This document shows positions 1 to 64,000 of a DNA stretch of 64,000 bases, piece after piece. Position 1 is the stretch's first letter. Every line of letters begins with the position of its first letter. The stretch comes from an uncultured Saprospiraceae bacterium (lineage in GTDB: Bacteria > Bacteroidota > Bacteroidia > Chitinophagales > Saprospiraceae). The notes beneath the pieces are model-generated. The model ran no database searches. It was not told the origin of the DNA and saw only the letters and a program-made list of their open reading frames with translations. The translations under genes were made by a program, and so were the position numbers. The DNA is taken from assembly GCA_938045585.1 (NCBI GenBank), contig CALIAU010000008.1, positions 51,360 to 115,359 on the forward strand, given 5' to 3'.

Positions 1-922
1 AGAATCTATCGGCTTAGTAACAATTGACTCATTAAGCTTTAGTGACTTTTCATTTTCTATTGGAGCGAATTACCTTATAGGCGAATCTTCTGCCATTTAT
101 GGTAATTTCTTGAGAGCATTTTCATTACCTGGTGTTACAACCCGAACGTTTGTAAAGCCAGATGGGAATGAAATCATCAACAATTTTGAATTAGGTTACA
201 GAGCTGGATTTAATGATCTTACTGTAGATGCAACATTGTTCTCTACACGTATCAATAACAGGGTTGCCCTAGCATTAAATGATGTGACTAGGGAATTTGA
301 ACCACGTGCTGGAGGAACAAATAAAATACTAGGAGCCGAACTAGGTCTTACCTATACGCCTAAAGCAATAAAAGGATTAATTCTTCAAGCGAATGTTACT
401 TCGCAAAATTCAGAATACGTAGAATTCAAAATTCCATTGACTGTAAATAGTGACGGAATGACGAATGTAGACCAATCCGGCGACCTTTTTGGAGTTAACA
501 TAGAAGGATCTGGTACTGATGCAGTTATTAATCTAGCAGGAAATCAAGTAGAGGCTACGCCTACTCTTATTTACAGTATGAATCTCGCTTATAAAAATGA
601 CAACTTTGGAGCAAATTTTGGCGGATTTACGTATGCGGGTACCGTGGCTGATGCTACTAACTTATTCGAAACTCCTAACTTATCTGTTTATAATGCCGGA
701 GCACATTATGCACTGCAATTAGGAACAGGTGAGGTTAAAATCGGATTTAGAATAAAGAATGTATTTAATCTCGCTACACCGCAATTAATTTTTGCAACGA
801 ATAGAGGAGATGCACAATTACGTGAAAAACAAGCAAATCCAAATCCAGGTGAGGATAGATTAGCATGGGCTATAATCCAAAACCCTAGGAGAGTACTTTT
901 AACAATAGGATATAATTTCTAA
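1..922 (+). CDS. TonB-dependent receptor, C-terminal part (5' end outside window)
   Basis: The frame is open from base 2, so the gene begins before the window and only about 306 C-terminal residues are seen. They form alternating beta-strand segments, with phrases typical of the outer-membrane barrel of TonB-dependent receptors (NFELGYRAGF, LYTPKAIKG-like strands, FRIKNVFN) and a terminal aromatic strand ending RRVLLTIGYNF, the usual C-terminal Phe signature. Such receptors import large or scarce nutrients using TonB energy. It lies directly upstream of the catabolic cluster on the same strand, so it probably imports the substrate of that cluster (inference). The plug and TonB box are not visible. 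Family confidence is high; the ligand is unknown. Confidence 0.85.
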   Translation, partial: ESIGLVTIDSLSFSDFSFSIGANYLIGESSAIYGNFLRAFSLPGVTTRTFVKPDGNEIINNFELGYRAGFNDLTVDATLFSTRINNRVALALNDVTREFEPRAGGTNKILGAELGLTYTPKAIKGLILQANVTSQNSEYVEFKIPLTVNSDGMTNVDQSGDLFGVNIEGSGTDAVINLAGNQVEATPTLIYSMNLAYKNDNFGANFGGFTYAGTVADATNLFETPNLSVYNAGAHYALQLGTGEVKIGFRIKNVFNLATPQLIFATNRGDAQLREKQANPNPGEDRLAWAIIQNPRRVLLTIGYNF

Positions 923-1017
923 AAGAACCAACTAGAACAACAAGAGAAGGGACAGGCTATTATATGCACTGTTCCTTCTTCTTTTATTGTTTCAAAAAGT
1001 TAAAAACTAAAGCATAC

Positions 1018-1530
1018 ATGGATCTTAAAGTATTTCCAAAACACACAGGCGTCTGGGAAGGTACATACAAACGAATTAATCCAGACGGAAGCCTTCGGGA
1101 TGCATGGAAATGTAGACTTTCTGTACGATTTGAAGGAGCAAATAAATACCACCAAGTAAACGAATACATGTGGGATGATGGGCACTACGAATGCTTAGAT
1201 TTTGGCGTATGTGCATTCAATGATAAGGGAGAACTCATCTTTGATAATCCACGTATTCTTGGAAAAGCATGGGAGACGCAGAATAGTATCGTCTTACATT
1301 GGAGCTACAAGGATCGACCCGGTTCCAAACTCTATGAAATTATTGACCTAATCGGTCCTAAAGAGGAACATAGAATTCGCGTTTGGAAATGGTCTCAGAA
1401 TGATGAATTTCAAGGCCTTACTATGATAGATGAACGCAAAGTTAAAACCGTTGAAGAAATTGATCCTGCATTCTGGGCAAATTTACCTAACACAAGAACA
1501 AACGGTCAAGCTTCCAGATCAGATAAATAA
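1018..1530 (+). CDS. Lipocalin-like small-molecule-binding protein (DUF3598-like)
   Basis: A 170-residue soluble protein with no signal peptide. The ATG at 1018 is preferred over the longer frame from 964, because the upstream residues (HCSFFFYCFKK) look like translated leader. The pattern HTGVWEGTYKRINPDG near the N-terminus, followed by alternating strands with repeated Trp and Tyr, resembles DUF3598/lipocalin-type beta-barrels that bind fatty acids or other hydrophobic ligands. It sits between the TonB receptor and the dehydratase genes, 12 bases before the latter, so it is probably a binding or isomerase-like accessory of the pathway. No catalytic residues can be assigned. Confidence 0.55.
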   Translation: MDLKVFPKHTGVWEGTYKRINPDGSLRDAWKCRLSVRFEGANKYHQVNEYMWDDGHYECLDFGVCAFNDKGELIFDNPRILGKAWETQNSIVLHWSYKDRPGSKLYEIIDLIGPKEEHRIRVWKWSQNDEFQGLTMIDERKVKTVEEIDPAFWANLPNTRTNGQASRSDK

Positions 1531-1542
1531 AACTACACAGAC

Positions 1543-2811
1543 ATGGGAATGACAATTACTGAAAAGATAATGGCTAATCAGAGCGGACGCAGTTCTGTTA
1601 AGCCAGGTGAATTAGTTTGGGTAGATGTCCAGTCAGTAATGACAATGGATTACCTGGGTAAAACGTGTTTTGAAAAATTCAAGTCCTTGGGTAAAACCGA
1701 GGTTTTTGATAAAGATCGTGTGATCTGCGTATCTGACCATCTCGTCCCTCCTCCGAATCAAAAGTTTGCGACCATGTTAAATGAATGGCGCGAAGTTGTA
1801 AAAGAACATGATATCACTCATTTCTACGATCTAGGAAGACAGGGCATTGCACATCAAATAATGGTGGAGCAAGGCCATGTTCTTCCTGGTACCGTCAGTA
1901 TTGGTACAGATTCCCATGCCAACACCTATGGCGCAGCAGGGGCCATAGGAAATGCTGTGGGAGTAACAGATGCAGCTGTAGCAATGGCAACTGGTAAAGC
2001 GTGGTTCCGCGTTCCTTCTGCTGTTAAATTTCACATTACAGGTGAATGGCAGCCCTTTGTTATGGCAAAAGATCTTTCACTTCATATTATGGGCATGATG
2101 CACTGGAATGGTCACCTGATTTATAAAACCTTAGAGTTTGATGGTCCAGGGATCACTTCTCTGAGCATGGCAGGTAGAATGACACTGTGTAACATGACAG
2201 TAGATCTTGGCGCTAAAAATGGTATTGTTGCTCCTGATGAAACCACTAAAGCCTACTTAGAAGGAAGAGCAAAGGGCGATTGGGAAATGATAGCCTCTGA
2301 TGAAGATGCAGTATACGAGCAGAGTTATGAGATAAATCTATCCAACCTGGGTCCCACTATTGCCCTACCTGACAAATTAGATGATACGGTACCAATCGAA
2401 AAAGCAATTGGAAAAAAATTCAATAAAGCCTTTGTAGGTACCTGCACAAATGGAAGATTGGAGGACCTTGAGATATTAGCACGAATAATGAAAGGTAAAC
2501 AAATACACAGAGATGTAAATATGATCGTTGTACCCGCATCGCAAACTGTCTATCTAGATGCATTGAGGGCTGGATATTTAGAAACTCTGATTATGGCAGG
2601 TGCAGCTATAGACACACCAAGTTGTGCAGCTTGTGCAGGCATACACACAGGTGTCGCTGGTGATGGGGACATCGTATTGAGCGCTGGAAATAGAAATATG
2701 AAAGGTAGGATGGGAAGTAAAAATGCACAAATTTACCTCACCTCTCCAGCCGTTGTCGCCGCTTCCGCAATTCGCGGTGAAATTACAGATCCTAGGACCT
2801 TTGATATATAG
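1543..2811 (+). CDS. Aconitase/3-isopropylmalate dehydratase family, large subunit
   Basis: A 422-residue protein of the LeuC2/homoaconitase/dimethylmaleate-hydratase size class. Visible signatures are GTDSHANTYGAAGAIGNAVG (about 126-145) and the 4Fe-4S ligands: Cys in VGTCTNGR near 300 and two Cys in SCAACAG near 360. Members add or remove water across a C=C next to carboxylates. The small subunit follows at 4162 after an intervening amine-oxidase gene. No leuA, leuB or other leucine genes are nearby, so a catabolic dehydratase is more likely than leucine biosynthesis; DmdA-type (2,3-dimethylmalate) chemistry is one precedent. Family is certain from motifs; the substrate is inferred and open. 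Confidence 0.85.
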   Translation: MGMTITEKIMANQSGRSSVKPGELVWVDVQSVMTMDYLGKTCFEKFKSLGKTEVFDKDRVICVSDHLVPPPNQKFATMLNEWREVVKEHDITHFYDLGRQGIAHQIMVEQGHVLPGTVSIGTDSHANTYGAAGAIGNAVGVTDAAVAMATGKAWFRVPSAVKFHITGEWQPFVMAKDLSLHIMGMMHWNGHLIYKTLEFDGPGITSLSMAGRMTLCNMTVDLGAKNGIVAPDETTKAYLEGRAKGDWEMIASDEDAVYEQSYEINLSNLGPTIALPDKLDDTVPIEKAIGKKFNKAFVGTCTNGRLEDLEILARIMKGKQIHRDVNMIVVPASQTVYLDALRAGYLETLIMAGAAIDTPSCAACAGIHTGVAGDGDIVLSAGNRNMKGRMGSKNAQIYLTSPAVVAASAIRGEITDPRTFDI

Positions 2812-4152
2812 ATGGAACGCAGACAATTCATAAAAAACACTTCTATTGCTAGCACAGCTTTGCTCACAGGACTTGCAGCTTGCAATAATAGATATGATAC
2901 TGAAGTCCTTATCTTAGGGGGTGGGTTTAGCGGCCTTTGTCTAGCACACTTACTTGATTCTAAAAACATAGACTACATTTTACTCGAAGGCAGCCAAAGA
3001 TTAGGTGGACGCATGTTCATGCATCCAGATATAAAACGGGATGTAGGGGGCAGAGGAATCGGAGACAAATACCTTGAAACTATGAAAATCGTTCAAGCAC
3101 TTGATATTGAACTAATTGATATAAGTTCAGAAATTTCCAGCCCTACGTCTATTTATTTAAATGGTACTCTTTATCCAGATTGGAAAGACAGTAAAACGAA
3201 TCCAAGACTTTTAGAGTTTACCAGTAAAGCTGATCTGAGTTTGGAATACCTAGAGGAATGGTATCAAAGACCTGACATGGATCTAAGCTATGCTGAATAC
3301 TTGACGAGAAATGGTCTAAGTAAAGAAGAGCTTGATCTTATTAATATATCTTCTAATTATAATGATATCTATAAAACTTCTGTACTTAATCGTTTACACA
3401 GTAGTGCCTTCAGAAAGTTCAACGGATCAAAAAAAATATACAACTTCAAAGGCGGGACTGGTAATTTTATATCAAAGATCGAAAAAAGTTTACTGCGCCC
3501 CATTAAAACTGGAAAATTCATAACTGCAATTTCAGATAATAAAGAAAGTATCCAAGTAACTTGTGCAGATGGCTCAAGCTATTCTGCAGCTTCCGCGGTG
3601 ACTACGCTTCCGTTTTCCACTTTACGCGATGTCAACATATCGGTAACTTTAAATAAAAATCAAATTAAAGCAATTCAAGCTCTAGAATATACACGTATTA
3701 CTCAAATACATTTTGATGCAAAAGAAAAATTTTGGGAACAGGATGCTGCTCCTCCTTCTATGTGGACTGATACCCCTTTAGAACGCATAATGGATGTAAA
3801 TGCAGATCCAGACACCTATCATTTGGCAGCATGGATAAATGGAAAAGGGACACATGCAATTGACAAAATGACGGATAATGAAATAAAAGACTTCACCCTG
3901 AAAGAAATGGCAAAAATTAGACCTGCCTCAGAGGGGAAATTAGAATATATTGGGACGCATAGCTGGGGTAATTACAAATTTAGCAAAGGTGCTTATGCAG
4001 AGTTTCTACCTGGTCAGGCTGCCTGGTTTGAAGATATGATTCGTCCTGCTGGCCGATTGCATTTTGCCGGCGAACATACTGCTAAAGCGTCTAGAGGAAT
4101 TGAAGGAGCAGCAGAGTCTGCAAGACGGGTATTTAATGAATTAACAGCTTAA
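2812..4152 (+). CDS. Tat-exported flavin-dependent amine oxidase, putative lipoprotein
   Basis: 446 residues starting right after the previous stop. The N-terminus ERRQFIKNT is a twin-arginine motif, followed by a hydrophobic stretch ending LAAC, a lipobox, so the protein is probably folded with FAD in the cytoplasm and exported by Tat, then lipidated. The Rossmann FAD motif ILGGGFSG and GGRM follow near residues 33-62, and the C-terminal FAD contact motif FAGEHTAKASRGIEGA is near 415-430, as in monoamine oxidase/phytoene desaturase relatives. It would oxidise an amine or a CH-CH bond of the imported substrate outside the inner membrane. It splits the two dehydratase subunits, which suggests co-expression with them. 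The substrate is unknown. Confidence 0.8.
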   Translation: MERRQFIKNTSIASTALLTGLAACNNRYDTEVLILGGGFSGLCLAHLLDSKNIDYILLEGSQRLGGRMFMHPDIKRDVGGRGIGDKYLETMKIVQALDIELIDISSEISSPTSIYLNGTLYPDWKDSKTNPRLLEFTSKADLSLEYLEEWYQRPDMDLSYAEYLTRNGLSKEELDLINISSNYNDIYKTSVLNRLHSSAFRKFNGSKKIYNFKGGTGNFISKIEKSLLRPIKTGKFITAISDNKESIQVTCADGSSYSAASAVTTLPFSTLRDVNISVTLNKNQIKAIQALEYTRITQIHFDAKEKFWEQDAAPPSMWTDTPLERIMDVNADPDTYHLAAWINGKGTHAIDKMTDNEIKDFTLKEMAKIRPASEGKLEYIGTHSWGNYKFSKGAYAEFLPGQAAWFEDMIRPAGRLHFAGEHTAKASRGIEGAAESARRVFNELTA

Positions 4153-4161
4153 ACAAGAACT

Positions 4162-4686
4162 ATGATTAAAGGAAAATGCTGGGTTGCTGATGACTATGTG
4201 ATGGCTTACAATATAATTATACAAGAATATTGGACTACAGCTATTGATAAGGAAGATAACAGTAGATGGGTAATGGCAGGAGTCCATGAAGATTTTAATT
4301 CTGAGAATGCATTTAAAGACAGGGGATATACTTTTATTGTGGCAGGTCATAATTTTGCGGGTGGTGGTAAAAGTATAGAACACGTTATTGCAGGCCTTAT
4401 GGGTGCAGGAATTAAAACTGTCTTTGCAACAAGTTTTGCTAGATTGCAATTTAGAAATGCTATCAATTATGGTCTTCCCTTTGTAACATCAAAAGATATT
4501 GATAAAGATTGTAGCACAGGAGATGAATTAGAATATAATCCTCAGACAGGTGAGATAAAAAATTTAACAACAGGAAAATCCTTTGATTCACTACCAGCAG
4601 CCCCCTTTGTAGCAAAAGTAGGACAGGCTGGAGGACTCATGAATTATGTGCGTGACAAGATCGCAAAAGGAGAAGCTATTACTTAA
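4162..4686 (+). CDS. Aconitase/isopropylmalate dehydratase family, small (swivel) subunit
   Basis: A 174-residue LeuD-like swivel-domain protein. Conserved features are the region around AGHNFAGGGKSIEH (about 62-75) and SFARLQFRNAINYGLP (about 92-107). In LeuD and aconitase the first motif is normally G(C)GSSREH; here the loop reads GGGKSIEH, so the usual Ser-Ser-Arg that contacts substrate carboxylate is replaced by Lys-Ser-Ile. That argues for a substrate other than isopropylmalate. It pairs with the large subunit at 1543-2811 and precedes the aldolase by 12 bases. Family confidence is high; specificity is unknown. Confidence 0.82.
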   Translation: MIKGKCWVADDYVMAYNIIIQEYWTTAIDKEDNSRWVMAGVHEDFNSENAFKDRGYTFIVAGHNFAGGGKSIEHVIAGLMGAGIKTVFATSFARLQFRNAINYGLPFVTSKDIDKDCSTGDELEYNPQTGEIKNLTTGKSFDSLPAAPFVAKVGQAGGLMNYVRDKIAKGEAIT

Positions 4687-4698
4687 ATAAGAACAGCG

Positions 4699-5460
4699 AT
4701 GAAAGAAAATAAATTAAAAAGCCGAATCGCAGAAGGAAAAGCCTGCTACGGCGTAATAGCTCCAACCACAGATCCAACCATTTGTGAATACATTGGTTTA
4801 AACGGGTTTGACTATTATATGATCGATGGAGAACACGGCCAAATTACCGCCTCAGATGTTACAAATCTTGTAAGGGCCTGCGAACTGGTAAATTGTACTC
4901 CCCTAGCCAGAATACGCTCAGTGGATAAGAAATTGATTCTGCAATATATGGATGCAGGAGTCATGGGAGTTATGATGCCAAGTATAGACAATGCAGAAGA
5001 TGTAAGTGCACTCGTAGATGCTGTAAAATATCCTCCATTGGGCAGCAGAGGGCTGGGACCTATTCGAGCTGCAGAATACATGCAAGGCAGTATGAGTCAG
5101 AAAGAATATGTAGAATTTGCAAATGAGCAAACATTAGTACTTCCACAAATTGAAAGTATGGAATGTGTCAAAAACTTGGAACAAATTTGTAAGGTAAAAG
5201 GTGTCGATGGGTTTATAATCGGCCCTCGCGATCTAGCTATGTCCATGGGATATTATGACGGTCCTGGACATCCTGAAGTTAAACAGCTCTTAGACGAAAT
5301 CTTTAATACAATTCTTGCATCAGGGAAGTTTTATGGGACTGTTGCTGGAACATCTGAAGCAGCACAGGCTCTCGTAGATAAAGGCGCAAGCATGATATTA
5401 AATTCTGTACAAGGACTTATAAAAACATCAAGTAAATCATTTCTTAAAGAGAGAAAATAA
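4699..5460 (+). CDS. HpcH/HpaI family class II aldolase
   Basis: 253 residues with the signature of the HpcH/HpaI (2-oxo-acid) aldolase family: MIDGEHG near 39-45, an Arg and a DAG region near 72-90, PPLGSRGLGP near 112-122, PQIES near 149-153 (metal-binding Glu), and IGPRDLAMSMG near 174-184. These metal-dependent enzymes cleave 4-hydroxy-2-oxo acids or related hydroxyacids, usually to pyruvate or oxaloacetate-type products and an aldehyde. Placed after a hydro-lyase, it would cleave the hydrated product into central metabolites (inference). The start is ATG, and the next gene follows after 5 bases. Confidence 0.85.
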   Translation: MKENKLKSRIAEGKACYGVIAPTTDPTICEYIGLNGFDYYMIDGEHGQITASDVTNLVRACELVNCTPLARIRSVDKKLILQYMDAGVMGVMMPSIDNAEDVSALVDAVKYPPLGSRGLGPIRAAEYMQGSMSQKEYVEFANEQTLVLPQIESMECVKNLEQICKVKGVDGFIIGPRDLAMSMGYYDGPGHPEVKQLLDEIFNTILASGKFYGTVAGTSEAAQALVDKGASMILNSVQGLIKTSSKSFLKERK

Positions 5461-5465
5461 ATAAT

Positions 5466-5777
5466 ATGGCATCATTAGTAGTTTTATTTAATTTAAAAGA
5501 CAAAGCAGCAAAACAAGCTTATGAAAAATGGGCACAAACCACTGACGTTCCTACGGTTAAAGCCTTAGTTTCTATTGATGACTTTCGTGTCTACAGACTA
5601 AATAGTATGATGGGAACAGAAGCTGCTCCACCCTATGAATATTGCGAAGTTATTGATATAAATGACATGGATAAATTTGGTCAGGAGGTAGCCACAGAAA
5701 CTATGCAGCGAGTGGCTGGAGAATTCCAAGAATTTGCTGACGCACCTATCTTTATTATATCTGAACAATTTGCCTAA
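5466..5777 (+). CDS. REDY-like HapK family small protein (ferredoxin-like fold)
   Basis: A 103-residue protein whose pattern LVVLFNLKDKAA, YEKWAQTTDVPTVKAL, APPYEYCEVIDIND and ATETMQRVAGEF resembles the REDY-like/HapK family, dimeric alpha/beta barrels related to EthD/ABM proteins. HapK was named from a prodigiosin-type gene cluster, but its relatives occur widely with no assigned reaction. The gene lies tightly between the aldolase and an SDR, with one base between its stop and the SDR ATG, so it is part of the operon. It may isomerise or bind a pathway intermediate; this is inference. Confidence 0.6.
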   Translation: MASLVVLFNLKDKAAKQAYEKWAQTTDVPTVKALVSIDDFRVYRLNSMMGTEAAPPYEYCEVIDINDMDKFGQEVATETMQRVAGEFQEFADAPIFIISEQFA

Positions 5778-5778
5778 A

Positions 5779-6615
5779 ATGAAAGGACTAAAAGGAAAAA
5801 CAGCAATTATTACAGGCTCAGGTAGAAAAGGTGGCATAGGTGAAGCAATTGCTATGGCTCTTGCTAAACATGGATGCAATGTTGTAATCTCGGACATTGG
5901 TGAGCCTAAAGGTAAAGAGTTTTCCAAGGACCATGTAGGCACCTCTAGTGAAATGAGACAAATAGTTCGTGAAATAAATAAGCTAAAAAAAGGGAAAGCT
6001 ACAGCAATTCCCTGTGATGTGAGAAATGAAAAAGCTGTATCTGATATGCTTAAAAAGACAGTCAAAAAATTTGGCAGTATGGATATCATGGTCAACAATG
6101 CTGGTGTGGGTTACATTATGGAACCATTCACTGAATTCAAAGAAAAAAGTTGGAATGCAGTACTTGATGTGAACTTAAAAGGTGCCTTCCTGTGCTCAAA
6201 GCATGGTGCCATCCAAATGCAAAAACAAGGTAAAGGTGGATCTATAATCAACATCGCTAGCCAAGCCGCAAAATCAGGCTTCCCCTTTGCTGCAGCATAC
6301 ACCGCTTCCAAGCATGGCATGATAGGACTGACAAGGTCTAACGCTGTAGAACTGGGTAAAGATAAAATCAGAGTAAATGCAGTATGTCCCAATCATATCA
6401 CTACTGGATTAGGCCATTGGCAGAATAAATTTTTCAGTGAAAAACTTGGCTTAAATTATGACGACTACCTCCAAGGAATAAAAGATAAAAACCCGCTTGG
6501 TCGTACAGGACTAGTACAAGACATTGCTAATGCAGTCTGCTTTTTGGCGTCAGATCATGCCTCCTATATCACAGGGGAAGCAATGAACGTAAGTGGTGGT
6601 GAAGAATACCACTAA
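5779..6615 (+). CDS. Short-chain dehydrogenase/reductase (SDR)
   Basis: 278 residues from the ATG at 5779; a longer frame from TTG 5734 overlaps the previous gene and is unlikely. Classical SDR features are visible: the cofactor loop ITGSGRKGGIGEAIA near the N-terminus, CDVRNE, NNAGVGY near 105, the catalytic Ser around IASQAA, and YTASKHG carrying Tyr and Lys. It ends with the usual SDRs tail ITGEAMNVSGGEEY. It would oxidise or reduce a hydroxyl/keto group with NAD(P). A 30-residue insert after the second strand (KEFSKDHVGTSSEM) is longer than in most SDRs. Substrate unknown. Confidence 0.85.
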   Translation: MKGLKGKTAIITGSGRKGGIGEAIAMALAKHGCNVVISDIGEPKGKEFSKDHVGTSSEMRQIVREINKLKKGKATAIPCDVRNEKAVSDMLKKTVKKFGSMDIMVNNAGVGYIMEPFTEFKEKSWNAVLDVNLKGAFLCSKHGAIQMQKQGKGGSIINIASQAAKSGFPFAAAYTASKHGMIGLTRSNAVELGKDKIRVNAVCPNHITTGLGHWQNKFFSEKLGLNYDDYLQGIKDKNPLGRTGLVQDIANAVCFLASDHASYITGEAMNVSGGEEYH

Positions 6616-6637
6616 ACAAATTTATTAACTAAAATAT

Positions 6638-8713
6638 ATAACTATCAAACTAGGTATAGACATTGGAGGTACATTTACAGACTTTGTTCTTTTTAACGAC
6701 AAAGAAGAAGGACTGTATTTTAGCAAAACACTGACAACTTATCCAGATCCAACACACGGAATCTTTACAGGTATTAAGGACATTAAAGATAGATTTAACT
6801 TTGATGTAACAGAAATCAAAAATCTTATACATGGTACTACCCTAGTTACAAATGCAATCATTGAACGTAAAGGTGCAAGAACAGGATTTATTACAACAAA
6901 GGGCTTTGAAGATGTTTTGGAAATAGCACGCGAATTACGCTATGACATCTATGATCTTTTTTTGACAATGCCAGAACCTCTAATAGCTAGAAACCTACGA
7001 TATGGTGTAGAAGAACGAGTAACAAATAAGGGCAAAGTACTTACCGAAATAAATCAAGACGACTTAAACAAAATCGCTTCCCAAATTGAAGACGAAAACT
7101 TAGAATCGGTTGGAGTTTGCCTACTTAACTCTTTTGCCAATGTTAGCCATGAAGAAAAAGTTGGTCAATTTTTACAAGAAAAATTTCCTAATCTAGCAGT
7201 GAGTCTCTCTTCTAAAATAATGCCTGAAATTCGTGAGTACGAACGCAGTTCCGCAACAGCAATGAACGCTTATGTACAACCGCTTACCTCCTCTTATTTA
7301 AATAAACTCAAAACTGAATTAGTGAAAAAAGGCTTCGGAGGCAAACTGAACATTATGATTTCTAGTGGACGACTTACTACCATAGATGAGGCTATCAAAA
7401 CACCTATTCATCTGCTTGAATCAGGTCCAGCGGGCGGATCTATGGCAGGGGTATTTTATGGTAAATTATTTAATGAAAAAAATCTGCTTTGCTTTGACAT
7501 GGGCGGTACTACAGCCAAAGCTTCTCTAATACATAATGGTGCTCCTGAGATCACAAATCACTTTGAAGCGGCTCGAGTTAAACGATTCAAGAAAGGAAGT
7601 GGACTCCCTGTTAGAATTCCCGTGATTGATATGATAGAAATTGGTGCAGGTGGAGGCAGTATTGCACGACTAAACTCTTTAAATCTACTTACGGTTGGCC
7701 CAGAAAGTGCCTCTTCACAACCCGGCCCTGCCTGTTATAACCTAGGAGGCGAATACCCAACTGTAACAGATGCGGATTTAGTATTAGGTTACCTAAATGC
7801 TGATTACTTTTTAGGAGGTACTATGCAATTAAATATAGAACAAGCAAGGAAAGCAATTGATAAGCATCTTGCAGGTCCATTAGGGATTTCTATTGAAGAA
7901 GCAGCAATGGGAATCCACAAAATAGTCAACGAAAATATGGCAAATGCAGCTCGAGTACATATCCTAGAAAAAGGAATGGACCCAAGACATTTTAGCATGA
8001 TTGGATTTGGCGGAGCAGGACCTGTACACGCCTTCGGCGTTGCAAAACTGATAAATTCACCTAATTTATATATACCAGTTGGTGCGGGTGTAGCATCTGC
8101 ATTAGGATTCTTAGTATCTCCTATCGCCTCAGAAAAAATTCACAGCCATATTTCTAATCTTGCAGATATGGATTGGAAGGAAGTAAATGATTTTCTTGAC
8201 AACATGCAATCAGAGGGAAAGCGTTTCTTAAAGAAATATGGGAATAAAAACTCTAGTATACATATCGATAGAATTGTTGACATGCGATATGAAGGCCAGG
8301 GACACGAAATTACTATACATCTTCCTGAAGGTCCTCTTTCAGAAAAACACTTGAGTGAAATAAAAGACCGATTCCAAAAAGAATATACATTCAAATACAA
8401 TAGATCCATAGAGGGTATTGAAATCCAAACGGTCACCTGGCGTGTACAAGTAAAGGGAGAAATCCCCAGTATTGATGTCGTTCAAAAAGATATAACCTAC
8501 AAAAATTCAACTCCATTAAAAGGAACCCGTAAAGTATTTTTTGAAGAAACAGGCTACCTTGATTGTCCAGTCTATGATAGGTACAATTTTGAAAAAAATG
8601 TAACACTCTTAGGACCTATGATAATTGAAGAAAAAGAAAGTACAACTGTAATTGGAATTAATAGTGAAGTGGAAGTAGATACTATAGGAAACATAAAAAT
8701 AAAATTACTTTGA
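6638..8713 (+). CDS. Hydantoinase/oxoprolinase A subunit (HyuA family), non-canonical start codon
   Basis: About 691 residues if translation begins near 6638. Homology begins at once: IKLGIDIGGTFTDFVLF is the N-terminal ATP-binding motif of HyuA/acetone carboxylase-type proteins, followed by HGTTLVTNAIIERKG, then CFDMGGTTAKASLI, GAGGGSIA and FGGAGPVHAFG. An in-frame TAA lies at 6626-6628, and the codons from there to the glycine-rich motif include no ATG, GTG or TTG; candidates are ATA (6638) or ATC (6644). The first standard start, TTG 6917, would delete the nucleotide-binding motif. With HyuB it would catalyse ATP-dependent hydrolysis of a cyclic amide, or a carboxylation. The stop overlaps the next gene's start by four bases. 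Confidence 0.85.
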   Translation: MTIKLGIDIGGTFTDFVLFNDKEEGLYFSKTLTTYPDPTHGIFTGIKDIKDRFNFDVTEIKNLIHGTTLVTNAIIERKGARTGFITTKGFEDVLEIARELRYDIYDLFLTMPEPLIARNLRYGVEERVTNKGKVLTEINQDDLNKIASQIEDENLESVGVCLLNSFANVSHEEKVGQFLQEKFPNLAVSLSSKIMPEIREYERSSATAMNAYVQPLTSSYLNKLKTELVKKGFGGKLNIMISSGRLTTIDEAIKTPIHLLESGPAGGSMAGVFYGKLFNEKNLLCFDMGGTTAKASLIHNGAPEITNHFEAARVKRFKKGSGLPVRIPVIDMIEIGAGGGSIARLNSLNLLTVGPESASSQPGPACYNLGGEYPTVTDADLVLGYLNADYFLGGTMQLNIEQARKAIDKHLAGPLGISIEEAAMGIHKIVNENMANAARVHILEKGMDPRHFSMIGFGGAGPVHAFGVAKLINSPNLYIPVGAGVASALGFLVSPIASEKIHSHISNLADMDWKEVNDFLDNMQSEGKRFLKKYGNKNSSIHIDRIVDMRYEGQGHEITIHLPEGPLSEKHLSEIKDRFQKEYTFKYNRSIEGIEIQTVTWRVQVKGEIPSIDVVQKDITYKNSTPLKGTRKVFFEETGYLDCPVYDRYNFEKNVTLLGPMIIEEKESTTVIGINSEVEVDTIGNIKIKLL

Positions 8714-10140
8714 AAAAATCCTTCGACATACTAATTGTAGGTGCAGGCACTGCTGGCATGGCATGTGCCATCGAAGCAGCACAAAGAGGCTTGTCCGTTG
8801 GTATAGTTGAAAAATCGGATCATATTGGTGGTGCTATGCATTGGTCTGGAGGCCATATGAGCGGGGGTGGCACAGCCTTACAAAAAAGAAAAGGGATCGA
8901 TGATAGTCCAGAAGACCATTACAAAGACATATTACGCATCAGCAAGGGTACAGGAGACCTTAAGCTGATACAAAAAGCCGTACAAGAAGCACCAAAGACG
9001 ATTGATTGGTTAGATGAGCATGGTTTTGAATTTGCTCCTGAAGCGCCCAGAATTATTTATGGACACGTAGCCTACACTAAGCCCAGAACCCAGTATGGAA
9101 TAGACAAAGCAAAATCAATCCTCAAGGTGATGCAAACGATGTGGGATTCCCTTAAAGGGAATATCGAATGCTTCCTGGAGCATCCCGTTTTAGGAATAGA
9201 TCAAGTCAATGGAAAATGGACACGTATCGTTTGCTCTACGTATGAAGGGCAACTTGTTCTTACAGGGGATTACCTAGTTATAACAACAGGTGGCTATGGA
9301 AGTAATCCAGACTATTTCAGAGCAAAGCATCCGGATACACCTCTTATGAGCTCCACCTACCCTACTGCTACAGGGGACGGACACAAAATGCTTGAAGAAA
9401 ATAAAGGGATGTTTCGAATGGCAGACTTACATCTTCCAAGTTTGGGTGGCATGGAATTAGAACCTGGAACAGGACGGTGCAATTTCAATGAAGCTTGGGC
9501 GATGGTTATGACATCCATATATAGAAGACCAAGAGACATTTATGTAAACTTAGATGGCCATCGTTTTATGAATGAAGACGAGACAGATGCAGATATACGC
9601 GAACGTCATGTTACCAAACAAAAATCCTGGCGTTTCTGGGTAATCTTTGATGAAGAAGGACTCATGGCAAAAGATGAAAATGGAAATGAAAACCCAATTG
9701 TAATAGGCTGGACAATTGAACAAATAAAAAAAGAAGCGCAGCGCGGTAAATGCATCTTTAAAGCACATAGCATTGAAGGACTAGCAGAAAGTACAAAACT
9801 GCCTTATGAAACTCTATCGCGTACCATAGCAAACTTTAATCGCTATGTAGACCAAGGCGAAGATCCCGACTTCAATAGAGAACACCTAGAATATAAACTA
9901 AGTACAGCCCCCTACTACGCAATTCTTGTCTATGCCTCCGTCCTAGTAAGCTTCGGTGGCATCGCTGTCAATTCTGATCTTCAAATATTGGACACAGATG
10001 GACAGGTACAAACAGGAATTTATGGGGCAGGAGAATTATTAGGCTTAGGTGCATTAAGTGGAAACGCCTTTTGTAGTGGTATGGCTATAACGCCTGCCCT
10101 GAGTTTTGGAAGAATACTTGGACAGAGCCTAGGCAAATAA
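8710..10140 (+). CDS. FAD-dependent oxidoreductase, fumarate reductase/ketosteroid dehydrogenase type
   Basis: 476 residues from a TTG start that overlaps the hyuA stop (translational coupling). The N-terminal FAD motif is ILIVGAGTAGMACAIEA, then HIGGAMHWSGG; the C-terminus has GIYGAGELLGLGALSGN, which closes the FAD_binding_2 fold shared by fumarate reductase, urocanate reductase and 3-ketosteroid dehydrogenases. No heme-binding domain or signal peptide is seen, so it is probably cytoplasmic and takes or donates electrons by flavin only. It reduces or introduces a C=C bond next to a carbonyl. It separates hyuA from hyuB. Family is sure; direction and substrate are unknown. Confidence 0.82.
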   Translation: MKKSFDILIVGAGTAGMACAIEAAQRGLSVGIVEKSDHIGGAMHWSGGHMSGGGTALQKRKGIDDSPEDHYKDILRISKGTGDLKLIQKAVQEAPKTIDWLDEHGFEFAPEAPRIIYGHVAYTKPRTQYGIDKAKSILKVMQTMWDSLKGNIECFLEHPVLGIDQVNGKWTRIVCSTYEGQLVLTGDYLVITTGGYGSNPDYFRAKHPDTPLMSSTYPTATGDGHKMLEENKGMFRMADLHLPSLGGMELEPGTGRCNFNEAWAMVMTSIYRRPRDIYVNLDGHRFMNEDETDADIRERHVTKQKSWRFWVIFDEEGLMAKDENGNENPIVIGWTIEQIKKEAQRGKCIFKAHSIEGLAESTKLPYETLSRTIANFNRYVDQGEDPDFNREHLEYKLSTAPYYAILVYASVLVSFGGIAVNSDLQILDTDGQVQTGIYGAGELLGLGALSGNAFCSGMAITPALSFGRILGQSLGK

Positions 10141-10144
10141 ATGC

Positions 10145-10171
10145 AAATTAGTTAACTTTGTTAACTAATTT
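10145..10171. promoter_or_regulatory. Perfect 12-bp inverted repeat upstream of hyuB
   Basis: AAATTAGTTAAC, spacer TTT, then GTTAACTAATTT: a perfect palindrome with 12-bp arms in the 47-base gap between the flavoprotein stop (10140) and the GTG of hyuB (10188). It contains TAACTTTG, which fits the Bacteroidota -7 promoter element TAnnTTTG. It could be an operator overlapping an internal promoter, or an RNA hairpin. There is no long U-run after it, so a simple terminator is less likely. Function is inferred. Confidence 0.5.
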
Positions 10172-10187
10172 TACAATACGTAAAAAC

Positions 10188-11807
10188 GTGAGAAAGACCA
10201 AAACAAAATTTGATTCAATTAGTCTATCCATCTTGTGGGCAAGACTGATAAGTATCGTAGATGAGGCGGGTACTACCCTGCAACGGACCTCCTTTTCTAC
10301 AGTAACTAGGGAATCAAATGATTTCGCCGTAGTACTAATGGATAGAGATGGCAGATCAATCGCCCAATCCAGTATTTCCGTGCCTTCTTTTTTAGGTGTT
10401 TTACCTATTCTCACTAAAGCCTTATTAAAAGATTATTTTTCGCACGATGCATGGGAAGAAGGGGATGTAGTAATGACTAATGACCCATGGCTCTGTGCAG
10501 GACACAAACCTGATATTGGAATTGTTTCTCCTATTTTTCACCAAAACGAGCTAATTGGTTTCATTGGCACAATCGCACATTCGCCCGACATGGGAGGCGT
10601 ACTTTGGGGTGCAGGGTCTAGAGATCTATATGAAGAAGGACTAATGGTTCCTCCTACCAAACTTATGCAGGCTGGCGTTCCTAACCTAACCTTGTTTAAT
10701 ATTTTGGAAGCCAACGTTAGAGCCCCCATGCAAACTATAGGTGACATCAAAGCGCAAATAGCAGCAAATGATCAAGGAATCCGTTCTCTCGCAAAACTGA
10801 TGGAAGAAAATAATCTTACCGATTTACAAGACTTAGCAGATGTCATTATTGATAATACAGAAGAGTCTATGCGAAAAGCATTGGCAGCTGCCCCCGATGG
10901 CACATTTACCTATAGTTATGACACAGATGGTGACGGCAAAGGCAATCCTTGTCATTTTGAAATTGCAATAGAAATACAAGGAGACGAAATTTTGGTTGAC
11001 TATGCAGGTACCTCAGATGCCCACCCTTTAAGCATTAATGCAGTCTTAAACTATACCTTCGCTTACACAGCCTATCCTATTAAATGTGCTTTTAACCCAG
11101 AAATCCCAAATAATGATGGCGCATTTTATCCTATAAAAGTCATTGCGCCTGAAGGCTGTCTAGTCAATGCACAAAAACCTGTTCCCTTGGGTGCGCGGAA
11201 TATCACTGGCAACATGCTACATTCTGTTGTATTCGGTGCACTCGCAAAAGTAATTCCTAACAAAATACAGGCGGACTGTGGCAGTGCATGCTGGTGTATT
11301 GTTTTAAACGGGACACACCACGGGAATGAATTTGTTGAATACTTCTTCCTAAATGGTGGATATGGTGCACGTCCTCAATTAGATGGCCCACACTGCCTAT
11401 CCTTCCCAACAAATGTTGCAAATGTACCCATTGAGGTTTTAGAAAATGATGTCCCCATCTTAGTTACACAAAAAGCACTCGTAAATAACTCTGCAGGAAA
11501 TGGACAGTATAGAGGTGGCTTAGGTCAAATATTTGGATTCAAAAATATTGGTGAAAAAGATCTCAACATATCCATCCTTGCAGAAAAAACTGTCTCAAAC
11601 GCTAAAGGACTACTCGGTGGAGAAGATGGTGCGCAAGGTAAGGTCGAAATTATTCCTCATAGAGACTTTCCTTCTAAAGGCCTTGACAAATTAAAACCCG
11701 GTGAAGAACTCATTCTTACCCTCCCTGGTGGCGCAGGATATGGGCCACCATCCAAACGAGACAAAACATTAATTGAACGAGATCGTTTATTAAAGTATAT
11801 TGATTAA
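10188..11807 (+). CDS. Hydantoinase/oxoprolinase B subunit (HyuB family)
   Basis: About 539 residues from the GTG at 10188. The frame extends to TTG 10158, but that lies inside the palindrome and adds no family sequence. HyuB hallmarks: SIVDEAGTTLQRTSFSTVTRES near the N-terminus, the metal-site region NDPWLCAGHKPDIGIVSPIF, IAHSPDMGG, DYAGTSDAHPLSINA, RNITGNMLHSVVFGAL, and the C-terminal LPGGAGYGPPSKRD. With HyuA it forms the ATP-dependent hydantoinase/5-oxoprolinase/acetone-carboxylase-type enzyme, acting on cyclic amides or carboxylating ketones depending on the subtype. No gamma subunit of acetone carboxylase is nearby, which favours an amidohydrolase role (inference). Confidence 0.85.
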   Translation: MRKTKTKFDSISLSILWARLISIVDEAGTTLQRTSFSTVTRESNDFAVVLMDRDGRSIAQSSISVPSFLGVLPILTKALLKDYFSHDAWEEGDVVMTNDPWLCAGHKPDIGIVSPIFHQNELIGFIGTIAHSPDMGGVLWGAGSRDLYEEGLMVPPTKLMQAGVPNLTLFNILEANVRAPMQTIGDIKAQIAANDQGIRSLAKLMEENNLTDLQDLADVIIDNTEESMRKALAAAPDGTFTYSYDTDGDGKGNPCHFEIAIEIQGDEILVDYAGTSDAHPLSINAVLNYTFAYTAYPIKCAFNPEIPNNDGAFYPIKVIAPEGCLVNAQKPVPLGARNITGNMLHSVVFGALAKVIPNKIQADCGSACWCIVLNGTHHGNEFVEYFFLNGGYGARPQLDGPHCLSFPTNVANVPIEVLENDVPILVTQKALVNNSAGNGQYRGGLGQIFGFKNIGEKDLNISILAEKTVSNAKGLLGGEDGAQGKVEIIPHRDFPSKGLDKLKPGEELILTLPGGAGYGPPSKRDKTLIERDRLLKYID

Positions 11808-11837
11808 CTAATAACTTTCATTTCGAAAATAAAGAAC

Positions 11838-13025
11838 ATGACAGCTAAAAATCTTCCTCCTTCGTATGACAACATTGCACGGCATGAAGTCTTTCCTGAA
11901 TTAAATCACGATGAGCGAGCACGCTATAATTTCTTAGCTAATCTTAATAAGCATTTGGCACATGTTTCACAAGGGAATGCCATCGCTTTTGAACAAAGAG
12001 TACAACCCAAATTTAAAGAAGAACATGGTAGAGATTTTAAAACTAAAGAAGAACTAGGAGCAGCCATGGCCAAGGACCAACACTATCAAACCTGGTCCGC
12101 ACTGCGTAGGTCCACTATGGAAATGCGACAGCAGGCAGGTAGATCTATGACCTATCGACAGGCATTTGCCCTTAAGAAACGCGTAGATAAACTTAATGAA
12201 GGAAAGGATAGTTTGATTCTAGATGATTCAGTCCAAGTACCTCCCTATCTATTAGCAGTGGATAATCATCTCATGCCGGGTAGTTATCACACAGAATTGA
12301 TTGAGGGAGATGTTGCAAATGCCGCAAATTATGATGGCGGTTTATTTGTAACAACAGCTGGATTACTAGGAAAATATTCTGACGGAGGAGGTGAAGCAAT
12401 TGCACAATGGTTAAAAAACAATCATCCAGAATTTGCTCCTAAACGAATTCTTGACATCGGTTGTGGTATAGGTCACAATACACTTCCCATAGCCAAACAC
12501 TATCCTGATGCTGAGGTTGTTGCTATTGATACAGGTAAACCTATGTTGCGCTATGGACATGCCCGCTCGGTAGCTTTAGGATACGATAATGTAAAGTTCA
12601 TGCAAGCAGAGGCATCCAAACTTCCGTTTGAAGATGAATCATTTGATTGGATTCAGACTACCATGTTCTTACACGAAACAGGAGGTAAATCTATTTATAA
12701 TATAATGAAAGAAATTCATCGTTGTCTTAAAAAAGGTGGTATTACCATGCACATTGAACAACCACAATATACTGATGATATGTCTCTTTATGAAAAATGG
12801 ATTAGAGATTGGGATGCGTACAATAATTCGGAACCCTACTGGTCTAAAATGCATGACATTGACCCTAAAGAACTAATGGAAGCTTCTGGTTTTAATGGGG
12901 AACACTATATGCAGATCGGTGCACAAGCAGTTAATGATTTAGATGATGGCACTCAGAAAGCGGACGAACCAGAGGATCACGGTCGCTCTCCCATTTGGAA
13001 TGTCTTTGGAGTATGGAAAAAATAA
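11838..13025 (+). CDS. SAM-dependent class I methyltransferase with long N-terminal region
   Basis: 395 residues. The C-terminal half is a clear Methyltransf_11/25 domain: motif I ILDIGCGIGHNTLPIA near 205, acidic AIDTGKPM near 227, then LPFEDESFDWIQTTMFLHE near 260-278 and KEIHRCLKKGG. The first ~190 residues are polar and helical, with no recognised domain; they may dimerise or bind a partner. It lies 30 bases after hyuB, in line with the cluster. It could methylate, or in a catabolic context accept a methyl group with a corrinoid-free route, but only methyl transfer to an unknown acceptor is supported. Cytoplasmic. Confidence 0.75.
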   Translation: MTAKNLPPSYDNIARHEVFPELNHDERARYNFLANLNKHLAHVSQGNAIAFEQRVQPKFKEEHGRDFKTKEELGAAMAKDQHYQTWSALRRSTMEMRQQAGRSMTYRQAFALKKRVDKLNEGKDSLILDDSVQVPPYLLAVDNHLMPGSYHTELIEGDVANAANYDGGLFVTTAGLLGKYSDGGGEAIAQWLKNNHPEFAPKRILDIGCGIGHNTLPIAKHYPDAEVVAIDTGKPMLRYGHARSVALGYDNVKFMQAEASKLPFEDESFDWIQTTMFLHETGGKSIYNIMKEIHRCLKKGGITMHIEQPQYTDDMSLYEKWIRDWDAYNNSEPYWSKMHDIDPKELMEASGFNGEHYMQIGAQAVNDLDDGTQKADEPEDHGRSPIWNVFGVWKK

Positions 13026-13036
13026 AAATAAAGAGT

Positions 13037-13399
13037 ATGGAAAATAGCGTTGATTATATAGGTATCGCATCAAACAAACCCAAGGGAGCACGCCCCTACT
13101 TTTTCGACGATCCCGCCGTAGAACGTGTCATGAATATTGCTATGGCAATCGGTATGGAATTAGGAGTAGCCAGAGAACGGCTTGACTCCTTAGAAAGAAT
13201 TCTTGAAGAAAAAGGAATTATGACTAGACAAGAGATTGAGAACTATACTCCTACGAGTAAAAAAATTGAAACCGAACGACAGCAATGGCATAGTGAATAC
13301 ATTTCTCGCATACTGAGAATAATTCAACAAGAAATGGAGCAAATGAAAAATCCAGACAAAACACTACACGAAATTGCTGACGATATTGACAAAATGTAA
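13037..13399 (+). CDS. Uncharacterised 120-residue helical protein
   Basis: Not recognised. The ATG at 13037, just 12 bases after the methyltransferase stop, is preferred over a frame start at 12995 inside that gene. The protein has a short polar N-terminus, a motif GARPYFFDDPAVERVMN, then amphipathic helices rich in Glu, Arg and Ile (VARERLDSLERILEEKG, SRILRIIQQEMEQM) typical of a coiled-coil or helical bundle. No signal peptide, no membrane segment. Its position suggests an accessory subunit of the methyltransferase or the following SnoaL-like protein. Confidence 0.6.
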   Translation: MENSVDYIGIASNKPKGARPYFFDDPAVERVMNIAMAIGMELGVARERLDSLERILEEKGIMTRQEIENYTPTSKKIETERQQWHSEYISRILRIIQQEMEQMKNPDKTLHEIADDIDKM

Positions 13400-13400
13400 C

Positions 13401-13817
13401 ATGACTCTAGCAGCAAGAACAAGGAAATTTTGGGACGCAGTCCAAGCAAATGATCTGCAAGGTATTGAAGATGCATACTACCCTACCGAAGATACCTATG
13501 TCGTACTGGAAGGCCCTAGATATACTACACATGGAGTGAGCAAAATAATTAAAGGATGGAAAGATTTCTGCAACTCCCCCATAACTCTAAAAAGTATAGA
13601 CTGGATAGAAGGCCCATTTGAAGAAATAGATTCTGCTATGGGCTGGATCAGCGGAGTAACAGATATAGCTATTACTATAAATGAAAAAACGTTTATCAAT
13701 AGGTTTCGCTGTAGTTTTGTCTATACTAAGTACAAAGACGATTGGCGTATTAAACATGAACATGTTTCCGCGCCTATGAAAGATCCTTACGGAATAGGTG
13801 ATTGGTTAAAGACATAA
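13401..13817 (+). CDS. SnoaL/NTF2-like fold protein
   Basis: 138 residues from the ATG at 13401, one base after the previous stop; the longer frame from 13374 overlaps that gene. The layout RKFWDAVQANDLQGIEDAYYPTEDTYVVLEGP, then a W-rich middle (GMGWISGVTDIAI) and RCSFVYTKYKDDWRIKHEH, fits the cone-shaped NTF2/SnoaL/DUF4440 fold: N-terminal helices around a pocket, then curved beta-sheet. Such proteins are cyclases, isomerases, dehydratases or simple binders of small ligands. The two late His residues could line the pocket. Role in the pathway is inferred from position only. Confidence 0.6.
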   Translation: MTLAARTRKFWDAVQANDLQGIEDAYYPTEDTYVVLEGPRYTTHGVSKIIKGWKDFCNSPITLKSIDWIEGPFEEIDSAMGWISGVTDIAITINEKTFINRFRCSFVYTKYKDDWRIKHEHVSAPMKDPYGIGDWLKT

Positions 13818-13821
13818 TAAT

Positions 13822-14463
13822 ATGCATATTCTCATTGTCCACGCGCATGAAAATCCTGATTCATTCTGTTCAACTCTTGCACACCTAGCAAAGAAAACTT
13901 TTGAAGAAGCAGGTCATACAACGGATATAAGTGACCTATATGCTATGGGCTTTAATCCAGTAGGATCTATACATGACTTTACAAAAACCAGCAATAACGA
14001 CTATTATAAATACGCAACAGAGCAGTTATACGCCTCAGAAAATGATGCCTATGTCCACACATTACAACAAGAAATGGACAAACTCATTCTTGCAGATATT
14101 CTCATCTTTAATTTCCCACTCTGGTGGTGGTCTATGCCCGCCATATTAAAAGGCTGGGTAGACAGAGTACTCGCCTATGGCGTAGCATATGGAGGTAGCT
14201 ACGGTTTTAATGAGCAAGGAAGATTTAAAGGCAAACGTGCTTTTATCTGCACTACAACCGGTAGCCCAAAACTAGCCTATACTTCTGACGGACACAACGA
14301 TAAATCAATCCATGCAATCCTAGATAACATCCACAGCGGAATCTTTGAATTAATTGGCTTTACAGTAACAGAACCCTTTATCGCATATGGAGTCTCACGT
14401 ATCTCACAAGAAGAACGTGCAGCTATCTTAATTGACTATAAACAATTTTTATCCCAACTCTAA
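13822..14463 (+). CDS. NAD(P)H:quinone oxidoreductase family flavoprotein (Flavodoxin_2 fold)
   Basis: 213 residues. MHILIVHAHENPDSFCSTL is the FMN/FAD phosphate-binding start of the NQO1/MdaB/KefF family, and FNFPLWWWSMPAILKGWVDRV (about 93-113) is its diagnostic flavin-contacting segment, followed by ICTTTGSP. These enzymes move two electrons from NAD(P)H to quinones or other electron-poor rings. Four bases separate it from the SnoaL-like gene; it is the last + strand gene of the catabolic block and meets a convergent SDR gene one base later. Confidence 0.82.
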   Translation: MHILIVHAHENPDSFCSTLAHLAKKTFEEAGHTTDISDLYAMGFNPVGSIHDFTKTSNNDYYKYATEQLYASENDAYVHTLQQEMDKLILADILIFNFPLWWWSMPAILKGWVDRVLAYGVAYGGSYGFNEQGRFKGKRAFICTTTGSPKLAYTSDGHNDKSIHAILDNIHSGIFELIGFTVTEPFIAYGVSRISQEERAAILIDYKQFLSQL

Positions 14464-14464
14464 T

Positions 14465-15205
14465 TTAGAATTGAACACCTCCATTAACCTGAATACACTC
14501 CCCTGTAATGTGTGCCGCAGCATCACTCAATAGAAACATAATCACACTTGCAATTTCCGCTGGCAAGGCTATCCGGCCCAATGGAATCATCTTTTCATAC
14601 GCCTCCAGATTAAAGCGAGTACCCCCATTTTTATCATAGATAAACTTAGTATCTACAGCTCCTGGAGCTAGAGTATTCACACGTATATTAGGCGCTAGTT
14701 CTACTGCAAGCGTTTTACTAAGCGATATTATTGCAGCCTTTGATGCAGAGTAAGGACCGTACTGCTTCCGACCGATAAATGCTAAGCCACTAGACATCGT
14801 GACTATTGCAGCATGGCCTGTATCACGCCGCATAATTTTACTGAACGAAGTGCAAGCTAACAAACAAGAAGTCAGACTAACATCAAAAGTCTCTGACCAT
14901 TCCTCAAGATTCATTGCGTCCAAAGATGCAAAATGCGCAATCTTCCCACTTAAACACACCAATCCATCAATCATGCCATAGCTTTTACTCACCTGCTGCG
15001 CACAAGCCTCCATAGCAGTTTCGTTCAAAGTATCTATCTGAAAATAATCCTGCACAAACAAGTTTTCTGCAGCTGCTTCTTGGATATCAAGCCCCACAAG
15101 CTTTGCCCCTGCATTCTTGAGTTCCTTCGATAATGCAATCCCAATACCACTATTAGCACCTACTATCACATAAACTAAACCCTCCGCTTTAAATTGCGCT
15201 TTCAT
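14465..15205 (-). CDS. Short-chain dehydrogenase/reductase (SDR)
   Basis: 246 residues. The cofactor loop IVGANSGIGIALS, an acidic DIQEA after the second strand (favouring NAD), the catalytic MSSGLAF serine region, and YGPYSASKAA with Tyr and Lys are all visible; the tail ITGECIQVNGGVQF is typical. The NAG motif is changed to LVCLSGKIAH. Its start overlaps the end of the upstream BASS transporter gene by 17 bases, so the two form an operon on the - strand, convergent with the catabolic cluster. Likely acts on the imported compound or a pathway alcohol. Confidence 0.82.
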   Translation of the reverse strand: MKAQFKAEGLVYVIVGANSGIGIALSKELKNAGAKLVGLDIQEAAAENLFVQDYFQIDTLNETAMEACAQQVSKSYGMIDGLVCLSGKIAHFASLDAMNLEEWSETFDVSLTSCLLACTSFSKIMRRDTGHAAIVTMSSGLAFIGRKQYGPYSASKAAIISLSKTLAVELAPNIRVNTLAPGAVDTKFIYDKNGGTRFNLEAYEKMIPLGRIALPAEIASVIMFLLSDAAAHITGECIQVNGGVQF

Positions 15206-16088
15206 TCTTTAATATTTTTCTAAAAACAAAAATTAATCCTGCAGCTGTTAAGCACATAAGCAAGCCATATACACCAGCAGGCACAGCCATCAAGGGACTA
15301 TTTAATAAACCCGGAGCAGTCGCAATTGCCATACCCAAAACATTATTTTGCATTCCCGTTTCTATAGAAATAGTGATCGATTGCCTTGTGTCCAAGCCCC
15401 CTAATCGAGCTACCCCATAACCAAAGGCTAAGGTCACAATATTTAAGAGCAAAACTGACCAAAAAACAGTACGAACGAAATACATTACATCACCCAATTG
15501 CACCAATTTTATATAAATTAATACCAAGGCGATTACAATCACAAGCACAGACAAAATAGCAATTGCAGTATTTACCCTTTTTACAAAATCTGGGAACGTA
15601 TAATGTATACATACTCCAAGCGCAACAGGCAACACCGTCAACTTAAAAATATTATACACTGTCTTCAAAAAAGGGAGCTGTATTTGAGCAGATTCACCAT
15701 CCATAAAATACCCTAGCGACCAGTTAAGGAGGATTGGGATACTTACAATAGTTAGTAAACTTGAGAAGGCCGTCAAAGTAATAGACAAGGCCGTATCGCC
15801 CTTAGAAAGATGCGAAATTAAATTTGAAACTGCACCTCCAGGACTCACTGCAACTACCATCATTCCCATCGCAAAAGCAGCCTCTAAAGGAATAAGTTTT
15901 ACTATTACAAAAGCTATCAGAGGCAAGAATACAATTTGACTTAACAATCCTAAACTTACTGCCTTGGGATAAATTGCAACGCGCTTAAAATCCCCAATGG
16001 ACAAGGTCATCCCCATCCCGAACATGATGAAAAATAGTAAAAACTGAAGTATGACTGGTATGTAACTGAGTAACTCCGACAATCCCAT
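15189..16088 (-). CDS. BASS-family (bile acid:sodium symporter-like) transporter
   Basis: 299 residues, almost wholly hydrophobic, with about nine or ten membrane helices. Features of the BASS/SBF fold are MFGMGMTLSIGDFKR at the first helix turn, VAVSPGGAVSNLISHLSKGD in the cross-over region near 80-100, and ISIETGMQNNVLGMAIA near 225-240, matching the conserved E-x-G-x-Q-N motif. BASS proteins import organic anions (bile acids, 2-oxo acids, sulfonated or carboxylated compounds) with sodium. Next to the catabolic cluster it is the natural inner-membrane partner of the TonB receptor at the start of the window (inference). Confidence 0.88.
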   Translation of the reverse strand: MGLSELLSYIPVILQFLLFFIMFGMGMTLSIGDFKRVAIYPKAVSLGLLSQIVFLPLIAFVIVKLIPLEAAFAMGMMVVAVSPGGAVSNLISHLSKGDTALSITLTAFSSLLTIVSIPILLNWSLGYFMDGESAQIQLPFLKTVYNIFKLTVLPVALGVCIHYTFPDFVKRVNTAIAILSVLVIVIALVLIYIKLVQLGDVMYFVRTVFWSVLLLNIVTLAFGYGVARLGGLDTRQSITISIETGMQNNVLGMAIATAPGLLNSPLMAVPAGVYGLLMCLTAAGLIFVFRKILKNESAI

Positions 16089-16521
16089 TAATATTCTAAA
16101 TTAAAATAGAAAATTTCTTGGGCATTCCAGCTTTCTAGACTTAAAATATAAGCTCCATTGAATTTTCTTTTTAGCTACCTTGGGCATGCCCCTCCGGGTC
16201 AGGCTTTCCAGGGGTTCCGTCGCAAGCGACCTCGCTAGCGAGCCCTTCCTATCCTTCATGCATTTATAAATATTATACTGGCCTATTATCACCTAAGATA
16301 ACTAAATCTCACCCTAAGCTCAAAGATGTATATACACTATTTGATTCAAAATATTAGAGATAATAATTTAAATTTCCTAGCACCTATTACTACACCTGAA
16401 GGATAACTGAGAACGGCAATAATTATCTTACTTTTACAACAATTACCAGGAGTAAAACTTTCTGGTGATTTCACTGTTTAACAGCATTAGCTTTACCTTG
16501 AAAGTAAGAATATAGAATAAT
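16089..16521. other. Divergent intergenic region with one interspersed repeat
   Basis: 433 bases between the divergent BASS transporter and RND efflux operon. It contains the hairpin-rich repeat at 16181-16257. The rest is AT-rich; a weak inverted pair ACCAG/CTGGT lies near 16448-16472, ahead of the efflux operon, and could be an operator. The 63-residue reading frame across 16101-16292 is made largely of repeat sequence and is not considered a gene. Promoters for both directions must lie here but no clean match was found. Confidence 0.5.
16181..16257 (+). repeat. Interspersed hairpin-rich intergenic repeat, copy 1
   Basis: Begins TGGGCATGCCC, continues with CGGGTCAGGCTTTCCA (16195-16210), then two small palindromes GTCGCAAGCGAC and CTCGCTAGCGAG, and ends TTCCTATCCTT (16246-16256). 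The 16-base core and the 11-base end recur exactly at 38611-38626 and 38671-38681, in the same order with a different middle. It is GC-rich against an AT-rich background. Probably a REP/MITE-like non-autonomous element; mobility not demonstrated. Confidence 0.7.
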
Positions 16522-17661
16522 ATGTCGGAAACACATCCACGCTTAAGACAACGCATAATATCTTCCATCATAGGAATACTCATCCTTACTGCAGGGATTC
16601 ATTACTCGGGTGTACTCAAAGAGAGCAAGAAACCTCCAGAGCAAACCAACGAAGTAAAAGTTACCAATGTAATCTATGCTCCTGTTCAATTAACGGATGC
16701 TTCAGTATCCATACAATCAAATGGCACTTTGGTGGCAAAAAATAAAATTGATCTAGTCAGTAGAACACAGGGTGTTTTTGAGCATGCGGATAGACCCTTT
16801 AGAGCAGGTGTCTTTTTTAATGAGGGAGAGGTACTCGTATCCTTAGACAACGCAGAATATTTAGCACAACTCAGAGCTGCAAGAGCTCAGCTCTTACAAA
16901 GTATTACTTCTATCCTAGGTGATCTTAAGTTTGACTATCCGGACGCCTTTGACAAATGGAACCGCTACGTAAATGATTTCAATGTAAACAATACCCTACG
17001 AGAACTACCTCCTACCAGCTCCTCCAGAGAAAAGGCATTTATCAATGGGCAAAATATAGTTACACAGTATTACAACATAAAAGCGCAAGAAGTACAGGGA
17101 GCCTATTACCAGATTCGCGCTCCCTTCTCAGGCGTGCTCAGAGAAAACTTGGTAGACAAGGGCGCCATGATTAGTCCAGGACAAAATTTAGGTACCCTGA
17201 TAGATCCATCGGTCTATGAGCTAGAAGTAAAAATTAGCCCCTCAGAACTTAAGCGTATTGGGGTAGGTAAATCCGTAAGCCTGAGCAACAGCGAAAACAC
17301 ACAAACTTGGCGAGGAAAGGTGTCACGGATTAATAGAGTCATAGATCCACAATCCCAGTCTGCTATTGCAATTGTTGAAGTACGTGGCAAAGATTTGAGG
17401 GAGGGTATGTTTTTACAGGCAAAAATTTCGACAGTACAATTAAATGATGTAGCTGAGATAGAAAGATCACTACTTGTTGATGATGCCTACGTCTACCTTG
17501 TCGCAGATAGCCTTCTTCAAAAACAAAACGTAGAAGTAAAACATGTAGGTGATAAAACTGTATTTGTTTCTGGCCTCCCCGCTGAAGCTTGGCTAGTACA
17601 AAAACCTGTAGCTGGTGCCTTCCCAGGAATGAAAGTGAATCCTATCAACCTAAGCGAATAA
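16522..17661 (+). CDS. RND efflux periplasmic adaptor subunit (HlyD/AcrA family)
   Basis: 379 residues with an N-terminal membrane anchor (about 12-28), then the beta-barrel and lipoyl halves: SNGTLVAKNKIDLVSRTQGVFEHADRPFRAGVFFNEGEVLVSLDN (discontinuous motif), a helical hairpin around 100-165, IRAPFSGVLRENLVDKGAMI near 205-224, and a membrane-proximal domain. It bridges the inner-membrane pump and the TolC channel. The pump gene follows after 4 bases and TolC overlaps the pump, so this is a complete three-gene efflux operon. ATG start; the leader is divergent to the BASS transporter. Exported compound unknown. Confidence 0.88.
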   Translation: MSETHPRLRQRIISSIIGILILTAGIHYSGVLKESKKPPEQTNEVKVTNVIYAPVQLTDASVSIQSNGTLVAKNKIDLVSRTQGVFEHADRPFRAGVFFNEGEVLVSLDNAEYLAQLRAARAQLLQSITSILGDLKFDYPDAFDKWNRYVNDFNVNNTLRELPPTSSSREKAFINGQNIVTQYYNIKAQEVQGAYYQIRAPFSGVLRENLVDKGAMISPGQNLGTLIDPSVYELEVKISPSELKRIGVGKSVSLSNSENTQTWRGKVSRINRVIDPQSQSAIAIVEVRGKDLREGMFLQAKISTVQLNDVAEIERSLLVDDAYVYLVADSLLQKQNVEVKHVGDKTVFVSGLPAEAWLVQKPVAGAFPGMKVNPINLSE

Positions 17662-17665
17662 TCAT

Positions 17666-20600
17666 ATGAGGAACCTTATTGCTTTCTTCATAAAATACCC
17701 AGTTGCTACGAATGTTCTCATTCTAGGGTTTTTCGTATTCGGTTATTTAGGACTAGGAAACTTAAAATCTTCCTTCTTCCCTCTTGTCCCCTCCGAAATA
17801 ATAAACATACAAATTGCCTATTTTGGCGCTGCCCCTAATGAGATAGAGGAAGGCATAGTACTCAAGATAGAAGACAACCTAAAAGGCTTAGTGGGCATAG
17901 AACGCGTCACTTCCATATCTTCAGAAAATGCTGCAACAATAACTGTAGACATTTTAAAAGGATTTGATATTGATGCGGTTCTTGCAGATGTAAAAAATGC
18001 TGTAGACAGAGTCCCTAACTTCCCCAGTGGAATGGAACCACCCGTGGTTTCCAAGGTTGAGAATATACAACAAGCCATTGCCTTTACTCTGAGTGGCAAG
18101 GACATGGATCTTAAAACGCTTAAAACCATTGCCAGACAGGTAGAAGATGATGTTAGAGCAATACCCGGCATATCCCAGATTACCCTGAGCGGCTTCCCCA
18201 ATGAAGAAATAGAAATTGCTGTTAAGGATCAAGAACTGAAAGCCTATAACCTAAACTTTAATCAGGTAGCGGCAGCCGTGTCACAAACAAATTTATTATC
18301 CACAGGTGGTTCTATAAAAACGGAGCGCGAGGAATTTCTAATACGTGCTAACAATAAATATTATGATGCGATACATTTTGAAAACATCGTACTCCGTGCA
18401 GATAACTCTGGTAACATAATTTATCTAAAAGATGTAGCCACAATTAAAGATCGTTGGGAAGAAAATCCTAACCGTTTATATTATAACGGTGCTCCTGCTA
18501 TCATCTTCACAGTTTTCGCTACTAATAGCGAAGACCTGATTGCAAATGCAAACAGCATAAACGCCTATATGGAAACATATAATGCTAAAAGTGCAAATGC
18601 AAAACTCAATGTCAGTGCAGACTCCTCTATCACGTTAAAACAGCGCACCGAATTACTAAGAGAAAATGGCCTGATTGGAATTATCCTAGTCTTACTACTG
18701 CTCTCTATCTTTCTGAAACCAACGCTTGCCTTATGGGTTGCGTTTGGACTGCCTATTTCATTTCTAGGTATGTTTATCTTTGCTTCCTATTTTGGCGTCA
18801 CCATAAATGTGCTTTCTCTTTTTGCCATGATTATCGTCATAGGTATACTCGTGGATGATGGAATAGTTATAGCAGAAAATATTTATAATGAATACGAGAA
18901 AGGAAAATCTCCCATTCAGGCTGCAGTAGATGGAACCATGGATGTACTTCCCGCAATTATGTCTGCCATACTTACAACTGTAATTGCCTTTTCAACCTTT
19001 TTCTTCTTGGATAGCCGCGTTGGTGATTTCTTCGGAGAAGTTGCTTCGGTTGTAGTACTTACTCTCAGTATCTCTCTTGTGGAGGCACTCTTAATATTAC
19101 CTGCCCATCTCGCACATTCCAATGCTCTCAAAAAAGGCGGTGGAAGCTTTCTTATCAATAGATGGGGAGATCGTCTATTAAAGTGGATAAGAACGAAGTT
19201 GTATGCACCCTCACTCCGATTTATAATCAATAATCGAATTTTTGGTTTTGCTGTTCCTATTGCTCTCTTCATGATAACTCTAGGAGCAATACAGGGAGGC
19301 ATAGTACGCTTTACCTTCTTCCCTTCTATAGCCAGCGATAGAATTGCCGTAAACCTAAAAATGCCACAGGGAACAAATGAAAGCATTACAAACGAAATCA
19401 TCCAATCCATCGAAGATGACATCTGGAAATCGAATAATGCATTGAAAGAATCACAGGCAGGAAATTTAGACCTGGTCAAAAACACACTACGTGCCATTGG
19501 ACCAGGATCTAGCAACGCAAATATTACTATCAACCTACTCCCGGGAGAACAACGGGAACTTTCAGCAAATGATATTGCTAACGATATTCGAGAACGTGTC
19601 GGTAGTATACCGGGTGTAGAACAATTAACCTTTGGATCTAACACGAACTTTGGAGGAAGACCTGTTGCCATCTCTTTAACAGGAAGCAACATCGCTGAAC
19701 TCAAGGCTGCCAAATTAGAACTTAAAGAAAAGCTCGCCTCACTTCCGCAATTAAAAGACATAAGCGATAATGATCCCCTGGGTATTAAGGAGGTAAGTTT
19801 AAAACTAAAACCAAATGCATACATGCTTGGCTTTACCTTAGAGAGTTTAATTGCGCAAGTACGTTCAGGATTTTTCGGCAGACAAGCACAACGATTCCAG
19901 AGAGGAAGAGATGAAATAAGAGTCTATGTGCGTTATGAAAAAGAAGGCAGAAACAGTATCAATGATTTAAACAATATAGAAGTCTTAGCACCAAATGGCG
20001 CACGTGTTCCTCTGAGTGAGATTGCGAGCTTCGATATTGCACGAGGAGAAGTTGCCATCAACCATTTAAATGGCCGAAGAGAAATAGAGGTCTCAGCTGA
20101 CCTTGTGAATAATAAAGATAGTGCACCTGATATTTTGAATAATTTGCGCTCAGAATTTATGCCTACCCTCTTAACTAAATATCCTTCAGTAGTACCCCTA
20201 TATGAAGGGCAAAACAGAGAAGCTATTAAGTTTCAATCTTCAATAAAAAAGGTAGCGCCTATAATATTTATGTTAATCTATGCAGTCATTGCATTTACCT
20301 TCCGATCCTATATACAACCCCTCCTCATTTTACTAATGGTACCTTTGAGTCTAATTGGTGTTGCCTGGGGACATGAATTGCACAACTTCCCTATAAATAT
20401 ACTTTCCTTCTTAGGGATTATCGCCTTGATAGGTATTATGGTCAATGATGGCTTAGTGCTTATCGTTAAATACAATTCTTTTATCAAACAGGGATATACT
20501 TTTGAGGAGGCAATTTATACGGCTGGTCTTTCTAGGTTCAGAGCAATCTTTCTCACATCTATTACTACTATTGCAGGCTTAGCGCCGTTGATATTTGAAA

Positions 20601-20824
20601 CAAGTTTCCAAGCACAGTTTTTAATACCTATGGCTATATCAATTGCCTATGGAATTGGCATAGCAACATTTTTAACACTCTATGTTCTTCCTTTAATGCT
20701 CTACCTGAGTAATGATATAAAATATCTATGGTCCTGGTTCTATAATGGCAAACGACCACAACGCCACGAATTAGAAGGCGCATTTAAAGAACAAGAAACC
20801 TTAAAAGAGTTTGATTATGAATAA
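17666..20824 (+). CDS. RND family efflux pump, inner-membrane permease (AcrB/MdtBC type)
   Basis: 1052 residues, normal for the HAE/HME superfamily. An N-terminal helix (FIKYPVATNVLILGFFVFGYLGL) precedes the first porter domain; the proton-relay helix carries GILVDDGIVIAENIYNEYE near 395-410, and the duplicated half carries GIMVNDGLVLIVKYN near 928-942. The second half repeats the architecture after residue ~520. It exports substrates from the periplasm/inner-membrane leaflet using proton motive force. It has the paired acidic residues only in the first repeat, as in proton-driven RND pumps. The end overlaps the TolC gene by 8 bases. Confidence 0.9.
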   Translation: MRNLIAFFIKYPVATNVLILGFFVFGYLGLGNLKSSFFPLVPSEIINIQIAYFGAAPNEIEEGIVLKIEDNLKGLVGIERVTSISSENAATITVDILKGFDIDAVLADVKNAVDRVPNFPSGMEPPVVSKVENIQQAIAFTLSGKDMDLKTLKTIARQVEDDVRAIPGISQITLSGFPNEEIEIAVKDQELKAYNLNFNQVAAAVSQTNLLSTGGSIKTEREEFLIRANNKYYDAIHFENIVLRADNSGNIIYLKDVATIKDRWEENPNRLYYNGAPAIIFTVFATNSEDLIANANSINAYMETYNAKSANAKLNVSADSSITLKQRTELLRENGLIGIILVLLLLSIFLKPTLALWVAFGLPISFLGMFIFASYFGVTINVLSLFAMIIVIGILVDDGIVIAENIYNEYEKGKSPIQAAVDGTMDVLPAIMSAILTTVIAFSTFFFLDSRVGDFFGEVASVVVLTLSISLVEALLILPAHLAHSNALKKGGGSFLINRWGDRLLKWIRTKLYAPSLRFIINNRIFGFAVPIALFMITLGAIQGGIVRFTFFPSIASDRIAVNLKMPQGTNESITNEIIQSIEDDIWKSNNALKESQAGNLDLVKNTLRAIGPGSSNANITINLLPGEQRELSANDIANDIRERVGSIPGVEQLTFGSNTNFGGRPVAISLTGSNIAELKAAKLELKEKLASLPQLKDISDNDPLGIKEVSLKLKPNAYMLGFTLESLIAQVRSGFFGRQAQRFQRGRDEIRVYVRYEKEGRNSINDLNNIEVLAPNGARVPLSEIASFDIARGEVAINHLNGRREIEVSADLVNNKDSAPDILNNLRSEFMPTLLTKYPSVVPLYEGQNREAIKFQSSIKKVAPIIFMLIYAVIAFTFRSYIQPLLILLMVPLSLIGVAWGHELHNFPINILSFLGIIALIGIMVNDGLVLIVKYNSFIKQGYTFEEAIYTAGLSRFRAIFLTSITTIAGLAPLIFETSFQAQFLIPMAISIAYGIGIATFLTLYVLPLMLYLSNDIKYLWSWFYNGKRPQRHELEGAFKEQETLKEFDYE

Positions 20825-22136
20825 AGTAAACAGTTTTATTCTTAGCCTAGTTTCTTTCGTATGGGCAGTACAATGCAGCGCGCCTTTACAAGCACAATCT
20901 ATTCTGAGTCACCAAGAGGTCTTAACTGCTGTGGCAGAAAACAACTATGACATCGCAGCTGCTCGCCAATCCATTGCAAGCGCAGAAGTTCTTACGTCTA
21001 AGTACAATAGAGGTTATCTGCCTTCCTTAGGAATTGATGCAGGTCTAGGCTTTAACCTAAGCGGTATAAAGCAAGCCTTTAATTTTAACTTCCCCGATAT
21101 CGATATTCAAAATATCCAATCCTATAATGGTAATATAGGTGTAGGCTCTACCTATCTCATCTATGATGGAGGAACGCGTAGCCTGCGGAACGAACAAAAC
21201 TTATCTAATCTAGATTTTGCACACTCCCAAGTAGACAACATAAGCAAAACTATAAGTTATAATGCAAGTCAAATATATTATCGTATTGCGCAAGCCATGT
21301 TTAATCTTGATCTATTAAAAGAAACCTTAGAAATATCCAAAACTAGAAATGACCGTACAAAAACCTTCTACGAATACGGAAAACTAAATCGTGTCGACCT
21401 GAGTAATGCTAAGGTCGACGTTGTAAGGGACAGCCTTAACCTTATTAGCGTTGAAAACGATATTGTGAACCTAAAGTGGCAACTAAACCAGTTAATATTA
21501 CGAAAGGAAACAAATTATGAAGTGGACACTGCATTCCAACTTATTTACCAACTTGCAGATATTGAGGACTTAGAAAATCAGATGCTAGCAGCTAATACCG
21601 AACTCATTGTAGCCAGAAAAAACAGAGAAATAGTCGATTATAATTTGGCAATTGCGAATAAAATAAATGCACCACAAATTGCTGCAAATGGAGCCTATAA
21701 TATTAACTACCAAGACTTTTCTTCTAATTCACAGCAAGATTTCGTACGCTCTAATGGTTTAAATCTAGGCCTAACCGCAAATTGGAATATCCTAGATGGA
21801 GGACAAAGAAAAGTTCAGGAGCAATTGGCAATAGTGGAACAAGCAAATGCTGACCTTGCCCTTTCAAGCAAGGAAAACGAACTCATTACTCGCCTAAATG
21901 TATTGTGGAATACCTATCAAAATAATCTATTACGCTTAAGTCTAGAAAAACAAAACATAGCAACGAATAAAGAAAATTTTGAACTCGTACGTACACTCTA
22001 TGAAAATGGTCAACAAAGTTCAGTCGAATTTAGACAGGCTCAATTAAATCTCCTCAATGCACAATCTCAATATTACAATGTACGCACAGAAGCTAAAATC
22101 CTTGAATTAGAAATAGATCTTTTATTGGCCAAGTAA
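20817..22136 (+). CDS. TolC-family outer-membrane efflux protein
   Basis: About 439 residues from the ATG at 20817; the TTG two codons earlier is also in frame. A signal peptide (SFILSLVSFVWAVQCSAPLQAQ) is followed by two homologous halves rich in long amphipathic helices, with YLPSLGIDAGLGFNLSG and INAPQIAANGAYNINYQDFS as the paired beta-strand segments and LVRTLYENGQQSSVEFRQAQLNLLNAQSQYYN as the last helix, broken here for display. This is the TolC/OEP trimeric channel pattern. It completes the efflux operon, overlapping the pump gene. Convergent with the DMT transporter gene 19 bases downstream. Confidence 0.88.
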   Translation: MNKVNSFILSLVSFVWAVQCSAPLQAQSILSHQEVLTAVAENNYDIAAARQSIASAEVLTSKYNRGYLPSLGIDAGLGFNLSGIKQAFNFNFPDIDIQNIQSYNGNIGVGSTYLIYDGGTRSLRNEQNLSNLDFAHSQVDNISKTISYNASQIYYRIAQAMFNLDLLKETLEISKTRNDRTKTFYEYGKLNRVDLSNAKVDVVRDSLNLISVENDIVNLKWQLNQLILRKETNYEVDTAFQLIYQLADIEDLENQMLAANTELIVARKNREIVDYNLAIANKINAPQIAANGAYNINYQDFSSNSQQDFVRSNGLNLGLTANWNILDGGQRKVQEQLAIVEQANADLALSSKENELITRLNVLWNTYQNNLLRLSLEKQNIATNKENFELVRTLYENGQQSSVEFRQAQLNLLNAQSQYYNVRTEAKILELEIDLLLAK

Positions 22137-22155
22137 AATAAATCAAAATATAGAA

Positions 22156-23016
22156 TTAGCCTCTGGTTCTGAGCGCTTCTATAACTACAGTTAATAACAC
22201 AAGGGCACCACCTGTAATAGTCTGCCAGTCCGGAATTTCTGACAAAAACACAAACGCCCACAACACACCCAAAATGGGAATACTGCTCGAAAGCAAACTA
22301 AAACTTGTAATCGAAAAATTCTTAAAACTCCTGATAATCAAAGTATGTCCTATCGCAGTAGTGAATAAGGCCAAGGCTATTGTGGGCATCCAGTAGCTAG
22401 CTATTCCAGACGTCTCCATTAGAAACAAAACCGGCACAAGTAAGATAGTTATGATGACCAACTGATAAAACATGAGTACAGATCCGTGCTTCCTTCCCGC
22501 AAGATCCTTCGTTAGTATATTTCGCAAGGCATAAGTAAAACCAGATAAAAGCCCCAAGCCTATCGCAATTACCTTATCATTGGCTAAGTCTAAATTAGGA
22601 GACATAATATAGATACCAAGCAAGATTAAAAAAGCCAACAATAGATGAATAGCTTGAAATTTAGTTTTTAATATAAGCGGCTCTAATATAGTTGTCATAG
22701 CTGGATAGGTATACAGAGTCATTAAGGCAAGAGCAACACTTGAATAGTACAAAGAATAGAAATATGTCACCCAATGTATTCCCAGAAACACGGCGCCTAT
22801 AAGAATTAGTCTTTTATCCTTAACTGTCTCTAACTCTAAATCGTAGTTTTTAAATTTACAGAAGAAAAAAAGTAGAAGAGCTGCAATTGCACCGCGCCAC
22901 CAAATAGTCACAGGTGCTGGCATATCTATAAACTTCCCAAGAACCCCAGAGGTACTTACAAATAAAAATGCAAGATGAAGCTCTATAAGATGCCACAGCT
23001 CTTTAGACCTAGGCAC
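22156..23016 (-). CDS. EamA/DMT-family transporter
   Basis: 286 residues, ten predicted membrane helices in two five-helix EamA repeats; WWRGAIAALLLFF and VTYFYSLYYSSVALALMTL mark the first repeat, RNILTKDLAG and the LLSSSIPILGVLWAFVFLSE segment the second. DMT proteins export amino acids or metabolites. The GTG start overlaps the threonine aldolase stop by one base (TAGTG), so the pair is translationally coupled; an export role linked to threonine or glycine is conceivable but unproven. Confidence 0.82.
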   Translation of the reverse strand: MPRSKELWHLIELHLAFLFVSTSGVLGKFIDMPAPVTIWWRGAIAALLLFFFCKFKNYDLELETVKDKRLILIGAVFLGIHWVTYFYSLYYSSVALALMTLYTYPAMTTILEPLILKTKFQAIHLLLAFLILLGIYIMSPNLDLANDKVIAIGLGLLSGFTYALRNILTKDLAGRKHGSVLMFYQLVIITILLVPVLFLMETSGIASYWMPTIALALFTTAIGHTLIIRSFKNFSITSFSLLSSSIPILGVLWAFVFLSEIPDWQTITGGALVLLTVVIEALRTRG

Positions 23017-24041
23017 TAGCTATCCATTTTTTCTAACACATCTACTACCCTAGATACCATATGACTATCCACATCTAAGTGGGTAACAAAGCGTATTGTT
23101 TTTTTACCAAGTGGTACTGCTTTAATTTGTTCCTGGTCTAGTCCTTCGATAAAACTGTCAGCTGTGTATTTTCCACTTATGTCAAAGAAGACAATATTAG
23201 TCCCGTAAAATAATATGTTGTCTGCATAACTTCTTTGCTTTAAACAATCGGCTAGTAGAGCAGCATGTGCATGATCTTCCTTAAGTCTAGTGATATTATT
23301 TTCTAAAGCGTATAGGCCAGCTGCTGCAAGATAACCAGCCTGCCGCATGCCACCTCCCATCACCTTTCTGAATCGTCTAGCCTGTGTTATAAAATCATGA
23401 TCACCTATTAGTAAGGAACCTACTGGTGCTCCTAGTCCTTTAGATAGGCACACAGAGATACTATCAAAGTGATTACCTACATCCTGTGTAGATTCATTTG
23501 TTTCTATGAGGGCATTGTATATTCTAGCTCCATCTAGATGGAGTTTCAGTTTACGCTCTTTGCAAAGCTGGGTAATGGGTCTTATTTCATCCAGAGTATA
23601 ATACGAGCCTCCAGCTTTGTTAACTGTATTTTCTAGAGATACCATTTTTGTAAGAGGCAGCCAATCGTATACTGGGCGAATATGCGCTTCAATCTGTTCT
23701 GCTGTTATCTTGCCGTGTTCTCCATTCAACAACTGTAATGCCACACCAGAATTAAAAGCGTATCCTCCTGTTTCGTATTGATAAATGTGCGAATATGCAT
23801 GACATATCACCTCATCAAGTGGCTGTGTATGGCATTTAATCGCAATCTGGTTAGTCATTGTACCTGATGGACAAAATAAGGCCGCTTCCTTATTAAATTT
23901 CTTTGCACCTAATTCTTCTAAAGCATTTACTGTAGGGTCAGCTCTGAATACATCATCTCCAACTTCTGCCTGCATCATGTATTCAAGCATCGCTGAGGAT
24001 GGCTTTGTCGCCGTATCGCTCACTAAATTTATCGTCTCCAT
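23016..24041 (-). CDS. ltaE: Low-specificity L-threonine aldolase
   Basis: 341 residues, PLP-dependent fold type I. Signatures: NLVSDTATKPSSAMLEYM at the N-terminus, GDDVFRADPTVNALEELGAK, FCPSGTMTNQIA near 57-68, HLDGARIYNA near 168-177, and the PLP lysine in SVCLSKGLGAPVGS near 195-208. It cleaves L-threonine and L-allo-threonine to glycine and acetaldehyde. First gene of a two-gene - strand operon with the DMT transporter. Its upstream region is the hairpin-rich spacer at 24105-24240, shared with the divergent DUF1508 gene. Confidence 0.88.
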   Translation of the reverse strand: METINLVSDTATKPSSAMLEYMMQAEVGDDVFRADPTVNALEELGAKKFNKEAALFCPSGTMTNQIAIKCHTQPLDEVICHAYSHIYQYETGGYAFNSGVALQLLNGEHGKITAEQIEAHIRPVYDWLPLTKMVSLENTVNKAGGSYYTLDEIRPITQLCKERKLKLHLDGARIYNALIETNESTQDVGNHFDSISVCLSKGLGAPVGSLLIGDHDFITQARRFRKVMGGGMRQAGYLAAAGLYALENNITRLKEDHAHAALLADCLKQRSYADNILFYGTNIVFFDISGKYTADSFIEGLDQEQIKAVPLGKKTIRFVTHLDVDSHMVSRVVDVLEKMDS

Positions 24042-24108
24042 AGCCTTAAATATCTAGAAAATATAGGGATTTTGTGCAATTCCACCTCGAAGTCTAGAAA
24101 AACCTTAA

Positions 24109-24240
24109 AATAATTTGAAAAAAAACGTGTTTTTTCAAATTATTCTTAACACTTCGGTGTTATCTATTCGTATTTGGGAAATCAATAAATAGAACTCCAT
24201 CCACGCACTACTAGGCAACCTTAGTATTTTTTGTTTTTTT
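24109..24240 (+). ncRNA. Three consecutive hairpins, the last with a U-tract: candidate leader RNA or attenuator
   Basis: Three inverted repeats follow one another in the spacer before the gene at 24264: a perfect 15-bp stem (24109-24123 with 24130-24144), a TAACAC/GTGTTA stem closing a TTCG tetraloop (24147-24162), and TACTAGG/CCTTAGTA (24209-24226) followed by a T-rich run to about 24240, like an intrinsic terminator. The T-run ends only ~24 bases before the downstream ATG. This could be a short RNA ending there or an attenuated leader. Seen directly: the stems. Inferred: transcription and function. Confidence 0.45.
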
Positions 24241-24263
24241 TTAATTTATCAACACAAAACGCA

Positions 24264-25196
24264 ATGGCAACAGACAATTACAAGTCTCTCGACTTTTACA
24301 AGAAAGGTATTGGTCAGATCAAAGACGGATTCAGCACATTTGAACAAAATGGAAATTTCTTTTTCACGTACAACAAAAAAGGAAAAATTTACCTGATCAG
24401 TGAAGACTACACAACTGAAAAAGGTAGAGACAACGGTATTGAATCCGTGAAGAAAAACATGAAAGACAAAACCAGATTTGTAAAAAAATCAAACAATTCT
24501 GGTAAACACTTTTTCAGCCTTAGAGCAGGGAATAATCAAGAAATTGCAAGAAGTACTTACTTCGATTCAGAAGCTGCAGCTAGCTCCGCAATCTCTGGCT
24601 TGTCCACTGGCACATGGGCTGCAGGTGCTGCCGCGGCAGGTCTTGCCGCTTCTAAACTTTCTTCAGATAAAAAAGTAGAAAAGAAGGAATACAAAGCAGA
24701 AAAGAAGGAATACAAGCCTGAAAAGAAAGTTCACAAAACTGAAAAGAAGGTACACAAAGTAGAAAAACGAACAGAGAGAAAAGTAGAAAAAGCAGCAGCG
24801 GCTAGTTATGCTGGAAGTACAAGAAAAGAAACTACAACAAGAACTACAGAGGTGAAATCTGGTGGATTCAAATGGTGGTGGCTACTTCCTCTTTTACTCA
24901 TTCCTATCTTATTATTTGGCCTAAGAGGCTGTGGAGGATGTGGTGATGCTGGAGCAGCAGCTGCAGCAGTGGGCGATAAGGTGACAGATACAGCTAAAGA
25001 AATCAAAGAAGATGTGAGTGATGTGGCATCTGCGACTGCAGAAGCAGCTGCGATGAAAGCAAAGGAAGCAGAAGCAGCTGCAGCAAAATTAGCAGCAGAA
25101 ACGAAACGGAAGGCAGAAGAAGCTGCGATGGCAGCTAAAGAAGAAGCTAGACGTCAAGCGAATTATTTCAGCGGAAATAAGAGCTCAGGGTACTAA
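24264..25196 (+). CDS. DUF1508-domain protein with membrane segment and alanine-rich helical tail
   Basis: About 310 residues from the ATG at 24264; the frame upstream to 24231 is the T-run of a terminator-like hairpin. Two DUF1508/YegP-like units come first (GNFFFTYNKKGKIYLISEDY and KHFFSLRAGNNQEIARSTYF), then an Ala/Gly linker, a Lys/Glu-rich repeat (units like KKEYKAE, KKVHKTE) about 140-175, one membrane helix WWWLLPLLLIPILLFGL near 220-236 with GCGGCG after it, and an Ala/Lys/Glu-rich coiled-coil tail. Bacteroidota carry similar proteins ending in OmpA domains; here no OmpA domain is present. Function unknown, probably envelope related. A terminator follows. Confidence 0.75.
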   Translation: MATDNYKSLDFYKKGIGQIKDGFSTFEQNGNFFFTYNKKGKIYLISEDYTTEKGRDNGIESVKKNMKDKTRFVKKSNNSGKHFFSLRAGNNQEIARSTYFDSEAAASSAISGLSTGTWAAGAAAAGLAASKLSSDKKVEKKEYKAEKKEYKPEKKVHKTEKKVHKVEKRTERKVEKAAAASYAGSTRKETTTRTTEVKSGGFKWWWLLPLLLIPILLFGLRGCGGCGDAGAAAAAVGDKVTDTAKEIKEDVSDVASATAEAAAMKAKEAEAAAAKLAAETKRKAEEAAMAAKEEARRQANYFSGNKSSGY

Positions 25197-25230
25197 TCCT
25201 GAATAAAATTTATTACAGCACTATGACTAC

Positions 25231-25268
25231 GGACTGTTACCTGAAGAGGTAATGGTCCTTGTTTTTTT
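25231..25268 (+). terminator. Intrinsic terminator of the DUF1508 gene
   Basis: GGACTGTTACC, loop TGAAGA, GGTAATGGTCC, then TTGTTTTTTT. The stem pairs apart from a TG/TG bulge, and the T-run reaches the last codon of the convergent carboxypeptidase gene. Confidence 0.8.
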
Positions 25269-28200
25269 ATTCTCTAAAATAATTCAATCGTTCTACATCA
25301 ATATTGTTTAAAAAATACTCTTCTCCTCCACTTCCAGGTAGAAGTGTAATCGTAAACGTACTCACTCCAGTAGTTTCATCTGGATCAAAAGTAGCGACAA
25401 ACCCAAATCTTGTAGAGTTATTTGCTAAGAGCTCCTTACCATTCTTCCAAACATGAAATAAAGGACTAGAACCATCGTATTCCCAATTCCCATTTTGCAA
25501 AATAAAGGGCCCCATTTCCATAAGATCTGGTATATAATCTAAACTAAGCCTTTCATCTTTTGGCAAAACTATTTGAATCGTGTCTGTCGTGTTTAGACCA
25601 ATAAGCTCCTGCACTTGAATTATAAAACTTAATTCACTAACACCATTAGATAAACTGGGAAGCATGGTAAAGGAACAGGTAAGATCTGCTTTTGCTTCAT
25701 CACAGATGAGATTATTATCTACATCTTCATATATTTTAAAATTCCTAAAGCGCGAAATTCCTGAGTTAGGATCAAGATCATTATCTGCTGTAAATACAAA
25801 GTAATTAAAATTACCCGTTGTAAACTCCCCGATTGGAATCGTAAAACTCTCATAGGCACCAGATCCTGAATACTCAAAATCTGTAATTAAATCCGTTACA
25901 TTTTGTGTACCATATAATCGGAATCTGACTGAATTTTCGTCTAGTTGTAAATCTGTATCTATCAGAAACTCATGAATCTCAGCTTCTTCTGTGCTTTTAA
26001 AATCAAAACTAACTATAGTATTCTCTGTTATTTGGTAACTATACTCAATCGCTTTCCATGCATTATCTTCAACAAGAATACCATTCCCATTTTCAATCGT
26101 GGTACCAAATCCAAAATCCTGATCTGCAAATGATAACAAATCAAAATTGCTAAAGTCGATACCTGGACAAGGATCATATGGACAATTTGGACAATCAGGA
26201 CCACCACAATCCACCTCTATTTCTAAACCATTTAATATGCCATCATTGCAAGTGGGACAGGGTAAACAATCCAAGCCTCCACAATCCAAGCCTGCCTCAT
26301 CTCCATTTTGAATACCATCTTCACAATGTGTCAGAGCATTTCTTATAATCCTAAAATCATCAAAATAAAAACCTTGTTCATTATCGTAAAAGCTACTTGT
26401 ATAGCTATACATCCTAAGATAGACAGTTTCTTCTCCCAGATAATCTGATAAATCAATCTCTTCTCTTATCCAAGCATCTTTGCGGCCATCATAAATAGGC
26501 GCATGCTCTGGTTGACCGGAAGGCGGATGACCCGTCACAAAGGAGTCTGAACCAGCCTTCGAATATTTCCCACATAGCGGGGACCAACTGACTCCATTTG
26601 TAGATGCTTCAAAACTTACATAGTCATACTGATGTTGGATATCATATTTCATAAAGTACTCCACAAAAGCAAAATCAATTCCAGACAAATCCAAAGGATC
26701 CCCATATTCCAATATTTTTTCTCCAAATGAATTTATGCCCTCTGACTCTGTAAATGAAAAACTTCCAGAATGTGACTCACTGGCCGAAATTATCCAATCT
26801 CCATCCCAATTTCCCAATCCACCTTCCTCTCCATCTTCCTCTACCATAGGAATAGCATAATAATATTTGGAAATGATCTCCGAATGGATATCATAAACCC
26901 CATTGTTAAGTGTCACTTGAAATTCAATAAGCTCACCAGGCACCATCTTCTCTTCATCTAATTCAAAATGTGTTGTAAACTCTTGAAAAGAATGTCCTTG
27001 CATTGTAGTTGATTGCAAAACCTGTGTTTCTATCTGAAGCACATGATCACTCAAGGCTTCCACACTAATCGTATATTCGCCCTCAACTGCTGATATTTGT
27101 TCTAGAACAAACCGTAACTCAGGTGCAGCCGTGTTTACATTTAGAGCTGTATTATCATAGAGTATCGCAAAGGGCATGGAAAAGTAAGCAGCCGACAAAA
27201 AACTATGCATCTGCTCTTGGCATTGTGGAACAATTAGGTCTGGATCTGGCCAAAAGCCTCCTTCTGATTGTAGACCAATTTCTGGAGTAAAGGCAAAAAT
27301 TTTATCTTTTTCTTCTTGCTCGCCATAGCACCAATCATTAGAATCTCCATTGACATCATATATTACAAAATGGGTCTGCCCATAGTAGTATCTATTATCT
27401 CTAGTCATATGCTCACCCATGACTTTGTATAGAGCCTCATCTTCTTCTGGCATACTATCTTCTGTACCCCAGGGATGTAAAATATATTCTGAATACACAT
27501 GATTATTTACGGCTACTTTAAAGTCGTGATCCAAAATAAAATCGCGCATCATCTGCGTCTCTGGCTCAGAAAAAGGTGCAGGACCCCTGTAGGTATTACT
27601 TCCTGGAAAGTCTGAGGAGCCCTCATCATCAATCCCCCAATTAAATCCATAATTTCTGTTTATATCCACTCCAAAGGTATTATTCCCATTGTTGCGTCTA
27701 TTCTTTCTCCAATTTCCTCCACCCTCAGGATGCGTCGCCTCATTGTACAAATACCCATCTGGATTTATCATTGGAATAAAATACAATTCCATATTGTCAA
27801 TCAAGTCCTTGATCTCTGGATCACTTGCATAGTTTTCTAATAAATACCACATATAATATAAGAGACTCATCATAGAAACGGGTTCACGTGCATGGTGAAT
27901 CCCACTATACAACACTTCTGGCTCATCTTCGTCTATCTCTGGATTATCTGAAATACGTACAAAATAAATAGGCCTTCCTTCTATTGTAGTCTGCGTCTCA
28001 GAAATAGAAGCCTTGGTAGAAATCAATTCTGGATAGGCAGTTTTCATCGCATCTAATGCAGTTAAGAATTCCGCATAGGTAGTAAAACCTCCCATACTCC
28101 CCAACTCAAAGTTCTCTGGCACAGGAAATTCAAATGGAGTACATCCTGAAACTTGACCGGGATTATGTTTACTCTTTTCTTTGTTTTCTTCTAATTGTTC

Positions 28201-28524
28201 CTGCGCCTTTGGTAATTGCTTTTGTAAACGTTCTTTAGTATGTTTTGATAAATCTTCAATTAATATACTATACTTAAGATCCGCACCTTGTAGTAAGCCT
28301 AACTCATAACTAGATAAGACGAGCTCAATACTTTTATGTGCATGATCATGATGTGCTCCGCACATCAGATCAATTCCTAAGGTTTTTAACTTGGATAGAG
28401 TATTCTCAGAATCAAGTGAAATTTTCACCTGAGAATATTGCATAGGTTCTTCGACCTGCGAAAACACTGAAGAACAAAATAACAGAAGAGTAAACAAAGA
28501 GAGGATTAGTCTATTGCGATTCAT
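25267..28524 (-). CDS. Secreted M14 zinc carboxypeptidase with multidomain C-terminus
   Basis: About 1085 residues from the ATG at 28524 (a GTG lies two codons upstream). A signal peptide (LILSLFTLLLFCSSVFS) is followed by a propeptide, then the M14 domain: zinc motif HHAREP near 210, NPDGY, DVNRNYGFNW, NNHVYSEYILHPWG, and the catalytic Glu in FTPEIG near 430. Further on come beta-sandwich domains, a MAM/jelly-roll-like region, and two Cys-rich units (CEDGIQNGDEAGLDCGG, CNDGILNGLEIEVDCGG) of the MopE type. The C-terminus FLNNIDVERLNYFRE matches the gene at the window's right edge. It digests peptides outside the cell; no canonical type IX sorting domain is obvious. Confidence 0.87.
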   Translation of the reverse strand: MNRNRLILSLFTLLLFCSSVFSQVEEPMQYSQVKISLDSENTLSKLKTLGIDLMCGAHHDHAHKSIELVLSSYELGLLQGADLKYSILIEDLSKHTKERLQKQLPKAQEQLEENKEKSKHNPGQVSGCTPFEFPVPENFELGSMGGFTTYAEFLTALDAMKTAYPELISTKASISETQTTIEGRPIYFVRISDNPEIDEDEPEVLYSGIHHAREPVSMMSLLYYMWYLLENYASDPEIKDLIDNMELYFIPMINPDGYLYNEATHPEGGGNWRKNRRNNGNNTFGVDINRNYGFNWGIDDEGSSDFPGSNTYRGPAPFSEPETQMMRDFILDHDFKVAVNNHVYSEYILHPWGTEDSMPEEDEALYKVMGEHMTRDNRYYYGQTHFVIYDVNGDSNDWCYGEQEEKDKIFAFTPEIGLQSEGGFWPDPDLIVPQCQEQMHSFLSAAYFSMPFAILYDNTALNVNTAAPELRFVLEQISAVEGEYTISVEALSDHVLQIETQVLQSTTMQGHSFQEFTTHFELDEEKMVPGELIEFQVTLNNGVYDIHSEIISKYYYAIPMVEEDGEEGGLGNWDGDWIISASESHSGSFSFTESEGINSFGEKILEYGDPLDLSGIDFAFVEYFMKYDIQHQYDYVSFEASTNGVSWSPLCGKYSKAGSDSFVTGHPPSGQPEHAPIYDGRKDAWIREEIDLSDYLGEETVYLRMYSYTSSFYDNEQGFYFDDFRIIRNALTHCEDGIQNGDEAGLDCGGLDCLPCPTCNDGILNGLEIEVDCGGPDCPNCPYDPCPGIDFSNFDLLSFADQDFGFGTTIENGNGILVEDNAWKAIEYSYQITENTIVSFDFKSTEEAEIHEFLIDTDLQLDENSVRFRLYGTQNVTDLITDFEYSGSGAYESFTIPIGEFTTGNFNYFVFTADNDLDPNSGISRFRNFKIYEDVDNNLICDEAKADLTCSFTMLPSLSNGVSELSFIIQVQELIGLNTTDTIQIVLPKDERLSLDYIPDLMEMGPFILQNGNWEYDGSSPLFHVWKNGKELLANNSTRFGFVATFDPDETTGVSTFTITLLPGSGGEEYFLNNIDVERLNYFRE

Positions 28525-28640
28525 GGGCACACCATTTTATATAGGCGGATAACTTGCGTAAAATTATAAAGTATATTGCTAAACTCAGGTATGTGAATTA
28601 AATATAAGAAATATTACTTTAGCCATGAAATACACTTTCA

Positions 28641-31600
28641 TTGAAAGAAGAAAACGCCATATCTTTCCTACTCCGAGACCACTATTCCTTGGTCGTTGAA
28701 GACATTAAACAGCTAGCAGGTGAACAAGACCTTAACTTTCATATCTCAAATTCCAATGATGAGTATATTGTTAAGCTTATGCATACAACGTGCGATATTG
28801 CACAAATCAAACAACAAGCTGACATACTAGACTACCTAGAAAAACAAAACCTAGACCTACATCTTCCCCAAGTCATTCGTACAAATGACAAAAAAAACCT
28901 GGCTCTTGTTAAGTATGAAAACGAGGACCGTATTCTTTGGGTCTTAAGCTTTTGTCCAGGTTTAATTTATGCGCATGCACAACCTAGAACAAAAGAATTG
29001 CATCACAGCTTAGGTAGCTCCCTTGGCAAACTAAACCTAGCTCTATCAGATTATACACCAAATGGAAATATTACTACACATAGATGGGAACTAACGAATG
29101 CTCTCGACTCGAAGGACTTTTGCCAGCATATTTCTGATGACAGTAGATCTATCTGTGAACAGGTATTTAAAAAGTTTGAAACCCAAATTTTGCATGCCAT
29201 AAAATCACTTCCTCACTCCATCATTCACAATGATGCAAATGATTACAATCTATTGGTAGTGCCAACTGCTTCGGGTTTTAAACTGAGTGGTATTTTTGAC
29301 TTTGGAGATATGGCGTATCAACCCACTATTTGTGATTCTGCCATTGCACTTGCATATGCTATCATGGGACAAGAAGACCCCCTCGCAGTTTGTTACCAAT
29401 ACTTACAAGGCTTTCATAGTCTTTCAAAAATAAGCGAAGATGAATTAGCTGTTTTATTTGACCTTATAAAAACACGTCTTGCAGTAAGTATTGCCATTTC
29501 AAGTAAAAGACAAATAGAACAAACAGAAAACAGCTACTTAAGCATAAGCCAAAAACCAGCCAAGAAAGCCCTACAGAAATTAAATGAAATTTCAGATGAC
29601 TTTGCACTTGCAGTGTTCCGCTCAGCCTGCAATTACCCAATACACTCTGGAATATCATCCATAAAAAAACACCTAGAAACTACAGCTGCTGCTGCCATTA
29701 TCGCAAACCTCAAAAAAGACTGTATTCTTGACCTCTCTGTAAACTCAAGCATGATAGGTGCTCTTCCAGAAAATGTACTAGCTCAAAATCTTGAATTGAT
29801 TATCAATGCAGAAATGGAGAGGAACAATACAAGCATGTCAATAGGAAGATACAACGAAGCGCGCATGATCTATTTGGGAGAATTATTCGGGGCTTCAAAT
29901 TATCCAGCTTCTACACGCAGACGAATTCATATGGGCTTAGATGTGTTTTGTGCTGTAAACACTCCTGTAAATGCTCCTTATGATGCTCTAGTTTATAAGA
30001 TGAGTTTTAATCCTACCCCTCTTGATTATGGTCAACTAATCATACTAGAACATAGAACTGAACAAAACTTTCCATTCTACACACTCTATGGCCACCTTGC
30101 TGAAAATAGTAAGGACTTGGTTAAAGAAGGACAGCAGATTAAAGCTGGTCAGCATTTTGCAAATATTGGAGCATTTAAGGAGAATGGAAATTGGCCACCC
30201 CATTTACATCTACAAGTGATGACTCATATGCTAGGCTTGGATGCAGATTTTCCTGGTGTTGTTTATGCAAATGAACGAGAATACTGGAAAGAACTTTGTC
30301 CAAATCCAGCCCTGCTCATAGATCCAGACAATTATGAAAGCTACGATGCTGAAATAAATAATGATCAACTCATTGTTAAAAGATCCAAGATGATGGCTAA
30401 GAATCTAAGCTTATCCTATAAACAATCGATGCATATAGTGCATGGCTACAAACAATTCTTATATGACAACAATGCACAGGGTTATCTGGATATGTATAAC
30501 AATGTTCCACATGTCGGACACTCCCACCCCAAAGTGATTGAAGCTGTACAAAAACAAATAGCTCTATTAAACACAAACACCCGCTATCTACATGAAAACA
30601 TTTTGCGCTATAGTGAAAAACTTTTAGCACTTTTTCCTGAAAGCCTAGATGTCTGCTATCTAGTCAACTCAGCAAGTGAAGCAAATGAATTGGCTCTTCG
30701 CTTGGCTAGGACTTTTACAGGTAGGAAAGATATTCTAGTGAATGAAAATGCCTACCACGGACACACAAGCACACTGATTGAAATAAGTCCTTACAAACAT
30801 AATGGCCCAGGTGGTACTGGACCCCCACCTTGGTTACACACCGCAGATGCACCGGATGATTATCGTGGCAAATACAAAAGAAACAATCCAAACTGCGGTA
30901 AACTATTTGCTGATGACCTAAGCAAGTTAATAGAGAATAAAAAAATTGCTGCCTATATCTCAGAAACCTATCAAAGTGTAGGTGGCCAACTAATACCGCC
31001 TCAAAACTACCTCAACCTAAGCTATCAATATGTAAAAGAAAATGGAGGTCTAAATATTGCGGACGAGGTGCAAACTGGATTCGGACGTCTTGGTTCTCAT
31101 TGGTGGGGTTTTGAAGCGCAAAATGCAGTTGCAGATATTGTAGTCTTAGGCAAACCCATAGCAAATGGTATGCCCATGGGAGCGGTTGTAACTACCCGAG
31201 AAATTGCCGATAGTTTTGATAATGGCATGGAGTTCTTTAGCACCTTCGGTGGCAACCCAGTGAGCTGTGCGGCGGCTGAGGCTATGCTAGATGTCATACT
31301 TGAAGAAGGACTTATGCAAAATGCACAGATCTTGGGAGAAATATTAAAATCAAGATTTTTAGACCTCAAAAACAATTACCCTATCATTGGCGATGTACGT
31401 GCACAAGGCTTCTTTTTAGGCATTGAGCTCATTCGAAATCATGACACCCTAGAACCAGCAGCAGAAGAAGCTACTTATATAGTGAACCGATTAAAAGAAA
31501 ATTTTATTCTTGCTGGCGTAGATGGCCCCTTACATAATGTCTTGAAATTTAGACCCATTATGGCATGTACAAAAACAGACATAGATCACCTTTGTTCTGA

Positions 31601-31649
31601 ACTAGATAAAATCTTTAGCGAGACTAGACTTCAATTTCCTTTTTATTAA
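28641..31649 (+). CDS. Three-domain fusion: kinase (APH fold) - M23-like - class III aminotransferase/phospholyase
   Basis: 1002 residues from a TTG; an in-frame TGA lies at 28626, so no ATG is possible upstream. Residues ~1-330 are an aminoglycoside-phosphotransferase/choline-kinase-type domain (IIHNDANDYNLLV, GIFDFGDM). About 420-560 is a lysostaphin/M23-like module (RRRIHMGLDVFCA, YGHLAEN, PPHLHLQVM). About 580-1002 is a class III PLP enzyme (NNVPHVGHSHPKV, NIADEVQTGFGRLG, VLGKPIANGMPMGAV with the PLP Lys). Human homologues of the outer domains phosphorylate hydroxylysine and eliminate phosphate from phosphohydroxylysine or phosphoethanolamine, so the fusion likely runs two successive steps on an amino alcohol. 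Substrate unproven. Confidence 0.85.
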   Translation: MKEENAISFLLRDHYSLVVEDIKQLAGEQDLNFHISNSNDEYIVKLMHTTCDIAQIKQQADILDYLEKQNLDLHLPQVIRTNDKKNLALVKYENEDRILWVLSFCPGLIYAHAQPRTKELHHSLGSSLGKLNLALSDYTPNGNITTHRWELTNALDSKDFCQHISDDSRSICEQVFKKFETQILHAIKSLPHSIIHNDANDYNLLVVPTASGFKLSGIFDFGDMAYQPTICDSAIALAYAIMGQEDPLAVCYQYLQGFHSLSKISEDELAVLFDLIKTRLAVSIAISSKRQIEQTENSYLSISQKPAKKALQKLNEISDDFALAVFRSACNYPIHSGISSIKKHLETTAAAAIIANLKKDCILDLSVNSSMIGALPENVLAQNLELIINAEMERNNTSMSIGRYNEARMIYLGELFGASNYPASTRRRIHMGLDVFCAVNTPVNAPYDALVYKMSFNPTPLDYGQLIILEHRTEQNFPFYTLYGHLAENSKDLVKEGQQIKAGQHFANIGAFKENGNWPPHLHLQVMTHMLGLDADFPGVVYANEREYWKELCPNPALLIDPDNYESYDAEINNDQLIVKRSKMMAKNLSLSYKQSMHIVHGYKQFLYDNNAQGYLDMYNNVPHVGHSHPKVIEAVQKQIALLNTNTRYLHENILRYSEKLLALFPESLDVCYLVNSASEANELALRLARTFTGRKDILVNENAYHGHTSTLIEISPYKHNGPGGTGPPPWLHTADAPDDYRGKYKRNNPNCGKLFADDLSKLIENKKIAAYISETYQSVGGQLIPPQNYLNLSYQYVKENGGLNIADEVQTGFGRLGSHWWGFEAQNAVADIVVLGKPIANGMPMGAVVTTREIADSFDNGMEFFSTFGGNPVSCAAAEAMLDVILEEGLMQNAQILGEILKSRFLDLKNNYPIIGDVRAQGFFLGIELIRNHDTLEPAAEEATYIVNRLKENFILAGVDGPLHNVLKFRPIMACTKTDIDHLCSELDKIFSETRLQFPFY

Positions 31650-31687
31650 TACTTCTGAGTCAAACTTGCTAAGCAAATAATAGCTCG

Positions 31688-32143
31688 CTATTTGGTAAAA
31701 ACACCCAAGCATTCAGAACTATCTACAGTAAAGCTAATCTCCAGTGAATCATCCATGAGGCTCCCTGAACCGCTTATAGTAAATATTCCACCTGCTATAG
31801 CTTGAGGCGGAACGCTAAAACCAGAATCTGTTATTTCACCCTGCAAGGTATCAATTGGATTTATTTGATTAAAAATCTCTATTCCCAAGACAGAATCATC
31901 AGAGGCAGTAATAATAAACGTCTTTGATTCAGTAAAAGCTCCACACACATAATCATTGGTACTCCAGGTACCTAATAGGTTCTCTCTTTTTTCCGTTTCA
32001 CAAGTTGTACCCTCATAGCCCTCTGCACAATCACAGCTGCCCTCTATACAGACTCCATCATTCAGGCATGTAACATCAGAACAAGGATCAGAACATGCAA
32101 AGAATAAAACAAGACTAGATAAACAAATTATAAAGCGTAACAT
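31688..32143 (-). CDS. EGF-like-domain lipoprotein
   Basis: 151 residues. A lipoprotein signal peptide ends LFFACS (Cys ~17). A single EGF-like module with six Cys follows (CSDVTCLNDGVCIEGSCDC, EGYEGTTC) and then about 100 residues of lipocalin-like beta-strands beginning NLLGTWSTNDYVCG. This architecture is common in Bacteroidota surface or periplasmic lipoproteins of unknown function. Monocistronic, convergent with the fusion enzyme. Confidence 0.72.
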   Translation of the reverse strand: MLRFIICLSSLVLFFACSDPCSDVTCLNDGVCIEGSCDCAEGYEGTTCETEKRENLLGTWSTNDYVCGAFTESKTFIITASDDSVLGIEIFNQINPIDTLQGEITDSGFSVPPQAIAGGIFTISGSGSLMDDSLEISFTVDSSECLGVFTK

Positions 32144-32361
32144 AACATATTCTTTTAGAAAATAACCGCGTGAAAGTTAAGAAACTTCTCAGACAACACT
32201 TCATAGTAATGACCTAGCGAACTCTCTTAATTTATACTTAATATCAATTCAGATTTCTTAAAGTCTTCTAAAGTTTCCGTTAAAGATCTTCTAAAAGGAA
32301 CCAATGCAATTGCATCCTGTCCCATTCAAATATATCTTCAGAATATCAAAATGCAATCACT

Positions 32362-33045
32362 ATGAAAAATTTACTTTTACTTTTAACCGGCCTGACATTA
32401 CTAACCGCATGCGGACCAAGCAAGTACATCACGAACGACTATCGGGAATATAGCCCTAGACACAAAAAGATTGCTATCCTCCCATTTTCTAACCATTACA
32501 CAGGAAGAGTGCCCAATAATCTCACTGCAGAAGAGTTATTAGCATTACGTATCGAAGAATCTATACTTTGCCAAGCTTCCTTGTTTCACCAACTCTTAAG
32601 TCAATCTGGTATTGATGATGACCAAGTACAAATTTCAATTCAAGATGTTGGCATTACAAATGCAAGACTTGAAAAAAATGGAATCAGCATTGAAGATTCA
32701 TGGAACTATGACCCTACCGAAATAGCAGCTATCTTAGAAGTAGACGCTATTGTAAAAGTCAATATGTTTAAAAACCAAATGATGTCTAGAGAAGAATCTG
32801 CCATCGTAGATATTGCTTCTACCATACTCGTACCTAGAATCCCAGGCACTGCACAGGCAAGACGCCTTGCCAAACGCTCCGCAAAGATCGAACTAAGTGC
32901 ACGTCTGATAGATGGTGAGGAAGGCGTCTCTCTATGGGCTGTTGATAGACAGTGTGACCTAGATTGGAGCCAAGATCCTGACGATGCCATCAGCAAAATG
33001 AATAGAACTATCTCAAAGAAATTTCCTTACAGAAAAGATCTCTAA
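32362..33045 (+). CDS. Putative lipoprotein of 227 residues
   Basis: The signal peptide KNLLLLLTGLTLLTACG carries a lipobox (LTAC). The mature part starts KKIAILPFSNHYTGRVP, a phrase shared by CsgG/DUF799/GNA1162-like periplasmic lipoproteins, continues with mixed alpha/beta sequence (LEVDAIVKVNMFKNQMM) and ends ISKKFPYRKDL, also seen at the ends of such proteins. I infer membership of that broad fold class; no partner genes are nearby. A terminator follows 20 bases after the stop. Confidence 0.62.
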   Translation: MKNLLLLLTGLTLLTACGPSKYITNDYREYSPRHKKIAILPFSNHYTGRVPNNLTAEELLALRIEESILCQASLFHQLLSQSGIDDDQVQISIQDVGITNARLEKNGISIEDSWNYDPTEIAAILEVDAIVKVNMFKNQMMSREESAIVDIASTILVPRIPGTAQARRLAKRSAKIELSARLIDGEEGVSLWAVDRQCDLDWSQDPDDAISKMNRTISKKFPYRKDL

Positions 33046-33067
33046 TAAAAAATTATTGCACTATCGG

Positions 33068-33104
33068 AAAGGGGTATTCAGGAATGAATACTCCTTTCTT
33101 TTTT
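33068..33104 (+). terminator. Intrinsic terminator
   Basis: GGGGTATTC, loop AGGAAT-region, GAATACTCC, followed by TTTCTTTTTT. It separates the lipoprotein gene from the EEP gene 28 bases further on. Confidence 0.78.
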
Positions 33105-33131
33105 ACACTATAATATATTTACCTTTACCCT

Positions 33132-33959
33132 ATGTTTAAACATCTTCTCTTTTGCTTCTTCTTAACTGCTTTCTTGTTTAGCTGCACCACCGTCCCGCTT
33201 TACCTAAAACCGAATGAACCCGTTTGGAGATCAAATACCCTAGCTAACACTCCTGTGAAAGAAACTATTAAAGTCCTCAGTTATAATATAAAGTTCTCAT
33301 TGGATGTACCTACTGCAATTAAAGAACTACAAACTATCGAAGATCTCAAAGATGCTGACATTATCCTTCTACAAGAAATGAATGAAGACGCTACGAAACT
33401 CATAGCAGAAAGTCTAGGCTATAATTATGTGTATTACCCCATCGTCTATTACACTAAACACAAACGCAATTTTGGCAATGCTGTCTTATCTAAATATCCC
33501 ATTATAGCAGACGAAAAAATTATTTTTCCGCACAAAACATTGGGAAATCAAACGAGACGAGCTGCTACAAGCACACTTATACAAATTGGGGACAAACAAA
33601 TCAGAGCTATCTCTGCGCATCTTGCGACAATCGCTCTCCCTAAAAATCAAAAGATTGATCAAATTGATAGCTTAGTACGATACAATGTACGAGACACAAA
33701 TAGCTATCAGATCGTCGGTGGAGATTACAACACACTCACGGGTGAAGAAGCTGACTATGTCATAAATGCCTACCAAAAGCAAAACTTCACTTGGGCAACT
33801 AAGGAAGTGGGACCAACAGGTACCTATGTAAAAGGATTTCTAAAACCTTGGAATGATCATATTTTTTCACGAGGATTCCAGCTAATCAACGCAGGAAAGG
33901 CAGAAAACATATCGGCTAGTGACCACTATCCTATCTGGGTCGAACTTAGATTTAATTAA
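33132..33959 (+). CDS. Endonuclease/exonuclease/phosphatase (EEP) family lipoprotein
   Basis: 275 residues; signal peptide ending FLFSCT suggests lipidation. EEP motifs: VLSYNIKFS near 45, ILLQEMNED near 77 (metal Glu), RAISAHLA near 157, VGGDYNTLTG near 195 and ASDHYPIWVEL near the C-terminus (catalytic Asp-His). This metal-dependent fold includes DNases, sphingomyelinases and inositol phosphatases; as a lipoprotein it acts in the periplasm or on the surface. Substrate is not evident. Confidence 0.83.
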   Translation: MFKHLLFCFFLTAFLFSCTTVPLYLKPNEPVWRSNTLANTPVKETIKVLSYNIKFSLDVPTAIKELQTIEDLKDADIILLQEMNEDATKLIAESLGYNYVYYPIVYYTKHKRNFGNAVLSKYPIIADEKIIFPHKTLGNQTRRAATSTLIQIGDKQIRAISAHLATIALPKNQKIDQIDSLVRYNVRDTNSYQIVGGDYNTLTGEEADYVINAYQKQNFTWATKEVGPTGTYVKGFLKPWNDHIFSRGFQLINAGKAENISASDHYPIWVELRFN

Positions 33960-34002
33960 ACTAAATTGTGGCTTCTCTGTTAGGATTCTAGAACGTAGAC
34001 TT

Positions 34003-34551
34003 ATGGCAAAATTTTATGAGCAGCTTAGCGAAGAACTCCAAGACTTCATCTCAAAACAAAAAATTTATTTCACCGCTACTGCTGCAGAAACAGGCACAAT
34101 CAATCTTTCACCTAAAGGTTTAGATTCCTTATACATTAAAAACCCTAAGACCGTCATTTGGCAAAACTTAACAGGAAGTGGAAACGAAACTGCAGCACAT
34201 CTACTTTTGAATAATCGCATGACAGTTATGTTTTGTTCGTTTGAAGGCAAACCACTGATACTAAGACTGTATGGAACCGCACTAGCAATTCATCCTAGAG
34301 ATGAAAAATTTCAAGAGTATAGACAGCTATTCAAAGAGAACATAGGCACAAGGCAATTTATAGAATTGAGTATAAATCGTGTACAAACGTCTTGTGGTTT
34401 TGCTGTTCCCCTTATGGACTTCAGATCAGAAAGAGATACCCTGTCTAAATGGACAGACGCTAAAGGCCAGGAAGGTATCCATGCATATTGGGAACAAAAA
34501 AACAGGACAAGTATTGATGGCTTTGACACGGAGATATTTGGTCCAGAGTAA
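34003..34551 (+). CDS. Pyridoxamine 5'-phosphate oxidase-like FMN-binding protein
   Basis: 182 residues from the ATG at 34003; frame upstream to 33919 overlaps the EEP gene and is unlikely. TATAAETGTINLSPKGLDSLYI, NLTGSGNETAAHLL and MTVMFCSFEGKPLILRLYGTA match the split-barrel PNPOx-like family with FMN-binding Gly and Asn residues. Members are small flavin or F420/heme-type oxidoreductases, rarely true PNP oxidase. Ends 2 bases from the convergent prmC stop. Confidence 0.8.
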   Translation: MAKFYEQLSEELQDFISKQKIYFTATAAETGTINLSPKGLDSLYIKNPKTVIWQNLTGSGNETAAHLLLNNRMTVMFCSFEGKPLILRLYGTALAIHPRDEKFQEYRQLFKENIGTRQFIELSINRVQTSCGFAVPLMDFRSERDTLSKWTDAKGQEGIHAYWEQKNRTSIDGFDTEIFGPE

Positions 34552-34553
34552 TT

Positions 34554-35390
34554 TTAATTATTATGCGCACATAGTATACGCTGTTTGCCCTGCAAGTCCT
34601 TAATTATATTTACGGACTTATAATACTCCGTGAACATTGACTGAATCTCCTTTGCCTTAAATTCATTTAACTCTAGAAACAAAATCGGCTTTCGCTCCTT
34701 GCGAGCAACATAGTCTGCAATTGTCCTATAAAAGATGAGGCCCTTCTCTTCAGCAAATAGGGCTAGATGTGGCTCATGCTTTAAGACAGAACTTCCCATG
34801 ACATCGATTTCATCTCTATCTATATAGGGTGGATTACTCACGATGCAATCAAAATCATGCTTCAGATATTCTTGCCAGCTCAACAGCCAATCATTAACCT
34901 CAAAATCTACAGAAACAGACAACTTATTCGCGTTAATTCTCGCACATGCAATTGCTTGTGCACTTATATCCATTGCTTTTATCTTAGCCTGTGGAAGATT
35001 TTTCGCTAGCGTCACAGCAATACAAGCACTGCCAGTACCTATCTCAAGAAATGAAACTGATCCTACATGTGCTTTAAAATGCTTTATCACCAGATCAACT
35101 AATTCTTCTGTTTCAGGTCGTGGAATGAGAACATCTGGAGTGACATTAAATTCCATATCATAAAACCAAGCTTTACCCGTGACGTATTGCAAAGGTTGAC
35201 CCTCTTTCAGTTCTTTAAGATCGGTTTCAAATTTTTCCTTCTGGGCCTTTGTAACTAGCTGCTTAGAACTTGTGCTCTTCATATCCCAGACATCCTCCAA
35301 ATAATATTTTGCTACATGGCCCGCTTCTCGTTCACCGAGTCGAGGAGTTAATGATTCAAGGATACGTAAGTAGGCTTCTTCGAATGTCAT
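34554..35390 (-). CDS. prmC: Peptide chain release factor N5-glutamine methyltransferase
   Basis: 278 residues from the ATG at 35390 (TTG three codons upstream is also in frame). The SAM motif FLEIGTGSACIAVTLA near 112-127 and the catalytic NPPYI near 188 are diagnostic; IPRPETEELV precedes them as in PrmC/HemK. It methylates the glutamine of the GGQ motif in RF1/RF2. Its ATG overlaps the sulfotransferase stop (ATGA), so they are co-transcribed. Confidence 0.92.
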   Translation of the reverse strand: MTFEEAYLRILESLTPRLGEREAGHVAKYYLEDVWDMKSTSSKQLVTKAQKEKFETDLKELKEGQPLQYVTGKAWFYDMEFNVTPDVLIPRPETEELVDLVIKHFKAHVGSVSFLEIGTGSACIAVTLAKNLPQAKIKAMDISAQAIACARINANKLSVSVDFEVNDWLLSWQEYLKHDFDCIVSNPPYIDRDEIDVMGSSVLKHEPHLALFAEEKGLIFYRTIADYVARKERKPILFLELNEFKAKEIQSMFTEYYKSVNIIKDLQGKQRILCAHNN

Positions 35391-36343
35391 TTCGCCCAAT
35401 CGATAGGATCGTTAAACATAGTATAGCTATGCATTTTACGAGTACGCTCCCAAATGGCTTTTCGCTTTTGTTCAGAAAGGACCTTAACGAGTTCCTTGGA
35501 AGGGACATCCTCTGCAATTGCATATTCAAAAAACTGAATAGTCTTGCGAATCACCTCTTCAGATTTATCCCAGACAACAGCATTAAAGGCTTGCTTAATC
35601 TTACTTTGCATCTCCTTTGATTCTTTTTTGAATCTTCCCACACTTGCCTGTCCTATCTGTTCTGTTTCATCATAATTCCATCCAGCAATCTTAGTGGTCT
35701 CTTGTACAGGATTTGTTTGGAGCAATTTTTCTGAAAAATTAAGCTGCATAAACTGCATCAAACGTTGAATCTCTTCCTTAGGCTTAGAAACAAGATCTTC
35801 ATAGCGAATAGAAATGACATTGATGTTTGAAATTACATTAGAGAGTTCTAAGAAGCTCGACTTTACAATACTCACAGCATCCAAAAGTTGAACACCTCTA
35901 GCCAAGAGTGAACTTATCGTATCATAGGGGTCGCGCACGCAGGCTATAAATTTTGATTCATTGAAATTTTCTAAGAATTGTTTTGCGCAAAATACATTGG
36001 ATGGCGTTTTGTCCATTTTGACCTCTGAAGCGGTAATACTTTCATATGCTTTATCTAGGAAACCTTCAAAACTTTCGGCCTCTTTGACCATTTCTTTTAG
36101 CTTCTCTTTTTCGAACGAATTTTGATCGTAATTTAAGCCTGTAAAAATGCGCCAGCCTCTGCTTTTCAATCCTAGCATTCCTTTCGAAAACAATTTGTTC
36201 TTGTGTTTGCTCCAGTTTTCATAGAGCTCCATTTTATTAAACAAATGACTCTCATTAAAGCAATGAATTGCCTCATGCCTATTCAAAATTTGCCTCAACA
36301 AAGAAGTACCAGAACTTTGGGGTCCACCGATAATACAATACAT
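35387..36343 (-). CDS. Sulfotransferase family protein
   Basis: 318 residues. The N-terminus IIGGPQSSGTSLLRQILNRH is the PAPS phosphate-binding loop (GxxxSGTS/TLL), and FIACVRDPYDTISSLLARG near 140 is the second PAPS motif with Arg and Ser. It transfers sulfate from PAPS to an unknown hydroxyl or amine, perhaps surface glycans. A 4-base overlap links it to prmC, an unusual pairing. Divergent from the cytidine deaminase gene. Confidence 0.83.
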   Translation of the reverse strand: MYCIIGGPQSSGTSLLRQILNRHEAIHCFNESHLFNKMELYENWSKHKNKLFSKGMLGLKSRGWRIFTGLNYDQNSFEKEKLKEMVKEAESFEGFLDKAYESITASEVKMDKTPSNVFCAKQFLENFNESKFIACVRDPYDTISSLLARGVQLLDAVSIVKSSFLELSNVISNINVISIRYEDLVSKPKEEIQRLMQFMQLNFSEKLLQTNPVQETTKIAGWNYDETEQIGQASVGRFKKESKEMQSKIKQAFNAVVWDKSEEVIRKTIQFFEYAIAEDVPSKELVKVLSEQKRKAIWERTRKMHSYTMFNDPIDWAK

Positions 36344-36416
36344 AAATGTCTATATCTTTCTAAAGAAACAAAAAATGGTCTAATCATTGCAAGATAACTA
36401 TTGCAAATTCCTAAAG

Positions 36417-36902
36417 ATGGAAAAACACCTATTAGATATTGCCTATTACTCGACCACCGTCTCTGAACTCAACAAAGACGTTCAAAGACTAAGAGAAATT
36501 GCTGAAAATCAGTTAGATATGAGCTATTCGCCCTACTCTGAATTTCAAGTAGGAGCGGCAATATTATTAGAAAATGATGAAATATTTGGAGGATGTAACC
36601 AAGAAAATGCCTCCTATCCACTCTGTTTATGCGCAGAGCGTGTAGCTCTCTATAGTGCTGGAACAAGATACCCAAACATGCCTATCCAAGCCATGTTCCT
36701 GACAGTGCGCAACAAAAAGAAAAAATTAGATAAACCTGCCTCTCCCTGCGGTGCCTGCAGACAGGTAATCTCAGAATTTGCAGAAAAAACTGGGAAGCCA
36801 TTTCCTATCTACATTAATACTGTAGACTCTGACACAGTCATAATGTTTCCAAATGCGGATGCCCTACTGCCCTTTTCCTTTAATAAAGAATATTTATCCT
36901 AA
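36417..36902 (+). CDS. cdd: Cytidine deaminase
   Basis: 161 residues from the ATG at 36417 (the TTG at 36387 adds a leader without family sequence). SPYSEFQVGAA, the active-site LCAERVALY (Cys and Glu) and PCGACRQVISEF (two zinc Cys) are present: the tetrameric, three-cysteine zinc type. Deaminates cytidine and deoxycytidine in pyrimidine salvage. Its stop codon abuts the convergent kdsB stop with no gap. Confidence 0.93.
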   Translation: MEKHLLDIAYYSTTVSELNKDVQRLREIAENQLDMSYSPYSEFQVGAAILLENDEIFGGCNQENASYPLCLCAERVALYSAGTRYPNMPIQAMFLTVRNKKKKLDKPASPCGACRQVISEFAEKTGKPFPIYINTVDSDTVIMFPNADALLPFSFNKEYLS

Positions 36903-37616
36903 TTATTCTTCTTCTAATATCGCTTGCACACGCATTAGGTCTTCTTGTGTATCAACGCTAATTAAGCCATCCGCTATCACATTCGCATAAATACTATATC
37001 CTGCTAATAGCCAATCCAGTTGCTCCAAACTTTCATTTCTTCTCCGCTCCGTGACAGCAAGTTTTAGCAGCTCTGGAATTATGGAAACCTTGAAAGCATA
37101 CAGACCTACATGTTTGTGTTTATCTATTCGTGATGCTTCTTGTGGAGAACGCGTAAAATCAGCAACCTCTGCCCCTTCCTTAAAAATCAACTTGACTGTA
37201 TTTGGGTCTTGATTTTCATGTTCATCATGGAACGCTTCCGCTAGTGTAGCTATCTCTGTTTCTCCATTATCAAAGGCCGAAATTAGTGACTGGATATGCT
37301 TGGATCTGATTAGAGGTTCGTCTCCCTGTATGTTTATAACAACATCATAGTCTTCTTCTAAGCTCGCCAATGCGGAAAATACCCGTTCTGTTCCAGAAGA
37401 ACAATCCCCAGTCATTACTACCTCGGCCCCGTATTCCTCGCAAACCTGACGTATTTTTTCACTATCCGTGGCTATTATCACCCGTTCTAGACTCGGACAA
37501 CTGCGAGCTCCCTCATAGACACGAATCACCATTGGCTTCCCTTTTATGGGCAAAATCGCCTTTTCTGGCAATCGGGTGGATTCTAATCTAACTGGTATTA
37601 TACCTATAACTCTCAA
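36903..37616 (-). CDS. kdsB: 3-deoxy-manno-octulosonate cytidylyltransferase
   Basis: 237 residues. GIIPVRLESTRLPEKAI at the N-terminus with the nucleotide-binding Arg and Lys, EVVMTGDCSSGTERV near 67-80, NIQGDEPLI near 95, and HVGLYAF near 168 are KdsB signatures. It activates Kdo as CMP-Kdo for lipid A core synthesis in the cytoplasm. The start is TTG; an in-frame stop lies directly upstream, leaving no alternative. Confidence 0.94.
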   Translation of the reverse strand: MRVIGIIPVRLESTRLPEKAILPIKGKPMVIRVYEGARSCPSLERVIIATDSEKIRQVCEEYGAEVVMTGDCSSGTERVFSALASLEEDYDVVINIQGDEPLIRSKHIQSLISAFDNGETEIATLAEAFHDEHENQDPNTVKLIFKEGAEVADFTRSPQEASRIDKHKHVGLYAFKVSIIPELLKLAVTERRRNESLEQLDWLLAGYSIYANVIADGLISVDTQEDLMRVQAILEEE

Positions 37617-37672
37617 TTATTTATATATTATGATTTTTTTTAATATATTTGTCTTTGCATAAAATATTTCCC

Positions 37673-38551
37673 ATGCGATCGATTTTAGTATTTCTTGGCC
37701 TTGTAGCACATATTTCCCTATTCGCTCAGTTTACACCTGCCCCTGCACTCGTGCCTGGTGTAAATATGGAGGTAAAATTTGATATGGATAAAGGTATTTT
37801 TTATTCCCATACCATTAAAGCGAATCAGACACTTTACAGTATATCAAAATTCTTTGGTATAGATGTAAACGAAATAAAGTTGATGAATAATCTGACATCT
37901 AACTCCGTTGTGAGTATAGGACAGAAACTTATGATACCCCTCGATGTGCACCATATTAATGTACATGATGATGGAGATGGTAACAACCCTGTCTATTACC
38001 AGGTACAAAAGGGTGAGAATTTATATAGAATAGCCAAGGTCTATTTTAACCAAGAGGTAGAAACCCTAGTAGCTAGAAACGCACTTTCTGAAGTTTCTCT
38101 TAGCGTAGGCGATCTACTCATCGTTGGGTATTATCAAAACGAAACACCATTTACAGAACTTCCTCAAATACCGAAAACAGGAACACCTAGCACCACAATA
38201 AAAGAAGATGTTGCACGCTCCAAAACTAAGGCAAACAGTGCGGTAGATGAAAGCACAGGGGAACCAAAACCTGAAGTTAAACGTGTTAGTCGCAAAGGGA
38301 TTGCTATCTGGAACAAGGAAGGAAAAGATCAAAAAAACGCCTTTGCCCTACACAAAACTGCTAAACCGAATACAATTATCGAACTCTATAACCCCGTTGT
38401 AAGAAGACGTGCATACGCAAAAGTCATTGGCGCACTACCTGAAGATGTGTATGAAGAAGACGTGACCCTCATCATCTCCCCTAAGGTTGCTAAAAGCCTT
38501 GGCGCTTTAGATTCTCGCTTTACCGTAGAGATGAAGTACCAAGAAAAGTAA
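37673..38551 (+). CDS. LysM peptidoglycan-binding protein with C-terminal RlpA-like barrel
   Basis: 292 residues from the ATG at 37673; the longer frame starts at a TTG without a signal. A signal peptide (SILVFLGLVAHISLFAQ) is followed by two LysM modules (HTIKANQTLYSISKFFG about 50-95 and YQVQKGENLYRIAKVYF about 115-160), a Ser/Thr/Lys linker, and a C-terminal unit GIAIWNKEGKDQKNAFALH through VIGALPEDVYEEDV that resembles a double-psi beta-barrel. Probably a periplasmic cell-wall-binding protein. Confidence 0.8.
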   Translation: MRSILVFLGLVAHISLFAQFTPAPALVPGVNMEVKFDMDKGIFYSHTIKANQTLYSISKFFGIDVNEIKLMNNLTSNSVVSIGQKLMIPLDVHHINVHDDGDGNNPVYYQVQKGENLYRIAKVYFNQEVETLVARNALSEVSLSVGDLLIVGYYQNETPFTELPQIPKTGTPSTTIKEDVARSKTKANSAVDESTGEPKPEVKRVSRKGIAIWNKEGKDQKNAFALHKTAKPNTIIELYNPVVRRRAYAKVIGALPEDVYEEDVTLIISPKVAKSLGALDSRFTVEMKYQEK

Positions 38552-38610
38552 GAACAAGTTTAGACCCTATGTAATTATGATTAGGGCGATCCCCTACGTG
38601 TAAAACACTT

Positions 38611-38681
38611 CGGGTCAGGCTTTCCATGTCTCCACATGCGTTGCGGTCCTTCGGACTCCCTTCGGGAACATTCCTATCCTT
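38611..38681 (+). repeat. Interspersed hairpin-rich intergenic repeat, copy 2
   Basis: Shares CGGGTCAGGCTTTCCA (38611-38626) and TTCCTATCCTT (38671-38681) exactly with the copy at 16181-16257; the middle differs but again holds hairpin-forming sequence (GGTCCTTCGGACT, CCCTTCGGG). Confidence 0.7.
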
Positions 38682-38706
38682 ATCGCGATCAGTAAAGTCC
38701 GCTTAG

Positions 38707-38927
38707 TCCTGCCTGCTTGCGCACGCAGGCAAGCCGTTCTGTCCGTTCTGTACATACTCTCCGCACACGCCGCTCTCTCTTCATCTCTCCGTCCTCATCG
38801 TTTGCTCCGTCCGTTAGTCCGCTCTGTCCGTTGAGTCCGTTGAGTCCGTTGAGTCCTGCCTGCTTGCGCACGCAGGCAAGCCGCTCTGTCCGTTTCATCC
38901 TGCCTGCTTGCGCACGCAGGCAGGCCG
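38707..38927 (+). repeat. Three 30-bp hairpin units plus a 9-base tandem repeat
   Basis: Nearly identical units begin at 38707, 38854 and 38898; each contains CCTGCCTGC, loop TTGCGCAC, GCAGGCA. Between the first two lies GTCCGTTGA repeated in tandem from 38826 to 38852 with a partial fourth copy. The core TGCCTGCTTGCGCAC recurs on the - strand in the element at 58160-58295, linking the two loci. Confidence 0.75.
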
Positions 38928-39001
38928 CTTCGTCTGTTAGTCCCTTCCTAATTTCCCGACAAAAAAAAGCGAGAAATTTCTTTCTCGCTGGTAATGCTTA
39001 A

Positions 39002-39209
39002 TAAGGATGTTAAATCGGATAAGGGTTAATTTTGGAAATAACTAAGGGTGTTATTTTAAAATCATAAGGGTGTCATTCATAAGTCATAAGTCTAATTCCC
39101 AAAATCCATAAAGGTGTAATTCAAAAAAATCAATCTCAATCATGTATCTGAGATTTACTAAGGGTGTTTTAAGGTGTTAAGTATTAAGTGTGTAACTAAA
39201 TAAGGGTGT
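39002..39209 (+). repeat. Array of nine short direct repeats (TAAGGGTGT consensus)
   Basis: Exact TAAGGGTGT at 39043, 39065, 39159 and 39201; one-base or one-deletion variants at 39002, 39020, 39109, 39170 and 39185. All are on the + strand, irregularly spaced 11-50 bases apart, in otherwise AT-rich sequence. Confidence 0.65.
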
Positions 39210-39555
39210 AAATATCAAATACACCTATAAGACCCATTTTGTAGTGCATCCCCCCTATTTTTGTAGACCATTAGTAGAGTTTTGTAAGCTAAATATCACT
39301 TTGAAAACATATTTTAATGAAAAATTCGAGGCATTTGACAAATTTAATATTGTCAAAATACCAAATTCAACTTTTAAATCTGACATACTCCATATAGCAA
39401 TATTTAATATCCGTAGATTTAGCAATTCATAAAATCTTTCAATTTTGAGCAAATAAATCCATTAAAATTCCAATTTCTAATTCCCTTAATCAATTATCAA
39501 GGCATTCATTATTCTAACCATATTTAGAACTGTACTTTTATGCAAAATTCATCAC

Positions 39556-40911
39556 GTGGACTACAAACGCAATGTACTAGAGACAATAGGTAACACGCCT
39601 CTTATTAAATTAAACAAGGTCTGTGAAGAATTACCCTGCCTTGTATTGGCTAAGGTGGAAACATTTAATCCAGGTAACTCTATTAAAGATAGAATGGCAC
39701 TCAAGATGGTAGAAGATGCTGAAAACGCAGGTCTAATAAAACCTGGCGGTACCATAATCGAGTGTACGTCTGGAAATACAGGAATGGGCATCGCCCTAGC
39801 AGCTGCTGTCAAAGGATACAAATGCATATTCACAACAACCGATAAGCAATCCAAAGAAAAGTTTGATATCCTGAGAGCGGTAGGTGGTGAAGTCATTGTA
39901 TGCCCAACAAATGTAACGCCTGATGATCCCAGATCTTACTACTCCGTTGCTGAACAACTGAGTAAGGAAATCCCAAATTCATTTTGGTGTAACCAATATG
40001 ATAACCTATCTAATGCTGCGGCACATTATGAATCTACAGGTCCAGAAATATGGAAACAAACAGATGGTAAGGTGACACATCTCATTGTAGGTGTAGGTAC
40101 TGGAGGAACCATCAGCGGAACAGCTAAATACTTAAAAGAACAAAACCCGAATGTAAAGATATGGGGAGTAGATACCTATGGCTCCGTCTTCAAAAAATAC
40201 CACGAAACGGGCGAGTTTGATGAAAAGGAAATCTATCCATACATTACCGAAGGGATTGGCGAAGATATTCTTCCAAAAAATGTCGACTTCTCAGTAATCG
40301 ATCATTTTGAAAAGGTAACAGATAAAGATGGTGCCTTAGCAGCGCGTGCTCTAGCAAGAAATGAAGGACTTCTTCTAGGATATAGTTGTGGCTCTGCCCT
40401 GGCTGGTCTTATTCAAATGAAAGACCAACTGACAAAAGACGATGTTGTGGTCATTATTTTTCACGATCATGGATCTAGATATGTTGGAAAAATATACAAC
40501 GATGATTGGATGCGTGATAGAGGTTTTATGGAAAAAAATGTCACTGTAAAAGATATCATCGCTGCAAAGCAAGATTCTACTTTCATCTCTGTCAAAAAAT
40601 CTGATCACATTAAAGATGTCTTGGAAATAATGCGTGCAAATGCAATATCACAACTTCCTGTTATGGAAAATGATGAGATAATCGGTTCTGTTATCGAAAA
40701 GTCTATGCTGAATTATCTACTCACTGATAGTGGTAGTGCAATAGATACAGTTGATAAGATTATAAGCGAGCCCTTCCCAAAAGTCGCACTGGACACAGGC
40801 ATAAATGAACTCAATAGATACATCACCAAAGAGACTCCGGCAGTATTAGCAAAAGATGCTTTAGGGCAATATCAAATTATTACCCAGTATGATATTATAC
40901 AGAGTTTATAG
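39556..40911 (+). CDS. Cystathionine beta-synthase with tandem CBS domains
   Basis: 451 residues from a GTG; no in-frame ATG precedes family sequence (the ATG at 39540 is out of frame). Catalytic half: ETIGNTPLIKLN, NPGNSIKDRMA with the PLP Lys near 42, TSGNTGMG near 73, GVGTGGTISG near 176. From about 335 two CBS modules follow (FISVKKSDHIKDVLEIM, INELNRYITKETPAVL). It condenses homocysteine or O-acylated serine derivatives into cystathionine/cysteine; the CBS pair suggests ligand control as in eukaryotic-type enzymes. Monocistronic. Confidence 0.88.
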   Translation: MDYKRNVLETIGNTPLIKLNKVCEELPCLVLAKVETFNPGNSIKDRMALKMVEDAENAGLIKPGGTIIECTSGNTGMGIALAAAVKGYKCIFTTTDKQSKEKFDILRAVGGEVIVCPTNVTPDDPRSYYSVAEQLSKEIPNSFWCNQYDNLSNAAAHYESTGPEIWKQTDGKVTHLIVGVGTGGTISGTAKYLKEQNPNVKIWGVDTYGSVFKKYHETGEFDEKEIYPYITEGIGEDILPKNVDFSVIDHFEKVTDKDGALAARALARNEGLLLGYSCGSALAGLIQMKDQLTKDDVVVIIFHDHGSRYVGKIYNDDWMRDRGFMEKNVTVKDIIAAKQDSTFISVKKSDHIKDVLEIMRANAISQLPVMENDEIIGSVIEKSMLNYLLTDSGSAIDTVDKIISEPFPKVALDTGINELNRYITKETPAVLAKDALGQYQIITQYDIIQSL

Positions 40912-41106
40912 TTTTTAAGAAGAATAGTACTATTTATCTGTAGGCGAAGTCGGTCTCAGCAATTTGTCTTCCATTGCGATCATTATCAATTCTAAATCTA
41001 AATGATTGGTTCTATTCATATTGTAACGCCAAAACTAGAAATGATTTTTTGAAATAGTTAAATTTATACGTACTGACTATCTCATACGAATGAAAAATCA
41101 TACATT

Positions 41107-42219
41107 ATGTTTAGAGTAATTTTTCTGTTTTTATTTTCTAGCCAACTTGGATTTGCCCAAAACCAGACCATTAAGTTAACTTATAAACAAATTGTATCAG
41201 AAAGCTCTGCAGAAGAAAAGTCTACAAAAAAAGTAGGAAGCATATTGACTTCTTTTCAACCCATACTATTATCAATGGTTGAATCAACAAAAAACCTAAC
41301 GAAAGTTGTATTTGTTGAACAGGATAAGATTTATATTGAAAACTATCTTTTAGATCAAGAAGGGATATTTAGTTCTAAGATTGAAAAAGATGGGAATATT
41401 AATTATATAAATAAACTAACTGGGGAAAAGAAGTTATTGAAAATTAGAAATTTAGCTTATTCAAATTATGAGATTCCGACAAAATTTAAATTAAAGAATA
41501 AAGGGTCAAGTAAATTGAATGAATTGGAAATTTATAAGGCCGAGAATAAGGACATGCTAATTGAGTATCATGTGAGTGCTCAACTAAAATTTAATATTAA
41601 ATCTGGCCTCAGTGAAGAGTTTCTCTATGACAATAAAGTAATTCTGAAAAGTATTAAGTATGTCAAAAAGGAAGATAAACGAATTATAAATGAATTGGTA
41701 TCATTAGATACATTGGAGAATGAAAGCCTCAGAGAATATTTGAAATTAATTCAGAAAGAAAAATCCCAAGTAGCAAATCAAAGAATAGGCTTAGATAGCA
41801 TAGAGTATAATCAAGAGATACCAGATATTTTTATAAATCTAATTGGAAAAGATGAGATAGTATCTCTGAATAAGTACAAGGGTAATGGCAAGTATCTCTT
41901 GGTAGATTTTTGGGGTACTTGGTGTACACCATGCCTAGCATCAATACCAGAATTAAAGTCTTTTTATGATGAGTATGTTGATCAAATTGACCTAATTGCG
42001 TTAAACTATAGTGATCATAACGAAGTTAAAGTTAAAAGTATAATCGAGCAATATCAAATGGATTGGGATCACGGAAGTGTATCTGAAAAAGTGCTTAAGA
42101 TCTTAAATCCCAAAACGCATTTTCCAGGAGTACTTTTGTTTGATGATAAAATGAGATTAATAGTTAGAGATAGATCAAAAAGTGGTTTAATCAAAATAAA
42201 AAACATAATTGATAAATAG
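41107..42219 (+). CDS. Exported thioredoxin-like (TlpA-type) protein with long N-terminal domain
   Basis: 370 residues with a signal peptide (FRVIFLFLFSSQLGFAQ). Residues ~20-220 have no recognised domain, rich in Lys and beta-strands (loosely GLPLI-like). From ~235 is a TlpA/AhpC-like thioredoxin fold with LVDFWGTWCTPCLASIPELK, the CTPC redox centre near 277-280. It would reduce disulfides or peroxides in the periplasm. The reading is distinctly AT-rich, as are the next genes to ~47.7 kb, consistent with transferred DNA. Confidence 0.8.
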   Translation: MFRVIFLFLFSSQLGFAQNQTIKLTYKQIVSESSAEEKSTKKVGSILTSFQPILLSMVESTKNLTKVVFVEQDKIYIENYLLDQEGIFSSKIEKDGNINYINKLTGEKKLLKIRNLAYSNYEIPTKFKLKNKGSSKLNELEIYKAENKDMLIEYHVSAQLKFNIKSGLSEEFLYDNKVILKSIKYVKKEDKRIINELVSLDTLENESLREYLKLIQKEKSQVANQRIGLDSIEYNQEIPDIFINLIGKDEIVSLNKYKGNGKYLLVDFWGTWCTPCLASIPELKSFYDEYVDQIDLIALNYSDHNEVKVKSIIEQYQMDWDHGSVSEKVLKILNPKTHFPGVLLFDDKMRLIVRDRSKSGLIKIKNIIDK

Positions 42220-42261
42220 ACAGCATTATCAAGTACTGATGATTCTAACTAATTAAAAAAA

Positions 42262-42447
42262 ATGAAAGACCAAACAGGATATTTACTAATCGGAATTGGA
42301 ATCGCTTCAATTTTAGTTGGTATTTATGGAGCCTTCCGAAGTGGAGAATTGATTGACTCATTAAGTGGAGTTGTGATTGGAGTAGCATTAATTGGTACCG
42401 TAATTATTGAACGAAATAAAAAAGATAAATCCAATAAAACCAACTAA
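42262..42447 (+). CDS. Small two-helix membrane protein
   Basis: 61 residues: GYLLIGIGIASILVGIYGA and SLSGVVIGVALIGTVIIE are two hydrophobic helices, followed by a Lys-rich tail (RNKKDKSNKTN). Good ATG start, clean size, and in line with the neighbours; no function can be assigned. Confidence 0.6.
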   Translation: MKDQTGYLLIGIGIASILVGIYGAFRSGELIDSLSGVVIGVALIGTVIIERNKKDKSNKTN

Positions 42448-42501
42448 AAGTAGCTTATAACTATATTTGCTTGTCTGCAGTATAATGAAAATCTAAAAAT
42501 T

Positions 42502-43227
42502 ATGAATAGAAAAGACTTTATGAAAAATTCAGCAATTTTAGGAGGTGCCTCTATATTACCGCTGAACAATGTTTTCACTCAAAATGTAACAGAAAACGGA
42601 ATTGATAAACTTGTGGACATTGAAGGCAATTTTATACAAAACCCGCTTCCATATAATACTAATTTCCTAGAGCCCCATATGGATGAAGAAACACTTCATC
42701 TACATTTTAAATTTCACCATGGTGGTGCTGTAAAAGGAGCAAATAAAGATTTGGCAAAAGTTAAATTTCATTTGAAATCTGGTGACCTCGACCAAGTAGA
42801 TCTGTGGACAAGAAAATTAGCTTATCACTTTTCTAGTCATGTGTTACATTCTATTTTTTGGTCTAATCTAAGCAACAAGAAAACCGAACCCAGAACCGAA
42901 CTTCTGAAACAAATAGAAAAAGATTTTGGCTCTTTTAATACGCTTATTGGATACATTTCCAAAATTGCAAAATCCGTAGAAGGAAGCGGATGGGGCATAT
43001 TAGGATATCAACCCTATTCAGCTAGTTTAACATTGTTGCAATGTGAAAATCATCAGAAGTTAACACAATGGGGAGTTATTCCTTTATTGGTAATCGATGT
43101 ATGGGAACACGCTTATTACTTAAAGTATAAAAACAAGAGAGCAGATTTTGTAGATGCATTACTTGAAATTATAAACTGGGATAATGTAGCCGAACGATTT
43201 GAAATAGCGAAAAAGTTAGTTAAATAA
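42502..43227 (+). CDS. Exported Fe/Mn superoxide dismutase-like protein with altered active-site positions
   Basis: 241 residues. The N-terminus MNRKDFMKNSAILGGASIL resembles a Tat-like (RK) export signal. Metal ligands align: His in LHLHFKFHH, His in HVLHSIFW, and Asp/His in DVWEHAYYLKY. But the Tyr following the first ligand region in usual SODs (HHQTY) is replaced (HHGGA), and the outer-sphere Gln position reads His (SSHVLH). GSGWG is kept. It may be an exported dismutase of altered metal preference or a relative with another activity. Neighbours include a redox-type Crp regulator and nitroreductase. Confidence 0.78.
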   Translation: MNRKDFMKNSAILGGASILPLNNVFTQNVTENGIDKLVDIEGNFIQNPLPYNTNFLEPHMDEETLHLHFKFHHGGAVKGANKDLAKVKFHLKSGDLDQVDLWTRKLAYHFSSHVLHSIFWSNLSNKKTEPRTELLKQIEKDFGSFNTLIGYISKIAKSVEGSGWGILGYQPYSASLTLLQCENHQKLTQWGVIPLLVIDVWEHAYYLKYKNKRADFVDALLEIINWDNVAERFEIAKKLVK

Positions 43228-43250
43228 AACTACTGCTAATGATTTAACTA

Positions 43251-43369
43251 GACGTCTTCTTCTTGCTAAAGCTCACCACTAAAGATAGTAAGAAAAACGC
43301 TGCTTAAGCTTGTCCTCTACTCTAGGTAAAAACCGACAAAAGAATATGGCGTCACGAGCTTATGTTAAC
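43251..43369 (+). repeat. ~115-bp intergenic repeat, copy A (possible cassette boundary)
   Basis: Closely matches 46681-46796: shared blocks include TCTTCTTGCTAA, ACTAAAGATAGTAAGAAAAA, ACTCTAGGTAAAAACCGACA and AGAATATGGCGTCA, then TTATGTTA. The start (GACGTCTTCT) and the end (AGAATATGGCGTC) are imperfectly complementary, so the single strand could fold into a long hairpin. Same orientation as copy B. Confidence 0.75.
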
Positions 43370-43524
43370 TGTAGGCATTGTCGCTCTGAGAAACACGTTA
43401 CTCTAAAAACTTCTTAAAATTGCTAATTTAAACAAGAGCATTTAATACAAGTGCTAAGGGTACTAACTAGAATTTGGTCATGGATTAGTTAACTTTATTG
43501 ATTTGTTAGTGGTAATGAATTGAA

Positions 43525-44100
43525 ATGAAAGAACTAATCGAATATATAGGTAAAAGTATTTCTCTATCAGATGAAATTGTGAATGATCTGGAATCAATTA
43601 TCATTGAAAGGAATATAGAGAAAGGTGAAATAATTCTTCAAGAAAATTCTAGCAGGAAAATCCAAATATTTGTAGCAAGTGGATGCCTTAGGGCTTTTTA
43701 TAAAAATGATAATGGCAAAGATTACACCCTACAATTCGCCACCAAAAATTGGTGGATTAGTGATTACATGACTTTGTTCAATAGGGAAAAATCTTTACTC
43801 TGTATTGAAAGTCTTTCACATTCAAAAATTATGATAATAGAGCAATCAGAACTTGAAAAGCTATATTCCAAATTTCCTGAATTTGGATTCAAACACCGTC
43901 TGAATCTTCAAAATAGAATTGCTGCATTACAAAAAAGAATCTTTGGTCTACTGACACTAAGTGCAAAAGAAAAATATGAGAAATTTATAATGGAATATGA
44001 AGTATTCGAAAAAGTAATACCCAATTATCAAATCGCCTCCTTTTTGGGTATTACTCCAGAAAGTCTAAGTCGGGTCAGAAAGGAAATCTCAATTTCTTAA
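43525..44100 (+). CDS. Crp/Fnr-family transcriptional regulator
   Basis: 191 residues. A cyclic-nucleotide-binding-like barrel (IEKGEIILQENSSRKIQIFVASGCLRAFY, broken, about 31-62) is followed by the dimer helix and a short HTH (PNYQIASFLGITPESLSRVRKEI). It lacks the canonical cAMP phosphate-cassette Arg-Ser, as in many Bacteroidota Crp homologues. It sits 65 bases ahead of the nitroreductase and DJ-1 genes, which it may control. Confidence 0.83.
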   Translation: MKELIEYIGKSISLSDEIVNDLESIIIERNIEKGEIILQENSSRKIQIFVASGCLRAFYKNDNGKDYTLQFATKNWWISDYMTLFNREKSLLCIESLSHSKIMIIEQSELEKLYSKFPEFGFKHRLNLQNRIAALQKRIFGLLTLSAKEKYEKFIMEYEVFEKVIPNYQIASFLGITPESLSRVRKEISIS

Positions 44101-44165
44101 TTTCTTACCATAGATCAATTTTTAATAAGATTTGAATACAGACCTTTGTATTCAAAATCAGTACA

Positions 44166-44795
44166 ATGGATTATTTAAATCTACTAAATAAGAGATATGC
44201 CACCAAAGCCATGAATGGTAAAGTGGCTCCTCAAGAGAAAATAGATAACATTTTGGAGGCTATCAGATTGGCACCCACATCAAGTGGTTTGCAACCTTTT
44301 GAAGTTTTCGTTATTACGAACAAAACAGTAAAATCTAAAATAAAAGAGATAGCATGGAATCAATCACAAGTAACGGATTGCTCGCACTTATTGGTTTTTG
44401 CTGCATGGGATCACTATACAGCAGATCGGATAAATCACATGTTTGATCTCACCAATGAAATCAGGGGATTTAAAAATCAAGGCTGGGAAAATTATCGCCA
44501 ACAGTTATTATCCAATTATCCGCAAAAAGATCCCCAGAAAAATTTTGAACATGCAGCTCGTCAAACATATATTGCTTTCATGTCAGCAATTACACAAGCA
44601 GCAGCAGAAGGGCTTGATAGTACACCTATGGAAGGATTTGATTCTTCTGCATTAGACGGCATATTGAATTTGGAAGAAAAAGGTCTGAAAAGCACTTTGC
44701 TTCTACCTATCGGATACAGAGATGAAGACAATGATTGGCTAGTTAATCTTGTAAAAGTCAGAAAACCCATGAAAGAACTAGTAACAACTATTTAA
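44166..44795 (+). CDS. Nitroreductase family NAD(P)H-dependent flavoprotein
   Basis: 209 residues. LLNKRYATKAMNG, RLAPTSSGLQPFEVFVITN (FMN contacts) and a C-terminal LLPIGYRDEDND match the NfsB/DrgA family. Homodimeric FMN enzymes that reduce nitroaromatics, quinones or flavins. Followed 21 bases later by a DJ-1/PfpI gene; the pair under a Crp-type regulator suggests an electrophile-stress unit. Confidence 0.85.
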   Translation: MDYLNLLNKRYATKAMNGKVAPQEKIDNILEAIRLAPTSSGLQPFEVFVITNKTVKSKIKEIAWNQSQVTDCSHLLVFAAWDHYTADRINHMFDLTNEIRGFKNQGWENYRQQLLSNYPQKDPQKNFEHAARQTYIAFMSAITQAAAEGLDSTPMEGFDSSALDGILNLEEKGLKSTLLLPIGYRDEDNDWLVNLVKVRKPMKELVTTI

Positions 44796-44816
44796 TAAAA
44801 TCGAATAAATATTATC

Positions 44817-45725
44817 ATGCTAAAAAAAATACTAATTGGCTTAGCAATCTTTCTACTAATTGCTTTCATTGCCTTCAAAATATTTACAAAACCAACAGCT
44901 ACTAATAACGGTGCTTACATTCCCTCTCCCTTAGCTTTAAAAATAGCAGTACCTGCTACTACAGACTTTGACAATACAACATACGACAAGCCACACAAAG
45001 GAAATAAGAAGGTACTAATGGTCTGTACTGAGGAAAGATATATGACTATGGCTAACGGAAAAAAGTTTTCAACCGGAAATCATCCCGTTGAAATGATGGT
45101 GCCAGCCATGCATTTAAAAAATGCAGGTTTTGAAATAGATATCGTAACGCCAACAGGAAAACCGGTAGCAGTTGAGATGTGGGCCATGCCTTCAGAAGAT
45201 AAATACATCAAATCTTTCTATCCAGAGTTCAAAAAGAAGCTAGACAACCCAGGAAGTCTATCAAGATTTGTGCAAAATTCTATGACAGACAGTTCGGATT
45301 ACGTCGCCGTTTTCATTCCTGGAGGACATGGCGCGATGCTTGGTTTACCTTCTAACCAGGATCTTAATAAACTTATTCACTGGAGTCATGATAATGACAT
45401 GAATATGTTAGCAATTTGCCATGGTCCTGCTGCCCTACTTGCTGCTAGTATGGATGGCGATAAAGATTCATATATCTATAATGGTTACGAGATTGCGTCC
45501 TTTCCTGATGCAGTTGATGCACAAGGTCCAATGATAGGTTATAATCCTGGGGCAATGCCATGGATTTATGGCGAAAGATTAAACAAATTAGGTGTGACTA
45601 TAATAAATGAGGCTGCAGATGCAACAGTCCATATTGATAGAAAATTGATAAGTGGGGCAAGTCCGCAAGCTGCTAATGCATTTGGAAAATTAGCTGCAAC
45701 TGAACTTTTAAAATCTGTGAACTAA
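44817..45725 (+). CDS. Membrane-anchored DJ-1/PfpI (Hsp31-like) protein
   Basis: 302 residues. An N-terminal membrane segment (KILIGLAIFLLIAFIAFKIF) anchors a type 1 glutamine-amidotransferase-like domain: VFIPGGHGAMLGL near 160-172 and the nucleophile elbow LAICHGPAALL near 200 (Cys). Hsp31-type glyoxalase III/deglycase or chaperone members have this layout; a His/Glu partner set is plausible but not confirmed. Attached to the membrane, it would act at the periplasmic face. Terminator follows. Confidence 0.82.
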   Translation: MLKKILIGLAIFLLIAFIAFKIFTKPTATNNGAYIPSPLALKIAVPATTDFDNTTYDKPHKGNKKVLMVCTEERYMTMANGKKFSTGNHPVEMMVPAMHLKNAGFEIDIVTPTGKPVAVEMWAMPSEDKYIKSFYPEFKKKLDNPGSLSRFVQNSMTDSSDYVAVFIPGGHGAMLGLPSNQDLNKLIHWSHDNDMNMLAICHGPAALLAASMDGDKDSYIYNGYEIASFPDAVDAQGPMIGYNPGAMPWIYGERLNKLGVTIINEAADATVHIDRKLISGASPQAANAFGKLAATELLKSVN

Positions 45726-45746
45726 TTCTGACTTCACATAAGATAC

Positions 45747-45786
45747 AATAGCGATTTGAAAAAATATTTTAAATCGCTATTTTTTT
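45747..45786 (+). terminator. Intrinsic terminator after the DJ-1/PfpI gene
   Basis: AATAGCGATTT, an AT-rich loop, AAATCGCTATT and a T-run. Perfect 11-bp stem, 22 bases after the stop. Confidence 0.85.
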
Positions 45787-45819
45787 GCTTTTTAATCACC
45801 CGCATTTATAAGTGATATT

Positions 45820-46593
45820 ATGATAGAATTTAAATTCATCTTAAATATTATATTATTCTCTCTATTTTCACTGACTATCCTTAATGCTCAAAATAGTATA
45901 GACTCTCTTCAGTTGATTCTAAAACTGGAAATTTCGGGAAGAAAAATCTCAGGTACATTTAATCAATTGGTCGCAGGTGCTGGAATTGGCTTGGATATAC
46001 AAAATGGGAAATGGCATTTGGAAAATAAGACAAACTATAGATATAATAAAACCAATTCAACTTTAATAGAAGATAACTGGTATGACTTAGCAATTTTAAA
46101 ATATTATATTAATAGAACTAAGAAATTATTTCCTGGTATATTCTATCATTATGATAATAGTTTGATTTATAGAATCAATAGTCGTCATCAGTATGGCATT
46201 GGCATAGGCTCAACACTCGATAATGGCTTAAGAAAGCTTTCCCTTATTGCAGCACTTGGATATGAAAATACTGATTATAATGGATTTCAATTTGTAAATA
46301 GCGCAAGAGATATGCCTAAGCGTCAAAACGGATTGTTCCTATTTAAAGCGAACTATGGGCATATCTTTGCGAATAATAAAATAAGCATCTCATCTCAACT
46401 GTTTTATTTTCAATCTTTAAGAGAAAATGCTGACTATGACCTTTGGCTTAGTCCCAAAATTAGTTTCAAATTTTGGAAAGCAATATCGATTTATATAGCT
46501 TACGATTATCGTTTCGAAAATGTGTATTTAGAAACATTATCAAATTACAATGATATTTTATTATTTGGTCTTAACTTGAACATTGTTGACTAA
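45820..46593 (+). CDS. DUF481-like outer-membrane beta-barrel protein
   Basis: 257 residues with a signal peptide (FSLFSLTILNAQ). Alternating beta-strands with periodic Tyr/Phe/Trp (NKTNYRYNKTNS, YGIGIGSTLDNGLRKLSLIAALGYE) and a C-terminal strand ending LFGLNLNIVD fit the DUF481 family of small barrels. No pathway context. Very AT-rich; lies within the block bracketed by the 43.25- and 46.68-kb repeats. Confidence 0.65.
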   Translation: MIEFKFILNIILFSLFSLTILNAQNSIDSLQLILKLEISGRKISGTFNQLVAGAGIGLDIQNGKWHLENKTNYRYNKTNSTLIEDNWYDLAILKYYINRTKKLFPGIFYHYDNSLIYRINSRHQYGIGIGSTLDNGLRKLSLIAALGYENTDYNGFQFVNSARDMPKRQNGLFLFKANYGHIFANNKISISSQLFYFQSLRENADYDLWLSPKISFKFWKAISIYIAYDYRFENVYLETLSNYNDILLFGLNLNIVD

Positions 46594-46680
46594 AATATGT
46601 CGATAAGAAAAACACTACCACTAACAAAATCTAACTTGAACATCTAGAATGCAGCTTACAGATAACGAGTTTTCCTATGC

Positions 46681-46796
46681 GCCGTCTTCTTGCTAATGCT
46701 CACAACTAAAGATAGTAAGAAAAATACTGCTAATGCTTGTCCACTACTCTAGGTAAAAACCGACAGGAGAATATGGCGTCATCTAGGTTATGTTAT
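46681..46796 (+). repeat. ~115-bp intergenic repeat, copy B
   Basis: Second copy of the element at 43251-43369, about 88% alike by eye, in the same orientation, ending GGTTATGTTA. The preceding AACATCTAGA and following ATCTAGGTTATGTT are imperfect inversions of each other, extending the potential hairpin. Confidence 0.75.
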
Positions 46797-46850
46797 AAAA
46801 CGTTTATTTCGATTTTGAGAATTAACATAAATAATTTGTTCGAAATTGCA

Positions 46851-47675
46851 TTATTCAATTGTCAGTTTGAAATTATCAATGTACATATCAATCGTATTTG
46901 GAGTTGGATTGGCAGTAGCTCCAATTTGTATTCTTTCATAAAAAACATCATCAGGAAGTGTGAAGTCTATACCTGCTGATGCAAACTCTTCCTTGAATAA
47001 TTCTGCATTCGGCATGTTTATCCCTTCGCTTGAAATTACTTCAATTCCATTAATAGACAGTTTGTTTTTTCCCGTATTTTCTTGAGATAATTCCATTTCC
47101 CATACTACATTGACCCACTCAAATTTCGGAAAAGAAATTTCAGACTGTCCTATAGTGGAATTTACTATTTTGCCACGTTCAATAGAAAGATATTCGTTGT
47201 CTCCGCCAATTTTAAGTCTAACTCCAGGACATTGATTGTCAGGTACACTTGGGTCCCAACATGAACAACATTCTAAATCCAATAAAAACAAATCGGTCAA
47301 ATCTTCATTAGTATTAATGTAAAAATCAGCTTCGATCTTTATCGTACTCCCAATGGGAGCCCTAAACCCAAATTTTTCAATGTCAGCTTTTGATAAAATT
47401 TCATCTGAAGGAAGGGCAACTATTTTTAGAGACTTTTCTCCTTCACTAAATTTCTCTGTTGAAATAGAAATAGTGTTTGTGCCATTATTTGGATCTTGTA
47501 GTTGAATATTAGTCCATGAACTTGCATCTGGTAAAATTAATTCATTAATATCATCACCAGAAATCTCAAATCCATTCTCGAAAAGGAAAGGCAATTCTGT
47601 ATTATTATTCTTAGTGTCATCACTATTACAAGAAATAACCACAAACAGTATTAGAAGCAATTTAATTTGTTTCAT
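46851..47675 (-). CDS. Putative lipoprotein, jelly-roll/LamG-like
   Basis: 274 residues. A short signal ends VISCNS (lipobox). The mature chain has the look of a concanavalin-type beta-sandwich (GFEISGDDINELILPDASS, FRAPIGSTIKIEADFYI, VNVVWEMELSQE, IDMYIDNFKLTIE at the C-terminus) with a Cys-rich loop LECCSCWDPSVPDNQCPG. Probably a surface carbohydrate- or protein-binding lipoprotein; ligand unknown. Confidence 0.65.
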   Translation of the reverse strand: MKQIKLLLILFVVISCNSDDTKNNNTELPFLFENGFEISGDDINELILPDASSWTNIQLQDPNNGTNTISISTEKFSEGEKSLKIVALPSDEILSKADIEKFGFRAPIGSTIKIEADFYINTNEDLTDLFLLDLECCSCWDPSVPDNQCPGVRLKIGGDNEYLSIERGKIVNSTIGQSEISFPKFEWVNVVWEMELSQENTGKNKLSINGIEVISSEGINMPNAELFKEEFASAGIDFTLPDDVFYERIQIGATANPTPNTIDMYIDNFKLTIE

Positions 47676-47878
47676 TCTTAATGTTTTATAACAACTAAAT
47701 ATAGTTAATAACGGGAATTAAATAATTATAGACAACGAATAGAAGAATTGTAAAACCTGTATTGTTATCAAACATTATTGATGTTCTGCAACGCAAAGTG
47801 TCAGTTTTATGTACATATTAAGACCCTAAGAATTCGAAAATCAAAAAGCAGAATTTTAAGAACATTGAAAGCAAGATA

Positions 47879-48667
47879 CTAATCCCCAATGATGTTCTTA
47901 CAAATACGGAGCTTATGGGTGTACTGTGTTTCAGATTGTACAAAGATGCCAAAATGATCTACTCTGTCTATCTTTACCATTCCTGAGGCGTGCATAATTT
48001 TATTCTCTCCTAACAGTATACCCACATGATGTATAGACCCATCCTTTTTTTCAAAGAAGGCTAAATCGCCGGGTTTAGCATCTTCTACAAAATTGAGTGC
48101 TGTTCCCATGTGAATTTGTTCTGAGGCATCTCTAGGAATTGCAATACCAATCATCTTATACAGAATCTGAGTGAGTCCTGAACAATCTACTCCGAAAGGA
48201 CTACGACCTCCCCATAGATATGGAACAAATAAAAACTTTTGCGCTATCTTAATAAGAGTTTCACGTGGGTTCGCAATCTTATCTGAATGAATTATCTGTC
48301 CATTATATAGAAATTTACCAAAGGGCATTTTAGATGAGATGCCATCGTATTTTTGCAATTCACAGCCATAACTGACACAATGCGTTTCATCATCTGAACT
48401 GATACCCTGTGCAAATTCCGCAACCAAGGAACAATTGCCTTGTAACTTGATCATTTCCTTCTCTGTGATATAATGGATCTGACGTTTGTCTATCCAACCT
48501 ATATAGTTGTCAAATAAACAGCGAATCTTAGCCCAGTTTGTATGCTTTTTAATGAGCACCTCTACCATTTCTCCAAATAAGAGCTGACTCGTCATCTCAG
48601 CCCGATCTGAGTCTTCAGACCGAACACAAGCTAAACTAACCCGACAAATTCCAAATCTCTTAGACAT
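47879..48667 (-). CDS. NlpC/P60 (C40) cell-wall peptidase with SH3-like domain
   Basis: 262 residues without a clear signal peptide. Residues ~10-60 form an SH3-like module (LLFGEMVEVLIKKHTNWAKIR); from ~135 the C40 domain: VPYLWGGRSPFGVDCSGLTQ with the catalytic Cys, HHVGILLGENKIMHASG with the His. It hydrolyses D-Glu-diamino acid peptide bonds in peptidoglycan. Monocistronic, divergent from the PorP gene. Confidence 0.88.
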   Translation of the reverse strand: MSKRFGICRVSLACVRSEDSDRAEMTSQLLFGEMVEVLIKKHTNWAKIRCLFDNYIGWIDKRQIHYITEKEMIKLQGNCSLVAEFAQGISSDDETHCVSYGCELQKYDGISSKMPFGKFLYNGQIIHSDKIANPRETLIKIAQKFLFVPYLWGGRSPFGVDCSGLTQILYKMIGIAIPRDASEQIHMGTALNFVEDAKPGDLAFFEKKDGSIHHVGILLGENKIMHASGMVKIDRVDHFGIFVQSETQYTHKLRICKNIIGD

Positions 48668-48772
48668 GCTATTTCAATTAAAACCTTGTAAACTTCTTAT
48701 TTTGAACATTAAAAATAATAATTGTCTCGTTCTTAGTTCGTGTTTATAAGCTTTTCTATTTTTACACACAGA

Positions 48773-49816
48773 ATGAGACACATTACACTTGTAATAGTAT
48801 TTATACTCCTTTGGAGCGGTTTAGATGCGCAAGATGCACGTTTTTCGCAATATTACGTTGCTCCTCAGTACTTTAACCCAGCTTTAGCTGGCACTGCTGA
48901 TGGCGACTATAGAATTTCTACGATCTACAGAGACCAATGGAGAAGCCCTCTAGAAGCACCTTTTCGATCATTTGTAATTACAGCTGATACAAAATTTGAG
49001 ATGTCCTATGGCAAAACATATACACCAGATATTATCGGTGCAGGCTTGGTTATTTTTAATGATGCTGTAGACTTCTTCGATTTAAATACCAACCAGATCT
49101 CTGTAGTAGGCTCCTATCACAAATCTTTAAGTAAAAAAGGAGACACCTACCTCGGCTTAGGACTAATGATAGGGATTATTCAGAAAAATATTAATTACGA
49201 TAATTTGACTTTTGATGATCAGTTTGATCAAATAAATGGTTACACTCTTGCCACAGGAGAAGTATTACCTCCTAACAACTTTGGATTCGCGGATTTTTCT
49301 TTAGGAGTAAATTATGCTACTGGTACTAGAAATAAATTTTTTATAGGCGGTGCCTATCACCATTTCTTTACACCGAATGTGTCCTTTTATGAGGCAGTGC
49401 AAAACCCGAATCCAAACGTAACAGCAATTAATGAATATAATGAAAAACTTACCTTGTATGTCAGCGGGAAATATGCTTTAACCGAAGATGTAAATATTCA
49501 TCCACGCGTTCTCGCCCTTATGCAAGGTAGTGATCTTGAAATAGAACTCGGTAGTAATGTTTCCTTTCCACTGGGCTATGATCAACGCTTTACAGTTGGA
49601 CTAGGATTACGTGGAGCAGACAGCATTGATGGCATTAAACCTACCGCAGTCATACCTATGGTTGCCATCAGAAAAGGTGATTTTCAGATTGGTCTATCCT
49701 ATGATGCTAATGTACAAGATTTGATAAGTGATCGCGCTGGACTTAATTCTTTTGAAATTTCTATGAGTTACATTGGGAATTACAACAATGAACTAAATAT
49801 CTGTCCAGAATTCTAA
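48773..49816 (+). CDS. PorP/SprF-family type IX secretion-associated membrane protein
   Basis: 347 residues from the ATG at 48773; frame upstream is leader. Signal peptide IVFILLWSGLDAQ, then DARFSQYYVAPQYFNPALAGT, the hallmark opening of PorP/SprF proteins. Then beta-barrel strands (GLGLMIGIIQKNINYDN, FGFADFSLGVNYATG) and a final ISMSYIGN. Relatives anchor type IX-secreted adhesins to the outer membrane. No large adhesin gene adjoins it here. Confidence 0.87.
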   Translation: MRHITLVIVFILLWSGLDAQDARFSQYYVAPQYFNPALAGTADGDYRISTIYRDQWRSPLEAPFRSFVITADTKFEMSYGKTYTPDIIGAGLVIFNDAVDFFDLNTNQISVVGSYHKSLSKKGDTYLGLGLMIGIIQKNINYDNLTFDDQFDQINGYTLATGEVLPPNNFGFADFSLGVNYATGTRNKFFIGGAYHHFFTPNVSFYEAVQNPNPNVTAINEYNEKLTLYVSGKYALTEDVNIHPRVLALMQGSDLEIELGSNVSFPLGYDQRFTVGLGLRGADSIDGIKPTAVIPMVAIRKGDFQIGLSYDANVQDLISDRAGLNSFEISMSYIGNYNNELNICPEF

Positions 49817-49831
49817 ATGGCGATTTAAATA

Positions 49832-50983
49832 TTATTCTAATAAAGCACTAGATAAAATGCTATTTACAGCATCCCAACTCCTGTTCTCTACAATATATCT
49901 TCTTGCTTTTTGAGCTCGTTCTTTCGCTGCATCAGAGTTCATCAGAATTTTATTAAAACAACTAAGGTATTGTTCCTTTGTTTCCGCAACGAAAAGAAAA
50001 TCTTGGATATTTTCAATATCTAATCCTAGTGCAACTTCTTTAGACACGATGCATGGAAGCTCCATAGCCATGGCTTCTAGTATTTTATTTTGCTGGCCTA
50101 TCCCATCTGCTATCGGTGCTAAAAATACCTTACTTTTATTGTAGGCGTCTCTTATGTCTTCCATCCAACCACTTACATGAATCTGTGCATTCGTCTTTGC
50201 TTTTAAACTAGCTGGCGGACGCGCTCCTGCAATAAGTACTTTTATATCCTTTGACATGGAAGACACTAACTCGTTTAATAAATATCGAGCAGCATATATA
50301 TTAGGCTCATAGCCCATATTCCCTACAAATACAATATCATATTCTTTGTTTTCTGCTTTCGGAGAAAAATAATTTGTATCAATTCCATTGGATAAAACCT
50401 GTAAACTGCCCTTTGCTCCTCTCTGTAATTCTGCCTTGTCTTGTTCAGAAATTACAAACTTAAGCGCAAAGTCTTGCATCACCTTTCCTTCATACAGTTT
50501 AAGTCTTTTGGCCTCTATATCATAAAACTTCTTGCGGAATCCATTCTCCTTAAAGCCTCTTAAATGGTATCCCTTTGAAAAACAATCCATCATATCTACA
50601 GATCGCTTGTACTTCTTGTCAAAACTGTATTCCGTAGTTCTAATCAATTGATAATAAATATGATCAGGAAAAATGCGTTCCAGCTCTTTTTGCATAGCAG
50701 AATGAATTTTCCTACTGTAGAAATAATTTACTTGAAATGGTTTCCCATTTAACAAGCCCTTAGTTGCATTTTTCTTTCCATGAATCCTATACACATGTAT
50801 TTCTTGGCAATACTTCTCAAGTTCAACTAATGAAGTCTTTGCAACAGCAACATCAGACAAACTAAGTAAATAGATATCACACGTTTGGGCTAGAGATTTT
50901 ATTTGATAATACAATCGTAGCTTGTCCCCTTTCTCAAGAGGATATGGAAAACGAGACGCTATGATTACAAGTTTAGTTTTCAA
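49832..50983 (-). CDS. Glycosyltransferase (GT4-like, family 1 fold)
   Basis: 383 residues from a TTG, overlapping the previous gene's stop by 4 bases (TTGA). Two Rossmann-like halves: VIIASRFPYPLEKGDKLRLY opens the acceptor domain, IVFVGNMGYEPNIYAARYLL and APIADGIGQQNKILEAMAMELPCIVS with the nucleotide-sugar Glu form the donor domain. Makes surface polysaccharide; pair with the next gene. Confidence 0.83.
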   Translation of the reverse strand: MKTKLVIIASRFPYPLEKGDKLRLYYQIKSLAQTCDIYLLSLSDVAVAKTSLVELEKYCQEIHVYRIHGKKNATKGLLNGKPFQVNYFYSRKIHSAMQKELERIFPDHIYYQLIRTTEYSFDKKYKRSVDMMDCFSKGYHLRGFKENGFRKKFYDIEAKRLKLYEGKVMQDFALKFVISEQDKAELQRGAKGSLQVLSNGIDTNYFSPKAENKEYDIVFVGNMGYEPNIYAARYLLNELVSSMSKDIKVLIAGARPPASLKAKTNAQIHVSGWMEDIRDAYNKSKVFLAPIADGIGQQNKILEAMAMELPCIVSKEVALGLDIENIQDFLFVAETKEQYLSCFNKILMNSDAAKERAQKARRYIVENRSWDAVNSILSSALLE

Positions 50984-52194
50984 ACCTTCTTTTTCTCTTT
51001 TAACAGTTGCATATACTGCGGAATTAATTTTTGGGCAATGATAATACCATCATAATTATTCTCTACAAACGTTCTTGCTGCTTGTGATATATTATTAAGT
51101 AATCCAGGTTCGTTTTTACAGCGTTTAATGGCTTGAATAAACTCTTCTTTTGAATTCGCAAAAAGAATGTGTTTGCCATTTATCACATCTATTCCTTCTG
51201 CACCTATGCTGGTAGAAATAATTATCTTCCCCAAGGCCAAGCCTTCGATTATTTTCACACGCGTGCCGCTCCCTGAGAAAAGTGGTACAATCATGACCCC
51301 ATGCGCTTGCATAAAGTCCAAGGCGCTTTCTACCTCCCCATGATTCTTGATACCAGACTTTGCTACTAAGGACTGCGCGTTTCTACCTGCAACATGCAAG
51401 AGCATTTCTGGATTTAGCTCAGTAACGGAGGGCCAGACTTCATCAATAAACCAATGGAGTCCATAAGAGTTAGGCATCCAATCCATGGAACCTATAAAAA
51501 ATAAATCTTGGAAATTATCCTGCTTTCTTACTGGATATTTTTCTAAATCTATTCCAATAGGAACCATCTGCCCTCTACCTGAATAGCCCTGCTTTTTAAA
51601 CTCTGCCAGATCATTCTTAGAAACCGTTAAAAGCAAGTCATACTCTTTGAGTTGTGCCAATTCAAATCGCCGCAATTTTCTACTCAAATACTTTATGTAG
51701 TGCTTTCGGAAAAATGAAGGAATATTATCTGACAGTCTATCCCATATCTGATATTCCACATTATGCGACCGCATTACAACAGGAAGGTCAGAATAGATTT
51801 TTATTTCTGGAAGATAAATTGCCATTGTTAAGGTTTCCAGCTGTACAAGATCAAAACGCTCTTCGTTTAGGACTTCAATTAGCTTTGTTTTAAATTGAGG
51901 GCTGTCAAATCTACTTAAGTGATACGAATCTTTACTAAAAAGATTTTTAAATGCTCCTCTCGCATGAATGCTCGTATCCACATCAACAGTATGTATGCTA
52001 CTGTATTGATCTACATGCGCTGGCAACTTAGTAATATCAAATGCATGCTTTGAGGTATTCAAACACAGGAGCGTAATTGTACATCCATGCTTTGCAAGCG
52101 CCTTTGTCAAATTATGAATTGCAATAGATTCACCATCCCGTAATGGGTATGGAAATTTTTTACAAAGGAAGAGAATTTTCAAGTCCGTATTCAC
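50980..52194 (-). CDS. Glycosyltransferase (GT4-like, family 1 fold)
   Basis: 404 residues from a GTG. FLCKKFPYPLRDGESIAIHNLTKAL is the N-terminal sugar-acceptor motif (broken), VPIGIDLEKYPV near 215 and FSGSGTRVKIIEGLALGKIIIST near 310-332 hold the donor-binding Glu motif. Homologous to the downstream glycosyltransferase; the two look like a duplicated pair that adds successive sugars to a glycan. Upstream spacer 52195-52301 leads divergently to the ABC gene. Confidence 0.84.
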   Translation of the reverse strand: MNTDLKILFLCKKFPYPLRDGESIAIHNLTKALAKHGCTITLLCLNTSKHAFDITKLPAHVDQYSSIHTVDVDTSIHARGAFKNLFSKDSYHLSRFDSPQFKTKLIEVLNEERFDLVQLETLTMAIYLPEIKIYSDLPVVMRSHNVEYQIWDRLSDNIPSFFRKHYIKYLSRKLRRFELAQLKEYDLLLTVSKNDLAEFKKQGYSGRGQMVPIGIDLEKYPVRKQDNFQDLFFIGSMDWMPNSYGLHWFIDEVWPSVTELNPEMLLHVAGRNAQSLVAKSGIKNHGEVESALDFMQAHGVMIVPLFSGSGTRVKIIEGLALGKIIISTSIGAEGIDVINGKHILFANSKEEFIQAIKRCKNEPGLLNNISQAARTFVENNYDGIIIAQKLIPQYMQLLKEKKKV

Positions 52195-52301
52195 AGCTAC
52201 TAAAATATGTAATATTTTATGCAGCCCATCCTAGTTCCTCAGTAATATTATGCCTTAAATATCATACTTATTGAGATAAATCTGATATTTTGCACTCTGC
52301 G

Positions 52302-52952
52302 ATGCTTAAAGCCGAAAACATACATAAATCCTACAATGAAATTAAGGTACTAAAGGGTATTTCTCTTGAAATAAAAAAAGGAGAATTAGTCAGTATAGTA
52401 GGAAAATCAGGATCGGGTAAAAGTACGCTTCTACACATCCTAGGTACCTTAGATTTACCAGATACTGGGAGCATCTCTATAGCAAATACTAATGTCAATT
52501 CACTAAACGCAAAAGAACTAGCAGAGTTTAGAAATAAGAATATTGGCTTTGTATTCCAATTCCATCATTTACTTGCTGAATTTACGGCATTGGAAAATGC
52601 AATGATTCCTGGTCTCATCCAAAAACGTTCTAAGTCACTTGTAGAAAAGGAGGCCAAGGATCTTCTCGACTATCTAGGTCTAAGTGACAGGATAGATCAC
52701 AAACCCGGTCAGATGTCTGGAGGGGAACAGCAGCGTGTTGCGATAGCGCGTGCACTGATAAATAAACCAATTATTGTTTTCGCTGACGAACCAACTGGAA
52801 ATTTGGACACACAAACATCTGAGGAATTACACGGATTGTTTAAACAGGTAAACAAAGACTTAGAGACTACCTTTGTCATTGTAACGCACAACGAAAATTT
52901 TGCAGATATTTGCGATGACAAACTAATCATAGAAGATGGTTTAATCCTATAA
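52302..52952 (+). CDS. ABC transporter ATP-binding protein, LolD-like
   Basis: 216 residues from the ATG at 52302 (TTG four codons upstream). Walker A GKSGSGKST, Q-loop FVFQFHHLL, signature MSGGEQQRVAIARAL, Walker B IVFADEPTGNLD, and the H-loop VTHN. The FHHLL and EFTALENAMIP phrases are characteristic of LolD, which powers lipoprotein release from the inner membrane with LolC/E. No permease gene adjoins it, as usual in Bacteroidota. Confidence 0.85.
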   Translation: MLKAENIHKSYNEIKVLKGISLEIKKGELVSIVGKSGSGKSTLLHILGTLDLPDTGSISIANTNVNSLNAKELAEFRNKNIGFVFQFHHLLAEFTALENAMIPGLIQKRSKSLVEKEAKDLLDYLGLSDRIDHKPGQMSGGEQQRVAIARALINKPIIVFADEPTGNLDTQTSEELHGLFKQVNKDLETTFVIVTHNENFADICDDKLIIEDGLIL

Positions 52953-52962
52953 ACCCTAATGA

Positions 52963-54354
52963 ATGGAATCAGGAGTTGATAAAAAAACCAACATTCCTAA
53001 TCGAAAGGAATTCTTTGACAGGCTCATACACTTAGGAGATGGAGTGGACAAACTTGCCACTATTCAAGAGATAAAGAGCAAGTCCTTTATGAGTGGGCCC
53101 AATGCGTGGATGCTGATATGCTCCATTATGATTGCGTCCATTGGACTCAATATGAATTCACCGGCTGTTATTATTGGCGCCATGCTTATCTCTCCTCTCA
53201 TGTCCCCCATTCTAGGTATGGGCTTGGCAGTAGGTATAAACGACCAATCCTTATTGAGACAGTGCATTAGCCATTTTGGGGCTGCTGTAATTATTGCAGT
53301 GATAACCAGTACCCTCTATTTTCTATTGACGCCTTTTAAAGAATTGACAGGTGAAATAATTGCAAGAACAACTCCTACCTTTTTAGATGTGCTCATTGGA
53401 TTTTTTGGAGGTATCGCTGGTATTGTAAGTATTGCACGGAAAGACATCTCAACCACACTACCTGGGGTAGCAATTGCAACGGCTTTAATGCCACCACTCT
53501 GTGTTACTGGCTATGGCCTGGCATCTGGAGAATGGAGCATCGCTTCCAAATCATTTTATTTATTTTTTCTCAATACCTTTTTCGTATCTCTTGCCACCTA
53601 TCTCATTATTCGTATTCTTAAGTTTCCACACCGAACGTTCATAGGTCAAAAAGAAAGAACAAAAAATATTCTTGGAATTACTATTTTCAGTATCATCGCA
53701 ATCATTCCTAGTTTTTTCATTTTCAAATCCCTGTTTCAAGAATTTAAAACCAAACAAAATCTAGAAGCATTCATTGCAGAATATTTAGGAGAAGATGAAA
53801 TCTATCTGGACGAATACTCATTAATTCACACAGAAGACGAACGTAAACTAGTTTTAAAAGTCTACGGCGATGCTATCAGTGAAGATAAAATGGATTATTA
53901 CAAAGAAGGTCTGATTGCAAAAAATTTAGCTGATGTAGAGCTCAATATCATTCCTACTTCAGAAATTAATCTAGACCGAATGCATCTATTAGAATCTAAG
54001 GTCTCCGGTGTAGAGAAAATAGCAAGCCAATTAGAAGAAGCTAAAAAAACTGAAAGTATTAATTCAGAACAAATAAACAGGCTACAAGAAGAACTCAATA
54101 GTAGACAAATGGATTCCCTGCAGTTTACAAGAATGTGCAGTGAATTACAAGTCATATTCCCTGAACTAGAAGAAGTCTCCCTTTCCTATGCGCAATCATT
54201 TGATTATGAAGAATATAAAGCTAAGTTGCCAATTCTAATTTTAGATTGGAAGGCAAATGCCGACGCAAGAACGCGTAGACTGGGTAAAAATAAGATTCAA
54301 GATTTACTCAAACTGCGCGAAGGATTTGAAGAAATTGAAATAATCAATAACTAA
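52963..54354 (+). CDS. DUF389 (TIGR00341) membrane protein
   Basis: 463 residues. Six or so helices in the first half with signature NSPAVIIGAMLISPLMSPILGMGLAVG and PGVAIATALMPPLCVTGYGLASG (segments shown separately), then a long cytoplasmic or periplasmic C-terminal region with a coiled-coil (KVSGVEKIASQLEEAKKT, 350-400). Function unknown; family is widespread. Convergent with the next gene with zero gap between stop codons. Confidence 0.85.
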   Translation: MESGVDKKTNIPNRKEFFDRLIHLGDGVDKLATIQEIKSKSFMSGPNAWMLICSIMIASIGLNMNSPAVIIGAMLISPLMSPILGMGLAVGINDQSLLRQCISHFGAAVIIAVITSTLYFLLTPFKELTGEIIARTTPTFLDVLIGFFGGIAGIVSIARKDISTTLPGVAIATALMPPLCVTGYGLASGEWSIASKSFYLFFLNTFFVSLATYLIIRILKFPHRTFIGQKERTKNILGITIFSIIAIIPSFFIFKSLFQEFKTKQNLEAFIAEYLGEDEIYLDEYSLIHTEDERKLVLKVYGDAISEDKMDYYKEGLIAKNLADVELNIIPTSEINLDRMHLLESKVSGVEKIASQLEEAKKTESINSEQINRLQEELNSRQMDSLQFTRMCSELQVIFPELEEVSLSYAQSFDYEEYKAKLPILILDWKANADARTRRLGKNKIQDLLKLREGFEEIEIINN

Positions 54355-55128
54355 TTATTCAAAAACGGTAGTAACAATAAAGGTAAAAGCGAGTGAATTT
54401 GGATATTCCTCTGTTCCATACACCACGTCGGATAAGAAAAATAAAAGACCAAATCTGTCAGAGGTTTCAATAGACAAGCCAGGTGAAATCGTCAGATGAT
54501 TCTGACTCTCTCCTTGAAAACTATCAAAGTAACAGGCGCCTAATACAAGCTGATAATTTTCATGCAAAGCATAACTACCAAAGTCTGCTGTCACTATCCA
54601 CTTCGAGGAATCAAGGTTTCTTGAAAAATACGATTTCTCAAATTGCAGATTAAGATCAATGGAATGTTTGCTATCTATATCAAAGCTACCGATAAGTCCC
54701 AGCTGAAATGCTTTGTCTAATCCTATACCTGTAGGAAGACGTGTATTTCCTAATTCTTGATTGTATCCTAGCATAGCTCCTAAGTTAAGCCAAGTGCTAT
54801 CTAGCAGTGTATACTTCATCGCAAACTCAACCGAACTAAAATCACTTGGGACTGCAAAACCAAATTCAGTGTTTTCAAAAGCACCATAGGTCATTCTCCA
54901 TGATAGCGAACTTTCTTGTTGTTCAAAACCCAGCTCTTCCTCTTCTCCTGGTGTTGTTGCAAAAACCGAATTATAACGTAGTGTACTAAAGGTAGGTTCA
55001 AATTCAAGGGTGTGTAATGGGAGCACATTGTATGAAACCGAATTCACCTTTGTTCCAGAAAGACTCCCTATTTGCCCAAAACAATTCGTAGCACAGCTAA
55101 TTAATACCAGTAGGATAATGCGCTTCAT
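54355..55128 (-). CDS. Putative outer-membrane beta-barrel (phenol-MetA-like)
   Basis: 257 residues with a signal peptide (RIILLVLISCATNCFGQ). Strand periodicity typical of small 'MetA-pathway of phenol degradation'-type barrels: VLPLHTLEFEPTFSTLRYNS, TYGAFENTEFGFAVPSDFSS, AMLGYNQELGNTRLPTGIG, ending FIVTTVFE with a terminal aromatic strand. No partner genes nearby; function unknown. Confidence 0.65.
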   Translation of the reverse strand: MKRIILLVLISCATNCFGQIGSLSGTKVNSVSYNVLPLHTLEFEPTFSTLRYNSVFATTPGEEEELGFEQQESSLSWRMTYGAFENTEFGFAVPSDFSSVEFAMKYTLLDSTWLNLGAMLGYNQELGNTRLPTGIGLDKAFQLGLIGSFDIDSKHSIDLNLQFEKSYFSRNLDSSKWIVTADFGSYALHENYQLVLGACYFDSFQGESQNHLTISPGLSIETSDRFGLLFFLSDVVYGTEEYPNSLAFTFIVTTVFE

Positions 55129-55177
55129 GTATGAATCCGAATTTTCACGCGAATTTATGTTGAATTTGAAGAATTAT

Positions 55178-56602
55178 CTATACAAACTGACGGGTAATTG
55201 GTTTCGGATAAGACTTTCCGAGGGTAAGGTCCAGTTTTGCTAGACTATCCTCGTCCAAATTTGGTAGATCAGCTATGTATTTAGCAGGCACATCAGCAAG
55301 TTCAGGCAACCAATATTTTACAAATTCACCCTCTGGATCATATTTTTTAAATTGGAAGCTCATATTGAACACTCTGTTTTCATGTGGATCATTGCCTACT
55401 CCTGCTAGGTAATTCCAGTTTCCATAATTGCTACAGGGGTCGTAATCTATTAACAAGGACTCAAAATACTCAGCACCTAACTGCCAATTAAGACTAAGGT
55501 TGTTTATTAGAAAAGAAGCAACAATCTGTCTACCTCGATTTGACATAAATCCTGTTTCATTCAACTCGCGCATATTTGCGTCCACAAGAGGGACACCTGT
55601 TTTCCCTTTCGCCCAGGCATTAAAAAGAACCATGTCTTCAGTTTTTCCTCGCAGGGGCATTTGCTTGATGCCATTTTTTTGAAAAATTCTGTTTTGGTAC
55701 TTTTTCCCCATTAAACGGAAAAAATCTCTCCATAACAATTCAAAAAACAGCCAATAGGTAGATTCATTAGATCCATGCTGCTCTTCATATGCTTTTAATT
55801 CGTGATACAGGTACTTGGGTGACAAACAACCTGTAGACAGATATAAGGAAAGCTTGCTGGAAAAGTCTCTGCCCAACATACCATTCCTCGTTTTTTTATA
55901 AGATTTGACAAGATTACTCTCCCATATAAAGTATTTGAGCTCTTTCAATGCCTCATCTTCTCCTCCTTTAAGATTCAATCCTCTTTCTACCGTAAAATCT
56001 TCAAAGCCAAAATCAGAAAGTGACGGTATTTCACCAGGAATTGCATTATCTGGAAGGCTCGACAAGTGAAATTCTGGTTTTGCTAAAGGCGCGCGTACTG
56101 GGGTAATCTTTTCAACTTCTTTTCTAAACACAGAAAATGTATCAGGACAATGAGAAATAGGAAAGGGTAAATCCGCAGTGTAATAGAGCATCTTGCCTCT
56201 GGAGTAGCGCACTTCTTGTCCAATCTCCCATAACATCTTCTCAAGAGAATCTTGTACTAAGACTTCTTCATGGGTTCGTTCTCGATTGCAAAAGACCCAA
56301 CTCGATTTAAACTCTTTCGCTAATTCAGCAATTATATCTTCTGACTTGCCGATCCGAACAATTAAATCAGAACCAAGTTCTTGCAGCGTCTTTTTAAGTG
56401 CATGAATACTTTCAATTAAGAATTTTGTTCTGTATTTCCCTGTTTTGGGAAAGCCAAATGAGGTTTTACTAAGAAATACTCGCTCATCAAAAACAAAGAC
56501 TGGAATGAGCTCTTCAGCATGTTTTATAGCATCCAAAAGAGCTTCGTTATCATGCAAACGCAGATCATTTCTAAACCAAAGTATAGCTCTTTTGTTTTTC
56601 AT
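55178..56602 (-). CDS. DASH-type cryptochrome/photolyase
   Basis: 474 residues. Photolyase N-domain: AILWFRNDLRLHDNEALLDA; FAD domain: GRDFSSKLSLYLSTGCLSPK near 245, LFFELLWRDFFRLMGKKY, MRELNETGFMSNRGRQIVASFL near 345, and NWNYLAGVGNDPHENRVFN near 395, where GVGNDP is a DASH hallmark. Binds FAD and a folate antenna and repairs cyclobutane dimers in single-stranded DNA or acts as a light sensor. Monocistronic. Confidence 0.9.
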   Translation of the reverse strand: MKNKRAILWFRNDLRLHDNEALLDAIKHAEELIPVFVFDERVFLSKTSFGFPKTGKYRTKFLIESIHALKKTLQELGSDLIVRIGKSEDIIAELAKEFKSSWVFCNRERTHEEVLVQDSLEKMLWEIGQEVRYSRGKMLYYTADLPFPISHCPDTFSVFRKEVEKITPVRAPLAKPEFHLSSLPDNAIPGEIPSLSDFGFEDFTVERGLNLKGGEDEALKELKYFIWESNLVKSYKKTRNGMLGRDFSSKLSLYLSTGCLSPKYLYHELKAYEEQHGSNESTYWLFFELLWRDFFRLMGKKYQNRIFQKNGIKQMPLRGKTEDMVLFNAWAKGKTGVPLVDANMRELNETGFMSNRGRQIVASFLINNLSLNWQLGAEYFESLLIDYDPCSNYGNWNYLAGVGNDPHENRVFNMSFQFKKYDPEGEFVKYWLPELADVPAKYIADLPNLDEDSLAKLDLTLGKSYPKPITRQFV

Positions 56603-56700
56603 TAAATCAGATCACTAATCTTTAAACAATGTAAGCAAAAAATAGTTTGAAATATAAGAACTTCATTAAATGAAAAGTATTTTTACAGCAAAATCAAACT

Positions 56701-57150
56701 ATGCCATTTAAAATCATATTCCTCAGCTTCATTTCTATTTTTGTTATGAGCTGCAAACAATCCAACTCAACCCCTGCTACGCCCACAGAGGCTTTACACA
56801 ACGATATTATGGCAGTACATGACGCTGTGATGCCTAAAACTTCAGATATTCATAAGCAGGTTAAAAGATTAAAAAATCTTAGGAAGGACATCCCTGAAAA
56901 CAACACCAGCTTTCTAAAGATGATTGACAAGGTCATAGCTGACCTCGAACAAGCAGATGAGCGTATGATGGTGTGGATGAAACAATATAAAAAACCAGAT
57001 TTCAAAAATGAATCTGAAGAACAAACAGGTGATCTCCATGTGTTTCAGGATCGTATTGAAATTGTAAAAAATGAAATTAACAGTTCATTAGAAAAGGCTA
57101 AGCAACTAGAGGCTCGCTTTAAAACATTAGAAAACTTTAAAAAGCAATAA
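56701..57150 (+). CDS. Helical lipoprotein upstream of SCO1
   Basis: 149 residues. Signal peptide ends FVMSCK (lipobox). The mature chain is all helical with repeats of Lys/Glu (IHKQVKRLKNLRKDI, RIEIVKNEINSSLEKAKQLE), coiled-coil like. Similar short lipoproteins precede Sco genes in Bacteroidota. Its stop overlaps the SCO1 ATG by one base, so it belongs to the copper/cytochrome unit; exact role unknown. Confidence 0.72.
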   Translation: MPFKIIFLSFISIFVMSCKQSNSTPATPTEALHNDIMAVHDAVMPKTSDIHKQVKRLKNLRKDIPENNTSFLKMIDKVIADLEQADERMMVWMKQYKKPDFKNESEEQTGDLHVFQDRIEIVKNEINSSLEKAKQLEARFKTLENFKKQ

Positions 57151-57755
57151 TGAAGCAGCTAGCATTTCTTATTCTCCTTTCTGGTTTTCTATCATGTAAA
57201 GATCAAGATCCTCTGCCTATTTTGGGTAGATCATTTGAAGAGAATGGAGTAACGATACATCATACGATACCTGATTTTTCACTTCTTAATCAAGATAGCG
57301 TCTACGTGAGTAATGCAGACTTAGAAAATCATATCTATATTTCCGATTTCTTTTTTATGTCCTGCCCCACTATCTGCCCTAGGGTGAAAAAGCAAATGTT
57401 GCGTCTCTATGATACCTACAAAAATGATGCGCTTATAAAATTTGTTTCTCATAGTATCGATGGCAAACGCGATACGCCTTCAGCATTAAAACAATACGCT
57501 TATAACTTAGACGTAGACACAGAAAAATGGATGTTTCTTACAGGTAACAGAGGTGATGTTATTGATATAGCAGATGACTACTTTGTTGCTGCTTTTGAAG
57601 ATTCTGATGCTCCGGGAGGATTTGATCATAGTGGTAAAATAATCCTAGTGGATAAAAACAGACATGTGCGCGCATTCTGCGAAGGAACGGATCCGGATGA
57701 TGTAACTGAATTCTTCGGAGATGTTCAAAAACTACTCAATGAATATAAAAAGTAA
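57150..57755 (+). CDS. SCO1/SenC-family copper chaperone lipoprotein
   Basis: 201 residues; lipoprotein signal peptide ends LSGFLSCK. Copper motif SCPTICP (CxxxC) near 71-77 and the distal His in FDHSGKI near 162 are the three copper ligands of the thioredoxin-like Sco fold. Delivers copper to or reduces CuA of cytochrome c oxidase. Middle of an overlapping three-gene operon with a lipoprotein and cytochrome c. Confidence 0.9.
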   Translation: MKQLAFLILLSGFLSCKDQDPLPILGRSFEENGVTIHHTIPDFSLLNQDSVYVSNADLENHIYISDFFFMSCPTICPRVKKQMLRLYDTYKNDALIKFVSHSIDGKRDTPSALKQYAYNLDVDTEKWMFLTGNRGDVIDIADDYFVAAFEDSDAPGGFDHSGKIILVDKNRHVRAFCEGTDPDDVTEFFGDVQKLLNEYKK

Positions 57756-58137
57756 GCTAGTCATAAGTCTACTTACTTTAGCTGCATTTTCTCATTGCAC
57801 ATATGAGCCATATCCGCAAGGAAAAGAACTTTATGAAGCCTATTGTTCGAATTGCCATAGCTCTGACGGAACAGGGTTGAAGGATTTGATACCAGATATT
57901 AGAAATTCTACGTACTACTCAACAAGAAAATCACAATTAGCTTGCATCATCAAACATGGCCTTGTTGCGCAAGATAGCACGCAGGTAATTATGGACATGC
58001 CACCTGCTCCTAAGCTTTCCAATTTTGAAATTTCAAATATTATCAACTATATCAATCATCAGTGGAACGAAGATTTTAAAGAAGTGCTCATCTTAGACAT
58101 AGATGCAGACTTAGAGAACTGTGTAAATCAAAAGTAG
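57739..58137 (+). CDS. Class I c-type cytochrome
   Basis: 132 residues from the ATG at 57739, overlapping the SCO1 end by 17 bases; a frame ATG at 57721 is less likely. Lipoprotein-like signal ends AFSHCT. Heme motif CSNCH in EAYCSNCHSSDGTGL near 33-37 and the Met ligand in MDMPPAPKLSNFEI near 92. A mono-heme electron carrier in the periplasm; location after SCO1 suggests it serves a copper oxidase. Confidence 0.87.
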   Translation: MNIKSKLVISLLTLAAFSHCTYEPYPQGKELYEAYCSNCHSSDGTGLKDLIPDIRNSTYYSTRKSQLACIIKHGLVAQDSTQVIMDMPPAPKLSNFEISNIINYINHQWNEDFKEVLILDIDADLENCVNQK

Positions 58138-58159
58138 AGTCTACATAGAACGAGATCCT

Positions 58160-58295
58160 ATCGCGTGAGCTGCCTGGAAGGTGGACAAAGTCCAGTCCTG
58201 GCTGTGTGCGCAAGCAGGCAGACTGGGACCGACCGTAAAGGGAGCCTAGAAGGGAGCGACCTGACTGAGTGAAACGAAGGCAGGGCACGCCCAAA
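58160..58295 (-). repeat. Interspersed intergenic repeat, - strand copy with the TGCCTGCTTGCGCAC core
   Basis: On the - strand it begins TTGGGCGTGCCC, close to the TTGGGCATGCCC start of the element at 16181, and contains TGCCTGCTTGCGCAC, identical to the core of the hairpin units at 38707-38927. It is GC-rich and lies between converging genes. The same family of elements is inferred; it is not RNase P RNA, tRNA or other known RNA by inspection. Confidence 0.6.
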
Positions 58296-58315
58296 TATGA
58301 ATTACTTTTTTTGTA

Positions 58316-60826
58316 TTACAAATCAAACTTGAAGCGTACATTAATTCTACGCGAAGTAAGGAAATTTGGAATGGCGTATTGTGTATTTCCAACTGTCTTT
58401 ATCCAAGTGTTGGATGCTACGTTTTTTACACGCATTAGGTTAAACACCTCTAGGCTAACCCAGGCATTTTTTGAGAATTTAAACGGACTCCGACTGTACT
58501 TTTTATTTCTATCTTGGCTCCATAACTGATATGAGAAACCAATGTCAACTCTATGGTATGCACGGAACCTGAAAGCATTTCTGAAAATCTGATTGTTGTC
58601 CTTAATACCGAATGGCAAACCAGTCCCTACAGATAGGTTTAAGTGCGTCTTAAAGTTTTCATTCTTGGGTAGGTAATCTTGGAAAAACATAGAAAGTGTC
58701 ATGAACTGATCCGTAGGTCTGGGCACAAAGTCCGTCTCTACACTGTTGCCGTCTGAAAAACTTAGATGCTGCACATCATTAAGAGTTTCGCGCGCTTTTA
58801 AAAAGGAAAGATTAATCCAAGATTCCGCGCCTGGCACAAATTCACCATTCATACGTAAGTCTATACCTGCAATATAACCGGATGCATCATTCTGACCAGA
58901 ATAACGTATACGTACATTGTCTACCTCATAAGAGACTAGATTATCTAACTTTTTATAATATGCTTCTGCTATTAATTTAAACTTCTTAGGACTGATGTCT
59001 CCCAATAGAAAATCGTAGGTAATCCCAGCAACTGCATGTATAGAACGCTGTGATTTTAGGTCAAGATTAACTGTACCATCTGGTCGGCGTAGCTCGCGAT
59101 AAAAGGGAGGTTGGTAATACACTCCACCCGCTAATTTGATTGAAATATCTTTTTCCCAATTTAGTGGCTTGTACAATAACTGAACTCTCGGAGAAATTAT
59201 GAGCTCTTTATTCAAATCCCAATAACTTGCTCTTACACCACCCGTAATTTTCAATTCTGCATTGTCAGAAATATTTGTAAATGCATTCTGAAGAAAGCTA
59301 GACCATCTATTAGAATTTAGTGTATTATCTGTTGCAATAAAATAGGATAACTGAACAGCATTTTCATCAAAGGGCAAAGAAAAACCTGCTGAGTCAATGC
59401 GTTCCCATTCATGTAGATCGTCGTCTATGTTTTCACGTTGATATTTTACACTCCACTGGATAAAATTAGTACGTTCACCTGCACTTTCTGACTGCAACTC
59501 TATACCACCCTTATGTTCTAGATTGAAAACTTGGCTGAATAAAAAATTCCTGGCATAACTCTGCTGTAAGCCAGAGCCTAATACACCTAAGGTCTGCCCA
59601 GTTTCTTCTGCGCCTAAATCGATTTCCAATTCTGACAAGGTATAATCTCCAAGAATATCAAACTGTTCATTTTCCTTGTTTATAAATCCTGAGCCAAGAA
59701 ATTTTAAATACAAAGGATTTCTATCACGTTCAGGAATATAGGTCAGGGAAAGTCCTGTCATGGTATTAGAAAACTCATCTTCTTCTTGCCCCTCAAATCG
59801 AGAATCTAATTGCACTGCAAAATTTACTAAGCCTGTTGCTGTCTGTCTACTTTGGGGTCGAAAAAAATATGTACTAGTGTTGACATTACTAATCAAGCCT
59901 AGCTGAAGGTCCTTTGTGAAATTATAGGTTAGATAGGCTTGTAAGTCAAAAAAGTTAGGCAGGTATTCTCCTCTAGTATCTAGAGATCCTAAAACATATC
60001 TTGTTGTCTTATATCGTGCACCTATCAGGTATCTAAATTTATTATATGCATTAGCACCTAATTTCTTGGACCCCTCTACATGAGCTGAACCACCTAAAAA
60101 TGAAAAACCTACTGAGCCTTTCGTTTCTTCTGGGCGTTTATACCGAATATCTAATACTGAAGAAAGTTTATCTCCATAGCGTGCTTCAAAGCCTCCAGAG
60201 GAAAAAGAGAGATCTCGGATAAGATCTATATTAGGAAAGGTTAAACCTTCTTGTTGTCCGCTTCGTATAAGCTGGGGTCTGAAAATTTCAAAATCATTTA
60301 CATAGACTAAGTTCTCATCATAATTACCACCACGTACATTATATTGACTACTCAGTTCGCCTCCAGAACCGGAGGAGGTACCTAAGGCAATATGTGGTAA
60401 GACACTTTCTAAATTTCCTGTAGCTGTGGGTAACTTTTTTAACTCAACCACCTCTTCCTTCACCATCCCAAGGTCTTCTATTCTACTAGAACGTATTACT
60501 ATACCGAGGTCAGTGTTCTGCGTGGTCATTTGCACATTAATATTGCGCTTAGCGCTTCTAGGCATCGCACTTACATTTACCTCAGTTTCCGTATAACCGA
60601 TACGAGAAAAGACTAGTGTTGTCGCTTGCCCAACTGGAATCTGCAATCGGTACAAACCATCGATATCACTCTCTGTTGCATTACTGGTACCTTTCTGGTA
60701 TACTGTAACAAACTCAACCGGTTTTTCTGTATCCAAATCTAAGATGGTACCAAAAATAACAGGGTCTTGTGCATACAATGATATGCAAATAAAGAAGAAG
60801 AAAATAAGTACTATGGATCTGCGCAT
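58316..60826 (-). CDS. TonB-dependent receptor with CarboxypepD_reg-like N-terminal domain
   Basis: About 836 residues from the ATG at 60826 (GTG two codons upstream). Signal peptide SIVLIFFFFICISLYAQ, then a CarboxypepD_reg-like domain (ILDLDTEKPVEFVTVYQKG, residues ~25-105), a plug (VLPHIALGTSSGSGGELSSQYNVRGGNYDENLVYVND, shown in pieces in text), then the barrel ending NVRFKFDL. This is a classic Bacteroidota TonB receptor without SusD partner. Downstream of rpe on the same strand, 19 bases apart. Ligand unknown. Confidence 0.9.
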   Translation of the reverse strand: MRRSIVLIFFFFICISLYAQDPVIFGTILDLDTEKPVEFVTVYQKGTSNATESDIDGLYRLQIPVGQATTLVFSRIGYTETEVNVSAMPRSAKRNINVQMTTQNTDLGIVIRSSRIEDLGMVKEEVVELKKLPTATGNLESVLPHIALGTSSGSGGELSSQYNVRGGNYDENLVYVNDFEIFRPQLIRSGQQEGLTFPNIDLIRDLSFSSGGFEARYGDKLSSVLDIRYKRPEETKGSVGFSFLGGSAHVEGSKKLGANAYNKFRYLIGARYKTTRYVLGSLDTRGEYLPNFFDLQAYLTYNFTKDLQLGLISNVNTSTYFFRPQSRQTATGLVNFAVQLDSRFEGQEEDEFSNTMTGLSLTYIPERDRNPLYLKFLGSGFINKENEQFDILGDYTLSELEIDLGAEETGQTLGVLGSGLQQSYARNFLFSQVFNLEHKGGIELQSESAGERTNFIQWSVKYQRENIDDDLHEWERIDSAGFSLPFDENAVQLSYFIATDNTLNSNRWSSFLQNAFTNISDNAELKITGGVRASYWDLNKELIISPRVQLLYKPLNWEKDISIKLAGGVYYQPPFYRELRRPDGTVNLDLKSQRSIHAVAGITYDFLLGDISPKKFKLIAEAYYKKLDNLVSYEVDNVRIRYSGQNDASGYIAGIDLRMNGEFVPGAESWINLSFLKARETLNDVQHLSFSDGNSVETDFVPRPTDQFMTLSMFFQDYLPKNENFKTHLNLSVGTGLPFGIKDNNQIFRNAFRFRAYHRVDIGFSYQLWSQDRNKKYSRSPFKFSKNAWVSLEVFNLMRVKNVASNTWIKTVGNTQYAIPNFLTSRRINVRFKFDL

Positions 60827-60845
60827 TCTCACAAGTTAAAACGAG

Positions 60846-61517
60846 CTAGGCAATGAAATTATTTCTTTGTATTCCTAGTAACTGTTGAATAGATTGACTT
60901 GGATTTTCCGATTTAAACACACTACTTCCTGCAACGAGCACATCAGCACCTGCTTCTAGGATTTTTTCTGCATTTTGTAATCCCACTCCCCCATCTATTT
61001 CAATTTTAAAATCCAAATTACGTTCGGTTCGAATTTTATCCAATGCGCGTATTTTGGGGATGGTATTATAGATGAATTTCTGCCCTCCAAAGCCTGGATT
61101 AACAGACATAAGCAATACAAGATCTACATCTTCCAATACATCTGAAATTGTCTGGATACTGGTATGGGGATTGAGTGCTATTCCTGCCTGTATACTTTTT
61201 TCTTTTATTTGGTAAATATGTCGATGAATATGATTGGATGCCTCAGCATGAAAACTTATTAGATTTGCTCCAGCATCAACTAGCATATCGATATAATTTT
61301 CTGGTTGAATGCTCATAAGGTGGACATCAAAAAATTTATCAGACAGTGGTCTAATTTGTTTAATAATATTAGGTCCGAATGAAATATTAGGTACAAAAAC
61401 CCCGTCCATTACATCTAGATGTAACCATTGTGCATTAGATTTTTGAAACATTTCTAAATCCTTGTACAGTCGAGTAAAATCTGCAGCCAATAATGAGGGA
61501 GCGACGATGTGATTCAT
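60846..61517 (-). CDS. rpe: Ribulose-phosphate 3-epimerase
   Basis: 223 residues from the ATG at 61517 (TTG two codons upstream). TIM-barrel signatures: IVAPSLLAADF, WLHLDVMDGVFVPNISFGP with metal/catalytic Asp and His, ISFHAEAS, MSVNPGFGGQKFI and EIDGGVG. Interconverts ribulose-5-P and xylulose-5-P in the pentose phosphate pathway. First gene in a pair with the TonB receptor; no functional link is apparent. Confidence 0.94.
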   Translation of the reverse strand: MNHIVAPSLLAADFTRLYKDLEMFQKSNAQWLHLDVMDGVFVPNISFGPNIIKQIRPLSDKFFDVHLMSIQPENYIDMLVDAGANLISFHAEASNHIHRHIYQIKEKSIQAGIALNPHTSIQTISDVLEDVDLVLLMSVNPGFGGQKFIYNTIPKIRALDKIRTERNLDFKIEIDGGVGLQNAEKILEAGADVLVAGSSVFKSENPSQSIQQLLGIQRNNFIA

Positions 61518-61717
61518 GTTCAAATGTAGGATTTATTTAGAATAATATAATAGCTTATCCTCTCTAGTCTATAGGACAATTTATAGTGATTCTAGGAGAA
61601 TCTAGGGGATTCCCTTACAAAATCGCTTAGGGGAAACCATAATTTTTGAATTTTAAAGTAACTCTTGGAAAATAAATATGCAATTTTCCATATTATGTAT
61701 CAATAAAATAAGCAATC

Positions 61718-62695
61718 ATGGATGATACAAGGTCAAAATCGCTTACAGCATGGATTACCACCCTCTTAGTAATTTCACTAGGTTTTAATGGATATCAATG
61801 GTATCAGAACGGAAACCAACATAAACAAAATGTCCAACTACAAGATGAGTTTTTTGAATTAGAAAAAGTGCAGACAGAGCTAGATCAAGATTATCAGGCA
61901 GCGCTAGATCGTCTTGAAGGTCTTAGAGGTACGAATAAGACACTCAACACACAGATAGACAAGCAAAAATCCGAGTTGAATGCCCAGAAGGAAAAGATCA
62001 ATAATCTGATTTGGGTTAAAAGAGAGCTAGGCAAGGCCAAAGACGAGATTGCCAATCTGAATATTATTGCTGAGCAAAGTGTTAAGGAGCTCAATTCGTT
62101 AAAGATAAAATATGATGCTATAGCAGCAAGAGCTGCAAATCTTGAAAAAGAAAAAGAGACACTTGTACAAGCAGTGAATCAAGAACGGATATTAAAGCAA
62201 GAACTTGAAAAGGCAAAGGCAGTGCTCGTTTCTCAATCAGCAAACTTAGAAAAGTCAAATACTGTGCTTTCAACAAAGGTAGACATGGCTGAAGCCATTA
62301 AAATCAATTATATGGAGTTCCAAGGCTATGAAGTAAAAGATAATGGAGACCTGAAGAAAAAGAGTAAGGGAAAGGATATTGATTTATTACGTAGCTGTTT
62401 TAGGACAGAAACAAATCTGGTAACAGGGAGTGGAGAAAAAACCTTTTACATCAGATATATCAGCCCCTTGGGACAGTCTCTTGTTATTGAAGATTTAGGA
62501 TCAGGAGAGCTTACAAATAAATTAGACGGTCAAAAAGTGCGCTACACTACAAGCACTACAATCGACTACAATAGTGAAGATACAGAAGCATGTATTGATT
62601 GGAGGCCAAATCTACAATTGCCAAAAGGAGATTATCAGGTAGAAATGTATCATAATGGATTTTTAGTGGGCAAAGGAGATTTCAAACTTAAATAG
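61718..62695 (+). CDS. Membrane-anchored coiled-coil protein conserved in Bacteroidota
   Basis: 325 residues. An N-terminal helix (LTAWITTLLVISLGFNGYQWY) anchors a long coiled-coil (about 35-195, repeats of Leu/Lys/Glu such as EIANLNIIAEQSVKELNSLK) that ends in a globular C-terminal domain with conserved VTGSGEKTFYIRYISPLGQSLV and a final LPKGDYQVEMYHNGFLVGKGDFKL. Similar proteins are hypotheticals near envelope genes; it may act in shape or division. Confidence 0.65.
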   Translation: MDDTRSKSLTAWITTLLVISLGFNGYQWYQNGNQHKQNVQLQDEFFELEKVQTELDQDYQAALDRLEGLRGTNKTLNTQIDKQKSELNAQKEKINNLIWVKRELGKAKDEIANLNIIAEQSVKELNSLKIKYDAIAARAANLEKEKETLVQAVNQERILKQELEKAKAVLVSQSANLEKSNTVLSTKVDMAEAIKINYMEFQGYEVKDNGDLKKKSKGKDIDLLRSCFRTETNLVTGSGEKTFYIRYISPLGQSLVIEDLGSGELTNKLDGQKVRYTTSTTIDYNSEDTEACIDWRPNLQLPKGDYQVEMYHNGFLVGKGDFKLK

Positions 62696-62767
62696 CTATA
62701 TTTCTTCAGCTGACTAAACCATATTTCTTTAAATTCGTTTAATATCAAATACACGATATTGACGAAT

Positions 62768-63193
62768 ATGAAGAAAAACCCTATTGATAAGGACAAGATT
62801 ACTGAAACTCCTCATATTCTTCCCTATGCACATACCTTAGGCAGTGCTATAATCAAGCCTATAGATAAGGGTCGCACAAAGGGTCTGGCAATGTCTGCAA
62901 TGTATGAACAGAGTGAGTCCTCACTCAATCTTATCAAAGAACAAATTGAGTTATTAGCTAGACAGGCTCAAGAAATTCATGAAAGAATAGATATTTCAGA
63001 AAAAATATATGAAGCCGATTGCAGCTTTAAACCCATAATCGGTATGATATATTACTTATACGAGAAAAAAGACACATCTTGGGTATTAAGTATGATTTCA
63101 CCAACAGAATGGGCTGATAGTCTGCCATTTACATATATTGCTTCCATTAAACTTTTAAGCGATCATACGTGGAAAATATTGGATAAGGTATAG
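62768..63193 (+). CDS. DUF2452-family protein
   Basis: 141 residues from the ATG at 62768 (TTG three codons upstream). NPIDKDKITETPHILPYAHT, AIIKPIDKGRTKGLAMSAM and FKPIIGMIYYLYEKKDTSWVLSMISPTEWAD match the DUF2452 pattern. Cytoplasmic, no known activity. Confidence 0.78.
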   Translation: MKKNPIDKDKITETPHILPYAHTLGSAIIKPIDKGRTKGLAMSAMYEQSESSLNLIKEQIELLARQAQEIHERIDISEKIYEADCSFKPIIGMIYYLYEKKDTSWVLSMISPTEWADSLPFTYIASIKLLSDHTWKILDKV

Positions 63194-63325
63194 GTATATA
63201 AGCTATTATAGTTTTTAAGATATGTTATCCTTTTATTTCTTAACCCTAAATATTTCATTTTTAAAGACTTAAGTAGCATATTTGTAGTCTTCACTGTGAT
63301 TCGGTGAGGGGTGTTATTAATTTTT

Positions 63326-63358
63326 ACTCTGTGGATGGTATCCACAGAGTTTTTTTTT
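63326..63358 (+). terminator. Perfect 11-bp intrinsic terminator
   Basis: ACTCTGTGGAT, loop GGT, ATCCACAGAGT then eight or more T. It is 130 bases after the DUF2452 stop, so it may end that transcript or a short RNA beginning near 63290. Confidence 0.8.
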
Positions 63359-63814
63359 GTTTAGAGCTTATTAATTTTGAACTTGATTATTAGTTATCCT
63401 CGACCCCCAAATATAGATTTGCTAAGAAATCATTTCAATTAGAAGGCCTCTTACTACCCTTCTAAACTATCAACTAGAAGTGTTCAAACGGATATCGTGT
63501 TTCATAAGCGACTTAGCTAATCGACTTACTAGTTTTTTTAAGATTATATGGACAGTTCACATCTATCCAAACCTATTATGGGGTTAAAAACTCCCAAATC
63601 ATTTGTTCCTAATTTATTAGATAGATTGAAAAGTAGAATTTTAGCTTTTTGAGAAGTCTCAAAGTTTATTTTTAATAGTTGGTAATCAATCCACATAGCA
63701 TTTTGATTTTTATACTTTTTTTGCTAAAAACTCCTGCTCATTTTGTGCTGGTCTTCCATAGTATTATTTTGACTGCACTGTAGAACTTAGCAGTCCTATG
63801 TATATAATAAAAAA

Positions 63815-63840
63815 AGGCCAACCGCAAATGCGATTGGCCT
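63815..63840 (-). terminator. Intrinsic terminator of the right-edge gene
   Basis: AGGCCAACCGCA with TGCGATTGGCCT (one mismatch), bordered on the left by a run of A that becomes a U-tract on the - strand. It lies 24 bases after the stop codon of the partial gene. Confidence 0.8.
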
Positions 63841-63864
63841 CTGTATTCTAAATTGACTTAGAGA

Positions 63865-64000
63865 TTAGTTTTGACCACCGCTAAAGTAATCAAGCGTCTC
63901 CGCATCAATGTTATTCAAGAAATTATTCTCAGTTCCTGAACCGGTTACTATTGTAACTGTAAATGTTACTTCACCTGTACTCTGCTGAGGATCATACTGT
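63865..64000 (-). CDS. C-terminal end of a secreted multidomain protein (5' end outside window)
   Basis: Only about 45 C-terminal residues are in the window, reading QYDPQQSTGEVTFTVTI, then VTGSGTENNFLNNID, then AETLDYFSGGQN. The part GSGxENNFLNNIDxExLxYF aligns with the C-terminus of the M14 carboxypeptidase at 25.3 kb (PGSGGEEYFLNNIDVERLNYF), and the upstream strands (TFxPxxTTGxxTFTxT) match as well. It may be another secreted enzyme, possibly a tandem paralogue. A terminator follows. Confidence 0.7.
   Translation of the reverse strand, partial: QYDPQQSTGEVTFTVTIVTGSGTENNFLNNIDAETLDYFSGGQN

Follow-up and report, generated by a model that had tools for sequence, protein, structure and literature searches.

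We propose that a gene island of approximately 48 kb, its gene content kept in two phyla, serves to import a compound derived from pyrrole and to mineralize it through oxidation, ring opening, hydration, and cleavage. We assign a probability of roughly 0.4 to this reading, in which the compound would most likely be a linear tetrapyrrole (bilin). A bilin-type oligopyrrole was chosen because proteins of the CpeT (bilin-lyase) family are enriched in genomes that carry the island, because the DUF3598-like protein is a predicted barrel, and because a pair of hydro-lyase sets would match a molecule made up of two kinds of ring. The first-pass annotation of the window (the whole 64,000-nucleotide stretch of DNA that was analyzed) had described one coherent catabolic set; this was borne out by a core gene order kept in 41 of 51 testable loci, and the set proved larger than first described. 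The chemistry that it envisaged (oxidation, ring opening, alkylmaleate hydration, and C–C cleavage) is well supported at the level of protein families.

Gene content and extent of the island

All 17 open reading frames were confirmed at the coordinates implied by the annotation (Table 1), and Pfam and NCBIfam agreed with the families assigned to them, with the exception of one small protein, U134. The start of hyuA lies about 270 bases ahead of the first TTG in the open reading frame list and is not ATG, GTG, or TTG; the start codon is probably ATC. The N-terminus of the flavin amine oxidase, inspected by eye, contains RRQFIK followed by LAAC.

Table 1. Genes located within positions 1–16,088 of the window.
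Feature	Coordinates	Strand	Family evidence
TonB-dependent receptor, C-terminal part	2..922	+	PF00593 69.3 bits
DUF3598-like protein, predicted calycin (lipocalin-like) barrel	1018..1530	+	DUF3598_N 24.1 bits (cut-off 22)
LeuC/DmdA-type hydro-lyase large subunit	1543..2811	+	PF00330 (Aconitase/LeuC); NF001614 516.7 bits (cut-off 385)
Flavin amine oxidase, Tat-/lipoprotein-like N-terminus	2812..4152	+	PF01593 142.7 bits
LeuD/DmdB-type hydro-lyase small subunit	4162..4686	+	PF00694 28.3 bits
HpcH/HpaI class II aldolase	4699..5460	+	PF03328 124.6 bits; PDB 2vws 5.3e-39
HapK/REDY-like protein	5466..5777	+	PF11639 44 bits (cut-off 25); profile match 2jdj 9.3e-11
SDR1, core dehydrogenase	5779..6615	+	PF13561 207.1 bits
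HyuA, hydantoinase/oxoprolinase subunit A	6644..8713	+	PF01968/PF05378/PF19278
FAD_binding_2 flavoprotein (flavocytochrome c/fumarate reductase type)	8710..10140	+	PF00890 176.9 bits
HyuB, hydantoinase/oxoprolinase subunit B	10158..11807	+	PF02538 476.9 bits
SAM-dependent methyltransferase, N-terminal extension of ~190 aa	11838..13025	+	PF13649
U134 small protein	13037..13399	+	no Pfam/NCBIfam match
SnoaL-like protein	13401..13817	+	PF13474 (SnoaL_3) 31.1 bits
NAD(P)H quinone-reductase-like flavoprotein	13822..14463	+	PF02525 (Flavodoxin_2) 160.7 bits
SDR2	14465..15205	-	PF13561
SBF/BASS transporter	15189..16088	-	PF01758 124.4 bits

These genes make up about one-third of the island. The cluster had been taken to start at base 1 of the window, but it goes on for approximately 32 kb upstream, to about G000:C8:19500; the TonB receptor gene is truncated by the window edge, and the complete gene (L081:11690-14281) encodes 863 aa. 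The upstream part holds what we call module 2, comprising LeuCD2, an HMG-CoA-lyase-type enzyme, a CoA-transferase (CaiB), and a cyclic amidohydrolase, together with a Tat flavin oxidase with cytochrome c and VOC, CpeT, and DUF1838 proteins. In locus L095, unlike in the genome of the window, module 2 lies directly downstream of the SnoaL and BASS genes. This locus is also the only one of 88 outside the genome of the window in which BASS was matched (59%, in the same place, right after SnoaL); it is the only Saprospiraceae relative read past the flank, and most other loci stop short of the BASS position. Maribacter vaceletii, read further along, showed no BASS. Module 2 is absent from three stretches of that genome (L073, L089, and L090), although the organism does not lack it: LeuC2 and CaiB are encoded on the opposite side of leuC, approximately 20 kb away. 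SDR2 has only generic matches of ~29–34% elsewhere, and its membership in the system appears doubtful and unsupported.

Conservation across genomes

An initial set of 73 loci was reduced to 66 by excluding seven outgroup loci before counting (L064-L070, leuC 43–44% identical), and to 51 testable loci by excluding a further 15 with less than 9.9 kb downstream of leuC. In 41 of these 51, all from Bacteroidota and Neomarinimicrobiota, LeuC-LeuD-HpcH-HapK-SDR-HyuA-HyuB are collinear on one strand; the remaining ten are L026, L029, L032, L033, L041, L044, L045, L046, L048, and L059. The core order is seen in Saprospiraceae, Flavobacteriaceae, Cytophagales, Chitinophagales, Neomarinimicrobiota, and one of two Kapaibacterium; Kapaibacterium was considered as a third phylum, but is placed inside Bacteroidota. 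The genes thus co-occur across genomes, and the possibility raised by the first-pass annotation that they are always unlinked is refuted.

Around this core, the DUF3598-like gene usually stands immediately before leuC, and the flavin amine oxidase and the FAD_binding_2 flavoprotein were matched somewhere in the locus in 33 and 34 of the 66 loci, respectively. SnoaL was matched in 21 of 66, U134 adjoins the methyltransferase in every locus where it was matched (17/17), and quinone-reductase relatives (54–62%) occur in 12 of 66 on the other strand, upstream of leuC. We regard HapK, SDR1, the methyltransferase-U134 pair, and SnoaL as belonging to the system, with no pathway step assigned to them.

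All 50 carrier genomes encode DUF1838, relatives of LeuC2 (57–82% identical), a second, LeuC1-type gene (40–45%), and the CaiB CoA-transferase (mostly 55–76%). In a sample of 198 genomes from the phylum, HapK, DUF1838, and LeuC2 at no less than 57% identity occur in the same four, including that of the window, and the remaining LeuC2 matches are at most 45% identical; the Fisher value for this co-occurrence is 1.6e-8, but the three genomes other than that of the window are all from one genus.

Enzyme classes of the hydro-lyase, aldolase, and HyuAB

The large hydro-lyase subunit is an Aconitase-family protein in which Cys301, Cys361, and Cys364 sit in what we take to be the iron-sulfur cluster binding motifs of the family, and the swivel subunit is separate, as in LeuCD/DmdAB-type enzymes. 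Leucine biosynthesis is rejected because the LeuC equivalog cut-offs for 3-isopropylmalate dehydratase are unmet (TIGR02083, 448.5 of 610.65 bits; TIGR00170, 202.5 of 560.25 bits); LeuD likewise scores under the cut-off of TIGR02084 (98.8 bits). The aldolase combines the HpcH/HpaI class II domain with IDGEH, QIES, and GPRDL, presumably the catalytic and metal motifs of that family, and falls below the equivalog cut-off for the 4-hydroxy-2-oxoheptanedioate aldolase HpaI (TIGR02311, 163.3 of 368.8 bits).

Both HyuAB subunits carry the domains of their family. Among solved chains, HyuA matches N-methylhydantoinase (7hk5, 5.5e-122, 411.7 bits) well ahead of acetophenone carboxylase (7.4e-82, 279.1 bits) and acetone carboxylase (7.2e-62, 213.1 bits). 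The top NCBIfam match of HyuA is caprolactamase alpha, but the CapAB equivalog cut-offs of 1000 bits are not reached: HyuA, submitted from residue ~90 onward, scores 443.7 bits, and the other score is 188.8 bits. VOC27 was considered for extradiol ring cleavage, but the invariant His is absent and it was therefore left out of the mechanism; the VOC36 family keeps the invariant His and Glu and is still a candidate.

A sphingomonad version

Sphingomonad plasmids keep a core of SDR-HapK and methyltransferase genes, to which other imide openers, an amidase, and a lyase are added. The methyltransferase of the window is 49.9–52.1% identical over 97–98% of its length to proteins in eight sphingomonad plasmid records, U134 relatives (47–48%) lie beside the methyltransferase in L084-L086, and SDR1 is 51–53% identical to the SDR that adjoins HapK. 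Around this core are two PuuE-like polysaccharide-deacetylase-family genes, an isochorismatase-family protein, two LeuCD pairs, HMGL, CaiB, and a methylisocitrate-lyase (PrpB)-family protein. The latter matches dimethylmalate lyase 3fa3 (1.6e-41), and its closest solved chain is 4iqd (7.6e-62), named carboxyphosphonate phosphonomutase. A second stretch of pSA1 groups DUF3598-like, DUF1838, Tat oxidase, LeuCD, and methyltransferase-U134 genes; the plasmid version gave no match to the island CpeT. We found no substrate description for the pJE1/sphingomonad cluster in the open PMC literature. Steroidal glycoalkaloid catabolism, an idea taken from the Sphingobium TomTYG65 plasmid, was set aside, the cluster being unmentioned in the available part of PMC10653915.

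Proposed pathway and alternatives

In the proposed pathway, the TonB receptor, together with MFS carriers, would take up the compound, which would be bound by barrel proteins, namely CpeT, DUF3598, and perhaps DUF1838. Tat flavin oxidases, with which a cytochrome c gene is linked, would then likely oxidize it outside the cytoplasm, the cytochrome acting as acceptor. Imide or lactam rings would be opened by the ATP-dependent HyuAB and, in some carriers, also by the cyclic amidohydrolase and a nitrilase-family amidase. The two LeuCD-type hydro-lyases, the large subunits of which were both found in every carrier tested, would hydrate substituted maleates, and the HpcH-type aldolase may cleave the resulting alkylmalates to pyruvate-type and carboxylic acid products; in module 2, CoA transfer by CaiB and an HMG-CoA-lyase-type enzyme would perform the cleavage. 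Having hydration and cleavage in duplicate would fit a bilin, the rings of which are of two kinds, one with methyl and vinyl or ethyl groups, the other with methyl and propionate.

CpeT, DUF1838, and the predicted calycin fold of the DUF3598 protein lend indirect support to the earlier suggestion of a tetrapyrrole substrate. The island CpeT, which lies outside the window, scores 77.6 bits (Pfam cut-off 21), and the single solved relative found is the phycocyanobilin lyase CpcT (4o4o, E 0.0023). CpeT occurs in 34 of 50 carriers, in up to six copies, compared with 14 of 194 HapK-negative genomes (Fisher 1.7e-18, relatedness ignored). Two further CpeT-like candidates (L080:7967-8713 and L081:6639-7214) were not upheld by Pfam. 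The DUF3598 protein exceeds its Pfam cut-off and is predicted by a structure model to form a lipocalin-like calycin barrel. For DUF1838, the open PMC literature offered no functional lead, only an aurantimycin context.

A similar pathway acting on a different nitrogen heterocycle, for example an alkaloid or some non-tetrapyrrole natural product, which the barrel proteins would carry, is a serious contender that we place somewhat short of even odds. Calycins bind many ligands, 16 of 50 carriers are without CpeT, heme oxygenase was looked for and not found, and the sphingomonad version, without its island-CpeT match, is borne on plasmids that come from soil and plant strains among others. Against this stand the enrichment of CpeT in carriers and the two hydro-lyase sets in all 50, as would suit a molecule with two ring types.

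If HyuAB were instead a ketone carboxylase of the acetone or acetophenone type, no imide would be involved, and LeuCD and HpcH would work on carboxylated carbon skeletons. The family does include carboxylases, and acetophenone carboxylase subunits are among the NCBIfam matches; this reading is nevertheless improbable, as HyuA is clearly nearer to N-methylhydantoinase and caprolactamase alpha, and as amidohydrolase and nitrilase-family genes lie nearby, with the PuuE-like and isochorismatase-family genes in sphingomonads. Still less probable is that the cluster makes a metabolite of the pyrrole type, as might be hinted at by the methyltransferase and by the family name "REDY-like protein HapK", a family presumably linked to prodigiosin clusters. 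Biosynthesis is spoken against by the TonB receptor and several MFS carriers, by the paired hydro-lyases and paired C–C lyases, and by the CoA-transferase and amidase-type genes, and the scanned island proteins include no polyketide or peptide assembly-line family. The prodigiosin link itself appears unsupported, HapK being a family match only, and the open PMC literature gave no lead on HapK with hydantoinase or on REDY enzymes. The Eubacterium barkeri nicotinate route runs via methyleneglutarate and dimethylmaleate, and an aerobic variant of it would accommodate the DmdAB-type hydro-lyase, the amidohydrolase, and the sphingomonad dimethylmalate-lyase match, but is the least probable of these readings, since cobalamin mutase and nicotinate hydroxylase families are absent among the scanned island proteins and the two LeuCD sets and barrel proteins would be left unexplained.

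Should bilin catabolism be correct, the island would fill a gap by providing a bacterial sink for pigment derived from chlorophyll or heme, among the most abundant on Earth. It would also point to genes that can be tracked in natural communities for their distribution and expression, and would give roles to DUF1838, DUF3598, HapK, and heterotroph CpeT proteins. According to the available part of PMC7318184, chlorophyll is made and lost at the scale of 10^12 kg per year, and both senescent leaves and lake sediments have reportedly yielded maleimides and hematinic acid. Among open PMC papers we found none on a bacterial route that mineralizes the pyrrolic or maleimide products of chlorophyll, and none describing a substrate for an orthologous cluster. 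A bolder, distinctly tentative claim, which we consider unlikely as a whole, is that no bacterial route for the full mineralization of bilins, whether phyllobilins, phycobilins, or heme bilins, had been genetically delimited before this one. In it, DUF1838, DUF3598, and non-photosynthetic CpeT would handle the pigment, periplasmic flavin dehydrogenases would oxidize it, and two parallel hydration-lyase routes, each with its own ring openers, would consume the two kinds of pyrrole ring. A common core would have served for its assembly in two or more lineages, one being Bacteroidota with Neomarinimicrobiota and another the sphingomonads. Even with another heterocycle as substrate, the island would be a large catabolic system of two phyla, partly rebuilt in sphingomonads, for which we found no description.

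Comparison with known systems

DmdAB and dimethylmalate lyase form the end of nicotinate fermentation. The proposal resembles this system in its LeuCD-type alkylmaleate hydration followed by alkylmalate cleavage, and a PrpB/dimethylmalate-lyase-family enzyme is encoded in the sphingomonad clusters; in contrast, the Bacteroidota island has an HpcH-type aldolase, two hydro-lyases, HyuAB, and Tat flavin oxidases, and nothing in it points to nicotinate. As in the HyuAB family (caprolactamase CapAB, N-methylhydantoinase, and 5-oxoprolinase), both subunits are present, with HyuA nearest to N-methylhydantoinase by solved chains and to caprolactamase by NCBIfam, yet far under the caprolactamase cut-offs.

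The clusters of pJE1, pSA1, and pTomTYG65b share methyltransferase-U134, SDR1-HapK, and MFS genes with the island; pJE1 and pSA1 also have quinone oxidoreductase and LeuCD relatives, and pJE1 has HMGL, CaiB, and a distant HyuAB, whereas the extra imide-opener, amidase, and lyase families set the plasmid clusters apart. Finally, the island shares with the cyanobacterial CpcT/CpeT bilin lyases a CpeT domain above the Pfam cut-off, CpcT being the nearest solved chain; unlike those lyases, island-type CpeT proteins occur in non-photosynthetic groups, have signal-peptide-like starts (judged by eye), and are often multicopy, with open frames in carriers of about 225–260 or 325–420 aa and putative bilin binding.

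Gene order and extent of the island

The first-pass annotation had described 17 open reading frames at window 1-16088 as a catabolic cluster; all were found and their family assignments are correct. It had also proposed a comparison of gene order across genomes. A LeuC scan yielded 73 loci, of which seven outgroup loci (43-44% identity) were excluded, leaving 66. Counting tblastn matches at any place in the available sequence of these loci, many of which end early, we detected LeuD in 64, DUF3598 and HpcH in 58 each, HapK and SDR1 in 56 each, HyuA in 54, HyuB in 45, the methyltransferase (MT) in 40, the FAD_binding_2 flavoprotein in 34, the Tat flavin amine oxidase in 33, the TonB receptor in 23, SnoaL in 21, U134 (a small protein with no Pfam or NCBIfam family) in 17 and the quinone-reductase-like protein in 12. 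The core set does co-occur in order: LeuC-LeuD-HpcH-HapK-SDR1-HyuA-HyuB is collinear on a single strand in 41 of the 51 testable loci, which are those with at least 9.9 kb beyond leuC. Carriers belong to two phyla.

The cluster is larger than the part within the window (G000:C8:51360-115359, on the window's own contig). The TonB receptor gene is truncated by the window edge and becomes complete when read upstream, and the same contig carries further genes from about C8:19500 (see table), including a second LeuC with 42% identity to the first. In a Saprospiraceae relative (L095), module 2 (LeuCD2, HMG-CoA-lyase-type protein, CaiB, amidohydrolase, Tat flavin oxidase with cytochrome c, VOC, CpeT and DUF1838) directly follows SnoaL and BASS, whereas in the window's genome it is located before the TonB gene; the two modules travel together in differing arrangements.

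Island genes upstream of the window. Most were scanned directly for family; the others were assigned as marked.
Feature	Location	Strand	Assignment
CN_hydrolase-family amidase	upstream part		
MarR regulator	upstream part		
377-aa protein, no Pfam family	upstream part		
PTGR-type and quinone-oxidoreductase-type dehydrogenases	upstream part		relatives in other loci
Alpha/beta hydrolase	upstream part		relatives in other loci
MFS carriers	upstream part		one by relatives in other loci, one by eye
Double-VOC proteins	upstream part		one VOC by relatives in other loci
Second flavin amine oxidase, Tat-like start	upstream part		
CpeT-family protein	upstream part		
Cytochrome c	upstream part		
Peroxiredoxin-like gene	upstream part		by eye
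Cyclic amidohydrolase	upstream part		
CaiB CoA-transferase	upstream part		
CMD protein	upstream part		
LeuD2 and LeuC2	upstream part		
HMG-CoA-lyase-type protein	upstream part		
Aldehyde dehydrogenase	upstream part		
Two DUF1838 proteins	L081:8247-9164 and 10566-11462	minus	one by relatives in other loci

Downstream of the cluster, window 16522-20824 encodes an HlyD-family adaptor and a gene that by eye resembles an RND transporter. Further on, G+C is 0.32-0.34 at window 40001-48000 versus 0.35-0.40 in the remaining window, and this stretch may be acquired DNA.

Distribution among genomes

In a phylum sample of 198 genomes, HapK occurs in four, including the window's own. DUF1838 is confined to these same four, as are LeuC2 relatives of at least 67% identity; the other 87 genomes matching LeuC2 at E 1e-60 reach at most 45%. 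CpeT is found in 18 genomes, among them all four with HapK, and in the three besides the window's it lies about 13 kb from HapK. As those three belong to one genus, the independent HapK count is two genera. Among 50 carriers picked from the 66 loci, DUF1838, CaiB (split in one) and LeuC2 together with a LeuC1-type gene are present in all 50, CpeT in 34 and the amidohydrolase in 21; Fisher values for co-occurrence ignore the relatedness of the genomes.

DUF1838, a family nearly unstudied in the open PMC literature, tracks the island across the Bacteroidota samples; structure prediction gives a barrel with no clear relative. The window's genome has a second CpeT-family gene, which lies outside the island on a different contig (L082:9256-9897), adjoining a gene that by eye resembles a primosomal helicase. 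The island of Maribacter vaceletii DSM 25230, a carrier available in culture, lacks the amidohydrolase and has a YjgF/RidA-type protein and a CN_hydrolase (L089:15432-15977, L090:1-904).

Proposed reactions and the start of hyuA

HyuA resembles N-methylhydantoinase most closely, rather than carboxylases, which favors a reaction in which a cyclic amide or imide is opened at the cost of ATP. The substituted maleate left by ring opening would next be hydrated by LeuCD, and cleavage of the alkylmalate would fall to the HpcH-type aldolase, which retains its motifs. We infer each of these reactions from protein family. Imidases belong to the cyclic amidohydrolases, and a title cited in the reference list of PMC4437985 describes maleimide hydrolysis by one such imidase.

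In the window and two other loci (L005 and L028), hyuA has ATC where its orthologues mostly have ATG (window 6626-6655), and no ATG, GTG or TTG occurs from the upstream stop to the conserved residues. It is therefore likely, judging from sequence, that hyuA starts at ATC in these three Saprospiraceae-type genomes.

Substrate of the island

Family membership, CpeT enrichment, predicted fold and the two hydro-lyase sets make a bilin-type oligopyrrole the leading candidate substrate. CpeT belongs to a bilin-lyase family and is strongly enriched in carriers, although 16 of the 50 lack it. The DUF3598 protein in the window is predicted with high confidence to be a calycin barrel, with structural matches to DUF3598, BFA1, nitrobindin and bilin lyases; however, spirocyclases and fatty-acid-binding proteins have the same fold. 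Two hydro-lyase sets are present in all carriers tested, which is what a bilin, with its two types of ring, would require. Chlorophyll is reported to yield maleimides and hematinic acid as natural products (PMC7318184), which also favors a bilin, although the cited study itself found hematinic acid but not maleimides. A heme oxygenase was looked for and not found, which counts against a bilin. Among the matches listed from open PMC full text, there was no description of the cluster or of a bacterial bilin-mineralizing gene set.

Related genes on sphingomonad plasmids

Eight plasmid records from sphingomonads contain a match that covers 80% or more of MT. DUF1838 occurs in 12 plasmid records, six of them among these eight, but the six replicons are all larger than 1 Mb and one species is counted twice. 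On pP6W1, DUF1838 adjoins a TonB gene without the remaining island genes.

In the three plasmids read (pJE1, pSA1 and pTomTYG65b), the SDR1-HapK and MT-U134 pairs are arranged back to back and accompanied by an MFS relative, and pJE1 and pSA1 additionally carry relatives of the quinone oxidoreductase, LeuCD and CaiB. The pJE1 cluster encodes HyuA (36%) and HyuB (26%) relatives, an HMGL, two LeuCD pairs and two PuuE-like polysaccharide-deacetylase-family proteins. Its isochorismatase-family protein is nearest, among specifically named chains, to N-carbamoylsarcosine amidohydrolases, and its methylisocitrate-lyase-family protein scores 252.6 of 354.4 bits with NCBIfam PrpB, the closest solved chain being 4iqd and dimethylmalate lyase 3fa3 matching at 1.6e-41. 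On pSA1 of Novosphingobium resinovorum (L092), a second stretch about 80 kb away carries a DUF3598-like gene (35%), DUF1838, a Tat-oxidase relative, LeuCD and two MT paralogues (33-34%), one of which adjoins a U134 paralogue.
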